NCBI GenBank assembly: GCA_905221605.1 | Contig: CAJNDS010002843.1 | Coordinates: 1-64,000 of the forward strand | Length of the DNA: 64,000 nt | DNA from: Symbiodinium natans | Lineage: Eukaryota > Sar > Dinophyceae > Suessiales > Symbiodiniaceae | Reading direction: 5' to 3' | Shown: piece after piece, positions 1-64,000 of the stretch | How the letters are laid out: every line of letters starts with the position of its first letter | How positions within the stretch are numbered: the stretch's first letter is position 1 | Translations under genes and position numbers: made by a program | Notes under the pieces: model-generated | Database searches by the model: none | What the model saw: only the letters and a program-made list of their open reading frames with translations | Told to the model about the DNA's origin: nothing

Positions 1-2082
1 CGGGGAGGCCACGCACAAGCGGACGTGACTTTTTCACACAAAAGCGGACCCAGAATCTGGCCTCGGAACAATTTCCTGCGCAAAGACCCGGAGCACATAT
101 GGAAAACCTACTCGGACCTACTCCTGCGGAAAAATACAGCTGGGTTAGCCCCAGCGGTCACTTCTGATTCTCCCTGCGCCATCAGCATCCACCTCCACAA
201 CCTCACCTGGCAGCGCTGCAAAGCCGCACGACACACTGCGCCTCTTGCATCTTGCCTATCTGGACGAGCGCCGACCGCATCATGTGACAAATTCCAAAGC
301 TTGAAGTAACGCTGAGGAAATCCATGGTGCCATGGAAGCTCATGGAAATATGGAAACCCTCGCTGAAGCTTCTGACATCTTTTTCCAAAGCCGCGCAAAG
401 CATGAGAAAACCAATCGAAACCCCGCGGAGATTTTGCAGGAACCCTCACAAGGCTCCACTGGAAGCTTTAAAGACCTGCGCACGACCTATATAAGAAAAC
501 CCACAGAAACCCCGCGGAAACCCTCACACAGCCCTAAGAAACCCACGGAAACCCCTTCAAAGCTGTCAAAAACCATGGAAAACCCACGGTAACCTTCACA
601 AGACATTAGAAAAACCTTCCGAGAGCTTCAAAAACCTACGCAAAATCTAACAAAACCCACTGAAACCCTGCAAACCTGAGAAAACCCCAGAAAAACCATC
701 TGAAAGCTTTTTAAAAAACCAAGGCAAAACTTGACAAAACCCACGGACATCCGCGGAAACCCTCACAAAACTTTAGAGAAATTCAGGCAAACCTCCGGAA
801 AGTTCAAAAACTGCACGAAATCCCACGGAAACCCTCACGAAACCCTTGAGGAACCTACCAAAACCATCCAATAGGTTTTAACACATGCACGAAATCTAAG
901 GAAACCCACGGAAACCCCCAGAAACCCCGCGGAAACCCTCGCGAAACTGTAGGGAAACCCAGGGAAACCCTCCAGAAGCTTAACAAACATGAACGGAAAC
1001 CCTGCGGAAACCCCTTTATCAGGACTGGATTCACCCTTTGGCAATTTACAAAGTTATTAAAGGACAGGTGCAGGAAACCCGCCACCCAATCACCGCACGC
1101 CAATGTCAGTATTATACTACCGGTCGTCCCCTAAAGGGTGAGGACGCAAGAGGTGTTCTTCTGCTTCTGGCGAGGACCTGTGTCAACCGGAGCGCCGAAG
1201 CTGGGGCATGCCTGCCATACGAATCAATGGTCGCTGACCGTCTAAGAAGCACTTCGCGCCTTCAGGCAGAACGTCAAGGTACACATTGGTCTTTCACCAA
1301 TCGGGTTCAGAAAAAGGAATACAGTCTACGTCTGCCTGGCTTCACCGTCCACGTCACAACTTGCTATAGAACAAAACTGACTTACTGCCTCAGGGTTCAT
1401 GTCAGACTCAACCCAAGGACCTGACTGAAGGCATGACTGGTTTCTTGCACCCAAAGCTTTGACCCCGCGCATGGCTGTTGCTACAACCATACACAGCTAG
1501 GCCACCAAGCAGCGCACGGATGAGCTTGGACACCTCCGGCCGCGCACCGGCCGGCCGCGCCTGCGCCGCAACGAATGTGAAGCCTCTCGCATCGCCAAAA
1601 ATCGGCCTTGAAGACCTCGGCAACCTCCTCCACTGAGTACTTCGCTGAGCGAGTTGCGAAGGGCTTGCGACACCTTGGAAGCACAAACATGGACCCTACG
1701 GACTATGTCTGGGCACTTTTTTCGGCCAACAAATCAGGCTCCGACGTGGCAGACGTGGCGCAAGTACGCTAGCTGTGGCCTAGGAGCTGCTTGAGGCAAG
1801 AGAGCGCTCAGCGGCGGCTCAGATGCAATCTGTTGAAGACACATGGCCCGTAGGCGCAAAAATTAGCAAAAGTCTCTGAGAGTCTTGCAGATCTCAAGGC
1901 ATCTTGAAAAAACAATCCGGCACAAAATCCAAAACAGGTCTACGTGCAAACAAAAGCAAAAGTACATTGCAAAAATAGCAAACAAACGCAAAACAACGCA
2001 AATCTCCGAAATCTCCTGTAAACAAGGAACAACATTTAGGGCTGCTAAACGCAAGCTAAAAGACAACCGCATGAAAGTGGCC
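1..2082. repeat. Upstream copy of a ~2.4-kb tandem duplication
   Basis: This block is repeated at 2547-4508 with near identity. It begins at or before the window edge, and both copies end at the same motif (AAAGTGGCCTC). About 330-1020 is a degenerate minisatellite of words such as GGAAACCCTC and ACCCACGGAAACC with a loose period of 10-12 bp. The rest is unique-looking sequence. This copy has about 99 bp near 98-196 that the other copy lacks, plus a longer minisatellite segment near 678-720. Short open frames occur here, but none resembles a known protein and their reading is disturbed by indels between copies. I call no gene. Confidence 0.85.
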
Positions 2083-2358
2083 TCCACAGTTGCAGCTCCC
2101 TTTCTGCTGCAGCATTACAAAAGCAAGCAGCTGCTTCGGACAAGCCCCTGATCCCCAAGCTTATGTTCTGCACGCTGCTCCCCAAGGTTCCTGGAACAAG
2201 GGCAGGCGCAGGCATGCTGACGAGACCCAGCTGCGTGAGCCCAGGGCTCAAACTTGCGACCCCAAAAATGGGGCCATCTCGCGGCCCCAAAAATAGGGCC
2301 ACGAAATGCACCCAGCTTCCCTTATTATAATGTGTAAATACATGAAAAGGCTGGAACT

Positions 2359-2405
2359 GCGACCCCAAAATTGGGGCCGCCTGGCGGCCCCAATTTTGGT
2401 GTCGC
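2359..2405. repeat. Near-perfect 23-bp inverted repeat (hairpin)
   Basis: Arms 2359-2381 and 2383-2405 are reverse complements except for one base, separated by a single T. The core is CCCCAAAATTGGGGCC, itself palindromic. A weaker relative (CCCCAAAAATGGGGCC, then CCCCAAAAATAGGGCC) lies about 90 bp upstream at 2261-2300. It sits in the spacer between the two duplicated blocks. A transcript would fold into a very stable stem. Function is unknown. Confidence 0.85.
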
Positions 2406-2546
2406 TAAATCTGCATTTTTCGAGTTCCCCACAGCAACTCTGACCTACAGGCAAGCTCCTAGCGTGGAGAATTTTTTTTTTAAAGAACAACGACCCCCCA
2501 CAGGCAGCTTTCTTGCGGAAGTGATCAACATAATAGAAACGGGCAC

Positions 2547-4508
2547 CGGGGAGGCCACGCACAAGCGGACGTGACTTTTGCACACAAAAGCGGACCCAGA
2601 ATCTGGCCTCGGAACAATTTCCTGCGCAAAGACCCGGCATCCACCTCCACAACCTCACCTGGCAGCGCTGCAAAGCCGCACGACACACTGCGCCGCTTGC
2701 ATCTTGCCTATCTGGACGAGCGCCGACCGCATCATGTGACAAATTCCAAAGCTTGAAGTAACGCTGAGGAAATCCATGGTGCCATGGAAGCTCATGGAAA
2801 CCCTCGCTGAAGCTTCTGACATCTTTTTCCAAAGCCGCGCAAAGCATGAGAAAACCAATCGAAACCCCGCGGAGATTTTGCAGGAACCCTCACAAAGCTC
2901 CACTGGAAGCTTTAAAGACCTGCGCACGACCTATATAAGAAAACCCACAGAAACCCCGCGGAAACCCTCACACAGCCCTAAGAAACCCACGGAAACCCCT
3001 TCAAAGCTGTCAAAAACCATGGAAAACCCACGGTAACCTTCACAAGACATTAGAAAAACCTTCCGAGAGCTTCAAAAACCTACGCAAAATCTAACAAAAC
3101 CCACTGAAACCCCGCAAACCTTAGCTTTTAACAAAACCTAGGCAAAACTTGACAAAACCCACGGACATCCGCGGAAACCCTCACAAAACTTCAGAGAAAT
3201 TCAAGGAAAACCTCCGGAAAGTTCAAAAACTGCGCGAAATCCCACGGAAACCCTCACGAAACCCTTGAGGAACCTACCAAAACCATCCAATAGGTTTTAA
3301 CACACGCACGAAATCTAAGGAAACCCACGGAAACCCCCAGAAACCCCGCGGAAACCCTCGCGAAACTGTAGGGAAACCCAGGGAAACCCTCCAGAAGCTT
3401 AACAAACATGAACGGAAACCCTGCGGAAACCCCTTTATCAGGACTGGATTCACCCTTTGGCAATTTACAAAGTTATTAAAGGACAGGTGCAGGAAACCCG
3501 CCACCCAATCACCGCACGCCAATGTCAGTATTATACTACCGGTCGTCCCCTAAAGGGTGAAGGACGCAAGAGGTGTTCTTCTGCTTCTGGCGAGGACCTG
3601 TGTCAACCGGAGCGCCGAAGCTGGGGCATGCCTGCCATACGAATCAATGGTCGCTGACCGTCTAAGAAGCACTTCGCGCCTTCAGGCAGAACGTCAAGGT
3701 ACACATTGGTCTTTCACCAATCGGGTTCAGAAAAAGGAATACAGTCTACGTCTGCCTGGCTTCACCGTCCACGTCACAACTTGCTATAGAACAAAACTGA
3801 CTTACTGCCTCAGGGTTCATGTCAGACTCAACCCAAGGACCTGACTGAAGGCATGACTGGTTTCTTGCACCCAAAGCTTTGACCCCGCGCATGGCTGTTG
3901 CTACAACCATACACAGCTAGGCCACCAAGCAGCGCACGGATGAGCTTGGACACCTCCGGCCGCGCACCGGCCGGCCGCGCCTGCGCCCCGCAACGAATGT
4001 GAAGCCTCTCGCATCGCCAAAAATGGCCCTTGAAGACCTCGGCAACCTCCTCCACTGAGTACTTCGCTGAGCGAGTTGCGAAGGGCTTGCGACACCTTGG
4101 AAGCACAAACATGGACCCTACGGACTATGTCTGGGCACTTTTTTCGGCCAACAAATCAGGCTCCGACGTGGCAGACGTGGCGCAAGTACGCTAGCTGTGG
4201 CCTAGGAGCTGCTTGAGGCAAGAGAGCGCTCAGCGGCGGCTCAGATGCAATCTGTTGAAGACACATGGCCCGTAGGCGCAAAAATTAGCAAAAGTCTCTG
4301 AGAGTCTTGCAGATCTCAAGGCATCTTGAAAAAAACAATCCGGCACAAAATCCAGCAAAACAGGTCGACGTGCAAACAAAAGCAAAAGTACATTGCAAAA
4401 GTAGCAAACAAACGCAAAACAACGCAAATCTCCGAGATCTCCTGTAAACAAGGAACAACATTTAGGGCTGCTAAACACAAGCTAAAAGACAACCGCATGA
4501 AAGTGGCC
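2547..4508. repeat. Downstream copy of the tandem duplication
   Basis: Second copy of 1-2082, beginning at the shared CGGGGAGGCC word. It differs by a ~99-bp deletion near 2638, a 9-bp deletion near 2802, a shortened minisatellite near 3121-3140 and scattered single-base indels (for example one extra A near 3561). Because the indels fall within the open frames they make very different peptides in the two copies, which argues against coding. Divergence begins immediately after AAAGTGGCCTC. Confidence 0.85.
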
Positions 4509-5364
4509 TCACAGTAAGCTGTCAAAGTATGTGTGTTGTGCGATGTGTCCACGAAACTCGGGTGTTCGAAAACTTTGGTCTTCACAAAATCCTGAAACAC
4601 ACGACGGCAGTTCGCGCAACAGCGAGCACTGGTGCGTATACTACTTGCACGGTAGAGCTTCGTTCTGATGCTAGAAGCCAACTTGGAAGCCACACTTCCG
4701 GCAACAGGATCAATGCTGGAGACCTTTGTTTTTGCTCGTATGTTGCTGCAGCTACAGAGCAGCAAGTCTAGAGACAAGCCCCGGCTTCCGCACGGAAATC
4801 TATTGAATCTTTGAGCTCAGTTTCCACGTTGCTTGAAATCAACGGACAGGGTACAGACGACGGGACCGTTTAGTTAACTTAAATGATATTGTCAGCTGCT
4901 TCGTCCTGCAGACAACTTGAATTTCGGCTGTCTATGCCCAGGTGCTGATGTGCCGCCAGGTGGAGCAACTTCCGGACGCAGGCGACAGCATGTTAAAGGC
5001 GGATCGGTGTCTTGAGGATGTACTTGTAGAGAGACCCCAAAATACACTACCTCTTGTGGTTAGGATCCTACATGCCAGAAAGTAAGGTAACCAACAACAG
5101 GCAGTACATTCCAAGGTCTCGGGTACACGTGAAAGGTGTGTAATGCATTGCCAACACCACCAAGGACGACCGCCATTTTCAGTACGACTCACCATCACTG
5201 ATCGCCCGACATCTTCTGCCCTAGTCAGGTTGAAATAGGCTTGTGCCCTCATCTGTGCTGAGCCATCTGGCTCCGGCGCCCGTGGCGGGTTTCAAGAGCC
5301 GGCCTCTGCTCCTCCTTTCTGGAGCGGAACTTGCCATGGCTAAGGCTTTGCTCGCTTTGCCCTC
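4509..5364. other. No recognisable gene; upstream of the sulfatase
   Basis: This stretch has no telomere-like tracts and no open frame that resembles a protein. It should contain the promoter and probably a short 5' exon of the sulfatase, because the first exon I can recognise begins inside the sulfatase fold. A short frame from the ATG at 5336 (MAKALLALPS, stop at 5366-5368) resembles the missing first strand but is out of frame with 5365 onward. Confidence 0.5.
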
Positions 5365-7400
5365 ATGACAGACAGCATGGATGGCCGCGTGGTGGATCCC
5401 GGGGCTGTGGAAGCCCAGGCCGTCGAGCTGCCCTTCCTCCGGGACTTCTTCGCCAAGCAGGGCACCAACTTCGTGCGCAGCTACTCGAACAGCCCGCAGT
5501 GCGTCCCGTCGCGCAGCAGCATGTGCACCGGGCGGCGCACGGACCAGATCGAAGCCTGGTCCAACGAGAAAGGCCTGGCTGCCTCGGAAGATGGGACACT
5601 GGATAAGGCTTGCATCTACTTCTATGGCGCCGAGCAGTGCGCTGCCTGGGCGAAGGTGCAGAACCACTCCGAGACCATCTTCTCGGGCTTGGAAAGACTA
5701 GGCGCAGACTCTCTGGGATGGTTTTTTATTGGTGCAGCAGGGGGAGCACCCAAATGTTGCGTACTAGAGCTCGTTTTCCTTCCAAGTCCGTTCGACGGTG
5801 TAGTGTACGGCAACACAGGAGTTCTGGCTAAAGTGCACTCCGCGCACTGAGGCTTCTCTCAGGAGGCTGCCTTAAAAAGACCCAAAGCTTCTGATTGGTC
5901 GGTCTGTGGGCTGTTGTTTCCCTTTGTTTGACGCTGGAGAAGGGTGAGCTTGAGGGTCAGGTTTGGATGTCTTTGCTCTTGGAATTGGACAAAATTTTTG
6001 ACAGGCTACGGGGTGAAGCTCTATGGGAAGGTGGACATCGGAGGTGGGTTGATGAATGATCCGAAAGTCAGAGAATCGGTTTCAGCCAACGGCTGGCACC
6101 GGGGCGTGAGCCGTGGGATCGTTACCCGCTCGGCTGACATCCGCCGGCCAACTAAGGGAGCACCTCTTTCGCTGACTTCCGACACGCAGGACCATGTGCA
6201 CCCGGAGGATTGGAGAACAGTTGACCGCTGCCGGGGGTGGATTCAGGGCTTGCCGCCCGCTGAGTAGAACACAGAGCCCTTCTTTCTGTACTGCTCATTG
6301 AACATTCCCCATCCGCCATTTCAGACAAATGCGACTTGGCTCGCCAAAGTCAAGGAGGACAAAGATTCTACTGCCAAAGTGGCTACCAGGATTCCCGCAA
6401 GAGTGGCACCCCTATGACAGCTACATGTCCATCTCCAAGCACGTGGAGGAGATGAACTACACCTCCGAGGAGATCCTGAAGGTTCGCAAGACCTACTATG
6501 CCATGTGTGCTGAGGCGGATTATTTGCTGAATCGGGTCTGGGAAGCTTTGACGAGTAAGGGCTACGGTCTTGACAACACCTTCGTAGTCTACGTCTCCGA
6601 TCATGGTGAGATGAACATGGAGCACCGCCAAGTTTGGAAAAACTCGATGTATGAGGGATCATCTCGGGTCCCCTTTGCCATTGCTGGGCCGGGTGTGGCC
6701 AAGGGGCGGCGCGTGACCCAGCTGAGCTCCTTGCTGGATGTTCTCCCCACTTTGCTGGATATGGGGCAAGAGACAGACTGGGAAAGGCATGCGGAACTTG
6801 CAGGCAAGAGTGTCCTGCTGCTTGCGGGTGCACCTTCTTCGGCGCCCCCACAGTTGGTTGTGACTCCGGGAGCAGACCGAGCTGTCGTGTCACAGTACCA
6901 CTCCAATATGGGCAACACAGGTTCCTTCATGGTTCGCAAGGGTCCATGGAAATATATCCGCTTCGGCCACACCTTGTCAGCGTTTTCGCCGCAGAGGTAC
7001 GTGCCACTGCTCTTCAACGTCGATGAAGACCCGAGTGAGACACAGAATCTCGCTGGGCAGCATTCGCAGATTCTGGGGCAGCTTGACCTGGAGCTCCAGG
7101 ATCTCTTTGACCCAGAAGACGTCGACCGCCGGGTGAAGTCGGAAGACTTCCGCCTCTACCATCGCTTCTTTGTCATAGCTACATGTTTAAGGGTACTTAA
7201 ACCCAATAAGGAATAAAGATGTAAATCTTTAACGTTATCCCAACAATGAACTAGGCTTCTTCGGCTCCTTGGATCAGAAGCAGCTCCGGAAGAAGCTGGA
7301 GCGAGCCTACGCCGGTTTTGACGCGGAGGATTTCAAGAAGATTCAGCTGTGGGCGAAAGAGCTCGCGTCCTGGGGGGTGCCTGAGCTGCTCGTGGTTTAG
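5365..7400 (+). CDS. Arylsulfatase K-like sulfatase (possibly damaged)
   Basis: Family: type I sulfatases use a formylglycine made from Cys in CxPSR to hydrolyse sulfate esters; ARSK is a lysosomal glucuronate-2-sulfatase in animals. Seen: exons 5365-5701, 6005-7163 and 7255-7400 join in phase. Exon 1 has TDSMDGR and CVPSRSSMCTGRRT, with the catalytic Cys codon at 5500-5502. Exon 2 has GYGVKLYGKVD, the YYAMCAEAD segment, SDHGEMNMEHR and KGPWKYIRF. Exon 3 ends at TAG 7398-7400. Introns are GC-AG (5702-6004) and GC-AG (7164-7254); the second is bounded by a GCTTCTT direct repeat. Odd: an in-frame TAG at 6265-6267 and a +1 frameshift at about 6361-6364 interrupt a region that aligns with ARSK. 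A possible 61-bp GT-AG intron (6264-6324) would remove the stop and restore frame. The true N-terminus and signal peptide are not found. The family call is firm; activity is doubtful. Confidence 0.85.
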
Positions 7401-7689
7401 TTCGCTGCGAGCAGTATCTGTGAAGGACATCTCGCTGCAGAAGCTCAATTCCTTGGACATCTTTTGTTTCTGTCTAGGTCGGTTGGACCGGACAAGCTTG
7501 ATGTTTCGACCGTTTGTCTTCTCGTAGCCGCGGGCTCAGGAAAAAGCTGCACAGTTGCGCTGTTCGAATTCTTCCTCCCATCACCTAGTCCCCGGGTCAA
7601 GGGTGCCAAGCCTTGGTTGTCGAGCAAGCTTCATGGTCAACAGCACTCAGCAAGGCCTAAGTATGTGGGCCGATGAGGTGAAGGACTCA

Positions 7690-7845
7690 AACCTGCAGGT
7701 TATGATCATGGTCATCTTCAGCAGCATGAGCAGCATGAACCTCATGGTGCGCATGAACATCATGATGATGATCATCACCAACAGCAAATCGTCATCATGA
7801 GCATCACCATCGCCACCATGTGTCATGTCAGATCTCAGAGCTCCC
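7690..7845 (+). other. His-rich open stretch, possible exon
   Basis: Reading from GGTTATGATCATGG gives a peptide dominated by His, Gln, Glu and Asp (HEQHEPHGAHEHHDDDHH). A one-base shift near 7786 would continue the His-rich reading (RHHEHHHRHH). It could be a metal-binding loop exon, such as in a ZIP or CDF transporter, or simply a CAT/CAG-rich low-complexity tract. No flanking domain supports a gene. Confidence 0.3.
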
Positions 7846-7920
7846 TCTGCCAATGATCAGACGTCTTCTGCTCTCCAAAGCAGCGGCAAGTTTACACATG
7901 GTCTACGCTGGGGCCAGAGG

Positions 7921-9240
7921 AACCCTAAACCCTAAACCCTAAACCCTTTAAAGGAACCTTAAGCCCTTGGGGACTTGTGCTTCGTGGCCCAAGTGCGGCT
8001 GGGCAGGCCATGGCAGCGGATCGATGGCACGCACAGCTTGAATCGGAGTGCGGAGGCTAGGCGAATCTGGCTGCGGGTTCGAGTTAAGATGTCAAGGGGT
8101 TCGCAAACACATCCTGGTTGAGGATCTCAAGTTACTGGAGCACTGCCGTCCATGTACCCTGAACCCTAATTGAACCCTAAGCCCTCAGTGTTTCAGTGTA
8201 CTGGAGCATAACGCAGCTTTTCCTCTGGTGCTGAGCCGCGCAGAGTGGGGTGTGCCGACCCTAAACCCCGAACCCCCCATAAAGATCACTGTAAAGAAGC
8301 ACTCTGGAGCAGTTTCCCTTCGGCCTCTGCCGAAGGAGTTGTGCGAGGCCTCCATTCTAGCCGAATTCTTCAGATTCCGGGCGTTAGTTGTGCCCTAAGC
8401 CCTAACCCTAAACCCTAAACCCTAAACCCTGAACCCTAAACCCTAAACCCTAAACCCTAAACCCTAAACCCTAAACCCTAAACCCTAAACCCTAAGCCTA
8501 AACCCTAAACCCGAATACTAAACCCTAAACCCTAATACACGGGTGCCTTCAGGAGTTCACCGCACCTCTCCCAATCAGCATACCTCGTGCCGGCATCTCT
8601 ACGTGAAGATGTTGGGTCCTTCAGAGACTGGATGCTGAAGCATCCCTTGAAATCTTGAAGGCCAACAACATGCGGACGCATGGGATTCTTTGCAGCTGCA
8701 GCTAAAAGTTCCGCAGGAACTATATACACGCTGCCTTGTGGTTTAGAGATATCCTGATGATTTCGGGTTTAGGGAATGCTTCTACTTTACGCCCGAAGCC
8801 TTAAACCCGAAACCTCAGGGCAAGGCTCCAAGGTTCGGACCAGGTCTTGAAACTTTACGCCTCCTTTTACGCCCTAAACTCCAAAAGCCCTGAACCCCAA
8901 GCCCGAAATCAAAACTGTGATCAGAAGCAGGGTTGAAGGGTGTAGGGTTTCGGGTGCCCTAAACCCTAAACCCTAAACACTAAACCCTAAACCGCCTGAA
9001 ACTCCCAACCCTTAGAAGCTTCACCAGGCCGGCGTCCACCAGGGCAGCCCTGCGCCGCGCCGAGCATTTGGTTTGAGGGAGGAGGCTAGGTTCTTGGATG
9101 TTCAGGGTCTCAACTGGTTACCCTAAACCCTAAACCCTAAACCCTGAACCCTGAACCCTGAACCCTAAGCCCTAAACCCTAAACCCTAAACCCTAAACCC
9201 TACACCCTAAACCCTAACCCCAAACCCAAAACCCTGAAAC
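7921..9240. repeat. Cluster of interstitial CCCTAAA telomere-like tracts
   Basis: Main tracts lie at 7921-7950, 8394-8535, 8957-8992 and 9120-9240, in the C-rich orientation, with variants CCCTGAA, CCCTAAG and CCCGAAA. Between them are 100-400-bp islands of unique sequence. One island near 8322-8392 has an open, protein-like frame (RPLPKELCEASILAEFFRF) and may be an isolated exon, but no neighbouring exon confirms it. The upstream region 7401-7920 holds nothing else recognisable. Confidence 0.8.
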
Positions 9241-9721
9241 CCTCAGGGCTGTGCAGGGTTTCGGAGTATTAGAGTTGGGATCCGCGGAGCACACTTGGAC
9301 CTGCTTGCTGTGGGGTCTCGTACTTAGGTCAGCGAGGCTTGCCCAGAAGGTGCGGACTTCTCCCACACTTCCTGTGCGGGAGCCCAGTATTTTGCAAGCT
9401 GCCAATCCCATGCTGAAAGCTCGTTGGGCCATCGCTGTGTGAGAACATCATCTGAGAGAATCTTCTATCCTTCCGAGGGCCTTGGACACTCCAGAGAGAT
9501 GCCGGCCGACTCAGCACTTGCCACGCATTCCAAAAGCAGCCGTTTTTTCGGCAAACACTTTTTGTTCTCCGCCCTCTGCCACCCCCCCCTGCCATCCTCG
9601 ATCCGCCGCCATGGGCAGGATTCTCCTGACCGTTCCTATGACAGCATCTCGTCTTTAGGTCTGCTCTAGGTCTTGAGGTCTTGGGCCTTGTCCCTGTGCT
9701 CTCTGCCCCAGCTGTCACTTT

Positions 9722-12700
9722 TTGCTTTCTGCACCGGAGGCTCTCGCAGTTCTCTCGGCGGTCATGGGCTCCGCATTGCCCAACTCCGCCTGCGAGCAGA
9801 ACGCACTGCTGCAGGTCACGAGCACCAGGCTCCAGGGGCCTTCCTTCCCAAGCCTTCCAAGTCTCCCAGGTCTTGTGCAACACGCCGCCGAGCGCAGTTC
9901 GCGGATGGACGAGGGACGACTCGAGGGTGTGAGGAAGGTGCACTCGGAGATTGAGGCCATGGTGAAGCAGCTGCTGACGGAGAAGAGTACAATGGAGACT
10001 GGGCGGAATCGCAGTGACTACAACCTGAGCAGCACCACCCTGGCGGTCCTCGACACAGTCAGCACAGAAATGCAGAGCTTGTTGGTGGAGATCAACGAGT
10101 CCCACATCGCGGATGAGCAGCTTCTTCTTGACCTGGCCCAGGCCTTCGTCCAGTGCAACACGGACCTCGCCCAGCGCCAGCTGCAGAGCGACAACCTCAG
10201 CAGCCTCGTGGCCAGTGCCCGCCAGTCCCACGATGCCTGCCGTGCGTCGGAGCAGAGCCTGACGGCGGCCAACGCCAGCTCATGGGCAGCCTATCTTGCT
10301 GCCGGCAGTGAGGCTCCCCCTGAGACGGTGAAGCAGTGCATGACGAACTTCGTCAATGGCCACAACCCAGAAGCAGTTGAGGACCTTGAGGCCATGACCA
10401 GCTGCGCAGAAACGATCCAGTCTTGGAGCTCTGACTTCGCAGCGAACATGACCAACCTGCAGAATACTTATACAAGTGACCTAAATGCAGTGAATCAGGA
10501 GAGAGTGTCTTGTCGCGTGAATCAATCGACGCTGGAGAGTCACTTCTGCGAGTACCGGCAGCAGCTTAGTGACAGCTGCATCGCCGTTGACAGCTGCCAT
10601 GAGAATGCCAACGCGACCTGGCACGAGCTCCTCGTGTCCATCGCAGCCTCGGACGTGCGACGTGAATCCTCCTTCATTGCGGCCACAAAGGTCATCTGTT
10701 ACATCCAGGTCCTCCAGTCGAACCTGACCCAGCCAGCAGTCCAGGAATGCCAAGACCTTACAGCCGACACCTCTGTGATCAACGTCAACATCCCCACGCC
10801 GGCCGGGATCGCGACCTGTGACGCCTCGCCCGTGGCCACCTTCCCCTGCGAGGCAGGTCACCCCGCATTTGTTCATGCAGCTTCGGATCTGCTTCGAATC
10901 TGTGACCTGGGGCTGCTTGTGTTCATCTTTGCACAATGCAGAACTCTCGAAGTTGTGGATCTTTTGGTTCCCGTCTTAGTAGAATGTAGAAGGACCAGCT
11001 TGGGGCCAGATTGAAGTCTTCTTGAACATGCTGAATGTCACGCTGTATCACGCTGTCGTTGGTAGGCAGCCTGGTTGGACATGGAGTACTTCAACAAGTC
11101 TTGGTACACGCAGCAGCCGCAGATCCTCCCCGACACCTGCCCCCGCCTCGGTTTAGGGTTTAGGGTTTAGGGTGTAGGGTTTAGGGTTTAGGGTCCGGCA
11201 CTGTTTCGTGCTCGTGCATGCTTACGCTGTTGAGTGGCTTGCCCGCTCTTGAGGCATCAGCTGTGCGGCGCGGGTCACGACGACCACGACCACCCTCGCA
11301 GTAGTCGTGCCAGCCCGGAGCCCAGACCCATCCTGGGGAGAGAAGGAAGAGCGGGAGAACTGTGGGATAGAGTGGGATATCCCGCAAGATTTCGGAAGCT
11401 GCTTGTATCCAGCCGGTGAACTGGGGAGCTACCTTGTGTGCATTGGCGATCCGACTCGTCCCGGGTTTTGGAAACTTGGAAACTCCCCCTTCCGTAGAGC
11501 GAAGTTCATGTCGAAACTGTCGCAGCCCAGGACAACAGCGTGGCGGCTGTGTTCCTGTCCACCTGTGCCGTCACCAGCCAGGTGCCCACCAAGTTGCAGT
11601 GTGTCGGCGAAAGTTCCGGCGGACAATTGGGAGGCCCCGGCTATCCGGCCTACGTTGATCTGGGAAGTCGCACGGCAAGCCGTGTGTTCGGCCCTACTTG
11701 CTGCAGATTCTGCGCCCTCCTGGACAACGAGGATCTCAAGTGCTGGGGAGGCAACAGTAATGGGGAGCTGGGCTTGGGCGACACAAACCACAGAGGGGAC
11801 ACCTCCGGAGAGATGGGTAATTCCCTCCCCGCCGTGAGTGTGGGCTCCGGGCGCAAGGTGGCAAGTGTTTGGCGGACCCCACCACGTCTGCGCCATCCTG
11901 GACGACCAGTCCCTCAAGTGCTGGGGCCATGGAGCTAACGGCATGCTGGGCTTCACACCCTCCAATGGCCCGAATGTGGGTGATGCCCCGAATGAGATGG
12001 GTGACAACCTTCCCGTCGTGAGTTTCGGTGCCCTGGAGGGTAGCCACCAGGTGCTGGGTGGCTCAGCCTGGTGGCACGTGTGCGTGCTTTTGGACCACCC
12101 AGCCGAAGTTACACAGCTGGCGTGCTTTGGGGTGAATGGGGGTGAAGGGCGTCTCGCACGTGGAAATACAGACCATCATTCACTGACTCCCATGCCGGTT
12201 GATCTGGGCACCGGCTTTCATGCAGTGCAGGTTGCATGCGGCGAGACTCACACATGCGCTTTGCTCCAAACTGGCGCCGTGGCTTGGCTGCATCGTAGAT
12301 TCTGTCGTAGATGCAAGCGATGCATGAGGCATGATGTAGCGCATGAGGAAGCACGCAAGCACCTCAAGCGCCTGAGGTGAAATGCTGGGGCGGCAACGGC
12401 AATGGCCAGTTGGGCAGAGGTGCCCCTGCCGTCGATGTCAACAACGTGGGTGCGAGCCCGGGTGACATGGGTGACAACTTGCCAGCCGTCGACTTGGGTA
12501 CAGACCAGGGTGGCAAACCGCTGTGCCTGGGACGGGGGTTTTGGATGGTTTTGGATGTGGGACATAGGGGGATCCTGGAAATCAGCTGGACTTGTAAGCA
12601 TCTCAGGAAAGCCATTTAAATTCTAACCCCTAAGCCCTAAACCCCAAGTGCATCTCAGGAAAGCCATCTACATCATGGTTGGTCACAGGCATTCGTGTGC

Positions 12701-13064
12701 CATTCTCCAGGGTGGGGCCGTCAAATGCTGGGGCAGCAACACGCTCTTTGGACCAAAGTCGCCTCGGGTTTAGGAGTGTCTTGGGACATCCTCAAGGATC
12801 TTAAAGGTGGACGCCATGGTAGGTTAGTTAGGATGCTTTGTGGGTGGACTGCTCCGTGTTGCTAAGGGAAGGGCAAGCTGGGCAGCCAAACAGCAACAGC
12901 ATTGTGGGTGACAGTCCTGCGGAGATGGGCGACCACCTCCCGAGCGTCAACATCGGGGAGAACATGGTGGCCACGGAGCTGGTCGGCGGAGTGGCCCACA
13001 CGTGCGCACGCCTGGAGGGCGGTGCGCTCAAGTGCTGGGGCACGGGCGGCAACTATGACTGGGC
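9722..13064 (+). CDS. Cys-rich helical ectodomain plus RCC1-repeat protein
   Basis: Exons by phase are 9722-10856, 11070-11150, 11302-11415, 11526-12278, 12377-12509, 12649-12750 and 12872-about 13064. Exon 1 (about 380 residues) is helical, rich in Cys and N-glycosylation-like sites, and likely secreted or luminal, although I see no certain signal peptide. From about 11700 the protein has RCC1/alpha-tubulin-suppressor-like blades: each carries HxCAxL, LKCWG or VKCWG, then GxxNGxLG and GDxPxEMGdxLP (at least five). RCC1 repeats form a seven-bladed propeller for protein binding; the role here is unknown. Introns are mostly GT-AG; the one at 12751-12871 appears GA-AG. A one-base frameshift near 11860-11870 separates SVGSGRKV from FGGPHHVCAIL. 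The start and 3' end are uncertain. The introns at 11151-11301 and 12510-12648 contain telomere-like repeats. Confidence 0.75.
11151..11301 (+). other. RCC1-gene intron starting with GTTTAGGG repeats
   Basis: The upstream exon ends CTC-G at 11150 and the downstream exon resumes at 11302, giving an in-phase junction (phase 1) ending at TCGCAG. The donor is the first base pair of a telomere-like array (GTTTAGGGTTTAGGG...) that runs to 11194. The rest is ordinary intron sequence. The exons on both sides are open in one continuous frame, so this is one of the best supported telomere-repeat introns in the window. Confidence 0.7.
12598..12667 (+). repeat. 18-bp direct repeats flanking a telomere-like tract
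   Basis: GCATCTCAGGAAAGCCAT occurs at 12598-12615 and again at 12650-12667, exact over 18 bp with weaker similarity beyond. Between them is a short CCCTAA-type tract ending CCCCAAG. The right copy lies in an RCC1 exon (the reading continues KAIYIMVGHRHSCAIL), while the left copy lies inside the preceding intron. The arrangement resembles a target-site duplication around an inserted repeat. Confidence 0.8.
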
Positions 13065-14657
13065 CAGCTTCCTGGCCCATTCAGCGCTACGAAGCCCCAA
13101 GAACTTTTCCCGGACAGCTCAAAACCAGGAAGCCCCAGCAGTTGTTTTTTCCAGTGTGCTTCCATGCCCACATTTCCCAGCCTCTGGGTTTCCGCAATCC
13201 GATGCCCTAAGCCCTGAAACCCGAAATCCTAAACCCTAAACCCCAAACCCTAAACCGTAAGCTGTCCGAGGTTCCCAGGCCGAGGCTCAAGGCAGGATTT
13301 GGCATCCCTTCTTAGCGTATCCTTTTAGCCTGAACTTTTGAGAACACTTGGACAAGGAAGCTACACAAGGAAGCAAACCCCAAAGGAGTCTTTTTTTGCA
13401 GCAAATTGCAGCGTCTGTGCCAAGGCTTCAACGCGCCTCTATGACTTGCGGACCTGCGGACCTGACGGTGGCGGCGGTGACAATAATTTTTAAGACACGT
13501 TTAAAGAGGGTCTTTCAAGAACCCTCTTCATATTTTAAAGACACGTTTGAGGTGAAGTTTTGGAAGTTTACGGGGGGCCCTGCCTACCTTGCACAGCTCA
13601 CTCTTTGGTCGTGCTGCCTTTGTCGGGCTGCCGCAGAGACCAGGCTGCCACACTTGGCCCATTGATGTGCACCATCCCGGAGTGGTCATCTCATGCTTAG
13701 GGTTTAGGGTTTAGGGTTTAGGGTTTAGGGTTTAGGGTTTAGGGTTGAGGGTTTGAGAAACCACCTCTTTTCTCTTCTCCAGATCATAACCTCGATGCAG
13801 AGTCGAGAATAGCTTGACGCTCCTCCATTGATTCGATGCCTCGTGAAGCAGACAACAGACGGAAGCGCGCTTGTGGCACATCCAGCAGGAGCGGCGCTAC
13901 GCTGCTCGCTTCACGTGTTTGTCTTAAGTTGGGAGCTTCCTGAGTCCACGTTGCGTGTAGCAGCCACTCCAGTTGCTGAGGCAACGGCGCCAAGTTCTGA
14001 GAAAGAAAAGGCACGCGGTCATGATGGATGCCAGAATGTCGCGGATATTTCAGGGAAAACTGTGGTCTCAACTGTGCGTTTCCAGCAAGAACACAGCAAC
14101 AAGAAGTTGTGCCTGTAACTTTGAGGCGGCTGACCGCTTTGGGGGGAGGCCAAACCATAGCTGTTGTATGGAATCCAAATGACCGGGTTTAGGGTTACAG
14201 TAAATATTTATTGCAGATTCCACATGCGTGTGTTTCACATCAGCTTCGGACGAGTAGGATGTTTCACTTGTTTGCATCCGATGCTCGCCCTCAGGGGGCG
14301 TGGTCCTTGGAAAGTGGGTAAAAATGTGTGACCCACCCTCCTAACCCTGATCAAGGAGGACCTTGAACATGTTGCGTGGGGTGTGCATGCAAGCATCGGA
14401 TAGCATCGGCTCATGAGCAGTCACACGTTTCGGATGCGAAGCTTCTTTACCCCTGTGTGCCAGCGTGAAAAAAGAAGGTGCAGGAGCGAGTGTGTGAGTC
14501 TTGTACCGCCTGCGCTGTTCGTTGTGCAAGCATTTGCGTTAGTTTTCGCGCGCGGAGCAATGAGCTGTGCAACGCTTTGTCCCGCACGCTTTATATTGGT
14601 GCCTAAACCAACCTTCGATGTGACGGAGCGTTGTTTGGAACTCCGACTTACTTTAAA
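13065..14657. other. Intergenic or unresolved; two telomere-like tracts
   Basis: C-rich repeats lie at 13203-13257 and G-rich repeats at 13697-13755. Around 13491-13555 a repeated AAGACACGTTT flanks an inverted repeat (AAGAGGGT 13504-13511 / ACCCTCTT 13521-13528). I see no credible exon. A 3' exon of the RCC1 gene could be hidden here. The upstream region and promoter of the zinc-finger gene must lie towards the right end. Confidence 0.5.
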
Positions 14658-14696
14658 ACACACACACACACACACACACACTCTCTCTCTCTCTCT
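14658..14696. repeat. (CA)n(CT)n microsatellite
   Basis: About eleven CA units followed by about eight CT units, 87 bp upstream of the zinc-finger gene start, so within its likely 5' untranslated or promoter region. Confidence 0.95.
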
Positions 14697-14782
14697 ATGT
14701 GTATGGTGTGTAGGCATCTCTCGCAAGAAGTGCTCAAGCGGAACGAAGTGTCGAGCACATAAAGACTGCTCAATCGAGCATC

Positions 14783-16024
14783 ATGTTTGGCGATGCTGCT
14801 CCGCGCAAGCTCGCAGTAGAAGATGTGTTCTCATCGCATCCCGTGAGGAACCGTTTCTTCACTGATGGGAAGCCGTTGCAGGAGACGGTGGAAGAATTGA
14901 GGAAGAACCCTCAGAAGGTTCTCCCAAAGATGAAGTTTGTGGAGTTTGATGGCAAAACGTGGTCAAGGAGCAACCGAAGGCTGGCCTGCTACAAGCATGC
15001 AAGCGTTGGCGAGTTCGTTGAAGGCGTGCATTTCGAAATGTACGGGCCAGACGAACACTTCTTCGGAGGGCTCAACAACAGGATCTTCTTTGCGAGTCAA
15101 GAAGACGTTGACACCAGGACATTTTGCAGTCTTTGTCAGCAGCAATTCAGTTGCCGTGTCAAGTATCTACAACATTGCGGGTATGCGCATGGTGTGGACG
15201 TCAGTTCGACATGCACCCATTGCGGAGAGAAGTTTCAAACCCTTTCCGCGCAGCTGGTGCATGAATGTGGAGTTGTCGCAAAGATGCTGAGTGGGCAAGA
15301 CATGTATTGCACCCTTTGCAAGAGCGAGTTTCCAAGTCACTTCAAATACCTTCAGCACTGCAAGCAGACCCATGGTGTTTCTGTCGGTTCGCGTCAATGC
15401 GAGTATTGTGGACAACGTTTTGGGACCGGCGTTGGGCGGGCGCAGCACACTGAGCAATGTGCAGCGCGTCAGGAGTTGCTTCAAAAGGAAAGGACGATTG
15501 AAGCAAATCGTCTTCGTGTGACTGGGAATGAATTGACTTACCACATGCGAATTCCAATGACTTTGGCTGCGAAGATTATTGACGAAAAGCAGTACAAAAG
15601 GGATGTCATTGAGCGGAAATATCGTTTTGGCATTGCCGACATCAGCATTACACCTGATGTTGCCAAACCCGAGGAAGCTTTGCTCGAAGTCAGAGGCGTG
15701 AAGGAGGCGGTCAAGCATTTCAAGCAATGGGCTCAGAATGACATTCTCTCTCAGGTGCCATACAGACCTTTTCACGCTGTCCACTTTACCGTCAAGAAGA
15801 TGCAAGCAGCGCGCTTGCTGAAAGAGTTCACGCTGGAGTTGGACAGTGAAGACATCAAGCTGATGACCGAAGCGTCTTTCTTGCACCACATCATGCAGAA
15901 AATCGGCATGAAGAAGATCCACTCGGTCAAGGCCCAATATGACGGCGAGGAAGCTGAAGAGTTTGACTTCTCGAAACTGGCCCTCCGCAGTGGTAGCTCT
16001 TCAAGGATCGTCCTCCTCGTATAA
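14783..16024 (+). CDS. Intronless protein: ParB/Srx-like N-terminus, four zinc fingers, KH-like C-terminus
   Basis: 413 residues in one exon from ATG 14783. Residues 15-75 (VRNRFFTDGK...GKTWSRSNRRLACYK) match a pattern I associate with dinoflagellate ParB/sulfiredoxin-like domains, in which a conserved NRR segment ends the fold. Four zinc-finger-like units follow: C115/C118/H131/H136, C144/C147/H160/C162, C176/C179/H192/H197 and C206/C209/H222/C226. The first and third are C2H2, the second and fourth CCHC-like; fingers 1 and 3 are close copies, so the pair was probably duplicated. Residues about 250-318 have the layout of a type I KH domain (YHMRIP...AKIID...ADISITP...EEALLEVRG), but the GxxG nucleic-acid loop is replaced. 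Nucleic-acid binding is an inference. The lack of introns amid intron-rich neighbours may indicate a retrocopy; I see no clear spliced-leader relic. Confidence 0.75.
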   Translation: MFGDAAPRKLAVEDVFSSHPVRNRFFTDGKPLQETVEELRKNPQKVLPKMKFVEFDGKTWSRSNRRLACYKHASVGEFVEGVHFEMYGPDEHFFGGLNNRIFFASQEDVDTRTFCSLCQQQFSCRVKYLQHCGYAHGVDVSSTCTHCGEKFQTLSAQLVHECGVVAKMLSGQDMYCTLCKSEFPSHFKYLQHCKQTHGVSVGSRQCEYCGQRFGTGVGRAQHTEQCAARQELLQKERTIEANRLRVTGNELTYHMRIPMTLAAKIIDEKQYKRDVIERKYRFGIADISITPDVAKPEEALLEVRGVKEAVKHFKQWAQNDILSQVPYRPFHAVHFTVKKMQAARLLKEFTLELDSEDIKLMTEASFLHHIMQKIGMKKIHSVKAQYDGEEAEEFDFSKLALRSGSSSRIVLLV

Positions 16025-16223
16025 GCAGACGGTCCGGGCATGAACCACAAGTCGTTTCTGTATCTTTTGCTCATCAACCAGGAGGAGCTCTGGCAAAGCG
16101 GTGCGCAAGCAAACTGCTGCCAAGCTTTTCGACAAATACGCAGATGAAGCTACCTCAAAAAATCGCGCTGCAGCATTCCGTTGCCGTCTTGAGACTGTGC
16201 TAGCAGATGCATTCGCTTTTTCC

Positions 16224-16342
16224 ATGTGTGTATGTGTGTATGTATGTATGTATGTATGTATGTATGTATGTATGTATGTATGTATGTATGTATGTATGTA
16301 TGTATGTATGTATGTATGTATGTATGTATGTATGTATGTATG
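16224..16342. repeat. (TGTA)n microsatellite
   Basis: Nearly pure TATG/TGTA repeat of about 28 units, roughly 200 bp downstream of the zinc-finger stop codon, probably in or just past its 3' untranslated region. Confidence 0.95.
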
Positions 16343-16593
16343 AATGGAGGTATCCGTATGCATGTATCCCATGTTGTTGCTCAGTTTATTTTCTATGTTG
16401 GCTCAGAGCAGGGCTGAGCCAAATGTAAGGGTCTTGCACCTCTAGGGAGCGCCTCCCTGAAACGAGTCTTCCATACCCTATATCGCGCACACCAATACCA
16501 GAAACTTTGGATTTTCTCGGATTGCGGGAGCTTTGAGCTACGCCGATCCCGAACAACTCGGAGGTAGGCGCCATGTCATTTGTGTTTTGAGTC

Positions 16594-17433
16594 TTTTCTT
16601 TTCTCTCTCTGTCTCTCCGTCTCTCTGTCTCTCTTTCTTTCTTTCTCTCTTTCTCTCTTTCTCTCTTCCTCCCATTCTCTCTTTCTCTCTTTCTCTCTTT
16701 CTCTCCTTCTCTCCTTCTCTCCTTCTCTCCTTCTCTCCTTCTCTCCTTCTCTCCTTCTCTCCTTCTCTCCTTCTCTCTTTCTCTCTTTCTCTCTTTCTCT
16801 CTTTCTCTCTTTCTCTCTTTCTCTCTTTCTCTCTTTCTCTCTTTCTCTCTTTCTCTCTTTCTCTCTTTCTCTCTTTCTCTCTTTCTCTCTTTCTCTCTTT
16901 CTCTCTTTCTCTCGTTCTCTCTTTCTCTCTTTCTCTCTTTCTCTCTTTCTCTCTTTCTCTCTTTCTCTCTTTCCCTCTTTCCCTCTTTCCCTCTTTCCCT
17001 CTTTCTCTCTTTCTCTCTTTCTCTCTTTCTCTCTTTCTCTCTTTCTCTCTTTCTCTCTTTCTCTCTTTCTCTCTTTCTCTCTTTCTCTCTTTCTCTCCTT
17101 CTCTCTTTCTCTCTGTCTCTCTTTCTTTCTTTCTCTCTTTCTCTCTTTCTCTCTTCCTCCCATTCTCTCTTTCTCTCTTTCTCTCTTTCTCTCCTTCTCT
17201 CCTTCTCTCCTTCTCTCCTTCTCTCCTTCTCTCTTTCTCTCTTTCTTTATTTCTCTCTTTCTCTCTTTTTCTCTTTCTCTCTTTCTCTCTTTCTCTCTTT
17301 CTCTCTTTCTCTCTTTCTCTCTTTCTCTCTTTCTCTCTTTCTCTCTTTCTCCCTTTCTCCCATTTTCTCTTTCTCTCTTTCTCTTTCTCTCTTTCTCTTT
17401 CTCTCTTTCTCTTTCTCTCTTTCTCTTTCTCTC
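16594..17433. repeat. 840-bp CT-rich satellite (TTTCTCTC)n
   Basis: Almost uninterrupted polypyrimidine on this strand with a dominant 8-bp unit TTTCTCTC. Blocks of the variants CTTCTCTC and TTTCCCTC occur in runs, and a larger segment (about 16634-16760) is echoed at about 17120-17235, indicating a higher-order duplication. Open frames through it on both strands are artefacts of the repeat. Confidence 0.95.
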
Positions 17434-17579
17434 CGTGCCCACAAGCTGTGGCCGTAGCACTTTCAACCCCGCATGCTGCATGAAGCTCAGCGGAGGTGTC
17501 ATGTCCTCGCTGGACTCGGCTCGGTCTCGGTCTCAGCCCGAAGTTGGTAGGTTCCCTAGACAAAATTTAGGGCTTAGGG

Positions 17580-17790
17580 CTTTGGGGGTTTAGGGTTTAG
17601 GGTTTAGGGTTTAGGGTTTAGGGTTTAGGGTACTACAACGCCTCTTTGGGCCTCTCTCTCTCTCTCTCTCTTTCTCTTTTTCTTTTTCTGTTTCTCTCTC
17701 TCTCTCTCTGTCACTTTCTCTCTCTCTCTCTCTCTCTGCCTGTCTGTCTGTCTTGCTGGCTGTCCCTCTCTCTCTGTCTCTTTCTCCGTT
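17580..17790. repeat. TTTAGGG tract followed by CT-rich repeat
   Basis: A TTTAGGG tract lies at about 17580-17632 and a second polypyrimidine stretch at about 17658-17790, with CTGT and CTCTCT units and a short poly-T. Confidence 0.85.
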
Positions 17791-17896
17791 TTTTTTTTGT
17801 TTTTTTAATTGGGGCCTCTTTCTGAAACTCATCGTGTGAAGGGAGCCTGGAGAAAGAAGTGTTTTGTTTTTTGAGCAACTGTCAACGATTCAGCCG

Positions 17897-18376
17897 GAGG
17901 AGAAGCCTGGGGAAGAATGCGCCAGAAGAGGCCCTCCGCGAAGCTAAAGAGGCCAGGGAGGTTTCAAAATAGGGGTACCCTCTGTAAGGGCATTCTTATC
18001 TATTCGGGGTATAGAAGGGGGTATACCCCCATATCCTGATCCATTCTTATGTGGATGTTCGCGAAGGTGCTTCTGCGCAGCCACCTATAGCAGCCTCGTA
18101 GAAGAACGGTACCTGGCAGCTCCGCCTGAAGCTGTAATTTTCGTAGCGATCGAGCCATTGCAGAAAGGCAGTTTCTTCTTCCTTCTTCTTCTTTTAATTT
18201 CTCCAGGACCGTGCCTATATGCTCAGCCCTGCTTGCCGCGTAATCTTCATGGTCAGCAATTTTTTCTGCGCGAGGTGGCCTCGTCTGCCAGGGCGGGAGG
18301 GGACCTGCAGCTGGTCGCCGAAGCAGTCAGCCCGTACCTCAAGTGGGGCCTCGAAGTAGCTGGGCTCATGGGCCCC
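17897..18376 (+). other. Two exon-like islands and a palindromic stretch
   Basis: Near 17897-17965 the frame RRRSLGKNAPEEALREAKEA is open, and near 18260-18374 a frame gives REVASSARAGGDLQLVAEA followed by VSPYLKWGLEVAGLMGP. The latter is followed at once by a TTTAGGG tract (18379-18425), as seen at confirmed exon ends elsewhere. They may belong to a gene disrupted by the retroelement insertion. Between them, about 17960-18060 is rich in self-complementary GGGGTATACCCC-like sequence. No family is recognised. Confidence 0.35.
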
Positions 18377-18428
18377 GAATTTAGGGTTTAGGGTTTAGGG
18401 TTTAGGGTTTAGGGTTTAGGGTTAAGCC

Positions 18429-18459
18429 TTGGGATGTTCCCCCTTATACTAGCAGTCCT
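18429..18459. repeat. Left half of a foldback element split by the retroelement
   Basis: TTGGGATGTTCCCCC followed by TTATACTAGCAGTCCT matches the left arm of the foldback elements at 51464-51566 and 58642-58743. The right half resumes after the retroelement at 24531-24564 and ends with CATCCCAA. Confidence 0.75.
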
Positions 18460-18501
18460 GACCTACAGGTGCGATTGCGTTCTCTGCGGCTGCTCAAGCA
18501 T
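18457..18501 (+). repeat. A1 split repeat, left end of retroelement
   Basis: Begins CCTGACCTACAGGTGCG and ends GCTGCTCAAGCAT. It equals A2 (24366-24410) except A instead of C at 18474. Confidence 0.85.
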
Positions 18502-18793
18502 GAACTTTGTGCCCCAGGTCTTGGGTTTCATCCATTCGGGGGTGTCTTCCAACTGGTGGGGTCTTTGGTGTCCTGCTCACTGCTCTGGATCCACCGCCCT
18601 CTTGGCTTTCTCCTTTGCCTCGGGCACTATTTTTGGCATTCTTCTTGCTCTTTACTTCTTCCGTGCCTCACTCTTTCTGCCGAGCCCTGCAGCTGCATTT
18701 CCCAGGCCTGAGACTTCTCGCGCTGAGGCCCCCTCGCAGGCCTCTACTCCTCTCCGTTTGCGCAAGTACTTGCATGGGCCAGAGAGCATTTGA
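18500..18793 (+). CDS. Small ORF with one membrane segment, 5' part of retroelement
   Basis: 97 codons from the ATG at 18500. A hydrophobic stretch (STALLAFSFASGTIFGILLA, then LYFF) looks like a transmembrane helix, followed by a basic Pro/Ser-rich tail. It lies between the A1 repeat and the Gag-like ORF. I know of similar hydrophobic leaders ahead of Gag in dinoflagellate elements only from memory, so the function is open. It could be a chance frame. Confidence 0.35.
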   Translation: MNFVPQVLGFIHSGVSSNWWGLWCPAHCSGSTALLAFSFASGTIFGILLALYFFRASLFLPSPAAAFPRPETSRAEAPSQASTPLRLRKYLHGPESI

Positions 18794-19170
18794 GCACCTT
18801 TCCGAGGCTTTGAGGTTACTGCTGCTTCGGCGCCAGCCGGTGCTTTTCCTGCTGCACAGGGTTCCCCTCATCCCCCTAGCCCTAGTGGTTCTGTTGGGAT
18901 ATAGTAGGCCCTATTGCAAGCCGTGAGCTCGGGTCCCGTGGAGCTCCGGCGCCCCCTCCACGCACCACAGCACCTCATCCCGCCTCGTTACAACGAAGTC
19001 GAGGCTTCTTTCCCTGCCGCGCTTGCTCATTGCATTGTTCTTCATGCCCCTGGCCCTGACTCACCCGTTCGGTCCCCAAACGCCGTCGCATTCAGGAGAA
19101 TCGTGGGCGCGCAGGAAGACTCAGACATCTTGTGCCACGCAGCCGGCTTGCCATTTCCGCTCGAGCAACC

Positions 19171-20070
19171 ATGGATGCCACTCTCTTGCCTTCCCTCGCC
19201 GAGGGCCAGTTGAACCTTCACCTTCTCCGCTGGACGGGGGAAGGAAAATCCTCCCTTTTGGAGGCTGCGTACGCTGTGCCGGTGTTTTCCCGGAGCGAGG
19301 GGGTCATTCTTGCAATTCCTCCCGGCTTCCTGGCTCCAACCCTCCTGGCTTTAGGGCATACCGCTCACGAAGACAGCCTTGTGGGGCCCTCAAAGCTTCT
19401 GACCGTACCATTTGCCGTGACGGACGAACTGGGAGCAGAGAGCCTGCTCGGCATAGATGCGCAAGTCCTTGTGTGCGATTTCGGGGGTGGGGTCATAGAG
19501 CTTCTTCAGGAATATCGCGAAGAGACGGATCTGACAGACTGCCTTTTGTTCTTGGAGGATCACCCAGATGCACTGCCAGTGGGGCCGGCCCTTCTCACTG
19601 CCACCAGGGCCTGGATAGCGGAGGCTGCTGGGGACCGTGTGGCTTTCTACTCTGCAGTGGAGGAGCAAGCCGACATGGCCCCCAAGGCCAAGGCGAAACA
19701 GCAAACCAAGGCCAAGCGCCTCACAACGGCTGCCCTTGCAGAGCAGGTCGCTGCAGTGACGGACCTGCTTCCCCAGATTGGAAAGCAGCTTGCAGCTTTG
19801 CAGAAAGGTCAGCAGGATTTGGAGGCCCGCCTTCCTGTGTCCATGGAGCCGGCTCAGTTAGGGCCCTCTGCAACTTCTCAGATGCGCTTTCCGAGTGTGC
19901 AGCCAAAGCCCCCCCATCAGCAGCCTTTCCAGCTTTCGGGTCTAGGCAAGGGTTTTTCTGTGTCCCCCCAAGCAAACCTCATAGGACCGCCGCCCCGGAC
20001 GAGGGAACCTCTCAGCGGCCACCTACCCAGGTGCAGGTTCGCCTCACGTCTTCCGTGGGTAGGCTTTTGA
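19171..20070 (+). CDS. Gag-like protein of the retroelement
   Basis: 299 residues from an ATG in good context (ACCATGG). The N-terminal 170 residues are a globular, acidic alpha/beta-looking region; a Lys/Ala-rich stretch (MAPKAKAKQQTKAKR) is followed by a coiled-coil-like segment (AEQVAAVTDLLPQIGKQLAA) and a Pro/Gln-rich tail. No zinc knuckle is seen. The order before RT and the charge profile suggest a nucleocapsid role. The last 15 or so codons overlap the RT frame, one base behind, so expression of the RT would need a -1 shift, reinitiation or a second transcript. I found no classical slippery heptamer; a run of six C lies at 19964-19969. Confidence 0.6.
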   Translation: MDATLLPSLAEGQLNLHLLRWTGEGKSSLLEAAYAVPVFSRSEGVILAIPPGFLAPTLLALGHTAHEDSLVGPSKLLTVPFAVTDELGAESLLGIDAQVLVCDFGGGVIELLQEYREETDLTDCLLFLEDHPDALPVGPALLTATRAWIAEAAGDRVAFYSAVEEQADMAPKAKAKQQTKAKRLTTAALAEQVAAVTDLLPQIGKQLAALQKGQQDLEARLPVSMEPAQLGPSATSQMRFPSVQPKPPHQQPFQLSGLGKGFSVSPQANLIGPPPRTREPLSGHLPRCRFASRLPWVGF

Positions 20071-22673
20071 AGGCTTTCGGTGCCTCTGTTGGCGAGGAGC
20101 TCCTTGTCAGCACAGGCCGCCGCAATCCCCAATTGGTTGCACGCCTTTCTGAGTTGATCTCGTTGTTGACTACCATCAGTCCCAAAGGCTACGATGCAAG
20201 GGAAGGTGAGAAGGTACCGACTGATCCGTCTGTGCTTCCCGAACTCGAGCCTTGCAGGCCCCTATGTGCTTCAAGGCTGAAGCTTTCTGGCCGAGGCCAG
20301 TTTGACGCTCGGCCTTTCCTCAGCCCAAACCTCTACATGGCTTTCTGTGAGCCTGATGCTCTGCTGCACACCGGCATGCCTCCCACTGATGTCTTTGCTG
20401 ATTGGACCAAAGAGCGGCCCGAAGAAGTCGCGGCCTTGGCCAAGATCTGGGATTCAAAGGGCTTGCTGCATCTTAGGCCCCCCAACGTACCTGCCTCTTT
20501 GAGCCATCACGTTTCGCGGGCTTTTAACTGCTACAAAAGCCCAGAAAAGGATCGACAGATCATTGACAGAAGGGGTCGAAACTGGTGTGAAGGCAGGGTT
20601 TGCGGCCCATCCGCAATCATACCGGTAGGGCCCCTGCTGTGCCAACTTGAGGCCCGGCCTAGCCGCGAGACTGTCAGGATTTCAATAACTGACAGGCGTG
20701 ACTTTTACCATCAGTTTTGGGTGCCAGACCGGCGCGCTGAGACAAACATGCTGGGTCCCGCTCTGCCGCGTAGCATGCTGTTTGGCACGGCTGCACTTGA
20801 GAGGTTCGAGGCCCAGCGATGTCCGCGTTCTTCGGGAAAAAGACTGCACGAGGTCAGAAGCGACTTCCTTCACGAGGAGCCTGCTAAGGATCGCTTCGAG
20901 CCTTTGTTGTTCAACTCCGACCTCTTGGTGCCTTGCTTCAAGGCCATTGCTCAAGGGGACCATATCGGTGTCGAACTGGCCTCGGATGCGCATGCCTCTT
21001 TGCGTGCTAGCCACGGTCTCCTCGGTGGGGGCGACCGTCTTTGTTCCAACAGGCCTTTCAAATGCAGCGCAGAGGCCCAGGGCCTAATTATCGACGACTT
21101 CTTTGTGGCCTCAGTCTGCGATGCTAGCTCCAGCAGTGAGCCGGCGTGCGTTGCCAAGCTGCGCTTGGCCAAGGAAGCGTATGCTTTGTACTTCCTCGAA
21201 GGCTCTGATGACAAAGACGTGTGGAGCGGAGATTGCGTGAGAGTCGCTGGGGCGCAGCTCGACTCTTCGCCCGGCACTCGAGCGCTCGGCCTCATTACTC
21301 TGGGAGCCCCTGCCGCTAAGAGGGCGGCTCTCTCTGTGATCAGCCTTGAAGTTGCCAGACTTGCCCACACAACCGATAGTCTGCACTTGTGCCTGCTGGG
21401 CAACTGGACTTCCAGCTTGCTTTACAGGCGACAGCTCATGTCAGTGCTCGCCAGGAGTTTTGGTCTTGTCCGAGCGCAGGATTTAGGCCGGGTTCCTCGT
21501 GTCATTGGCCTTCCCAGGTCTGTCGCCCAGGAGTTGGTCCTGCTGGCCATCCTGGCCCCGCTTGCTGTGTCCAATCTTGGCGCCGTCCTGGCAGACAGTC
21601 TATACGCCGCCGACGCTTCCGAGCAAAAGGGTGCTTTCGTGAGTTCCACCGCGCCCCCCTTTCTGGTCCGGTCACTTTGGCGCACTGGCTCTAAGAAGGG
21701 TGGCTACTCTCGCATTTTCTCTCGTGAGGAGGCTCTCCTGGCTAAGCACCTTGATCCTGAGCCCTACAATCTTCGCTTGTTGCAGAGCCAGACGTCCGTG
21801 AGCCCTAGCCGGCCCCTGGCTTTCAGGTTCGACTTCATTGAGGTTTTCTCCAGTTCTGGTAGGTTGACTGAGGCACTTAGCGCTAAGGGTTGGGTTGTAG
21901 GTCCTCCTCTTGACATTGCACGAAGTCCTGCCTATGACTTGCAGAACCTCCGCGTGCTTGACTGGTTGTTGCACATGTTGGAAGGTCGCACCCTCCGCAG
22001 CTTGGCTTTGGGGCCCCCTGGCTCCACCTTCTCGTGCGCAGCCTCTCCCAGCTTGAGGTCTGATACTGAGCCTAGGGGTTTCTCGCCGTCTGAGCCACGC
22101 ACGCTTTTGGGCAACACTTTGGCGCTTCGGGCTCTGACGCTTGTGTTTGTTGCCCTTCGGATGGGCGCCGTTGCCTTGCTTGAGCAGCCCCGGAAGTCCA
22201 AGATGGCAAGGCTCAGTGAATGGAAGCGCTTGCTCCTGTTGGGGGCCCATGAGGTCTTTTTGGCCTCCTGTTCTTTTGGTAGCGTCCACCTGAAGGAGTT
22301 TCGATTCCTGGTGGTCAACGCAGATTTCTCCCGTCTGCAGCAGCCGCGCACAAGGAATCATTCCCATGTACAGATCCAAGAGAAGCATACAGCAGCCTCC
22401 TCCGTGTACGTGCCTTTCCTTGCAGATGCCATTGCCCACGAGTTTGACCAAGCACTTAGAGCGCAGGCCCATGTGGCCGCTGCACAAAGCCTAAAGGCTG
22501 AAGGCCTTGAAAACTTCGTTGTGAATGATGTTGTGTTGTCTCTGCCGTGGAGGGTTGGGAAGGCATTGGCTTGGAGGGCCATGTCCCACATCAATATCTT
22601 GGAGCTCGCCTCGGTCCTCCGCTTGCTGCGCTTCCTGGCCCCGCATGGGTCCCTCCGGATCGTGTGTTTGTAG
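20031..22673 (+). CDS. Retroelement pol: RT, RNase H and embedded C5-methyltransferase-like domain
   Basis: The start is uncertain; the frame is open from 19023, but the protein-like part begins near 20031. RT: ITDRRDFYHQF (second Asp codon at 20700) and IIDDFFV (Asp codons 21093-21098). RNase H opens with YAADAS (Asp at 21612-21614) and resumes with HINILELAS near 22590. Between them, about 21826-22340 encodes a methyltransferase-like fold: FIEVFSSSGRLTEAL and KGWVVGPPLDI (SAM-binding region), LGPPGSTFS (motif IV position), EQPRKSKM and an ASCSFGSxHxKEFRFL segment. The catalytic Cys expected after PP is Gly here (GGC, 22020-22022). The frame ends at TAG 22671-22673 within RNase H because of an apparent two-base GT gain in CGTGTGTTTG (22661-22670); the next frame continues the domain. 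Confidence 0.8.
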   Translation: MQVRLTSSVGRLLKAFGASVGEELLVSTGRRNPQLVARLSELISLLTTISPKGYDAREGEKVPTDPSVLPELEPCRPLCASRLKLSGRGQFDARPFLSPNLYMAFCEPDALLHTGMPPTDVFADWTKERPEEVAALAKIWDSKGLLHLRPPNVPASLSHHVSRAFNCYKSPEKDRQIIDRRGRNWCEGRVCGPSAIIPVGPLLCQLEARPSRETVRISITDRRDFYHQFWVPDRRAETNMLGPALPRSMLFGTAALERFEAQRCPRSSGKRLHEVRSDFLHEEPAKDRFEPLLFNSDLLVPCFKAIAQGDHIGVELASDAHASLRASHGLLGGGDRLCSNRPFKCSAEAQGLIIDDFFVASVCDASSSSEPACVAKLRLAKEAYALYFLEGSDDKDVWSGDCVRVAGAQLDSSPGTRALGLITLGAPAAKRAALSVISLEVARLAHTTDSLHLCLLGNWTSSLLYRRQLMSVLARSFGLVRAQDLGRVPRVIGLPRSVAQELVLLAILAPLAVSNLGAVLADSLYAADASEQKGAFVSSTAPPFLVRSLWRTGSKKGGYSRIFSREEALLAKHLDPEPYNLRLLQSQTSVSPSRPLAFRFDFIEVFSSSGRLTEALSAKGWVVGPPLDIARSPAYDLQNLRVLDWLLHMLEGRTLRSLALGPPGSTFSCAASPSLRSDTEPRGFSPSEPRTLLGNTLALRALTLVFVALRMGAVALLEQPRKSKMARLSEWKRLLLLGAHEVFLASCSFGSVHLKEFRFLVVNADFSRLQQPRTRNHSHVQIQEKHTAASSVYVPFLADAIAHEFDQALRAQAHVAAAQSLKAEGLENFVVNDVVLSLPWRVGKALAWRAMSHINILELASVLRLLRFLAPHGSLRIVCL

Positions 22674-24244
22674 ACTCTGCTGTTGCACTCCAGGCAGCCT
22701 CTAAAGGCCGCAGCCCCTCAAGAGGCTTAACACCCATCCTCCGCAAGGTCGCAGCTGTCTGCTTGGCTGCAGACCTGTATCCAGTCTTCCACTTCTGCCC
22801 TACGCGCCTGAATCCCGCTGACTGTCCTACTCGTGACACGCTTTTGCCTCCGCCTTCTGACCATGCAGTGTGGCCCGAGTTGACTATTGATCAGCTCTAT
22901 GAGGGCCTTGCAGCCACCAAGGTGCGCCGTTGGCTTGCAAACTGGGAGCGACTTGTGTGTCTCATTGCTGGGCCTCCACCAGGATTGTCACCTGAGCTGG
23001 ACTGGCGTGACTTTCGCCACTCATCCCGCCTTTTTGACTCAACTTTAGGGTTCCCTGGCGAGGGTCCCTTCCTCGCCTCCCTCGCCTTCTTCTTTTATGG
23101 CCGCCTCTTGTGTCTTTTCTTCCTCTTCCTCGCCTCTCCGGGTTCTTCAGGGTGTTCAGGGTGGGGTTTTAAAGGATGCCATGGCATGCTGCTCCCCCGC
23201 GACCGCGCAGACCAAGCGCGACAGGCTGCAAGAGAGCACAAGACACTGGCTGAAGGAAGGCCTGTCGAGGAGCCGACTCAGCGTAGACGTCAGAAGTTTC
23301 TGGAGGCTTTTGAGCGTTGGCTGGGCGCCCGTGGTTTCGACTTCAAGGTGCTCCTGACACAAGGGTTTGATGGGGCCCCCGAGATGAACCGTCTGCTGAC
23401 CGACTTTGGCCGTGAGCTTTTTGCTGCTGGCTGGCCTTATTCTCACTACTCGGAAACCATTAACGGGGTTGCTGCTTTACAGCCAGCTTTGAGGCGTGTT
23501 TTGACACCAGCTTGGGATTTAGCGTTTTCGTGGCTCCGTGAAGAACCTCATACGCATCACCTTGGCATGCCTTGGCAGGTGCTACTCGCTTGTGTCTCAG
23601 TTGCCCTTCTTTGGGGCTGGGTCCCCGTTGCCGGGTTGCTGGCTTTAACGTGGGGTGGCGTCATGCGTGTGGGCGAGGTTCTCGGTGCTACGAGATCTGA
23701 CCTGACATTGCCAGCCGATCTTGGTGGCACGATATGGTTTGCGCTGCTGTCAATCGCGGAGCCAAAAACAAGGTTTCGTGCTGCCCGACACCAGGTCGCT
23801 CGCTTGGACCAACCTGATTTGCTGCGAGTTGTCACCATGGCTTTTGGTCACTACGCCCCCGAAAGGCGCTTATGGCCTTTCTCTCCCTCGACTTTGAGGA
23901 GCAGGTTCTCCGCAGTGGTCAAGGCCCTCTCTTTGGACCGACTTCCAGGAGGCAAGCAGTTGGACCTTGGCTCCCTCAGAGCGGGAGGGGCTACGTGGCT
24001 CCTTCACCAGACTGAGAACAGCGAGCTCGTCAGGCGACGAGGCAGATGGCTAAATCATCGTTCGATGGAGATTTACGTCCAGGAAGTGGCGGCACTACAT
24101 TTCTTCTCGACAGTCCCAGCCGTCGCCAAGACCAAGGTTTTGTCCTTGCTGGAAGGATTCCAAAATCTCCTGTTCCGTGCAGAAGCGCTTCAGCGTGCAG
24201 GGGTCCCCCCTGCTGTTTGGTTCAATCTCTTTCGCCTGGGTTAG
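22664..24244 (+). CDS. Retroelement RNase H end and tyrosine recombinase
   Basis: This frame continues pol two bases out of register. It opens with the last acidic RNase H motif (FVDSAVALQAASKGRSPS) and the NPADCPTRD segment, followed by a linker. From about 23290 to 24120 is a tyrosine recombinase/integrase: an N-terminal helical core-binding domain, then catalytic Arg in MRVGEVLGATRSDL (codon 23666-23668), Lys in AEPKTR, Arg in LGSLRAGGATWL, then RGRWLNHRSMEIYVQEV with the nucleophile Tyr (codon 24074-24076). In these enzymes the Tyr attacks DNA to integrate a circular cDNA. All catalytic residues are visible, so the recombinase itself looks intact. Stop TAG 24242-24244 lies 30 bp before B1. 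It was probably one polyprotein with RT before the GT gain. Confidence 0.85.
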   Translation: MFVDSAVALQAASKGRSPSRGLTPILRKVAAVCLAADLYPVFHFCPTRLNPADCPTRDTLLPPPSDHAVWPELTIDQLYEGLAATKVRRWLANWERLVCLIAGPPPGLSPELDWRDFRHSSRLFDSTLGFPGEGPFLASLAFFFYGRLLCLFFLFLASPGSSGCSGWGFKGCHGMLLPRDRADQARQAAREHKTLAEGRPVEEPTQRRRQKFLEAFERWLGARGFDFKVLLTQGFDGAPEMNRLLTDFGRELFAAGWPYSHYSETINGVAALQPALRRVLTPAWDLAFSWLREEPHTHHLGMPWQVLLACVSVALLWGWVPVAGLLALTWGGVMRVGEVLGATRSDLTLPADLGGTIWFALLSIAEPKTRFRAARHQVARLDQPDLLRVVTMAFGHYAPERRLWPFSPSTLRSRFSAVVKALSLDRLPGGKQLDLGSLRAGGATWLLHQTENSELVRRRGRWLNHRSMEIYVQEVAALHFFSTVPAVAKTKVLSLLEGFQNLLFRAEALQRAGVPPAVWFNLFRLG

Positions 24245-24273
24245 CAGCCGCAATGGTTGGAAAGGTTGGGTGT

Positions 24274-24370
24274 GGCGAAAATCGCTTTGGGCATACTACC
24301 AGGAGCTACTTCAGACTCTGGTGCAAAACAGAAGTTGCACCGTTGCCGCTTGGTTAGCATGAACACCTGA
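24274..24370 (+). repeat. B1 split repeat of retroelement
   Basis: 97 bp, GGCGAAAATCGC through GAACACCTGA, repeated without visible difference 160 bp later as B2. Confidence 0.9.
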
Positions 24371-24410
24371 CCTACAGGTGCGCTTGCGTTCTCTGCGGCT
24401 GCTCAAGCAT
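24366..24410 (+). repeat. A2 split repeat of retroelement
   Basis: Copy of the left terminus, sharing the CCTGA junction with B1. 24411-24433 is a further A-side spacer without a counterpart at the left end. Confidence 0.85.
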
Positions 24411-24433
24411 CCCGCCCTCCACTCCCGCACCCA

Positions 24434-24530
24434 GGCGAAAATCGCTTTGGGCATACTACCAGGAGCTACTTCAGACTCTGGTGCAAAACAGAAGTTGCAC
24501 CGTTGCCGCTTGGTTAGCATGAACACCTGA
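24434..24530 (+). repeat. B2 split repeat, right end of retroelement
   Basis: Right terminus, ending CCTGA next to the resumed foldback element (AAAGGGATTATG). Confidence 0.9.
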
Positions 24531-24564
24531 AAAGGGATTATGAGCCGGAGGGGAAGCATCCCAA
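24531..24564. repeat. Right half of the foldback element
   Basis: AAAGGGATTATG matches the centre of the intact relative at 51464-51566 (AATAGGGATTATC), and GGAAGCATCCCAA matches its right end (GGAACGTCCCAA). About 35 bp of the centre appear lost or diverged. Confidence 0.65.
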
Positions 24565-24724
24565 CCTAAACCTCAACACCGCTGAATCCCCAAAGCTTGT
24601 TTAGACTGCGCCTCAGCCTCAAAGAGCTTCCAAAGAGCCTCTGAGGCTTATAAGCTTTTGTCTTGTGTCAACTATGATCCCCCGCCACAAGAGGCCGCCA
24701 ACAGGGAGCCCATGCTTACCTGAA

Positions 24725-25259
24725 AAACCCTAAGCCCTATACACCCCAAACCCTTATAAACCCCAAACCTAACTACGAGCCTCAAACCCTAAACCCCAAC
24801 CCCTAAGCACCCTAAACATCCTAAGCCCCAAACCCCAAACCCTAAGCTCGAAACTCTGAACCCTAAACCCCAAACCCAAAACACCTCTCAAAGGGGAACC
24901 CTAAACCCTAAACCCTAAACCCTAAACCCTAAACCCTAAACCCTAAACCTTAAACCCTTAGCCCTAAACCCAAAACCCTAAACCCTAACCGCTAAACCCT
25001 AAACCCTAAACCCTAAACCCTAAACCCTAAACCCTAAGCCCTAAACCCTGAACCCTGAACCCTGAACCCTAAACCCTAATTCCTAAACCCTAAACCCTAA
25101 ACCCTCAACCCTCAACCCTCAACCCTCAACCCTAAACCCTAAACCCTAAACCCTAAACCCTAAACCCTAAACCCTAAACCCTAAACCCTAAACCCTAAAC
25201 CCTAAACCCTACACCCTAAACCCTAAACCCTAAACCCTAAACCCTAAACCCTAAACCCA
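24725..25259. repeat. Largest telomere-like array in the window, CCCTAAA
   Basis: About 535 bp. The left third is degenerate and the rest nearly pure CCCTAAA, with runs of the variants CCCTGAA and CCCTCAA. It is followed after 67 bp of unique sequence by an opposed TTTAGGG tract at 25327-25425. It is internal, not a chromosome end, because genes follow on both sides. Confidence 0.95.
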
Positions 25260-25326
25260 AGTAAAGGCCTCCAAGGGCTGGCGCTGGTGGCCTCTGGTCG
25301 GGCGGTGGAGGCACCGGAGGGCCTGA

Positions 25327-25715
25327 AGGGTTTAGGGTTTAAGGTTTAGGGTTTAGGGTTTTAGGGTTTAGGTTTCAGGGTTTAGGGTTTAGGGTTTAGG
25401 GTTGAGGGAGTTGGGTTTAGGGTTCAGTAGGGTTGGGGGGGGTGTTAAGGGCTAGAAGCTTTGGGTTGATAGGATTTCGGGAGATTCGGGGGTGGAGGTG
25501 GAGAGTTGAGGGTTTTTCGGCGGCGATGTTGACCTTAGAACTTGCAACCCTGTCAAGCTTTAGGCCCGCAAGCCCTTGAACCTAGGCCCAGACCTGATCC
25601 ATGTGGGAGGCGCAGCAGGTGCTGGGCGCCGAAATGAATGCAAGCCGAAGCGCAGGCGCCCGGATTTCTGTTGAGGGTTTAGGGTTTAGGGTTTAGGGTA
25701 TAGGGTATAGGGTTT
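25327..25715. repeat. TTTAGGG tracts with unique island
   Basis: G-rich repeats at 25327-25425 and 25676-25715, separated by about 250 bp in which I see no supported exon. Confidence 0.85.
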
Positions 25716-25766
25716 GCGGGTTAGGGTGCCTGGATTTGCCCGAGTAGGCAACCTGTACCTTTTGGG

Positions 25767-25882
25767 GTATATGGGGTGCTTACGAAATTAGGGGTGCCGC
25801 AGTGGGTCCTTGTCCGCAGGGGATCCTACTATGTGGGGGTCTCTTCTAGATTTCCCCTATGTTCGTAAATCCCCATGTGTAC
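25767..25882. repeat. Foldback element, ~28-bp imperfect arms
   Basis: Arms 25767-25794 and 25854-25882 pair imperfectly around the shared core TTACGAA. A related half (GGGTTTACGAACATGGGG) occurs near 37780-37797. It has no coding capacity and is probably a MITE-like element. Confidence 0.6.
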
Positions 25883-25957
25883 TCCTACCATTCCATCGTT
25901 GAAGGATTGACCTGTTTTTTTGGCCCAGTGTACGCGGCAACTGGGTTCTAGCGCCCG

Positions 25958-26101
25958 TACTTGGAGGTTCATGGTACTTACTTACCAACTATAACTGTAC
26001 TTGTATCCCACTCATAAGCCCCTTAAGTGCCCCAATATGGTTAGAACTACAGTTCTAAGTACAGTTATCATTGGTTAATAAGTACCATGAACCTTCAAGT
26101 A
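25958..26101. repeat. Foldback element, ~45-bp arms
   Basis: Left arm 25958-26003 and right arm 26057-26101 share TACTTG(G/A)AGGTTCATGGTACTTA plus ATAACTGTACTT at the inner end. The spacer is about 53 bp. Single ends of the same kind (CCATGAACCTTCAAGTAGG) are seen near 57020-57036. MITE-like and non-coding. Confidence 0.75.
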
Positions 26102-26131
26102 GAGCACATCCAACAACCTGGGGGCCATTCC

Positions 26132-27676
26132 CTAAACCCTAAACCCTAAACCCTAAACCCTAAACCCTAAACCCTAAACCCTAAACCCCTAAACCCCTAA
26201 ACCCCTTCTCACCTTCAGGAGATCAGAGGGGCCAGGCGACGTTGCTGGCGGCGCAGAGTAGCGTGGCCCTCGCGGCAGCCGGGTGAAAATTCTGGGTTGA
26301 AGTGCGCAGCAACAGACCTCAAAGGAGAGAGAGGGAGAGAGCTATGCCCATGAAAGAAAGAGAGAGGGAGAGAGAGAGAGAGAGAGAGTGAGCTGTTCTG
26401 GGTTCGGAGAGTTTCGGAGCAGTCGCCTGTTCAGCCATCAGGGTCCCGACCGCTGCTTAGCTGTTGCAACGACACCCGCTCAGAACACTCTGACAGGCAG
26501 GCGATGCAAAGATGGCACAGGGCTATGCGAGCGAAGGCACGGGAGTTCTGTGAGTCAGGACGCGTGTGCTAACATTCCCAATTGGGATGTTTCTGTCCAG
26601 GCCGCCAGATCATATCTCGCAGGGGCGCTGTCTCGGAGAAGGAGAGCAGGCGTGGAAAAGCATCTCTGGTTCCTCTGCGCAGTGTGTTGAAGTCGAAGCT
26701 TCGTCTCGCCAGGGCGCTTCTTCTTCGCCTCCATGTGGCAGCAGCTGGGTAAGAAAGGTCCATGCCATAAGGTTCCAGATGTCGCTGTCGCACCGCCCCT
26801 CCCCCCCCACACAGCTCCCACCCAAACCTGTCAGGTTCTGGCATTGCAAAATGCACGTAGAACATGTAGATATCATGGCTGCTTCAAAATTCGGCTACTT
26901 TCTCCTTGTCGTCCGCAACGCCGAGTTTCGCATTCCTGACATCCACTAGCAATCTGTGGGTGCTGTTCATGCTTCAGAGCTCGGGTGCCCACTCTTGTCA
27001 CAAAACCACGAAACGTTACACCGAACAGAACCATATCCGATAGCGCATGGTGGGCGCAAGCCGGAACCACCGATGGAAACTGCTCACTAGCAATATGGTC
27101 CCTCCCGCCCCTCGTCTGAAAGAGTTGATTTCACCCCACTTTGGTGTCAGAAAAGGTACCGCAAGATAAGCAAAAAAGTGAAAGACGCTTAGCACGCCGA
27201 AACCCTCAAAGCAACCGCATTTTATCTCCGTGCTTCGATGTTTTCAGAGCAGCCAAACAGAAGAAAGTGTGACAGGACTGCGCCAGGCGAGTTTACCAGG
27301 GTGACGTGCAGGAAAAGGTAGTGCCGGATGTGGCAGCCGATCCTGCACACTTGACTTTTGATGTTGACAACGACTCCTGCTGCTGCTATCGCTGCTGCTA
27401 CTGCTGCTGCTGCTGCTGCACCTCCTCCTTCTCGCTCCTGCTGCTGCCGTGCTGCTGATGCGCATGACGCGGTCGGCGCACTGCTATGCCCCGCATTGGG
27501 GATTGTCTAGAGCCTAGGAAGCGAACGCCCATCTGGCTGCTGAAGCTTTGGCTCCGGCAGCGTCGTCGGCTTGGGAGGAGAGGGCGTGTTGCCGTGGAGT
27601 TGCTCGAAAGAGCCAGAGAATAGCTAGCAAAACAGCTGGTAAAAATGGCAGTGTGTGGTTTTTCGTCGCCCTGCAG
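26132..27676. other. Telomere-like tract, GA and CTG microsatellites, no gene recognised
   Basis: CCCTAAA repeats lie at 26132-26206, a GA-rich repeat at about 26323-26388 and a CTG/CAG-rich stretch at about 27376-27470. Open frames on both strands near 26560-26950 overlap and none resembles a protein family. Upstream exons of the TPR gene may lie here. Confidence 0.5.
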
Positions 27677-29818
27677 GCTCTTTCGCTGGCAAGAGAAGCT
27701 CGCGACGAAGATGGTCAGTGCGAAGCGCTGCACGTCATGGCGCTCCTCTTCCTCTTCTTCGGCAGGCCATGCAAATACTGCAAGCATCTGCAAGCTTTCC
27801 TCATTGCACAATACTGCTCCGTGTTCCCTAGTCAGATCCCTCAAGACCGAAGGGGTAGTTCTCTAAACCAGGGTCCTTTTTTTGGGTCCTTTTTGTAAGG
27901 GTGCCGTACTTTCTAGGGGACGCAACACGGGACCCCAAGTTAGAGAGCCACCCAGATAACATAGGCCTGCACAGGACTGCAGCCAAGAAGGCTCTGCAAG
28001 AGGCAGCGGTGGGAGACTCCCCCTTTGCATCTCTGGAGTCGTCGAACCAAACAGCTGCACTTCTCCGCAGACTTGGTGACAAGGACGCGTAGGTCAAAAG
28101 GGAAGGGGGGGTGGTTCTTCAAGCTGTTTCACCACTACTATGGTTCCTCTGATTCTTCTTCTCCCTCATATTCTTGCCAGTTCTTTCTCGAGGCAGGGCC
28201 ATGCGGAGACCCGTTCCACAGTGCTGCAAACTCCTGCGAACCGTGCGAACCTTCAGAAAGGGCCCCAAGGGTTAGTTGCTGGGTGCTTGGACGGACTTAC
28301 TAGGTGTCTGGCTTGCCCGGTCAAAGAAGTTGCGCCTCCCGTTGTCCTGCCCAAAGTCAAGTCATGTTGGGGCGAAGGTGTGGAGGGAGCAGGTGATGTG
28401 TGTAGTGTAGTCATCATGCTCTGTTCACGTCTGATCCTCAAAAGTTCGGGGGGATAAGCCGTCTTACCATCCAAAGGAACCTAGTTCTAGAGACGCGAAG
28501 ACGTTGGCACCCTGTAAGGATGCACATGTAAAGGAAAATATGGACCCGAGTTCCTCAATACCCGGTTAAGAGCCAGTTCGATAGGGGGGATCCCCACCCA
28601 CAGCCTGAATTTCGGGAACGGCAGGAAGGCGAGGCGTCAGCGATGCTCTTTGGCGTCGCGGAAGCCCGGCTGGACCAAGGCAACAGCCTGGAGGCCCAAG
28701 GAGCAGCGCACCGTGCACGAGAGCTCTTCCGTCAGCTGAGACATCGCCGCGGGCGCCTGGCGGCCTTGGAGGTCTTGACGCGGAGCTTGGGTGTGGACAC
28801 CCTGGCTGCGCTTGAGGCCACGGAAGAGGAGCTGCGTCTCTTCGAGGCCGAGGGAGATGCGGCCGGGCAGGTGTCGGCACTCCGCACCTTGGCAGATGCC
28901 TACATTGCCAGGAGGATCTATGGCGAGGCCCGCAGCGCTCTCCGCAAGGCGCTTGAGCTGCTGAAAGGGACTGCAGCAAACGAGCTGCAGGGGCAGACCC
29001 TCCTGTTGCTCTCACAGATAGAGGACTTTATGGGCAGGACGGAAGCCGCCCTGGAGACTGCCGAGAAGGCCCTGCTGGCTGCGAAAGCTGGCAAAGCTGC
29101 CGGCCTTGTCACTGAAGCCCGGCGAGTTGTGAGCCGCCTGCAGACAAAGTGCGGTCGCTCAGAGCAAGCTCCAAACCGACGGGACGCCCTGGAAGCCTTA
29201 AGAGAGCTGACTCAGGCTGCACGTCGGCATGACGCGGATGAGTTCAGAGCTGTTCTGGATCGCCTTGACGATCTTTCTGGCTACACTGATGGGGATGTAA
29301 AAGCGGCCCTAGTTATTGAGGACGACGACGACCAGCCTAGCCTTGTAGAGTTCTTGAAGAAGCACGGAAAGACGTCTGCAGGAGCCGCGCAGCCTGGTCG
29401 TGGTGGTTCCATTGTGATGACAGGCCTGAACCATGCGCTGCTCTACCTATCCTTCCGCATGGGAGGCCTCGGTTACGGGCCACGTTTCCGGCGCTGCTAT
29501 GGCCACAGAGTCGACGGAGAAGAAGCGGTCCATGGCGTCGCGTACTTGCGGCTTTTGTCCTCGCAGGACCCAAAACCCTAAACCCTAAACCCTAAACCTT
29601 AAACCTTAAACCCTAAACCCTAAACCCTCAACCTAAACCCTAAACCCTAAACCCTAAACCCTAATTAAACCTTTAACCCTAAACCCCACACCCTAAACCC
29701 TAAACCCTAAGCCCTCAACCCGTGCAGGAAGAGTGGGGCCGGCGGCTCGAGATTCAGCCTCCCATCCTGGACTCCATGCAGCATTCGCTCAATGTGGTGG
29801 AGCTTGCTGGGACGGTGT
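27677..29818 (+). CDS. TPR and dehydratase-like (polyketide-synthase-associated) protein, partial
   Basis: Exons seen: 27677-about 27740 (ALSLAREARDEDGQCEALHVM, a TPR helix pair), 28604-29566 and 29728-about 29818. The long exon has about four TPR units (residues such as YGEARSALRKALELL and ALETAEKALLAAK), an acidic linker, then LYLSFRMGGLGYGPRFR, which with the next exon (PPILDSMQHSLNVVELAG) matches the GYGPRF...HPxLLDxxxQ pattern of polyketide-synthase dehydratase (hot-dog) domains. I recall such TPR/dehydratase fusions from dinoflagellate proteomes. Function is inferred as a scaffold or partner of polyketide synthesis. The 5' exons and the region after 29818 are unresolved. The junction 29566/29728 is in phase and the intron between is almost all CCCTAAA repeats. 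Confidence 0.65.
29567..29727 (+). other. GA-AG intron made of CCCTAAA repeats
   Basis: The reading ends TCG-CAG at 29566 and resumes GAA-GAG-TGG at 29728, phase 0 on both sides. The intervening 161 bp start GACCC and end GTGCAG, with telomere-like repeats for nearly all of the interior. The word GCAGGA straddles both ends, so the exact cut is ambiguous by a few bases. The flanking peptides together match one conserved domain, which supports an intron rather than two genes. Confidence 0.7.
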
Positions 29819-29844
29819 GAGAGCATTTTCCGGCGCCTTCCAGG

Positions 29845-32075
29845 GCTTAGGATTTAGGGTTTAGGGTTTAGGGTTACGGGTTACGGGTTTAGGGTTTAGG
29901 GTTTAGGGCTTAGGGTTGCATCATCGTTTCGTTCGCATCCTCTTCGCCTCCTTCGCATCGCCTCATCTTCCGGTTGAATCGGATTCGGATCTTTGAAGCG
30001 CAGCTCGTTGATCCACGTAAGGCAGTAAAGTCGGTAGTGAGGTCTCCCAACCTCGTACATGTGCCCGGAGCGCGCACGTGCCCAAAAACTTCGCGGCCGA
30101 CTCTAGCCTCTTGCCAGAGCTACTGGCTTGCTTCATTGACCATTCTGGGGTTTAGGGTTTAGGGTTTTAGGGGTTTAGGGTTTAGGGTTTAGGGTTAATA
30201 TTTCGGCTACTATACCAGGCTAAAGGGGTTCCAGAAGAACCTGGTTCCCTGATTTATGGTAACTTGGATCGAGTTCCGGAACACCAGCCCAGCATTGGAA
30301 GCATGTCCGGCTAGACTTGCTCTCCACAACGGGCTCAGAGTTGGCAGTCAAACAGAGACAGGGCGGGCAAACATGAAGCGCTGCATTCAGCAGGCTGTAA
30401 GGCTGGGCTGATCACTTGGGCGCTTAGCTATCAAGGGCAGGAGTTCGTGAGCAATGGCGCTTGCGGCACCTGCATGGTCGACCTCAACCAAAGCCGCCAT
30501 CGTCACGGGCCTAAGCTCCAGACGTTGTCGCAAGAGTGACCAGGCTGTGCCGTCTCCGTGCCATATGCAAGATCTTTGGGCCTGAGAAATCCTAAGCCCT
30601 AAGCCCTCAACCCACCTCCGCAACCCTAAACCCTAAGCCCTAAACCCCGAAACCCCCAAAATCTGGGCCACTGTTGAGGCGCCTCCCAGAAACACGGCCC
30701 AGCTCGAACCTGAGTTACAGGGGTTTCGGGGGGCTTCAAAGTTGTGTGAGTGCAGGGACTACATAGGGCTATAGGGCTGTGTAGAGACTTTTTTGTTCGC
30801 GCTTGCGCTTCTGCTGTTTGGTCGGAAGTTTTGCGATGATTTCTGGGTGGAGCGTGGATCCCTGTCACTGAGGCCCGAGGCCTCCGACTTCTCTTCCACT
30901 CTTGCGAAGGTGCCTTGCAAGTGAGAGCCCCAAACCCTACACCCAAACCCTAATCCCTAAACCCTAAACCCCAAACATCCCCAAACCCTAAATCCTAAAC
31001 CCTAAACCCTAAACCCTAAACCCTAAACCCTCAACCCTAAATCCTAAACCCTCAGGAGGAGGGAGCTCGAACTGACTTGAGAGATTTGTTGTCAGCGATG
31101 CCTAAGACTCGACTCAGATCTCCGCCGCCGCGCGATCTGTTTGCAATCAGAAACGCAGTCCCAAACCCTATGCCTAAACACCCCTAAACCCTAAACCCTA
31201 AACCCTAAACCCTAAACCCTAAACCCTAAACCCTAAACCCTAAACCCTAAACCCTAAACCCTAAACCCTGAACCCTGAACCCTGAACCCTTAACCCTAAA
31301 CAACTCTTAACCCAGGCCTGCAAGGCGTCGGTGCCGTTAGCTTCCCTGGGCTTGGCGCAGTGGGCTGAGAAGCTACGAGTGGGCCGTAAGGTTTCGCGTG
31401 CCGCGCGTGCATTTCGTCACGGGCGTACGCAGCTTGCCAGTTCTCCACGCTACCTTCTCTTTTCTTGGGCACCTTCAAATGACACAACAAGGGGCGTAGC
31501 AGACGCTTTTAGGGTATAGGGTTTGGGGTTTCGGGTTTAGGGTTTAGGGTTTGGGGTTTGGGGTTTAGGGTTTCGGGTTTAGGGTTTAGGGTTTAGGGTT
31601 TAGGCAGCCCAAGATGCTCCCAGCCCATTGCCAGCGAGGTCTCGGGGGCATCGGAGAGCGAGGCGCGAAGCAAAACGGGAGGTTCACCGAGGAGAAGATG
31701 CTCTGAGCAATCTATGTAAGAGAGGGAACGTCCCTTGAACCCTAGACCCTAAGTCCATCTAAATCCTAAATCCTAAATCCTAAATCCTAAACCCTAAACC
31801 CTAAACCCTAAACCCTAAACCCTAAACCCTAAACCCCAAACCCTAAACCCTAAACCCTAAACCCTAAACCCTGAGTTGTTTGTTGATGGCGAGGGTGGCA
31901 CGTGCGGGTGCGCCTCCTACGCCGATCTGGCAGACGAAGCGTAGACTGATGGCCTGGTCCTCGGGCTGTTGTGAGCCCTTGGGGCTACCCAAACTGACCC
32001 TAAACCCTCAACCCTAAACCCTAAACCTTAAACCCTAAACCCTAAGCCCTAAGCCCTAAGCCCTAAACCCTGCTA
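29845..32075. repeat. Alternating telomere-like tracts with short islands
   Basis: G-rich tracts: 29845-29916, 30149-30197, 31510-31603. C-rich tracts: 30930-31062, 31164-31305, 31738-31872, 31995-32072. Exon-like islands: 31604-31710 directly after TTTAG; 31873-31940 (LFVDGEGGTCGCASYADLAD after CCCTGAG); and 32095-32162 (GYSCTFQVAQLERQWRLPVE ending before GTAAGTG). They could be further exons of the TPR/dehydratase gene or of another gene. No family is recognised. Confidence 0.6.
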
Positions 32076-32169
32076 GCCCGCAGAGTATCCCAGGCTACAG
32101 TTGCACCTTTCAGGTTGCCCAGCTGGAGCGCCAATGGCGTCTGCCGGTTGAGGAGGCAGAGCTGTAAGT

Positions 32170-34196
32170 GGGCTTGGTTTGGAGTTTAGGCTCGCGGCTT
32201 GGCATCTTCTTCTCTTTCTTAAACCCCCTAGCCCCTTAAATCCCTAGACCCCTGAGTCCCTAAACTTTTTGAAAGCACCTTCTGAGATCTCGGGAGGCAG
32301 GGGCAGATGCTCAGAAGTCGCAGGAGCCTCAAGAGCTGCCACAGGCGGGATGAGGAGCAGTGTTGCATGGCGTGTCTCACATGCTGAGCTCATGTGAAGG
32401 CGTTTTCAGGACTCTGAAGTGTAGAAGGGATATGGAGTTTGAAGCTGGCTTTTCGGGGTCTTACCCGTTGTGCGGAGCATGAAGGGAGGCCTCACGCCTG
32501 GAAGCCAGGCATTTCTGCGTTTTCTGGGTGGGGGTGTGCTGATGGCGGTCCTGGCGCAGGCTTGACTGCTGTCCTCATTCCAGTGTCTTCTTGCTTTAGC
32601 TGCAGTTTGCCGGGTTTGCGCTTTGTGAGTATTTCGGTGAGCCATGCAAGCCTGTCTAGCAATGCTTGTCTGTCTGGTTGACGTCCTTGCTGACTTTGCT
32701 CAGATCCCCTTTGTTCTGCGTGATTGTTGATTTAGGGTACGGCCAGTGTTCCGCTGCACATGCTGCACTCCAAGCCTTCCGTCGACAGATGAATGAGAGC
32801 ACGTGCAAGGTCCCCTCTTCACATGCTCACTGAGTGCAGTCCTAGTTGTGAGGCTTCCTTCCTTGGACGTCGCGGGCCGGACCTCCCATCTGGGCCGGAC
32901 ATCCCATCTCAGGTTTGAAGCAGTGAATCCGAGGGACGTTCCGTAAGATGTGCCCTACCGGAGCATTACAGTTTGCTTGTGACATGTTGCTCCCGCCAAA
33001 GCGCCCTGGCGCCAACAAGCATATGCTAGAACAGTCCAACGACCTGACTGCCAGTCCCCGCAGTCAGAGGCTGGGTTCTGCTAGAATTTAGTTGCCATGA
33101 CAAGGATACTCTGTTCTGCACGATACAGCCCGATTGTGCTAACTCCACTATAGTAACTTAGTTAAAGTTCCTGCGCAAGAACCCAGTTTGGTAGGCTTGA
33201 CGATCTTTTCGGACTTTTCACCAGTCCAACAGGAGGCACCTTCTCAAGTCGTTCTTGCATTGCACCTGCCATCTATCATGCGTGCATTCATTCATTCTCA
33301 AGTGGCAAGTGCACACTGCTCGAACGAAAGTGTTTCAAGCAGAATGCGTGGCCACTGTCACCGTCAAGCAGCCGCGTGCTCAAGTAAGTGAGTAACGAGG
33401 TCATTGGAATCAGCTCAGCTTTCATAGACTTTTCCGGTGACACTGGCGAACGAAAGGCAGGCGTTCCAACTTTTCTGCCTTCGAAGGGGGATGCAATTTT
33501 CTCGCCTGGCTGCAATCGGCAAGCCAGATGCCGCAATTCGCGCTGCTTTCAATCTGCGCTCACGAAGGCTCCTCGCACAGGCACACAGGCGACATTCCAC
33601 ATCTTGGCTCTGCATTCTGCCCTAAGCCCTAAGGCCCTAAGCTAAGCTGGAGGCATAAGTCGCAGCTGCGGAGCTCTTTCGGAGCGAGCTCTTTTGGAGC
33701 TGTACATAAGTTTGACTGAAGAATTCTTACGACATGCAGGGAAAGGAGCGGCACTGCAGCACTCTGGTGGCACGGCGTCTCTCTGCGAGATCGCAACCAG
33801 TCAGCACGCCTGTTCAAGCTGCAGCCATTCTTTCAAGCTCGTTGAGAGCGCCGATCACAGTGCGGATGCGCCATCCTAGAAGCCCTAAGAAAAATCTCTG
33901 TTTGTTTGTTTTTTCTTGCTTGCGGGTCTCTCTCATATGTATTTGCCATGCTTTAGCCGGTTGGCGGGGGGGGGGGGGGATGGTGGAGATTGGAAAGGAT
34001 GACGCCGCAGGACCAACCTCTGCACAGGGAGAGTTGGGGGGGGGGGGATGATGGGAGTGAGTTGCTTGTCCCAACTGTCTCGCACGATCGAAGCATGGGC
34101 TCTTCTAGATTTTGGATGCCCCTCGCATGTGGCTAGTAGAGCGCACCCACAGCTGAGCAGGGACGAAGAATTTGCGATTAGAGACAACATTCACAC
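32170..34196. other. No gene recognised upstream of the GH54 gene
   Basis: About 2 kb without telomere-like arrays beyond single units. Poly-G runs lie at about 33965-33978 and 34038-34047. Overlapping short frames on both strands near 33390-33880 are not protein-like. It presumably contains the promoter of the gene at 34197. Confidence 0.55.
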
Positions 34197-35270
34197 ATGT
34201 CTCGCATGGCGGGATTCTGGCTGCTTCTTTCACTGCTGGCTCTGGCAAGGGCGCTGGAAGGGCCATGTGACATCTATGCCCATGGCAAGACACCCTGCGT
34301 TGCTGCACACTCCCTGACTCGCGCGCTGTATGGAGCATACTCCGGAGCTTTGTACCAGGTGAAGCGTGCTTCGGATGGTGCCACTCAGGATATTTCCGTG
34401 CTTCCGGGTGCAGGCGTGGCCGACTCTACCCTGCAGGATTCCTTCTGCGGGAAGGACTCCTGCATCGTGCTCCGCATCTACGATCAGTCCCCAAGCAAGA
34501 ATCATCTGGACCTCGCCCCGGCCGGTGGTGCCGTAAAGGCTCCTGACGCGGGCGTGAACGCGAGCGCGAACCGCGTCTTCGTCATGGACCAGTCAAAGGA
34601 GCTCCGCCCCGTCTATGGCGCCAAGTTCCAGGGTGGCATGGGATACCGGAACGACAAGACCGCCGGTGTTGCTGTGGGTGACGAGCCGGAGTCTATGTAC
34701 ATGGTCGTGGCGGGGAAGCACTACAATGGAAAGTGCTGCTTCGACTACGGGAACGCGGAGACCGACAATCTTGATCACGGGGTGGGCACCATGGAGGCTG
34801 TCTATTGGGGTTCCGCAAAAGGCGCGGCCCAAGGGGCGGAGGAGGGGCCATGGGTCATGGCTGATCTGGAGGACGGTCTTTGGGCTGGCGATGGGAAGAA
34901 CCCGGGCAACACACCCATTCAGACCGACTTTGTGACGGCCATGGTCAAAGGAGACAGCAACAACCACTTTGCTTTGAAGCATGCTGATGCCACTGCTGGA
35001 GGCAGAAGCCTCGCCAGTGACCAGAAGCAGCTCAAGACGTTGTACGATGGCAAGCGCCCTCCAAAGTATGAGATCATGAAGAAGCAAGGTGCAATTATTC
35101 TTGGCATCGGAGGTGACAACAGCAACTGGGCAGTTGGCACATTCTACGAGGGGGTCATGACCCAGGGTTTTGCCAGCGACAGCACAGATGACCTTGTCCA
35201 GCAGAACATTTTAAATGCGGGTTACAGGGTGACGGCCAGTACTGCAGTCGCGGACGAGCTGTTTGTTTGA
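34197..35270 (+). CDS. Secreted GH54 alpha-L-arabinofuranosidase
   Basis: 357 residues, one exon. ATG 34197 or 34206 (MSRMAGFWLLLSLLALARAL is a signal peptide, cleavage near residue 20-22). The rest matches the catalytic beta-sandwich of GH54 enzymes, which release terminal alpha-L-arabinofuranose from hemicellulose and pectin: GPCDIYAHGKTPCVAAHS, TRALYGAYSGALYQV, the vicinal pair C180-C181 in KCCFDYGNAET, WVMADLEDG and ILGIGGDNSN, then GTFYEGVMTQG. By alignment in my memory, Glu225 and Asp307 sit at the nucleophile and acid/base positions of fungal AbfB. The C-terminal CBM42 arabinose-binding module of fungal enzymes is absent. GH54 is chiefly fungal and bacterial, so this is a candidate horizontal transfer. 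It looks intact and active. Confidence 0.95.
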   Translation: MSRMAGFWLLLSLLALARALEGPCDIYAHGKTPCVAAHSLTRALYGAYSGALYQVKRASDGATQDISVLPGAGVADSTLQDSFCGKDSCIVLRIYDQSPSKNHLDLAPAGGAVKAPDAGVNASANRVFVMDQSKELRPVYGAKFQGGMGYRNDKTAGVAVGDEPESMYMVVAGKHYNGKCCFDYGNAETDNLDHGVGTMEAVYWGSAKGAAQGAEEGPWVMADLEDGLWAGDGKNPGNTPIQTDFVTAMVKGDSNNHFALKHADATAGGRSLASDQKQLKTLYDGKRPPKYEIMKKQGAIILGIGGDNSNWAVGTFYEGVMTQGFASDSTDDLVQQNILNAGYRVTASTAVADELFV

Positions 35271-35350
35271 GAGACCTTCGGACTTGCTCTCGGACACCCT
35301 GTTCGACCTCCTCCGCCTGGTAGTTCAACCTGTGCCATCAGAGGCGGACA

Positions 35351-35814
35351 CCCTAAACCCTAAACCCTAAACCCTAAACCCTAAACCCTAAACCCTAAAC
35401 CCTAAACCCTAAACCCGAGACCCTAGACCCTAAACCCTCAATGGCTCTTCTCTTGTGCTCTTGAACGAGATTGATGATTCGATTGGTCTCCAAGGGTTGA
35501 TAGGTCCGAGGCCCGCGCCGCACGCAAAACAGCACAACTGCAACACGGGAAGCAGCTGAAGTGCAGCATTTGGGCATCTTCGGGTCTGGATGTTCTTGGG
35601 GGCCTTCAATCATGTCGCTCTATGTCGCTCTTGAGAGGATCCGCAGCCCCGAGACGATGCCTTCCTCCGCGGTCTTGGGAAACTTCCCTGGAAGCACCAG
35701 CGCGAGGCTCTCCCAGCTGTCACAGATGTAGCACCCTTTCTTTCTCCCCCCGGTTTTGCAGTCCTTCAAAGAGATTCTGTAGGGTTTAGGGTTTAGGGTT
35801 TAGGGTTTAGGGTT
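35351..35814. repeat. Telomere-like tracts and unique island
   Basis: CCCTAAA lies at 35351-35440 and TTTAGGG at 35780-35814. The island 35441-35779 has a weak exon-like frame (ARLSQLSQM) near 35700-35730 but nothing I can support. Confidence 0.7.
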
Positions 35815-35830
35815 TCCTGCCTGTCTTCAG

Positions 35831-38800
35831 AGGCGGTCGGCCGCCTGCTGCATGAGCTGCGATGCGATGAGAACCCTCAGACCGCCAGTACCGCCAACCT
35901 CCTGGTGCAGCACGCCACAGGAGAAGCTCCTGCAGGGTTTAGGGTTTAGGGTTTAGAGTTTACGGTTCAGGGTTTAGGGATGTTTAGGGTCTTAGGGTTT
36001 GTTTGGGTTTCGGGTGCCAGCAAGCCCCCGCTTCCCTTTCTTGCCGCGAAGCCTCTTCAGAGCGGTGCCGGCGTAGACTTCCTTGGTCGGGGGATTCGGG
36101 AGTTTGGCACCTTCCATCCAAACCCTAAACCCTAAACCCTAAACCCTACACCCTAAACCCTAAACCCGAAACCCTAAACCCTAAACCCTAAACCCCAAAC
36201 CCCTAACCCCAACGAGAAGCTCCGTAGACTCAACTTGAGAGGCGGCGGCAAGTCTGCGACCATGGCATGGCTGGTCCATTGCCTGGGCGTCGAGGACTTC
36301 AAGGCGCCTCCCAACTTTAGGGTTTAGGGCTAGGGTTTAGGGTTTAGGGTTTAGGGTTTAGGGTTTAGGGTTTAGGGGCTGGGGTTTAGGGCTTAGGGTC
36401 TAGGGGGTGTAGCGGGTTGGGGGGTTCAGGGGATTAGAGGGTAGGGGGTTAGGGTAGATAATGGGCCGCCTCCTGCAACCTTTTAAGGGTTTGGCCGCAG
36501 GGGCGCAGCTTCAGCCTCATACTGGTGCTGAGCGATCGGCTCCAGCTTGACCGCCAGTGGCTTGGCCTTTGATGGGGCAGTCGCCCTCCCTCAACCTCCT
36601 TCCCCCCCTTCTCTCAGAGAAAGAAGGGCCCTAAACTTTACTCAACGGCACCCGAGGCTGGGAGACACGGTGGAGCAGTTCCTGCTCCGGAATGGATGGG
36701 ATGCAGACAGCATCCGGCGCGCAGATGACGGTCGGAACTGCCTTGCCAAAGCGCTCTTGCCAGCATTGCGTCCGGGGCGCCAGTGCCTCACTGTCATCAC
36801 TACCAAACAGAAGCTGGACCGGCTGCCCAAAGTTGGGACGAAAGTGGCTCAAGGATCGCTGGCGGCTGTTCTTGGACGGGGCCGTGTGGCGGTGGTTTGC
36901 GAGGAGTGCCACCGCGCTCACTTCCAAGATGGCGCCACCTTTGCCGCGGTCTCGCGCTTGTTTGGCACTTGGGGTTTCTGGGCCGGAGTCGGAAATTCAA
37001 AAGTTCCACGAGGCTGCTCCCTCCATCCCTGTATAAGAAAACCAACAGAAGTTTACCCTAAACTCCTAAACCCTTGAACCGTAACCCTCAGGCCCTAGTC
37101 CCTAAAACACTAAGCCCCAGGTTCGGTTGGGGGCCAACCTGAGGGTGTGACGTACATCGGCTTCACCGGAACCCCTGGCCACAGCGCACTCCGGCTCTTT
37201 GGGCGCCTGGACGCCAGCCCATGTGGTGCCCCAGAGGAAAAGTAAGAGCTTGTAATGGCGTAGTAGCAGCGGGTGTAAGAGTAATACTAGGTAGCATATC
37301 ATAGTAAGGAGTACTATAGCAATGGCCAAGAGGTCGAATGGTGTTGGGTTGATCCTGCAAGTTGAGTCTACTAGCGTCCGTCCTGCGACTGGGGCGTGGT
37401 CTAGCGCTTGGTTCCTCGACTATGGATTTCTAGTATGTGGGGGGTGTGCGAGGGGGACCCCCCATCTCGCGAAGTGCACGAAGTATCACGACATGCTTTG
37501 AGAGGCAAGCCTCCTTGTCAGAAACAAACCCTAAACCCTAAACCCTAAACCCTAAACCCTAAACCCTAAACCCTGAACCCTAAACCCTAAACCCTAAACC
37601 CTAAACCCTAAGCCCTAAGCCCTTAGCCCTAAACCCTAAACCCTAAACCCGAAACCCTAAACCCAAAAACCCTAAACCCTAAGGCCTCGCCTGGCAGCCG
37701 GCACACTGCTACCACTTGGGGCAAGCCGAGAAGGATGCGGTCGTCCTGGATGTTATGGAGAGCCTTTGGCTCATTCGGGGGTTTACGAACATGGGGGGTA
37801 CCCCCTGTCTGCCCCCCAAATAGAGTAGAATCCCCTTTAAAGAAGGACCCCCTAGGAGGGTACCCTTCGCATTTCTCTGCATCCTTCCTTTCTTCTTCGC
37901 CTATGCAGACCTTACGTGGTTCTCAACGTATGGTGGGCAAGTACGCCTAAATTCTCAACCCTAACCCCTCAACCCTCAACCCCTGAAGCCCCAAGAGCCC
38001 AGGAACTACAAAGACGTCCACCTGGCCCCTGGCCCGGCCGTTGAGACAAAAGCCAACTACATCCTCAAGGACCTGGAGGGTCTGGGTCGGAACTACGAGC
38101 CCGGCTTCTGGGTTCTTCTCAGCTTTGCCCGTAGCAAGGAAGGTTTAGGGTTTAGGGTTTCGGGTTTCGGGTTTAGGGTTTAGGGTTTAGGGTTTAGGGT
38201 CCAGGATACAGCGCGATGCCACGTATGCCTCGGCGTGCAACTTAAGCAAGAGCAGAGCCCAGGCTTTGCCGCGGTGTTGAAGGCGATGGTGGTCTGTCAG
38301 TCTCGCGCTGATGTCGTGGGCTACGTGTCGGCCTTGCGTCAGCTCCTGAGCTCGGGCCGCTATGCCTTGCCAGGGGGACAGAGGTGCCTTGGCCACTTGG
38401 GTTATGGGGAGTTTGGGGAGTTTGGGGTTGAGGAATTTAGGGTTTAGGGTTTAGGGTTTAGGGCGTAGGGTTTAGGGGAAGACAGTGGGACAGTTCTCTG
38501 TGAACTGGGACTGGGAGTGTGGAAGCGCAGCAGAAATGCCGAAGCTGAATGCCCGCAGGCCCGCTGATTGGACCCGCAGCATCTGCGGCTTCTACAGCCC
38601 CATAGCTGAAATGTTTCAACAGCTTCAACGGCTCGTTGCGATCTCTTCGTGGGCAGTTGTGTGTTATGGCTCGCTCAACTCCCCCTCGGAACCCTAAACC
38701 CTAAACCCCACACCCCCAACCCTAAACCCGAAACTCTAAACCCTGAACCTAAACCCTAAACCCTAAACCCTAAACCCTAAACCCCAAACCCCACACCCCC

Positions 38801-41454
38801 AACCCTAAACCTGAAACTCTAAACCCTGAACCTAAACCCTAAACCCTAAACCCTAAACCCCAAACCCTAAACCCCAAACCCCAAAGCCAAGACTCCAAAC
38901 CCTATGCCAAGGTGGCCAGGTTCAGAGCTGGGACGAAGAGCGCTTGAATGGCAGCCCGCTGCTGGATGCATGTCGAGATGCCAGGCCGGGGAGCGAAACC
39001 CTAAACCCTAAACCCTAAACCCTAAACCCTAAACCCTAAACCCTAAACCCTAAACCCTAAACCCTGCACCCTAAACCTTAAATCCTAAACCCGAAACCCT
39101 AAACCCCAGAAGAAGGATCCTCGTGGTCTGCAACAAGCTGGAGACTGGCTTCGATGAGCCGCGCCTGGCGGTAATGTACTTGGACAGGCGCCGGAGCTGT
39201 CCGTCTTGGGGGTTTAGGTTTAGGGTTTGGGGTTTAGGGTTTAGGGTTTAGGTTTAGGGTTTGGGGTTTAGGGTATGGGACTGAGGGTTGTTGGGGTTTG
39301 AGGGCTACGCCCTATGCCCTTAAACCCTAAAAACCTACTCCTTCAATCTCATCTTGCTTTGAATTTGCCTCTCTCCCCCACCCCTCCCCACTCCGACCCC
39401 CCGACCCCTTCTAGGCCCCAGGCCTGCCCTTTTGGGGTTCCGATTCTTGTATTTTTAGGGTTTAGGGGTTAGGGTTTAGGGTTTAGGGTTTGCGTCAGTC
39501 GCCGCAGCTGTCGAATTCCGAGCAGCAGCGATCGACGGAGCAACAGTGACGTAGGCCAACATAAGATGGAGCAGCAGGCACATCGTACATGCGCATGTGC
39601 GCAGGCACACGTTGGTCTGAGAATGGCAATTTGAATGGTAAGAGTTGCGTAACACTGGCAACACACAGTGCTCAGATGAGTACACGTAGTCAAGTACTAC
39701 CACCGGAAGGTTGGCCGATATCCTGTGAAGAGTAGGAGCAGGAAAATGGTGAGACAAGTTTCAGATTAAGAAGCGCACGACTGGCTGCGAGTCCAAATCG
39801 AACGTGATGACTTGGGTTGTTCGGGGGTCTTTCCAGATCCCTTTCACAATCTGATTTTTTGTATCAGGAATCTAAAAAAGGCTCGAGTTTAGAACAGCCT
39901 CAGTATCTAAACCCTAAACCCTGAACCCTGAACCCTGAACCCTGAACCCTAAACCCTAAACCCTAAACCCTAAACCCTAAGCCCTAAGCCCTAAACCCTA
40001 AACCCCTAACCCTAAACCCTAACCCTAAACCCTAAACTCTAAACCCTAAACACAGGGAAGATGCGCTTACTTCAGCCGAGGTGCCTGACGAGCCCCATGA
40101 AGATGGTCCAGGTCTTGTCCAGGCTGGAGACGAGTTCGTGGCATTTTTTTGGTTTAGGGTTTAGGGTTGTTTAGGGTTTAGGGTTTAGGGTATAGGGTTT
40201 AGGGTTTAGGGTTTAGGTTTAAAGGTCGTGACGCTCAGTGTCTGGAGAGGTCGTGGCAGGGGGTCGGGCGAAGGGTCCCCCGGTCCAGCGATGATCCCAG
40301 TACCATCCTGCTAGGCTGAACCGATGCTGCCATGGCAAGCCTCACATCTTCGTCCGCGACTTTCATGGTGACTGGGCATTCACGTTGTTTCTTCACTTCT
40401 TCCGTGCCTGCGCAGTGCACTCTCACAGACAGCGATTTGCTTTCCATATCTTCTGCACCGTTGCCGGAACTACAGGCCAGGCGCAGGCGGCATCTCTGAA
40501 AATCTCTGCCTTCCGGCGGCGCGTGTCCTTGCGTGCGACGGCCGGTCAGGCATCACCCGGGGGGCAGGTTCAAGGTTCGTTCCCGGGTATCATAGTAGAA
40601 TAGTACAATAGGATATTAGTATAGTAGTATAGTAGTATAGTAGTATAATAGTATAATAGTATAATAGTATAATAGTATAATAGTATAATAGTATAATAGT
40701 ATAATAGTATAATAGTATAATAGTATAATATTATAATAGTATAATAGTATAATAGCATAATGGTATAATAGTATCTGCTTCGTGCGAGAATGTGGTCGGA
40801 CATGCTCCAGGCAGAGGACGCCCAAGACATGCTCGCAAAGTACGAGGCGCTGATAAAGGTTTGTTAGTTTCACGGTGTGTCCACATCGAGGGTTATGAGC
40901 AGCGGCAGGGATCTCATAATATAATATGGAGTGGCTGCGATGTCCATGCAAAGCCAATCTTGTCTTGGGTGCATGTGACCAACACATTGCACCAGGAGAG
41001 TAAGTTCCACCGTAAAGACTCCTCCGCCAAACCGAACCCACAATCACAAGGCTGACGCCCTGAAGAGCTGTGCTAGGTAAGAGCTAGGTAAGAGTCTGCG
41101 ATGCATTCTGTGATCTTCTCCAGGTGTTGTTTGTAGAACCCCTGGGTTTGGAAAGGGGAGTTCTTGAGTTCTCTACCCAGTGTAGCAGGCTCCCTAGACC
41201 CTAGACCCTAAAGCCCTAGAACCCCAAGACCCTAAACCCCGCAACCCCTGCCTAGACCCAAGATCCTAAACCCTAAACCCTAAGCCCTAAGCCCTAAACC
41301 CTAAACCCTAAACCCCTAAACCCTAAACCCTAAACCCTAAACCCTAAACCCTAAACCCTAAACCCTAAACACAATGTCCCGTTCAGGCACGGCTGGCCGA
41401 GCAGCTCGGCACGGGTCCGCCAGACCGCCTCGCCGCTGCTCTCAAGGCGTGCCT
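35831..41454 (+). CDS. HsdR-like SF2 helicase (type I restriction R-subunit class), multi-exon
   Basis: Type I R subunits are DNA-dependent ATPase translocases. Exons in order: 35831-35936; 36021-about 36120; 36217-36321 with Walker A (LRGGGKSATMAWLVHCL); part of 36630-36960 with motif Ia-like ITTKQKLDRL and DEAD-box-like VVCEECHRAHF; 37121-37241 with motif III YIGFTGTPGHSALRLFG and a GTAAGA donor; about 38003-38142; about 38205-38373 with motif IV-like KAMVVCQSRADVVGYVSAL; 39110-about 39192 with VVCNKLETGFDEPRLAVMYL, matching HsdR GFDxPxL; 40076-40126 with motif VI-like MVQVLSRL; about 40778-40858 (MWSDMLQAEDAQDMLAKY); 41387-41454, ending at a GTAAGG donor. Introns are dominated by CCCTAAA or TTTAGGG. 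No nuclease domain or M/S partner genes are visible. Both ends are unresolved; the gene probably extends further. Confidence 0.75.
35937..36020 (+). other. Helicase intron of TTTAGGG repeats
   Basis: The exon ends GCA-GG at 35936 and resumes C-AAG-CCC at 36021, which restores the frame (phase 2). The 84-bp intron begins GTTTAGGG, consists mainly of TTTAGGG variants, and ends GTGCCAG. No other sequence is needed to explain it. Confidence 0.65.
36119..36410. repeat. Opposed telomere-like tracts flanking the Walker A exon
   Basis: CCCTAAA lies at 36119-36210 and TTTAGGG at 36322-36410. The only non-repeat DNA between them is the 100-bp exon carrying GGGKS. Confidence 0.85.
37526..41370. repeat. 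Telomere-like tracts in helicase introns
   Basis: C-rich: 37526-37683, 38691-38900, 38996-39105, 39906-40052, 41187-41370. G-rich: 38143-38200, 38436-38478, 39215-39275, 39455-39490, 40150-40215. They alternate with the helicase exons described above. Confidence 0.85.
40588..40771. repeat. (TAGTATAA)n microsatellite abutting an exon
   Basis: About 22 units of TAGTA/TAGTATAA. It ends directly against the exon at about 40778-40858; the last AATAG may serve as the acceptor. Confidence 0.9.
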
Positions 41455-43250
41455 GTAAGGTTTTTTTTCTGGGCCCCCGGGGTTTCCGGGTTTAGGGTTT
41501 AGGGTTTAGGGTTTCGGGTTCAGGGTTTCGGGTATTTAGGAGTTTAGGGTTTCGGGTTCAGGTGAGAATTTCGGGTTCAGATTTCAGGGGCCACTAAGGG
41601 CTGAGGGAGCAGGGTCTAGGGTTTCGGGTTTACTGCTCTAGGTTGCTCTAGGTGTTCAAAAAGAGTCATAGATAGTTCGTGGGTCTACTTAAAGCAGGGT
41701 TTCGGGTTTCAGTTGGGGAGAGGAACGGGCGCTGTTCTTATCAGGGTCTGTATGTTAGGGTGCTGTTCAGTATCTGACAATTGCGTCCAATCAGCCTACG
41801 GGCTTACAAAGTAATTAAAACGTAGTTCACTGGTTTGCCACGAGTCTCTGATTACATGCCTCTTGTACAGTTGCAACCCCCCCTGTAGTTTCTAAGTTCG
41901 AGTTTGTTTCACCCGTGCCGCGCACTTTTCTTCGGATTTGGCGCTGAGTGAGTGTGTTCAGTATCTGAGCCTTCCCTTGAACGAGTGCTGAAACGACACC
42001 CTGCCCAACCGTGACCTAAGCCTTAAGCGTCAATGGCGAGAAGTGTTTCTGTGGGCCGAGCAGAACTTCGTTGACATTCGCCTTGCGTGGCAGCCAAATC
42101 TTTGAGCATCCTTGCAGGTTGTCTGTCAGATTTTGCGCGTGAGGTGTTTCTTTGACCATACATAGCTGGAGCTTGGCCACACATCGGGCATGCTTCCGAA
42201 TTGTTAGAGCTGTTCTGGTAGGTATTCCTCTTGGGCTATAGTTTCTTCTCCACCCTTCATCCGTCAAGTTGCTTTAGTTCCTTCGAGCTTATGCGCTCGT
42301 GCGACCGATCTTTCATCAGTTTTCAGTTTGGATGTAGCTCGTCAGAACTATTCAGGACTATGATGTGTCAGTCTGGGCAGAATGGTAGCTTGAAGAGGCG
42401 CACAGACACACTGGATACCCAAGACAGAGAAAAAGTAAGCGGCACTAAGTCTTAAGCCCCTGAAGGCATATCGGCGACTGTGCTTCACGCTTGGCTTGCC
42501 ATGCCGACAACGGCGCCTTGCTGGCGGGGCTGGGGTGGTTGAGGGTGAAAGGGTTCAGGGATGAGGGTTTATTTAGGGTTCAGGAACAACAAGCCTTCAG
42601 ATCCTAAGACTTCGCAGGTAAGGGCCTTACGAATGTGTGTGTTGCCCCCTCGAACTTTGCAGTCTCTAGGAGCGCCTTGCGCAGCAGAAGCTGCAATCCA
42701 CGACTTCAGAAATAAGTGGAGAGATGCAGGTCGCAGATCGCACGTTCCCACCTACCGTCACCTGCACCTCCCACCAAATTGCATCATGATCCCCGCACGG
42801 GGACCTGGTAGGGATTATCCACTAGAGGCGGCACGTTGAGGGATCGAAAGACATACACCCTAAACTCCTAAACCCTTAGCTCCCCCAAACCCTAAACCCT
42901 AAAAACCCTCAACCCTATACGAGATGGCCATACATGGCTTTGGACACCCTTCCTCTCGCCCAGAAGTGGCCCCCGAACTTTCCCCAGATTTGGGCACTTT
43001 GCAGTGGCAGAATTGCTTCTCAAGGGCTTTTCCAAAGCCTTTCTAAGGAGCTTTTCAGGCCTGCCACGAGCCAATTTTGGTTAGGGGGGGGGGGGGGGGT
43101 TCGTATTTTGTTAACTTTCAGGGCAAAGTGGTATTCGGAGGATGGGGGCTCAGGTTTCTTCTAGGGAAAGGCATATAGCCCAACAAGTATATCAAAGCCC
43201 TCAGCGTGCTAAGAATGACACAGTGGTGGTGTGCACGGAACGTTGGCGAA
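41455..43250. other. Mostly non-coding stretch with degenerate TTTAGGG
   Basis: A degenerate TTTAGGG/TTTCGGG tract runs about 41487-41640, a C-rich tract 42856-42915 and a poly-G run about 43085-43099. Frames near 42040-42800 lie on both strands and are not protein-like. No supported gene. Confidence 0.5.
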
Positions 43251-43251
43251 C

Positions 43252-43620
43252 CCTAAACCCTAAACCCTAAACCCTAAACCCTAAACCCTAAACCCTAAAC
43301 CCTAAACCCTAAACCCTAAACCCTAAACCCTAAACCCTAAACCCTAAACCCTAAACCCTAAACCCTAAACCTTGGTACCTATTTCCCTTCAGAGGCTTTG
43401 CAGCTGCGAGTCTGCGCGTCATGAAGGCCTGGTTCGGGAAAAAGGCCTTTGAAAAGGTTTGGGTCTTGGCTAGGGTCGTGCTGTGCTCAAGAAAGCCCTA
43501 AGCCCTAAACCTTCAGCCCTAAGCCCTAAACCCTAAGGCCGAAACTACACCCAAGCCCTAAACCCTAAGCCCTAAACCCTGAACCCTAAAACCTAAACCC
43601 TAGACCCTAAAACCCGAAGC
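43252..43620. repeat. CCCTAAA tracts around a short exon
   Basis: 43252-43372 is nearly pure CCCTAAA and 43496-43620 is degenerate. Between them, 43392-43457 reads GFAAASLRVMKAWFGKKAFE bounded by CCTTCAG and AAG|GTTTGG, a good exon candidate. Confidence 0.75.
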
Positions 43621-43711
43621 CGCAAGTCCTGGAGAGGCTGCTGAAGCACCACAGGGGCCGGTCGTCTTCATTCAGGAGAAGGTGGGCCCAGGAGTCCTTC
43701 CTCGAACCTTA

Positions 43712-43765
43712 TGTATGTATGTATGGGTATATGAGCACATGAATATACATATATATTTAAATATG

Positions 43766-43806
<41 letters not shown>
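43712..43806. repeat. AT microsatellite with TATG units
   Basis: TATGTATG followed by about 24 AT dinucleotides. Confidence 0.95.
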
Positions 43807-43809
<3 letters not shown>

Positions 43810-44180
43810 CGGCTACCGCCAGTGCCGCCGACCCCAGACAGGAGGGCGGGCGGCAGGCCGGCAAACCGCAGAGCCAGTACAGGCTCCGAGATTTAGGGTT
43901 TAGGGTTTAGGGCTGTAGCAAAAAATGTTTAAAAAGAATGAGTTCTATGTCTATACACGTAGTATTTTAAAGTATATAATGAGTTTTTGGTAAACATGAA
44001 GACCAAAAGATAAAGGAGATATCTGTTAGTTATCTTTTATCTTTTTATATCTGTATAAAACCGAAATTCATATCTTTGGGGCTGGGGGCAGGGCGCTAAG
44101 GGCGGTGGGGGTGCGAGGGTGGGCATGCAGTGCAAGTGTGAGGGGTGATGAAGCAGGCAGCAGGCCTGCACTGTGTGAAA

Positions 44181-45140
44181 GCATTGGGGGGTGGGGGTGG
44201 GGGGGTGGGGGAGGTGGGGGGTTGGGGCGGGGTGGGGGGGAAATCTGTGGGAGGGTGTGGTTGGGTGGGCGTGGGTGGGGGGTTGTGCTTGCGTTTCTAT
44301 TGTAGCTTTTTCATATTTGGGCATTCTAGCTGTATATGACAGACGTGTTTGCCTCAGGAGATGAACAAGGCCAAACATGCGGAAACGGGCAACACGCGGA
44401 TGCCTTGGTACTGTTGTTGCGCAGTTTTGTGGTTGAATTGCTTGCTTTCTTGCTGATCGACGCAATGCTGTTTAATTAGTCTCAACTTTTGGTTTTGCTA
44501 GTTGTTTAGCACTGGGTCCTGCAGTAAACTGAGGGCGAACGGGCAGGATGCTTGCCTGCCAGCGTGGGGCACCTGTTGTGGATTGAAGGTTGAGGCGTTC
44601 GTGAGCTTGCACTGGAAGTCGAAGTTTTGAACCAGAGCCGACGAGCATGAAAAACAAAGAGGACAGTGTAATAGCGTTATAAGAGACTCCAGAAGTCACG
44701 ACTTTGGCACCTGAGGCACCCGACGGGTCCTCCGTGTTCGTTGTTGCGGGCTTGGCTTTGTGTTGGTTTCACGTCTGTGCACGTACGTGACATGTTCAAT
44801 ATTTTGAAACTCCAGGCTTGTTTCATGAACTGGTCGTCTGTGGCCGATTCTTGCTTCTACTCAGGGCGCCACAGCAGGACTTGGACGTGCTGCGAGCGTT
44901 GGAGGACTGACAGACTGGTTGGTTTGTGTGTGTGAAGGTGTCAATATTGGGACTGGTCCGCGCACGCTTGTTGTCCACAACATCGGTGCGAAAGGCTTTG
45001 GGGGGGGCTGGGGAAGGGGGGGGAAGGGGGGGTGGGGGCGGGAAGGGCTGGGGGTGGGGGTGGTGTGCTGAAACCCCATTTTTTCATTGGGTGTTGGGGG
45101 GTGGGGGGGTGGGGTGGGGGTGGGGGGTGGGGGGGGGAGC
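44181..45140. repeat. Two G-rich blocks with strong strand asymmetry
   Basis: 44181-44285 and 44998-45140 are runs of G3-G8 separated by single T or A on the + strand, able to form G-quadruplexes. The 700 bp between them is ordinary sequence without a supported gene. The left edges of both share a similar context (GTGAAAGCATTGGGGGG / CGAAAGGCTTTGGGGGG), so they may be diverged copies. Confidence 0.7.
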
Positions 45141-47319
45141 GGCAAGCGCTTGGCGGACTGTCATAGATGAGGTGGAAGGTCTAAAAAGCAGTGGGTCTTC
45201 ACTGACGCCGACTGGGGTCGGCGGAGATATATATATATATATATAGGTTTAGGGTTTAGGGTTTATTTTAGGGTTTCGGGTTTAGGGTTTAGGGATGTAT
45301 TTGGTACGTATATGTAGATATGAGTTTCCAAGCTCCTTAACACCGCCCTAAATTCCTTAAACCGCCTTAGCGCCCCCCCCCCCCACCAAACGGCTTTAAA
45401 CCCTAAACTCCAAACCCCAAAACCTTTAAACCTTAAACCCCAAAGCATGTTAACCCCAAACCCTAAACCCCAAACCCCAAACCCTAAACCCTAAACCCTA
45501 AACCCTAAACCCTAAACCCTAAACCCTAAACCCTAAAGCATGTTAACCCTAATCCCCAAAGCCTAAACCCCAAACCCTAAACCCTAAACCCTAAACCCCA
45601 AAGCTTCTCAACCCCTGGTAGGTGGCCCGGGATCTCTTGCATCAAGTGCAGTGCAGCAGCAGGTACGGAGGCCGCAAGAGGCCGCCGAGCTCAGGTTGTG
45701 CTTAGTTTAGGGTTTAGGGTTTAGGGTTTAGGGTGTAGGGTTTAGGGTTTAGGGTTTGCGGTTCGGGGTTTGGGGGTTTTGAGGGTCCTTCCAGTCGTGG
45801 TAGATGCTTGTTTCTGGCATCAGGAGCCATGGCGGAAGGAAGCGACACGTGGCGGCGGAAGCCTCAGATGTCACGTTGAGCACGCTGCAGCTAAAGCAGC
45901 GCACTTTAGGGTTTAGGGTTTAGGGTTTAGGGTTCAGGGTTGTTCACAACCATTTCAAGCAACTTCCGGTTCCGCTTTGGCTCCATGAGAGACTGTGTAG
46001 GGAAGTGCTTATCGTCCTTGTCTCTCTCATCTGCGCTGCCTTTCATAAGGTGGCAGCAAAGCTGCGAGCCAGATGGTCCATGTCACACCACACTGAGTAG
46101 ACTGCAAAGCCTGTAGAAACCTCCATGACAGCCATGCCGGGTCCACCTGGGCCTTGTGTCCGGGAGGACCCTGGGTAGCATGAAATCCTGGCTCCTAAGC
46201 TAAAACCCACCTGAGATGAAGGCTTAGGGCTTAGGGCTTGGGGCTTGGGGCTTAGGGCTCTCGGTTTTCGGGTTTAGGGTTTCGGGTTTAGGGCACTGTA
46301 GCACTTTGCGGAGGAGCCTGGCGCACCGGGTTACTCCCTGGATGAAGTGCTGCGCAAGTCAGCCAGCTGCAATGCCTTGGAGTTGATCCCCCTCAACCTT
46401 ACCAAAACCCCAGTGACCTCCCGGAAGCCCAGAAACCCCATGAAGCCCCATAAAGCCCCTTAAAGCCCCTTAAAGCCCCCCCCAAAATCACCCTGACGCC
46501 CCGTTGCCCGCCCTAAACCCTAAACCCTAAACCCTAAACCCTAAACCCTAAACCCTAAACCCTAAGCCCTAAACCCTAAACCCTAAACCCTAAACCCTAA
46601 ACCCTAAGCCCTAAACCCTAAACCCCAAACCCTAAACCCTAAACCCGCCTTTTTCAGAGGTTCAAAGAGCAAGAGGCCCGGCTGGAAAGTGTTGTGAACC
46701 AACTGGCCTCTGAGACGCGCAGCTGCACGGAAGAAGCATGGGGAGCCCGAAGGGTCCCGGGTTTGGGGTTTAGGGTTTGGGGTTTAGGGTTGGGGGTTTA
46801 GGGTTGGGGGTTTAGGGTTTGGGGTTTAGGGTTTGGGGTTTAGGGTTTGGGGTTTAGGTCCTAGGATTTAGAGCCATAAGCTTTTTCTTACCCTCCACAT
46901 GCCAGCTTCAGCACGGCGCGCTGAGCTAAGGGCGGCCGGGCACAGCGCCTTCCTGGTGAAGTTGCAGAGGGCCATCCAGGAGCCACTCCCCATGCCTTCA
47001 AACCAGGCCACCTCAGGGTTCATCCAACTACTTTGGGTTTAGGGTTTAGGGTTTAGGGTTTAGGGTTTAGGGTTTAGGGTTTAGGGTTTAGGGTTTAGGG
47101 TTTAGGGTTTAGGGTTTAGGGTTTAGGGTTTAGGGTTTAGTGTTGAGGTACCTTCAATAGGGTTATAACCATCGCGACCCTACTTATTACTTATTACCCT
47201 ACTTCTAAGCACCCCGATGAACCTCCAGGCTAGGGGTGTTTGGGGTATTTTGGGGCCTGCACCGGCCACACCTTGCTCCGGAGACCCTGTAAAGAAGCTG
47301 TCTGCATTCTGGTAGTATG

Positions 47320-47535
47320 TACACGCAAGCGCATATGAGTATACAATCACGTACATGCATATGTATGATATGTATTTACGTATGTACAGATGTGTAGTAT
47401 ATATATATATATTAAATAGTTAAGTAAATAAATAAGTAAAATAAAATAAAGAACAAATAAATAAATAAATGTAAATAAATAAATCAATAATTATAAATAA
47501 ATAAATAAATAAATATATATATATATATATATATA
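47320..47535. repeat. AT-rich TATA/AAATAAAT repeat
   Basis: Mixed TATG, AAATAAAT and AT microsatellite between telomere-like tracts; no coding potential beyond low complexity. Confidence 0.9.
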
Positions 47536-49887
47536 TGGGTATACAAGCATTCGCTATAGAACATCCACGACAGAACCTCGGCAGGTTTTGTCCCAGACCA
47601 CGCTGGAGATCCCCAGCAACCACGGGAACGACCCAGCCCCGGAGTTCAGCGCGTCTTTCGGACCCAGGGGTTTAGAGTTTAGGGTTTAGGCTTTAGGCTT
47701 TAGACTTTTAGGGCTTAGGGCTTAGGGCTTAGGGTTTAGGGTTTAGGGTTTAGGGTTTAGGGTTTAGGGTTTAGGGTTTAGGGTTTAGGCGAGCGCTCAC
47801 GTGCATGGCCGGCACTTGCTTGAAGGGAAGAGGCGGCCGTGAGCTTGAGCGCACGGAAAGGAGTACCTTGAAATCATATGAGTGAGGCTCCGTATTGTGC
47901 GTCAAGGAAGATTCCCTCAACTCCAGACCCTAGGGTTTAGGGACCCTAAACCCTAAACCCGAGACCCTAAACCCTAAACCCCACCCCCTTGAGGACATGC
48001 TGCGCTTTTTCGAGCCAAGAGCCGGTTCAGGGACAAGTGCCTTGGACTTGAACCACGCCTGGTGTTGTGCAGGCCAAGGTTGATTTAGGGTTCAGGGTTC
48101 AGGGTTCAGGGTTTAGGGTTTAGGGTTTAGGGTTTAATTAGGGTTTAGGGTTCGGGGTTTGGGGTTTAGGATTGAGGGTTTCGGTTGACGAAATCAGATT
48201 AAGCCAGCACTCCTGAGTGCAGCTTCGGGGGGTTGGTTTCGGAACTCCTGAAACTCGCAACTCCCTCCCTTTCGACCCAGACGCCTGGGCGCCTAAAAGC
48301 TCAAAAGCTCCTTGGAGCCATAAACCCTAGACCCTAGACCCTGAACCCTAAACCCTAAACCCTAAACCCTAAACCCTAAACCCTAAACCCTAAACCCTAA
48401 ACCCTGAACCCCAAACCCTGACCCCAAACCCCAAACCCCAAACCCCAAACCCCAAACCCCAAACCCAGGGCCGGGAGTGGCACCGTGGGCACGACGCCCA
48501 GCAGCCCTCCGCCCAAGAGCAGGGAGGGCGGGAAGGGTCGCAGCATCTTCCGCGCGGCCGGGGCTCCCAGCTGAGCCGTTTAGGGTTTAGGGTTTAGGGT
48601 TTAGGGTCTAGGGTTCTGGACTTCGGGGTTTGGGGGGGTTCGGGTTCAGGGTTCAGGGTTCAGGGTTTAGGGTTTAGGGTTTAGGGTTTAGGGTTCAGGG
48701 TTTAGGGTTTAGGGTTTAAGGTTTAAGGGTGTAGGGTTTAGGGTTTTGCTAGTTTCTTGAGTGGACCCCTCAGAAAGCGCGCCGAGGCAGACACCTGGTG
48801 GAAGTCTCTGAAGCAAGCCAACAAGGAGCTGTCTCCACAAGAAGGTGGACTCAGGGCAGACCCTAAACCCTAAACCCTAAACCCTAAACCCTGAACCCTA
48901 AACCCTGAACCCTGAACCCTGAACCCTGAACCCTGAACCCTAAACCCTAAACCCTGAACCCTGCAAGGCGGGAGCCTGACAGACAGAATGCGTGGCTTCC
49001 TCTCAAGCTCCTCGGCGTTTCAAGGTGTGTTCTGTTCTCAGGTTCTTGTGCTTCGTTGCGCTCCGGGGTTTAGGGTTTAGGGTTTCGGGTTTGGGGTTTG
49101 GGGTTTAGGGTTTAGGGTTTAGGGTTTCGGGTTGGGGGTTTGGGGTTTAGGGTTTAGGGTTGAGGGTTTGGGGTTTAGGGTTGAGGCTTCTCTATCTCCG
49201 GACTCTGGTCACATCGCTGTTCTGGTCAGTTTCCTTTGAGCGTCTGCTCCCAAATCGTAGGGTTTAGGGTTTAGAGGGTTTAGGGTTTAGGGTTTAGGGT
49301 TTAGGGTTTAGGGTTTAGGGTTTAGGGTTTAGGGTTTAGGGTTTAGGGTTTAGGGTTTAGGGCCTGCGCTGCTTCTTGGGCTGGTTGTGCTTCGCGCAGC
49401 TCGCTGAAGTACGGTCCTTGCTTGGATACCCAGCATAAAGGCTGCAGATTATAGTATAGTCTAGTTTCTTATACCAGTAGTATATTAAGGTCTATGACAG
49501 CATATTCTAGTGTGTATGTATATATATATATATATCAAATAAATTGTTGTAGTCTATTGCAGTACAATACAGTCTACCATGAATAATACGATATTAAAAA
49601 ATATCCCCGTATGAAATCGTATAGTATGGTATATCCTAGTGCATGATGTTATATGAAAGAATGTTATAGCATATTAGTATGTTATAGTATATTTTAGCTC
49701 TAAATGCGGGGCCATGAAACCAACAGCCTCCTTCGCCAGGCTTCTGGGCCGACGTGGCGCTCGGCTTTGCCTCCCGCAGAAAGCTAGTTCAGGGTTTAGG
49801 ATTTAGAATTTAGGGTTTAGGGTTTAGGGTGTGGGGTGTAGGGTTTAGGGTTTAGGGTTTAGGGGAGAGGGTTACCAGTTCTTCTTG

Positions 49888-49941
49888 TAGGGATTCGGGA
49901 AATCATGTCCCCACATTGCAGGGATTCGGGAAATCATGTCC
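49888..49941. repeat. Duplicated 22-bp word
   Basis: AGGGATTCGGGAAATCATGTCC occurs at about 49889-49910 and 49920-49941, separated by 9 bp. Confidence 0.85.
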
Positions 49942-50833
49942 GATATCCCCTTCTATACCCCTTCTAGGGATTCTCTAGGGAACCCGCCTCCCTAACTTCC
50001 TACTTCGGAGCCTCTTTGCCCAGGTGATCGCTGCAAACATGGTGGCTTCTTGGAGCAAGTGGTGCCTGTGTCGTGCGGACATGTGAAGGATAGGAACGAG
50101 ACACTATGACCCCACCCGAAATCCTCGAAGCCGCGAGAGCGAGAGGCCGACTTTTTTTGGGGATGCCTTGAAGAAACCCTAAGCCCTATATAATTTAAAC
50201 CCCAAACCCTAAACCCCAAACCCAGGTCATGTTCTGTGAGCACCAGTGGTCCGGCTACGAATGCGCGCGGGCTCTGGGGAAGCGGAGCGATGATGGCGGC
50301 TGGGAGCCGGGGATTGCAGAGTTGATTCCAACTGTCAGACCCGTTTAGGGTTTAGGGTTTAGGGTTTAGGGTCTAGGGTTTAGGGTTTAGGGTTTGGGGT
50401 TTAGCGCTTAAGCTAGATTTTATGGTGGTTTGTGTAAGCTCCCTGTGTTTTTTGAAGGTTTCTTATTGATGTCACAATCTCCGGTGCCCACAGCACTCTT
50501 CCATGTTTTCCTAAACCCTAAACCCTAAACCCAAAACCCTAAACCCCAAACCCAACACCCTAAACCCTAAACCCTAAACACAAAGTGCGGTGAAATGAAT
50601 CTCAGGCCGAGGCGGAGACCACTTTTGAGAATCTCGAGATCCTCTTCGTTTCGAGCCATGGCCTCCAAAAAGGAAATTTGTGAAGCAGCTAGGGTTTAGG
50701 GTTTAAGGTTTAAGGTTTAGGGTTTAGGGTTAGGGTTTAGGGTTTAGGGTTTAGGGTTTAGGGTTTAGGGTTTAGGCTTCAGGGTTCAGGTTTATTTTTT
50801 AGGGTTTAGTGAGGGTTGGGGCCGAAGGGCCCG

Positions 50834-53800
50834 GTAGAAGCTTCGCAAGCTGCGCTCCCTCCAGCTCATCCCGAAAGCCTCAGGATCTACGTGCTGGACG
50901 TCCTCCTCCGCATGGCCTTCCTCCCGCTGAGTCGGCTGAGGCGGGGACGACACTGCAACCCTAAACCCGAAACCCTAAACCCTAAACCCCAAACCCTAAA
51001 CCCTAAACCCTATAGATCGAGTCTCCGAAAGTTCGCTTTAGTAGGCCTTTGAACCCCAGGAAGAATTTCTTAGCCAAAGAAGACGCGCTTTTGCTGAGGC
51101 AGCCACTGAACCTTTTCGACACGGTCGTGCCTCGGGCTCCGAGCGTAAGACCAAACTGCCCCCAGCATCGATCCAACGTAAGTTGCGGCTCAGTTTCTTC
51201 AATTTTCGGTCTCGCACGAGTTGTTGAGAATTCTGCACCCCTACTTTGCCGCATGCATCTGAATCCCCTCACAAACTCCTAAACCCTAAACCCTAAACCC
51301 TAGACCCTAAACCCCAAACCCCAACAGCGCCTGAACTCAGACATGCACAGAAGCTGCCCGCCCAGGTGGTTGTGGTGGCCTCCTGAGCTCATCTGATGCT
51401 CCCGAGTAGCCTCAGGAGTCCAGGTGCGTAGGCCCACGGTTACAGGCAGTTTTCTGTTGCCTCTTGGGATGTTCCCCCTTATACTAACAGTCCTTAATAG
51501 GGATTATCATGAGGGGTATTATAGTCCCTGTTCAGGACTGTTGGTATAAGGGGGGGAACGTCCCAAAGTGCCTCTAGCAAGGTTTGCGCAGTCGACGTGT
51601 ACATTCTGCGACCGGCAGGCGCCCACCTTTCAACATGTTCCCAGAACAGCGACCCCAAGCCCTAAGCCCCTACACCCCCTAAACCCCCTAAACCCCCTAA
51701 ACCCCCTAAACCTCCTAAACCCCCTAAACCCCCTAAACCCCCTAAACCCCCTAAACCCCTTAAACCAAAAACCCTAAGCCCTGAACCCGAAGCCCTAAAC
51801 CCTAAACCCTAAACCCTAAACCCTAAACCCTAAACCCTAAACCCTAAACCCTAAACCCTAAACCCTAAACCCTAAACCCTAAACCCTAAACCTAACCCTA
51901 AACCCTAAACCCTAAACCCTAAACCCTAAACCCTAAACCCTAAACCCTAAACCCTAAACCCTAAACCCTAGACCCTAGACCCTAAACCCTAAACCCTAAA
52001 TCCTAAACCCTAAACCCTAAACCCTAAACCCTACAGAGAAGTTTTTTGGGAGGCCTCGCCGACCTCGAGGCCCTCGTGATCCTCCGGCTGATCCGCGCGG
52101 CGCGCATCCTGCGCGTGGTCCGGGTGCTCAAGTTCATGAAGCTGCCCCTCCGGACTGCATCTCATGGCACCCTGAACCCTAAACCCTAAACCCTAAACCC
52201 TAAACCCTAAACCCTAAAGCCTAAACCGCCTAACTACGCCCTAAACCCTAAGCCCTAAACCCTAAACCCGAAACCCTAAACCCTAAACTCTACCTACCCC
52301 ACACCCTAACCCCTAGAAGGCCCTGCTGCGAGCTCGCGCCCTCTGAGGTTTCACAACCTTCACGTCCTCATCGAGACGCTCAGCAGCATGCTCTTGGACC
52401 TGCTCCTTACCTGGCCAAGAATCGAACCTTTGAGGCTTTTCTTGGGTTTCCTTTTTTAGTAGGGATATTCAAGTTTAACCTTAAGAGTTGAACCTTTCGA
52501 GTTTTTGGGTTTCCTGATTTTGTAGGAATAGTACGGTTTAACCTTTTTGGCTTGCCTTGTTTGGTAGGAATAATGAAGTTTAGCCTTTTTGGGTTTCCTT
52601 ATATTTAGTAGGAATCATGAAGTTTATCCTTTCTTCCCTTGGTTCTTGGAGCAAGGTTCTGGGGAAGCCTCCTCCTCACAACGATCATTGTGACTTCCGG
52701 TCCGCCACTCAGAGGTTTAGGGTTTAGGGTTTAGGGTTTAGGGTTTAGGGTTTAGGGTTTAGAGAGGTACTTGCAGCATTGGCCCCTTTTTGTCTCAGCT
52801 GTCGCGTGTTCCTGGCATCTCATGGGCCCCGAAGCGTCCATGACTCCCTAAACCCTAAACCCTAAACCCTAAACCCTAAACCCTAAACCCTAAACCCTAA
52901 ACCCTAAATCCTAAACCCTAAACCCTAAACCCTAAACCCTAAACCCTAAACCCTAAACCCTAAACCCTAAACCCTAGCATCCCACCGAGGCCTCTTCTTA
53001 GGTACCCTGGCGCAAAGTCACATCTTGGACGAGAGCCTGGACTGGGACACCCGCAACTTCCTCTATGAAGCTTGGCAGCCTACAAGTAGGGTTTAAGGTT
53101 TAGTAGGTTTGTAAGCAAGGTGACGATCGCTACAACCTTACTTAGGGCACTGATGACCGTACTTATCAGTGCCCGTGAACTTGCAAGTAGGCTACCCATG
53201 ATCCTCCATGCTTTTCTTGCGCTGCTCCAGAAGTACTCCAAGACCTAAGCCCTGGACCCTACAGTAAGCCCTAGGCCCTGAACCCTAACTGTAGGATATG
53301 TCGAAGCGCAGCGCGCATGATATCGCAAGGCCAGAGCTCCGAAACCCAAACCTAGCGACATGCAGGCGAGTAGCTGTGTTTTTGGGGCTTTGGTTCAAGG
53401 GCACGCCTGTAGCGATTGAGTCTCAGTCCCCCAGACACACCCCTAAACCCTACCAAAACCCTAAAAAAACTAACCCTAAAGCCTCAACCCTAGACCCTAA
53501 ACCCTAAACCGCAAACCCTCAACCCTCAACCCTCAACCCTCAGCCCTCAGCCCTCAACCCTCAACCCTCAACCCTCAACCCTAAACCCTAAACCCTAAAC
53601 CCTAAACCCTAAACCCTAAACCCTAAACCCTAACGCACCCACACCAGTCCCCTGAGACGCGGTTCGCCCACGCAACATCGGCCTCCTACTATCTCTTCGA
53701 GGCTGCCCTGACCAGCGCGTGGGTGCCTCGATGCGGAACTCTAGCCTCATTTAGGGTTTAGGGTTTAGGGTTTAGGGTTTAGGGTTCAGGGCATGATAAC

Positions 53801-56800
53801 CCCCAAACCTTCTTGGTACGAACCTCAGACCAAACCCTAAACCCTAAACCCTAAACCCTAAACCCTAAACCCTAAACCCTAAACCCTAAACCCTAAACCC
53901 TAAACCCTAAACCCTAAACCCTAAACCTTAAACCCTAAACCCTAAACCCTAAGCCCTAAACCCTAAACCTCTCTTTCATACATAGTTTAAATGTTGGGGA
54001 GTTACTGGGCAAGCTCGCGGTTTTACTGGGCAAGGTCATTTTTTTACTGGGCAAGGTCATTTTTTACTGGGCAAGGTCTTTCTTTTGCTGGGCAAGGTCG
54101 TTCGGTCCAAAAATCGACGTTGCCCAGTAAAAAAATGACCTTGCCCAGTTAAACAATAACCTTGCCCAGTAACTCTTTTACTGGGCAAGGTCATTTTTTT
54201 AGTGCGCAAGGTTGTTTTTCTACTGGGCAAGGTGATTTTTTTACTGGGCAAGGTCATTTTTCCTGGGCAAGGTCATGTTTTACTGGGCAAAGTCATTTTT
54301 TTCTGGGCAAGGTCAAACCCCAAACCCTAAACCCTAGACCCTAGACCCTAAACCCTAAACCCTTATCTCTAAACCCTAAACCCTAAACCCTAAACCCTAA
54401 GCCCTAAACCCAAAACCCAAAACCCTAAACCCTAAACCCTAAACCCTAAACCCTAAACCCTAAACCCTAAACCCTAAACCCTCCCGAGGTGACATCTGCA
54501 GGGCCCATGATCTTCGATGCGGCTCGGCCCGAAGCACGTAGCAGCAGAGGCCCCGCCTTGAAGGCTTCTCCCTGGAGCCTGTGCTTGGAGGTCCAGTATG
54601 CGGTTTAGGGTTTAGGGTTTAGGGTTTAGGGTTTGAGTACTTCTAAGTAGGGACATACGTAGGGATTTGAAGACCTTATGAAGGGTACTTGTAGGGGTAT
54701 ATGCAAGTACCCTAAAGCGAACCTTCACGTGGCGCATCCCACTGTTTCACCATCTTGGCATGCTGTGTGTGCATCCTGCTCAGGTCAGCAGTCTCTTCGC
54801 AATCTTTTGGGTGCCGTATGTGGCTTTGCTGAAGATGAGTACATACGACTGTAGTCTCGCGCCGTAGTCTCGAGTTGAAGCGGCTCCCACATTCAGCTGT
54901 GCCGCCGTGCTCAGGTTGTTATGATCAACTTCGCGGTCACGCGCGTGATCGCGGCCCTGTTCTTGAAGCAAACGCTTGAAGTGGCAGCTCGGGAGAAAGA
55001 GAAAGTGGCCAACGAGGCACCGAGGGGATGCAGGGGGGTTTAGGGTTTAGGGTTTAGGGTTTAGGGTTTAGTAGGGTTTAGGGCTTAATAGGGTTCAGGG
55101 TTTAGTAGGGTTTAGGGTTTAGGGCTTAGGGCCTAGGGCTTAGGGCCCGACCGCTGCTTGGAGAGGCCAAGAAGAAGAAGGACAAAGTGGCCAAGCGCCG
55201 GGCCCTCAGTTGGCCTTTTCAAGTTCTACACAGTGTACCCTAAACCCTAAACCCAAACCCTAAACCCTAAACCCTAAACCCTAAACCCTGGCTGACAGAC
55301 TCACTCGCCTCGAGGACTCAGGCAGATCTTCAAGCTTGCAGACGCTCGGAGGAAATTTCAGCAAGTCCTAGGAGTGCTTTAGATGCCTGAGCCCTAAACC
55401 CTTGGCCCTAAACCCTCAACCCTAAAGCCTAAACCCTAAACCCAAAACCCCAAACCCTAAACCATGCGCTGCGCGTTTTGGCCTCTGAGTGTCACCTGTT
55501 CCAAGGATGAAAGTGGCCTGCGGCTCAGCATCAAGCCCGGAAAGCGGTCGCCGAGAGCATTGTCTCTCTCTCTCTCTCCCTCTCTCTCTCCCTCTCTCTT
55601 TCGCACCCTTAGGGGCCGAGAAAAACACATGAGCATAAGGACCCCACTGTAGAGGTCTAAGGGCCCCCGATAAGGCGGATTCCGGAAAACCATGCTTGTA
55701 GAATCCTTCTGTTTATGTGGTTTTTTGGGCCCCCTACTCTCGGTCTCTCTCCCTCTCTCCTTCCGTCCTGCAGAGCTCTCCCTGTCCACCTCTTTCTCTT
55801 CATTTTCCCGCGCCGGCCTCAGCCCAATTGCCCGCATCCTAAACTGATAGGCGGCATACTTAAGAGGTGGCAAGAAGCACAAACCCTAGACCCTAAACCC
55901 TAAACCCTAAACCCTTAACCCTAAACCCTTAACCCCAGACATCCCCGGTACATAGAGAGTGTCAAGGTGATGGCTGCCTGGCACTGGGAGATTTCCAGAA
56001 GATGCTGGACGAGCCAGATGTGATACTTGGCTGTATATCCCCTGGACTCTTCTCAGCAACCCCTAAACCCTAAACCCTAAACCCTAAACCCTAAACCCTA
56101 AACCCTAAACCCTAAACCCTAAACCCTAAACCCTAAACCCTAAACCCTAAACCCTAAACCCTAAACCCTAAACCCTAAACCCTAAACCCTAAACCCTAAA
56201 CCCTAAACCCTAAACCCTAAACCCTAAACCCTAACCCTAAACCCTAAACCCCAAACCCCAAACCCCAAACCCTAAACCCTAATGCGCAGAGCTTTCCGGA
56301 GAGCAGGGACCAACAAGGGGGGGGGGGGGCATCAGAGAGTCGCGTGCACTCATGTCTGAAGTAGGGTTTATATTACTGTTATTGGTGAGTGTATATAAGG
56401 TTCCTTTTAAATATTGGTGAGTAACCCTAAACCCTAAACCCTAAACCCTAAACCCTAAACCCTAAACCCTAAACCCTAAACCCTAAACCCTAAACCCTAA
56501 ACCCTAAACCCTAAGCCCTAAACCCTAAACCCTAAACCCTAAACCCTAAACCCTAAACCCTAAACCCTAAACCCTAAACATATACCGGGTGTCCTTTTGG
56601 GGGTACAAGGAATATAAGCCCTACTGCATGTCACCCGCCGTCTTCGCTTCATGAGGCTCGAAAGCCTCGAGGAGATGGAGCGCCTTTGAATTTAAAGAGG
56701 GGTTTAGGGTTTAGGGTTTAGGGTTTAGGGTCTAGGGTTTAGGGTTTAGGGTTTAGGGTTTAGGGTTTAGGATTTAGGGTTTAGGGTTTAGGGTTTAGGG

Positions 56801-57467
56801 TTTAGGGTTGAAGTCAACAAGGCTAGACCTCAGGAGGGATTCTGTTCGCTGGTGGCACGTGGGGAACCATGGCCAGTGAGGGTATTTGTTGTTGGTTGCC
56901 GAAACGGTCCCTTGAACGTAGTGCCTAGATGTTTGTAAGATCCGTGAGCCATAGATGATCTATGGACAAGGTTGCCGGCTGTGGAGTTAGAACCGTATTT
57001 CCGGTCATTCTTATTCCTCCATGAACCTTCAAGTAGGGACATTATATGGTCAGTTCTCCTAGTGATGCTTGCTGTTTTTGGGTACCGGAAATAATAGGGG
57101 CCGCCTTGTAACTCTGCCTTACACCGTAAACCCTAAACCCTAAACCCTAAACCCTGAACCCTAAAACCCAAACCCCAAACCCTCAACCCCGCAAACCCTA
57201 AGCCTGGACCCCCGCCAATTGAAACCAAGGGGTAGAGCGTGTGAGGGCCCAAAACGTCTTAAGTTAAGGAGTGCCCTTGAACTATGGCAGGGTTTAGGGT
57301 TTAGGGTTTAGGGTTCAGGCTTTCAGGGTTCCGTTTTGGCGTAAATTCTACACCCCCTAAACCCCAAACTGCCAAAGGCTCAATCACAATGAGATGCGGG
57401 CGCATCTTGGCTGAAGCCCAGATTGTCATAGCTTGTGCGGGGAGCGCGTTCGCAACATGGGGGTTTG

Positions 57468-57548
<81 letters not shown>

Positions 57549-58620
57549 AGAGAGAAGAGAGAGATATATGTATACAATTGTATAAATGTAAGTGAAAAAA
57601 TATATGTCTATATAGATATAGATGTGTGTGTATACATATATGTAGGTTGGTGTTAATGGCTGGGAAATTTCCAGACGAATGAGGGGTAACTTTTTTTTGG
57701 GATTCTCCTGCAGGAAGGATGTGACCTTTGGCGGGTATACTAGGGTAAACCCTAAACCCTAAACCCTAAACCCTAAACCCCAAACCCCAAAGCCCAAACT
57801 CCAAACCCTAAACCCTAAACCCTAAACCCATGATCTGCCAGAGGTTGGTGGACTTGCTCAGCGAGGGGGGGAAGCCCGTCCCTATCTCCGAGCCTTTGCT
57901 TACCTCAGCACACCCTGGGGATACCAAGGGGTTTCGGGAACCCAGTTAGAAGGAGCTAAACCCCAAACCCTAAACCCTAAACCCGAAACCCTAAACCCTA
58001 AACCCGAAACCCTAAACCTATGCCCCAAAGCCCCAAGCCCCAAACCCTATTCCCTAAACCCTAACCCGAAACCCTAAACCCTACTTCCGGGTTCCTATAA
58101 GGTCAGAATCGCTTGCCAACCCCAGGGAGACGCCCTTAGTCCTAAAGCTGAACCCCCAACACCCCCCCGGTATGCATTAAAGTAAATATCGATGCTCCCA
58201 TCGCCGTCTTTGCTGCTTGAATGTGTTGAGGGCTGACAGAGCCTGTCTTTCAAGTTATAATTTTTAGGGCTTGAAAACTTTGCAGCTTGTGCATGACTTG
58301 CCAGGACTTCTTGCACGCGGCGCTGACTATGAATGACACGGCTCGAACGATTCACATGATGCAGCAGCTTGGCTTGCAAGGGCTCTCCTCCCTAAACCCT
58401 AAACCCTAAACCCTAAACCCTAAACCCTAAACCCTAAACCCTAAACCCTAAACCCTAAACCCTAAACCCTAAACCCTAAACCCTAAGCCCTAAACCCGAA
58501 GCCCTACACCCCAAAACCCTGGACAAATCAGCTGGGTCTCGCTTGCGATGCCTTCGTCCACAGGACCGCCATAGACATTGCGCGCATGGAGAGATCGATC
58601 ATGTACATCAGCCAGGGCCT
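50834..58620 (+). CDS. Voltage-gated cation channel, multi-exon
   Basis: Exon candidates: 50834-about 50960 (ESLRIYVLDVLLRMAF, like S2-S3); 52037-about 52170 with an S4 voltage sensor (LRLIRAARILRVVRVLKF, a positive residue at every third position); 52348-about 52410 (FHNLHVLIETLSSMLLDLL, S4-S5 linker/S5); 53002-53089; about 53655-53735; 54915-55016 (S6-end-like INFAVTRVIAALFLKQTLEV followed by a charged helix, ending at a GC donor); about 55144-55230 (Lys-rich); 55939-about 56030 (GDGCLALGDFQKMLDEPDV, a degenerate EF-hand); about 57830-57903 (CQRLVDLLSEGGKPVPISE, second EF-like segment); about 58527-58620 (coiled-coil-like). The order matches dinoflagellate Ca/Na-channel-like proteins with EF-hands after S6. 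The pore exon is not securely found and ends are unknown. It would act in a membrane as a depolarisation-gated ion pore. Confidence 0.6.
51464..51566. repeat. Intact foldback (MITE-like) element
   Basis: Arms 51464-51494 and 51534-51566 pair over about 31 bp (TTGGGATGTTCCCCC...AGTCCT / AGGACT...GGGGGAACGTCCCAA). It has the same family ends as 58642-58743 and the split copy around the retroelement. Confidence 0.85.
51655..52036. repeat. Telomere-like array with a 9-mer CCCCCTAAA sub-array, ending at the S4 exon
   Basis: 51668-51768 consists of about ten CCCCCTAAA units, one C pair longer than the normal repeat. From 51780 the array is almost pure CCCTAAA and ends CCCTACAG directly against the S4 exon at 52037. 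Confidence 0.9.
53145..53174. repeat. Hairpin with 10-bp perfect arms
   Basis: GGGCACTGAT and ATCAGTGCCC flank a 10-bp loop, within an intron of the channel. Confidence 0.9.
54001..54315. repeat. Local satellite of a ~21-bp unit with an inverted segment
   Basis: About fifteen copies of TTTTACTGGGCAAGGTCATT with T-run length variation. Units at about 54117-54172 are in reverse orientation, flanked by forward units. It lies inside a telomere-rich intron of the channel. Confidence 0.9.
57470..57562. repeat. (GA)n microsatellite
   Basis: About 35 uninterrupted GA units, followed by GAGAAGAGAG and AT-rich sequence. Confidence 0.95.
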
Positions 58621-58641
58621 CGGTAGTTGCACACCTCTACC

Positions 58642-58743
58642 TTGGGATGTTCCCCCTTGTACTAACAGTTCTCCATAGGGATTAGACGAGCGGGTATCAT
58701 GATCCCTATTAAGGGCTGTTCGTATAAGGCGGGGAAATCCCAA
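58642..58743. repeat. Foldback (MITE-like) element, second intact copy
   Basis: Ends TTGGGATGTTCCCCC and GGGGAAATCCCAA; same length class (about 102 bp) and internal TAGGGATTA as 51464-51566. Confidence 0.8.
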
Positions 58744-59674
58744 CCTCTATTCCTAGACCCTAGGCCATAAACTCAATGCTTCAGATATATATAGGCATAT
58801 ATATATATATATATATTCAATATAAACTATACGTATAATATATATATATACTATAAACTGTATATATATATTATTTATATGCCGAGGCTCCAAGCAGTCT
58901 GCTTTGCTCAGACAGCTGAGCCTGCAGGAGGCCGTAGTCTCCGCCGTTTGAGATCTGCTGAGGTCTGCTCGGCCTCTTGTGCTACCGTATGCAACAGCAT
59001 GCATCGGTCGCCAGAATCTCGACCCTAAACCCTAAACCCTAAACCATAAACCCTAAACCCTTAACCCTAAACCCTAAACCCTAAACCCTAAACCCCTAAA
59101 CTCCTAAACCCCTAAACCTCTAAGCCCCTAAACCGCTAAACCCTAAGCCCCACAGCGGCTTTGTGGCGATCCTTCTTGTTCTTGCAAACCGCGGCTTCGC
59201 CGATGCGCCGAAAACCGGCCTGCCTTTCTGCGAGGCCGCTTCCTGCCTCTCCCTGCTTGGCATGATGCCAACTTAGGGCTAAGGGTTTAGGGGTTTAGGG
59301 TTTAGGGTTTAGGGGTTTAGGGGTTTGGGGTTTAGGGTTTAGGGTTTGAGGTGCATGCTCATCTGAGTCATCGAAAACCGGTGGTCCGGATGCCGCTCCA
59401 TGAGCTCCGCTCATTCTTGCAAGTTGCTAAGGGCGGCGTGGCCACAGAAGCATCTGCGTGGCCCCCTAATTAGCCGTCATCCCTGCGTCTGCGGTGCAGG
59501 GAAGCAAAGAACGGCGCAGAATTGTTGCGCGAGATGCAACTGTCCGTCACTGCCCCCACTCGCGCATTGCCTTTGCTGGGCCACCATGTTTCTTCAGCAC
59601 TGCTTCTCCCGCAGCTGTTTGTAGCCGCAATCTCTTGCCCCTGCTCTCTTGAACCCCCCCTTGCCAGCTGCAAC
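58744..59674. other. AT microsatellite, telomere-like tracts and SCP-2 upstream region
   Basis: An AT repeat lies at 58779-58882 and TTTAGGG at 59278-59352. 59353-59674 is unique, with no supported exon; it should contain the promoter and 5' leader of the SCP-2 gene. A C-rich stretch ending TTGCCAGCTGCAAC immediately precedes its ATG. Confidence 0.6.
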
Positions 59675-60642
59675 ATGAAGTCCCAGGCTTTGTTCGACGC
59701 CATGTCTGCGGCCGTGAAGAGCAAGGGTCCTGAGATGGTCAAGATGGGAGGTGCCGCCGCTTCGTCGGCACCAGTTGCGATCTGTAACTCACCCCCAAGA
59801 AGCCTCGCGAACAATTCTGTGTTTGAGATGTGTGGGCTCCTTAAAAAAGAGAGCTCTCTTTGGGCTGTAATGAACTCAAAAAAGTGCCCCCTTGGCGAAG
59901 TTCAGCTGAGGTATTCCAGTTCGTCATCAGCGACGCGGGTCCCGAGGGCAAGTTTGTCCTCGACTTGAAGAATGGCAGCGGCTCTGCGCAAGCGGGCGAG
60001 GCGGCCAGCGCAGCCGGCGTCTTACTTTTCACACCCCTCCAACTCCTTGCTGTTGGTGAGTAGGAAAAAGGGGGAATGAGTTGTACCCTGTAGAATCCCC
60101 TAAAGGGTATATATAGGGCCCCGAATTCCCTCATTCCCTGCTAACCAACGGTAGGACGTCACGTCCAAGGGGTCTCGTGAATTCGTGATGTCTTGACCCT
60201 GGTCTTCACGTCTGATGTCTCATTCACATAGCCGACCGTCGGGCCATGGATGTGTTCGACCCGGCATTTTTTTTGCTTCAAATTTGGTACCTTCGGGTAT
60301 GTGAGGACTGCACCATCACCATGGCGGATGCGGACTTGGTGGCCATGGCCCAGGGCAAGCTGGATGGAATGCAGGCCTTCATGGGCGGCAAGCTGAAGAT
60401 CAAGGGCAACATGATGCTGGCCCAGAAGCTTGCTAGACCAGTGCTGCCCTTTTCCCTTTTTGTTGATGCAAGGTTCCCTTTGTTTGATTCAAGGTTCCCT
60501 TGTTTTTTGATTCAAGGTTCCCTTTTTGGTTGATTCAATTTCCCCTTCTGAAGTAGCCAACCCAAAAAGAGGGTGCCCTTATTGAAACATGGTTACTGGG
60601 CTACCAAGGAAGCTGGGCTCCATTCTGGAGGCCGCAAAGTGA
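59675..60642 (+). CDS. SCP-2 sterol-carrier domain protein
   Basis: Small lipid-binding protein of the SCP-2 family, which transfers sterols and acyl-CoAs, often in peroxisomes. Exons 59675-59750, 59906-60003, 60306-about 60428 and about 60613-60642 join in phase to give about 109 residues: [40 protein letters not shown], then [40 protein letters not shown] and GSILEAAK-stop, all family signatures in the expected order. Introns: GT-AG (59751-59905), GC-AG (60004-60305) and a third whose ends share AAGCT, so it would be CT-AG or GC-AA unless the boundary differs. The C-terminus lacks a clear SKL-type peroxisomal signal. Standalone SCP-2 length is normal. It appears intact. Confidence 0.9.
60451..60538. 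repeat. Short tandem repeat TTTGATTCAAGGTTCCCT
   Basis: About four diverged copies of an ~24-bp unit inside the last SCP-2 intron. Confidence 0.85.
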
Positions 60643-61088
60643 AGGCACTGAAGACGGCCAGCATTGAGGCTTGTGTCAAACTAGCTTTGACATGTTTTGA
60701 CCTGGTTTCTGCGTTGAGAAGTCGTATGCGTAGGGCAACTCCGATCATTTGGGTCGGAGGGCACCCGCAGTGAAGTGCGAAAGAGGTCCGAGTGCTGGCA
60801 GCTGCTGCCCATATGGATACTTCGCAAATTCGGGGTACACCGAATAGCACCCAGAACCCCCCCCCCCCCCCCAAGCGGTTAGCCCTATTTTAGGAACCCT
60901 TGCCATTATCTCACAGCGCATGTGCTCCTGATTTTCTGCATGTTGCTGGTGCCTCGTGGTCCAAGCTGGTAGCCGCTCTTTCAACATTTGTCAATGGCAC
61001 AACAACAAAGTACTTGCCAGGTGCGCATACCAGCAAGCACTCCAAATGCACAGGCAGAGTTCCCAGCAGAGAGGCTCGGTGCCCCGCC
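60643..61088. other. Short intergenic stretch, poly-C run
   Basis: Contains a run of about 16 C at 60858-60873 and no telomere-like tract. It separates the SCP-2 stop from the next ATG by only about 450 bp on the same strand. Confidence 0.6.
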
Positions 61089-62800
61089 ATGGAGCTGGAC
61101 CCCTGGAAGTTGCTTCAAGACGAGGGCGAGAGCTTCGTCGAGGAAGGATCCGACATAGACGAAATGGCATCCGAGAGTTGTGTCGAAGAACCGGAGGTGT
61201 TCGACGAAGCGGATCTGGAACCTCCCTTGAAGAGGGCCAAGGCCCAGAAGAACCACGGTGACATCCCCGAGCGGGGCTCGACAGAGACCCTTGAAGCCCA
61301 GGTGGTGACAGCCGTGAAGGACTTCTCTCTAACTTGTATTTTGAAAACGCAGCGTTTGCCGTTGAATCTTGGGTTTTGCTGCAGTTTCGGTGGTGTTTTT
61401 TGTCTGTCTGCTTTTGCTCTTCCTGATGATTGTGTTCATTCATTACGCATCTGTCGCTGCTGGCCATGACCCTCGTGGTCATCAATGCAAGCGGCACATG
61501 AAATGTGTTTGCGCCTGTCACCGTTGCTACAAGTCTTGTTGTCACTTCTGCGGTGCTGTTATGGAGTCGTTCACCACAAGAACTGCTGCAAGTGCTCCTT
61601 GGTTTCATTGGCTGCAAACTCATCCCGCCGCCTCTTTGTTGCTCTACCCTCGCTATCATCCTCCTCATCCTCATCCTCCTCTTTTTCATTGCGACGAATC
61701 TCCAGCATAAGCACATCAGATCTTAGCAGGCCCCACAAGCCCTGTGATTCATGGACCCGAAAAATCTACAGGATGTCCCGCTGCCTGACCTCTGCGCGAT
61801 TCGGAGATGCATCCGAAGCTTGCCATCAGAGCTACGGCTGTTCCCGCCGTGCACGTCCTACTGCTATCATTGGATGATGGGCAACGAGCGGCGGTGTGGG
61901 AAGAAGTGCAAGTACAGGCACAGCAGGCTGCCACGCGGGTCCCTTGCAACAAGCATGGCCACCGCAAGCTTGGGTCAGTTTGCCATTGAAGATGGCTCCA
62001 AAGAGGTGTCCAACCAGGTTTTGAGTGACTTGGCTGGAGGCCTTGAGGAGCAGCGATGCTTCGTGCTGGATGGCAAGAACGGCGCTACGATCAGGAGCTT
62101 ACAGCGGCCTCGCGACCGAATCCTGAGCCCAAACGTCGATGAAGACGCGGCGAAGGCCCTGAGGGCCAGGAGTTTGAGCGTGGACGCCCACACCTGCGCA
62201 GCCTTGCTGGTCGCCTTGCAGGCGAAGGCTCAGTTTGGATGCGTGTACCTGGACTACATGTGGCCTTTGAACTACTTCCAAAGCACCCAGAGGGAGGTGG
62301 GGGAACACCTGTCCATGCACCAGGAGGTTGCTGCTTCGTGTAGAGATGCTGGGCGACTGCTGGCCTGTCAGGAGTACGTGGAGGCACCTCTGACAGACGG
62401 CCTTCGTGATCTGGAGCTCCTAGTCCTAGATCCAGGACACAGCTTGTTGAGCCAAAGTGGTGCGGTGGTGGCCGTGACCTTGGTCCACTCCCAGAAATCC
62501 AGCCTGCAATCGCAGCGCGCCCTCTTGGAAGAGGTGCTGATCAAAGGGGCCGAGCTGCATGAGGCCTCTTTAGACTTCTTGTTGCACACCAGGCCCTGCA
62601 GCCGACCTGTGGCGACGTACTTCTACGGGTGGAACCTTCAGGGTAAGCCTTTGATGTTGCCACAGCTGCCGGAGAAGCTGGAGAAGTTCCGCTTCTTCGA
62701 CGACAGCGGCAACCTCTATACGCCCCAAAGGGGTGCCCAGATTCCAAGGCCTCACAGGCGGCGAGGGCGCGGAAAGCATGGAAAACTGGGTGGTTTGTGA
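61089..62800 (+). CDS. CCCH-type zinc-finger protein with Rossmann-like C-terminal region
   Basis: Two exons, 61089-61301 and 61772-62800, joined phase 0 with a GTGGTG donor and CTACAG acceptor; 413 residues. The first exon is acidic with a likely nuclear signal (PPLKRAKAQK). The second begins DVPLPDLCAIRRCIRSLP, then CYHWMMGNERRCGKKCKYRH, a Cys3His finger of C-x10-C-x3-C-x3-H spacing, usual for RNA-binding proteins apart from the short middle spacing. Residues near CFVLDGKNGATIRSLQRP, ILSPNVDED and FGCVYLDYMW are spaced like motifs I, II and IV of class I methyltransferases, but I could not confirm that. The tail is basic (RRRGRGKHGK). Nuclear RNA binding or modification is an inference. Confidence 0.7.
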
Positions 62801-62871
62801 GACGCTGCCCCGATGGAATGATGATGATGATATTTATGTTCTTGCATCACAATATATACGCAATATAAATA

Positions 62872-63113
62872 TAAATATAATAAATGAATAAATAAAAATA
62901 AAAATATAAATATAAATATAAATATAGATATAGATATAAATATAAATAAATAAATACATAAATATATATATATATATATATATAAATATAAATATAAATA
63001 TAAATATAAATATAAATATAAATATAAATATAAATATAAATATAAATATAAATAAATAAATATATATATATATGTATATATATATGTATATATATATATA
63101 TTTATATTTATAC

Positions 63114-63156
<43 letters not shown>

Positions 63157-63170
63157 CATATGTACATGCG
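62872..63170. repeat. AT-rich (TAAATA)n and (TA)n repeat
   Basis: About 300 bp of AAATAT, TAAATA and TATA units immediately downstream of the CCCH gene, AT content near total. Confidence 0.95.
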
Positions 63171-63223
63171 CATGTTCGCTTGCCTTAAGAATCGTTGTCT
63201 GCTTTTTCAAGTTCCTTGCTGAG

Positions 63224-63405
63224 GCCCCGGAGGCGCAGCTGTCAGCTAGCTGGCGCCTGGCGATGCGGTCGCAGGCGGAGAGAGTTGCATCGCCGGGCGC
63301 GTGCATGCCCGGGATGGGGGTTTAGGGTTTGGGGTTTAGGGTTTGGGGGTTTAGGGTTTAGGGTTTAGGGCTTAGGGTTTAGGGTTTAGGGTTTAGGGTT
63401 TAGGG
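63224..63405 (+). other. Exon-like island followed by TTTAGGG tract
   Basis: From about 63224 the frame APEAQLSASWRLAMRSQAER is open to ATG-GGG at 63317 and is followed directly by GTTTAGGG repeats (to 63405), the same exon/array junction seen at supported exons. The gene is unknown and continues beyond the recognisable part. Confidence 0.4.
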
Positions 63406-64000
63406 CTTTTGCACTGGATGAGCCTCAGCTGCATTCTTGGGAAGGAAAGCTCACATGGGCGGACCCTTGGGGCAGTTGAGGTGTCATGAGACTGATGGTG
63501 TAGGAAAGGAAGAGTGAAGGTTAACCGCTCTCCCTGTCACCTCGCTAGCTCCTGTTCATGGCTGATCCAGCAGAAAAGAATAGTGGTGCGAAGACTGCGA
63601 ACTGGGTCAGGAACCATTCACATGGGGCACACAAATAACGACGAAGACATTCACGATTCTTTCACCCATGGTAGTTTCACGATTATGTTGCTTCAAAGAG
63701 CCGGTGTCTGGTGTGCTCGTGGTACGAGCACGCGGCCTTTTCTTCCTAATTGACTTCCACACATTCAATATTCACTTCGTTTCTTCGTAAATCAATCGTG
63801 AATCCTCGCGACCCGCTTATCATACGAGAGTGAGCATAGACGGAAACCTAAAGGTGACAAAGAGATCTGGTACTCGAAGCAAATGTCGTAAGTTGTCTCC
63901 CGTATGAAAACCAAGTGAAGACCAGAGAACGAAGACGCGACCCCAATGATTGGCCGAACTTTGTGCCTTTTTTTCCTTTGCACGTCCATGTAGTTGTACT
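63406..64000. other. No gene recognised to the window end
   Basis: No repeats and no protein-like frame; possible intron or intergenic DNA. Confidence 0.5.

Follow-up and report, generated by a model that had tools for sequence, protein, structure and literature searches.

The window, by which we mean the whole 64,000-nucleotide stretch of Symbiodinium natans DNA analysed here, contains exons of a putative helicase, RCC1 repeats, a sulfatase and a channel-like segment, together with many tracts of TTTAGGG or CCCTAAA (Table 1). TTTAGGG is named as the telomere repeat of dinoflagellates in a passage of PMC11453091, and counts of spliced-leader sites (301, with 0 in the control) mark the host as a dinoflagellate. 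Counting arrays of at least 20 bases with at most 2 mismatches per 14 bases and merging them, we found 98 tracts (53 C-type and 45 G-type on the plus strand), which have a median length of 80 bp and a maximum of 538 and occupy 9,328 bp, or 14.6% of the window. A strict count gave 131 pieces (80 C-rich, 51 G-rich) covering 7,180 bp. The original prediction had set the outer limits of the tracts at 7921 and 63405, and these were recovered by the strict search; its tally of about 85 (about 46 C-rich and 40 G-rich) was right as to the presence of tracts but too low. Variant arrays such as TTTGGGG also occur, and these and a 9-bp CCCCTAAAC array at 51667-51766 reflect local amplification.

Table 1. 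Positions of tracts, exons and repeat-flanked inserts in the window
Position	Strand	Feature	Basis or detail
7921..63405	.	Region with all 98 merged tracts	Strict and merged tract calls
8133..8208	+	C-type insert with 10-bp direct repeat TACTGGAGCA	Repeats at 8133-8142 and 8199-8208
12598..12667	+	Degenerate C-type insert, 34 bp (12616-12649), between 18-bp direct repeats GCATCTCAGGAAAGCCAT	Repeats at 12598-12615 and 12650-12667
29568..29721	+	C-type tract at end of ORF 28532-29578	ORF with weak TPR matches
35921..36223	+	G-tract, core, C-tract unit with 10-bp direct repeat GAGAAGCTCC	Repeats at 35921-35930 and 36214-36223
36204..36313	+	P-loop (GGGKS) exon segment; C-tract left, G-tract right	
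36628..36978	+	Helicase exon, CEECHR	Motif and joined-exon match
37141..37245	+	Helicase exon, GFTGTP	Motif and joined-exon match
38139..38204	+	Predicted helicase intron, 66 bp, nearly all G-type tract	AAG/GA to CAG/GA, phase 0 on both sides
39111..39212	+	GFDEPRL exon segment; C-tract left, G-tract right	
52037..52167	+	S4-like voltage-sensor segment, C-tracts on both sides	Ion_trans E = 0.074

In the helicase gene, the motifs GGGKS (36241), CEECHR (36898), GFTGTP (37159) and GFDEPRL (39147) follow one another on the plus strand. Single-frame Pfam scans over this region gave no helicase match. When the predicted exons were joined, SWI2_SNF2 was matched at 27.1 bits (cut-off 26.7) across exons 2-4; a T1R_D3-like match (E = 0.0015) fell below its cut-off, and a PDB search with the helicase exons returned no match. 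Because the joined exons match one domain model and the motifs are colinear, the tracts here separate successive exons of one gene, as had been proposed from the motifs, each of which is at its predicted site. The exon following the predicted intron at 38139-38204 was matched at 38202-38369. That intron is nearly all tract, and in the other predicted introns of this gene the share falls to about one quarter. The suggestion that tracts form the bulk of many introns holds for some and was overstated: the sulfatase exons at 5.3-7.2 kb are tract-free, as is a long ORF at 18.9-22.7 kb that has no Pfam match and that we take to be retrotransposon-like. The unit preceding the GGGKS motif has a predicted RNA fold with 42 G-tract:C-tract pairs, and its removal save for one repeat copy leaves a 67-codon open frame in the GGGKS frame, the minus strand being open as well. 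Open frames left after insert removal, those of the helicase and RCC1 genes included, were long, partly through chance and often on both strands, and we gave them little weight.

Among the other predicted genes, the RCC1 blades were found by Pfam. The channel received weak support for S4 and none for S6, which was not confirmed. The halves of a dehydratase-like domain were not confirmed either, and GYGPRF (29471) belongs to an ORF whose TPR matches are under the cut-off. The Pfam scans covered the plus strand in three frames at 1-14,999 and 18,000-62,498 and in part at 15,000-18,000 and in the final 1.5 kb, and two frames of the minus strand at 36,000-50,997, together with seven selected stretches or sets of joined exons. 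Rfam found nothing in the window at gathering thresholds. Two loci elsewhere, L032 on the minus strand and L009 on the plus strand, contained no Pfam domain in three frames each. A search for PF00118 gave six matches, four in one gene, and the loci of that gene are tract-free.

Across the genome (759 Mb in 2,543 contigs) the exact 21-mer of three CCCTAAA units occurs 1,184,385 and 1,185,204 times on the two strands, 2.37 million in total, and the reversed pattern 33 and 41 times (74). The abundance of tracts is far above chance and equal on both strands. We also sampled ten unselected loci, which were 10-kb stretches at 50,001 on contigs picked by number, each of at least 59 kb; eight more contigs picked for this were too short to supply a stretch. 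Tracts were present in six of the ten, four of these having at least three, and made up 5.7% of the sequence. Scaling from the 21-mer density gives about 8%, and we put the genome share at roughly 6-8%. Both the 98 tracts of the window and the genomic 21-mers are interstitial arrays, that is, telomere repeats away from chromosome ends.

The tracts follow a rule of orientation and spacing that, like the target duplications described below, goes beyond the original prediction. The favoured order is a C-type tract, about 109 bp of DNA and a G-type tract. Gaps of 70-150 bp made up 68 of 88 in the C-to-G order and 24 of 82 in the G-to-C order (Fisher p = 3e-10). The C-to-G gaps have a median of 109 bp and a GC content of 0.60; for S. 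natans, a section of PMC10666404 gives a mean exon of 106 bp and a CDS GC content of 58.2%. Genome-wide, C-to-G spacings of 80-110 bp number 83,227 and G-to-C spacings 35,412, while at 300-330 bp the two are near parity (143,516 and 134,098); reversed controls gave 0 at both distances. Exon-sized gaps with one side in the 'wrong' orientation (CC or GG) amount to 27 of 119. Within the window, where the identified genes are on the plus strand, exon-sized gaps had a C-type tract on the acceptor side in 27 of 39 and a G-type tract on the donor side in only 19 of 39.

Coding and splicing signals around the tracts were weaker. The mean z of the coding signal was 0.98 for C-to-G segments, 2.21 for known exons and 0.82 for tract-poor loci, and C-to-G segments did not differ significantly from tract-poor loci (p = 0.16). 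There was no peak of acceptor-like AG/G at tract edges and no splice-site signal at a fixed distance from tracts. Open frames in exon-sized segments showed no clear excess over dinucleotide shuffles, and we dropped this measure of exons as uninformative in GC-rich DNA. We also dropped an in-frame AG/G joining test, in which AG did no better than other dinucleotides, and strand assignment from codon usage in other loci, which was too noisy.

Direct repeats flanked 18 of 307 single tracts at a score of at least 9, whereas 20 shuffles averaged 1.00 and never exceeded 3. Six lay in tandem or degenerate arrays and were set aside. The 12 that were kept correspond to a recognisable duplication of about 9-24 bp at only about 4% of tracts, and two of them (L031 7579 and L032 4105) are in degenerate or G-rich surroundings. 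G...C units taken as wholes had flanking repeats scoring at least 9 in 1 of 57, a value reached in 30 of 200 shuffles, and so showed no clear excess. The cleanest insert is 48 bp of telomeric DNA at about 2664-2744 in locus L010, where it sits within a repeat element and is flanked by a 16-18-bp direct repeat. When the L010 flanks were joined without the insert, 39 other places matched from query position 33-35 onwards, with 89-96% identity, and 38 of these 39 insert-less copies extended 3 to 14 bases beyond the insertion point (40 copies scored of 1,341 first-look candidates). This was one of two inserts tried; the second matched its own locus only. In the window, the insert at 12598-12667 lies directly upstream of an RCC1 repeat, and its duplicated stretch includes CAG/G, a possible 3' splice site. 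Counted by hand, AGG or CCT occurred in 8 of the 13 duplicated targets made up of these 12 and the helicase unit, with about 4 estimated by chance, an excess that is suggestive only. Since recognisable duplications are few and two are in poor surroundings, these marks support insertion of telomeric DNA for a minority of tracts. The proposal that such DNA has repeatedly been inserted stands for that minority, on the flanking repeats and the L010 empty sites, and does not extend to the majority.

Based on this arrangement it is plausible that tracts were inserted into genes and tolerated by being spliced out, making or enlarging introns. On balance we lean towards reading them as interstitial telomeric sequences inserted very widely, and perhaps still being inserted, by telomerase acting at breaks and persisting near exons through splicing. 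A staggered break would open the DNA, telomerase would prime on one or both 3' ends and add TTTAGGG, and once the ends were filled in and rejoined, about 9-24 bp of target would remain in duplicate. A healed left end would yield a G-type tract, a healed right end a C-type one, and two healed ends a G...C pair, so that retained DNA would tend to have a C-type neighbour on its left and a G-type neighbour on its right. The proposal that telomerase on both sides of a break makes head-to-head tracts appears in part of PMC8537989. Inserts in coding sequence would break the frame because long repeat arrays carry stops in all frames on both strands, and we infer that inserts survive only where they are spliced out, as new or enlarged introns near exons. 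Telomerase should bias both sides of an exon equally, and the difference between the acceptor and donor sides in the window is at odds with this. Nor did the tracts have a telomerase-RNA-like sequence in common beside them.

In a stronger form, which we consider doubtful, repeat addition at breaks would be the main recent source of intron sequence here. Insertion would preferentially occur over AG/G and would instantly give both splice sites, supplying GC, GA or GT donors and AG/G acceptors. Where both ends were healed head to head, the G-rich start of the intron would pair with its C-rich end and draw the exons together. If this were true, intron gain would be a by-product of telomere maintenance.

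Other explanations fit parts of these data. Spliced introner-type DNA transposons, with one element per intron, telomere-like terminal inverted repeats (G-tract 5', C-tract 3') and a target duplication, would account for the 10-bp direct repeat on both flanks of the helicase-gene unit. They would also account for the end-to-end folding of G...C units, seen in 19 of 19 tested with 24-101 G-tract:C-tract pairs (intron borders predicted), but such folding is expected since the tracts are complementary. Passages in two papers describe dinoflagellate introner elements as folding end to end (PMC7789003) and define introners through inverted repeats at both intron ends (PMC10666404). Against a shared element, the tract-masked window and 12 loci (183 kb) had few inter-locus matches (15 rows), matches within the window were mainly local repeats and one pair of about 105 bp, and 71 C-to-G segments shared no sequence; no multi-copy family emerged from this small sample. 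An element with two ends also fails to explain duplications flanking single G or single C tracts, the lack of a clear flanking-repeat excess around G...C units and the common CC and GG gaps, and we regard introners as an unlikely source. Selection on splicing is a little less likely still. On this view G-triplets that directly follow the 5' splice site and C-rich DNA ahead of the 3' site would aid splicing, and a slippage-prone 7-bp repeat would have grown in place at intron ends, without insertion. This accounts for tracts near exons, for the C-type bias of the acceptor side and for the local amplification of variant arrays, but predicts neither 9-24 bp target duplications nor insertion into a repeat element, and it is met by no donor-side G bias and no splice-site signal at a fixed tract distance.

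Chromosome-end or subtelomeric DNA, or an assembly artefact, might be suspected in an assembly of 2,543 contigs, the likely source of which is described in part of PMC8045281 as built from PacBio and short reads. We find this scarcely credible: the tracts are short, lie between exons of one gene, and and occur in most of the unselected loci with distinct flanks and in both orientations in equal numbers. Those loci start 50 kb into their contigs, the ends of which are not chromosome ends. That an ordinary telomere location does not explain the tracts had been predicted correctly. If a LINE-type reverse transcriptase copied a TERRA-like transcript or telomerase RNA at nicks in the DNA, this would suit the duplication lengths of 9-24 bp and the single-orientation inserts, and retrotransposition in Symbiodinium is mentioned in a passage of PMC8045281. 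We saw no tail or shared end sequence at the inserts, and head-to-head G...C pairs and the C-segment-G rule are left unexplained, making retroposition improbable in our view.

Interstitial telomeric sequences, the reading we prefer, are of a known kind; what looks new is how many there are and how they are placed around exon-sized DNA. Oxytricha has mobile DNA that ends in telomeric repeats, its telomere-bearing elements being capped with C-type repeats on the left and G-type on the right; there the element itself is so capped, whereas here the host DNA between inserts has that order. Introner elements of dinoflagellates are said to be the subject of work by Roy et al. in 2023. Dinoflagellate introners have pairing inverted repeats near both intron ends, boundary direct repeats and a link to intron gain, as parts of PMC7789003 and PMC10666404 describe, and the tracts may share these features. 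The inverted repeats of introners are motifs of 8-20 nt in those passages, whereas here they would be telomeric tracts measuring tens to hundreds of bases (intron borders predicted), the cores are mostly unrelated to one another and single tracts also occur. In mammals, according to parts of PMC2246262 and PMC8537989, short internal arrays inserted in one step, a minority with target duplication (6 of 130 sites in rodents and 4 of 25 in primates, PMC2246262) and sometimes head to head, are ascribed to telomerase at breaks. Those sets comprise 25 to 130 loci (PMC2246262) or 41 (PMC8537989) in the passages concerned, as against 2.37 million 21-mers and an exon-sized spacing rule here. Eimeria, also an alveolate, has a genome banded by dispersed TTTAGGG arrays, which a section of PMC9131526 describes as accompanying CAG repeats in coding regions. 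As the 64 kb contain one exact CAG/CTG run (CTG) that reaches five units and the host is a dinoflagellate, we ruled out a repeat-rich segment of this type.

The question of how introns arise in genes is an old one, and S. natans is intron-rich, with 14.7 introns per gene according to part of PMC10666404. The arrangement of tracts around exon-sized DNA hints at a new route for intron gain or enlargement. Telomeric repeats make up several percent of this genome and lie around exon-sized units, with target duplications visible for some of the tracts, and this opens an untried route, through telomerase or telomeric DNA at breaks, to direct testing. On our reading, if correct, introner searches that rely on inverted repeats at the ends of introns may count telomeric tracts, and in such species a telomere probe may mark far more than chromosome ends. 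A bias in the phases at which tracts start and end was considered as an enzyme signature and rejected; it looks instead as if the A of TTTAGGG is the base most often changed.

Telomeric repeats were abundant in the window. Strict TTTAGGG or CCCTAAA pieces numbered 131 (7,180 bases), and with at most two mismatches tolerated per 14 bases we found 98 arrays, each 20 bases or longer, that covered 9,328 bases, or 14.6% of the window. On the + strand, 53 of these read CCCTAAA (C-type) and 45 TTTAGGG (G-type), with a median length of 80 bases and a maximum of 538. The original prediction placed the first tract at 7921 and the end of the last at 63405, and both limits are correct. In the genome (759,417,921 bases, 2,543 contigs) the exact telomeric 21-mer occurred 1,184,385 + 1,185,204 times and its backward control 33 + 41 times. 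The 21-base dinoflagellate spliced leader, as in PMC8045281, had 150 + 151 sites at up to one mismatch, and its reversed control none. Scaling the window's share by 21-mer density gave about 8% for the genome. Ten 10-kb loci picked regardless of tracts on contigs of at least 59 kb (L011-L020; mean GC 51.3%) contained 5,644 tract bases in 99,310 (5.7%). In four of them at least three tracts were present, making up 1.2 to 30% of the locus; the other six had two at most. The four loci selected for having tracts (L009, L010, L031, L032) were left out of the genome-share estimate.

The order of the tracts was not random in spacing. Across the window and loci L009-L032, C-to-G gaps (a C-type tract followed by a G-type one) measured 70 to 150 bases in 68 of 88 cases (median 109, middle half 93-133), whereas G-to-C gaps were broad (24 of 82 in this range, median 201; Fisher odds ratio 8.2, p = 3e-10). 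Same-type gaps fell in this range in 19 of 75 (C to C) and 8 of 52 (G to G) cases, and in a smaller sample, the window plus L009-L020, the counts were 47/62 for C-to-G and 16/57 for G-to-C. Because each order reads alike on both strands, this test is independent of gene annotation. Genome-wide counts, which include repeat hits within long tracts, gave 83,227 C-then-G versus 35,412 G-then-C pairs at a spacing of 80 to 110 bases; this difference nearly vanished at 300 to 330 bases (143,516 versus 134,098). Backward controls for these four counts were 0 each.

Telomerase extends 3' ends only, adding TTTAGGG. Acting on the left end of a break, it would leave a G-type tract after the left-hand DNA; on the right end, it would leave a C-type tract before the right-hand DNA. 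Extension of both ends would yield a head-to-head pair, and each retained segment would then tend to have a C-type tract on its left and a G-type tract on its right, as observed here. Head-to-head tracts of this kind, and a telomerase origin for them, have been proposed at 3 of 41 vertebrate loci (PMC8537989). With the identified window genes on the + strand, exon-sized gaps had a C-type tract on the acceptor side in 27 of 39 cases and a G-type tract on the donor side in 19 of 39. The bias is less even than the telomerase model requires, and splicing may also have an effect.

Insertion was also examined through direct repeats flanking single tracts. Of 310 tracts, 307 had enough flanking sequence, and 18 were abutted by repeats scoring at least 9 (20 partner shuffles: mean 1.00, maximum 3). 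Six lay within tandem or degenerate arrays (L009 2244, 2361, 6456, 6495 and 6534; L010 7529), and setting these aside left 12 of 307 (4%), the least clean being L031 7579 and L032 4105. In the cleanest case, in L010, the 18-base TAACCCACCTGCCATGAA stood on both sides of 48 bases of telomeric repeat. Three other duplications, 19-24 bases long, differed at three or four positions, as would be expected of older copies. In the window, an 18-base repeat surrounds a 34-base insert directly upstream of an RCC1 repeat; because this 18-base repeat contains CAG|G, the event may have produced a second copy of an acceptor site. The 24 duplicated bases in the unselected locus L017 end at what we read as a putative exon start. 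Whole units of G-type tract, core and C-type tract (G...C units) had flanking repeats in 1 of 57 cases, no clear excess. At mammalian interstitial telomeric sites, too, target duplications are a minority outcome (PMC2246262). In L009, a 39-bp tandem unit at 6456-6566 has telomeric repeats inside it.

The flanks of the L010 insert that carries a 16-base duplication were joined without the insert and searched against the genome. L010 itself matched in two halves. Uninterrupted matches lacking the insert occurred at 39 other places with 89-96% identity (40 scored of 1,341 first-look candidates); 38 spanned query positions from about 34 to 129 or beyond and one ended at 126. As the insertion point follows position 126, these 38 continue 3 to 14 bases past it, where a repeat element seems to end. 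The telomeric DNA thus inserted into this element, just within its end, and duplicated 16 of its bases. The same search with a second insert found no other copy in the genome. The interrupted element is a foldback of roughly 100 bases and a candidate MITE or introner, and related arms are present in L031.

Several features suggest that the C-to-G segments are exons. Their length agrees with the mean exon length of 106 bases published for S. natans (CDS GC 58.2%; PMC10666404). Their GC (0.60) was near that of CDS and above that of G-to-C segments (0.537), climbing from the tract edge toward the segment middle, and they include the helicase P-loop and GFDEPRL exons. Other results speak against it. 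Codon-usage z in these segments reached only 0.98; G-to-C segments scored 0.24 (p = 0.03), tract-poor loci 0.82 (p = 0.16) and known exons withheld from training 2.21. Open frames in C-to-G segments showed no clear excess over shuffles, and AG|G did not cluster at tract edges. We interpret these data as most consistent with many segments holding an exon plus some intron on either side, rather than with each being an exon.

In the helicase gene, motifs lie in frame on the + strand at 36241, 36898, 37159 and 39147. Scans of single frames detected no helicase in this region. When eight predicted exons were joined, mostly via X spacers, exons 2 to 4 matched SWI2_SNF2 (E = 3.8e-6; 27.1 bits against a cut-off of 26.7), and the last exon had a T1R_D3-like match below cut-off (E = 0.0015). 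Searched against the genome, the protein matched this locus alone, exon by exon. The match of joined exons to one domain model indicates that at least two tracts, 36,313-36,406 and a degenerate one at ~37,060-37,106, separate colinear exons of this domain. GA, the donor of the predicted intron in the table, is known from dinoflagellates (18.4% in S. natans; PMC10666404).

Long repeat arrays, as read from sequence, have stops in all six frames, so that arrays in coding DNA would have to be spliced out to be tolerated. All 19 G...C units of the window tested were predicted to fold end to end (24 to 101 tract:tract pairs). Such pairing, to be expected wherever repeats are complementary, could bring flanking exons together in RNA but does not in itself point to a function. 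Taken as a whole, we favor with modest confidence the explanation that telomeric DNA was inserted at breaks and is tolerated near exons by splicing. Two things lower this confidence slightly: the empty-site match continues for just a few bases beyond the junction, and clean duplications are few.

Interstitial telomeric sequences, introner elements and dispersed TTTAGGG in Eimeria are already known. Among the matches listed from open-licence literature, we found no report of telomeric repeats as dinoflagellate intron material. The main text of the S. natans genome paper (PMC8045281) has no occurrence of "telomer".

Coordinates of features in the window and in L010, L017 and L031
Feature	Position	Strand	Details
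Predicted helicase intron, nearly all tract	38139-38204	+	AAG|GA and CAG|GA borders, in phase
ArabFuran-catal (GH54 alpha-L-arabinofuranosidase catalytic domain)	34194-35261		E = 2.7e-121
Tandem duplication, ~2 kb	1-2090 and 2547-4515		identity at least 97%; without telomeric tracts
Two long ORFs	18927-22673 and 22529-24241		1,248 and 571 codons; region 18457-24530
Repeats near ends of that region	18457-18501 = 24366-24410; 24274-24370 = 24434-24530		98%; 100%
Small dispersed repeat between tracts	51463-51566, 58641-58743; L017 468-524, 7737-7784		~83% between window copies
9-bp variant array CCCCTAAAC	51667-51766		11 copies, joined to CCCTAAA array
21-bp repeat TTTTACTGGGCAAGGTCATTT	54002-54315		arrays in both orientations, with telomeric tracts on either side
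(TCTTTCTC)n array, 835 bp	16592-17426		adjoins (ATGT)n array
G-rich arrays, TGGGGGG type	44185-45137		between tracts
Foldback element, ~100 bases, TGTAGCCATATAGTATATACTTG...CAAGTATATAATATATAGGTACA	L010 2588-2683; L031 4223-4334		

The two long ORFs, which we take to be retrotransposon-like, had no Pfam match and no tracts, and the repeats near the ends of their region may be terminal repeats. The small dispersed repeat is a possible shared intron element, the CCCCTAAAC array reflects local amplification of an altered unit, and the TGGGGGG-type arrays are possible quadruplex-forming DNA. The (TCTTTCTC)n array comes after an ORF at 14762-15970 with zinc-finger matches below cut-off. The GH54 domain lies in one unbroken ORF next to genes rich in tracts and may stem from a gene transfer or belong to a retrogene.
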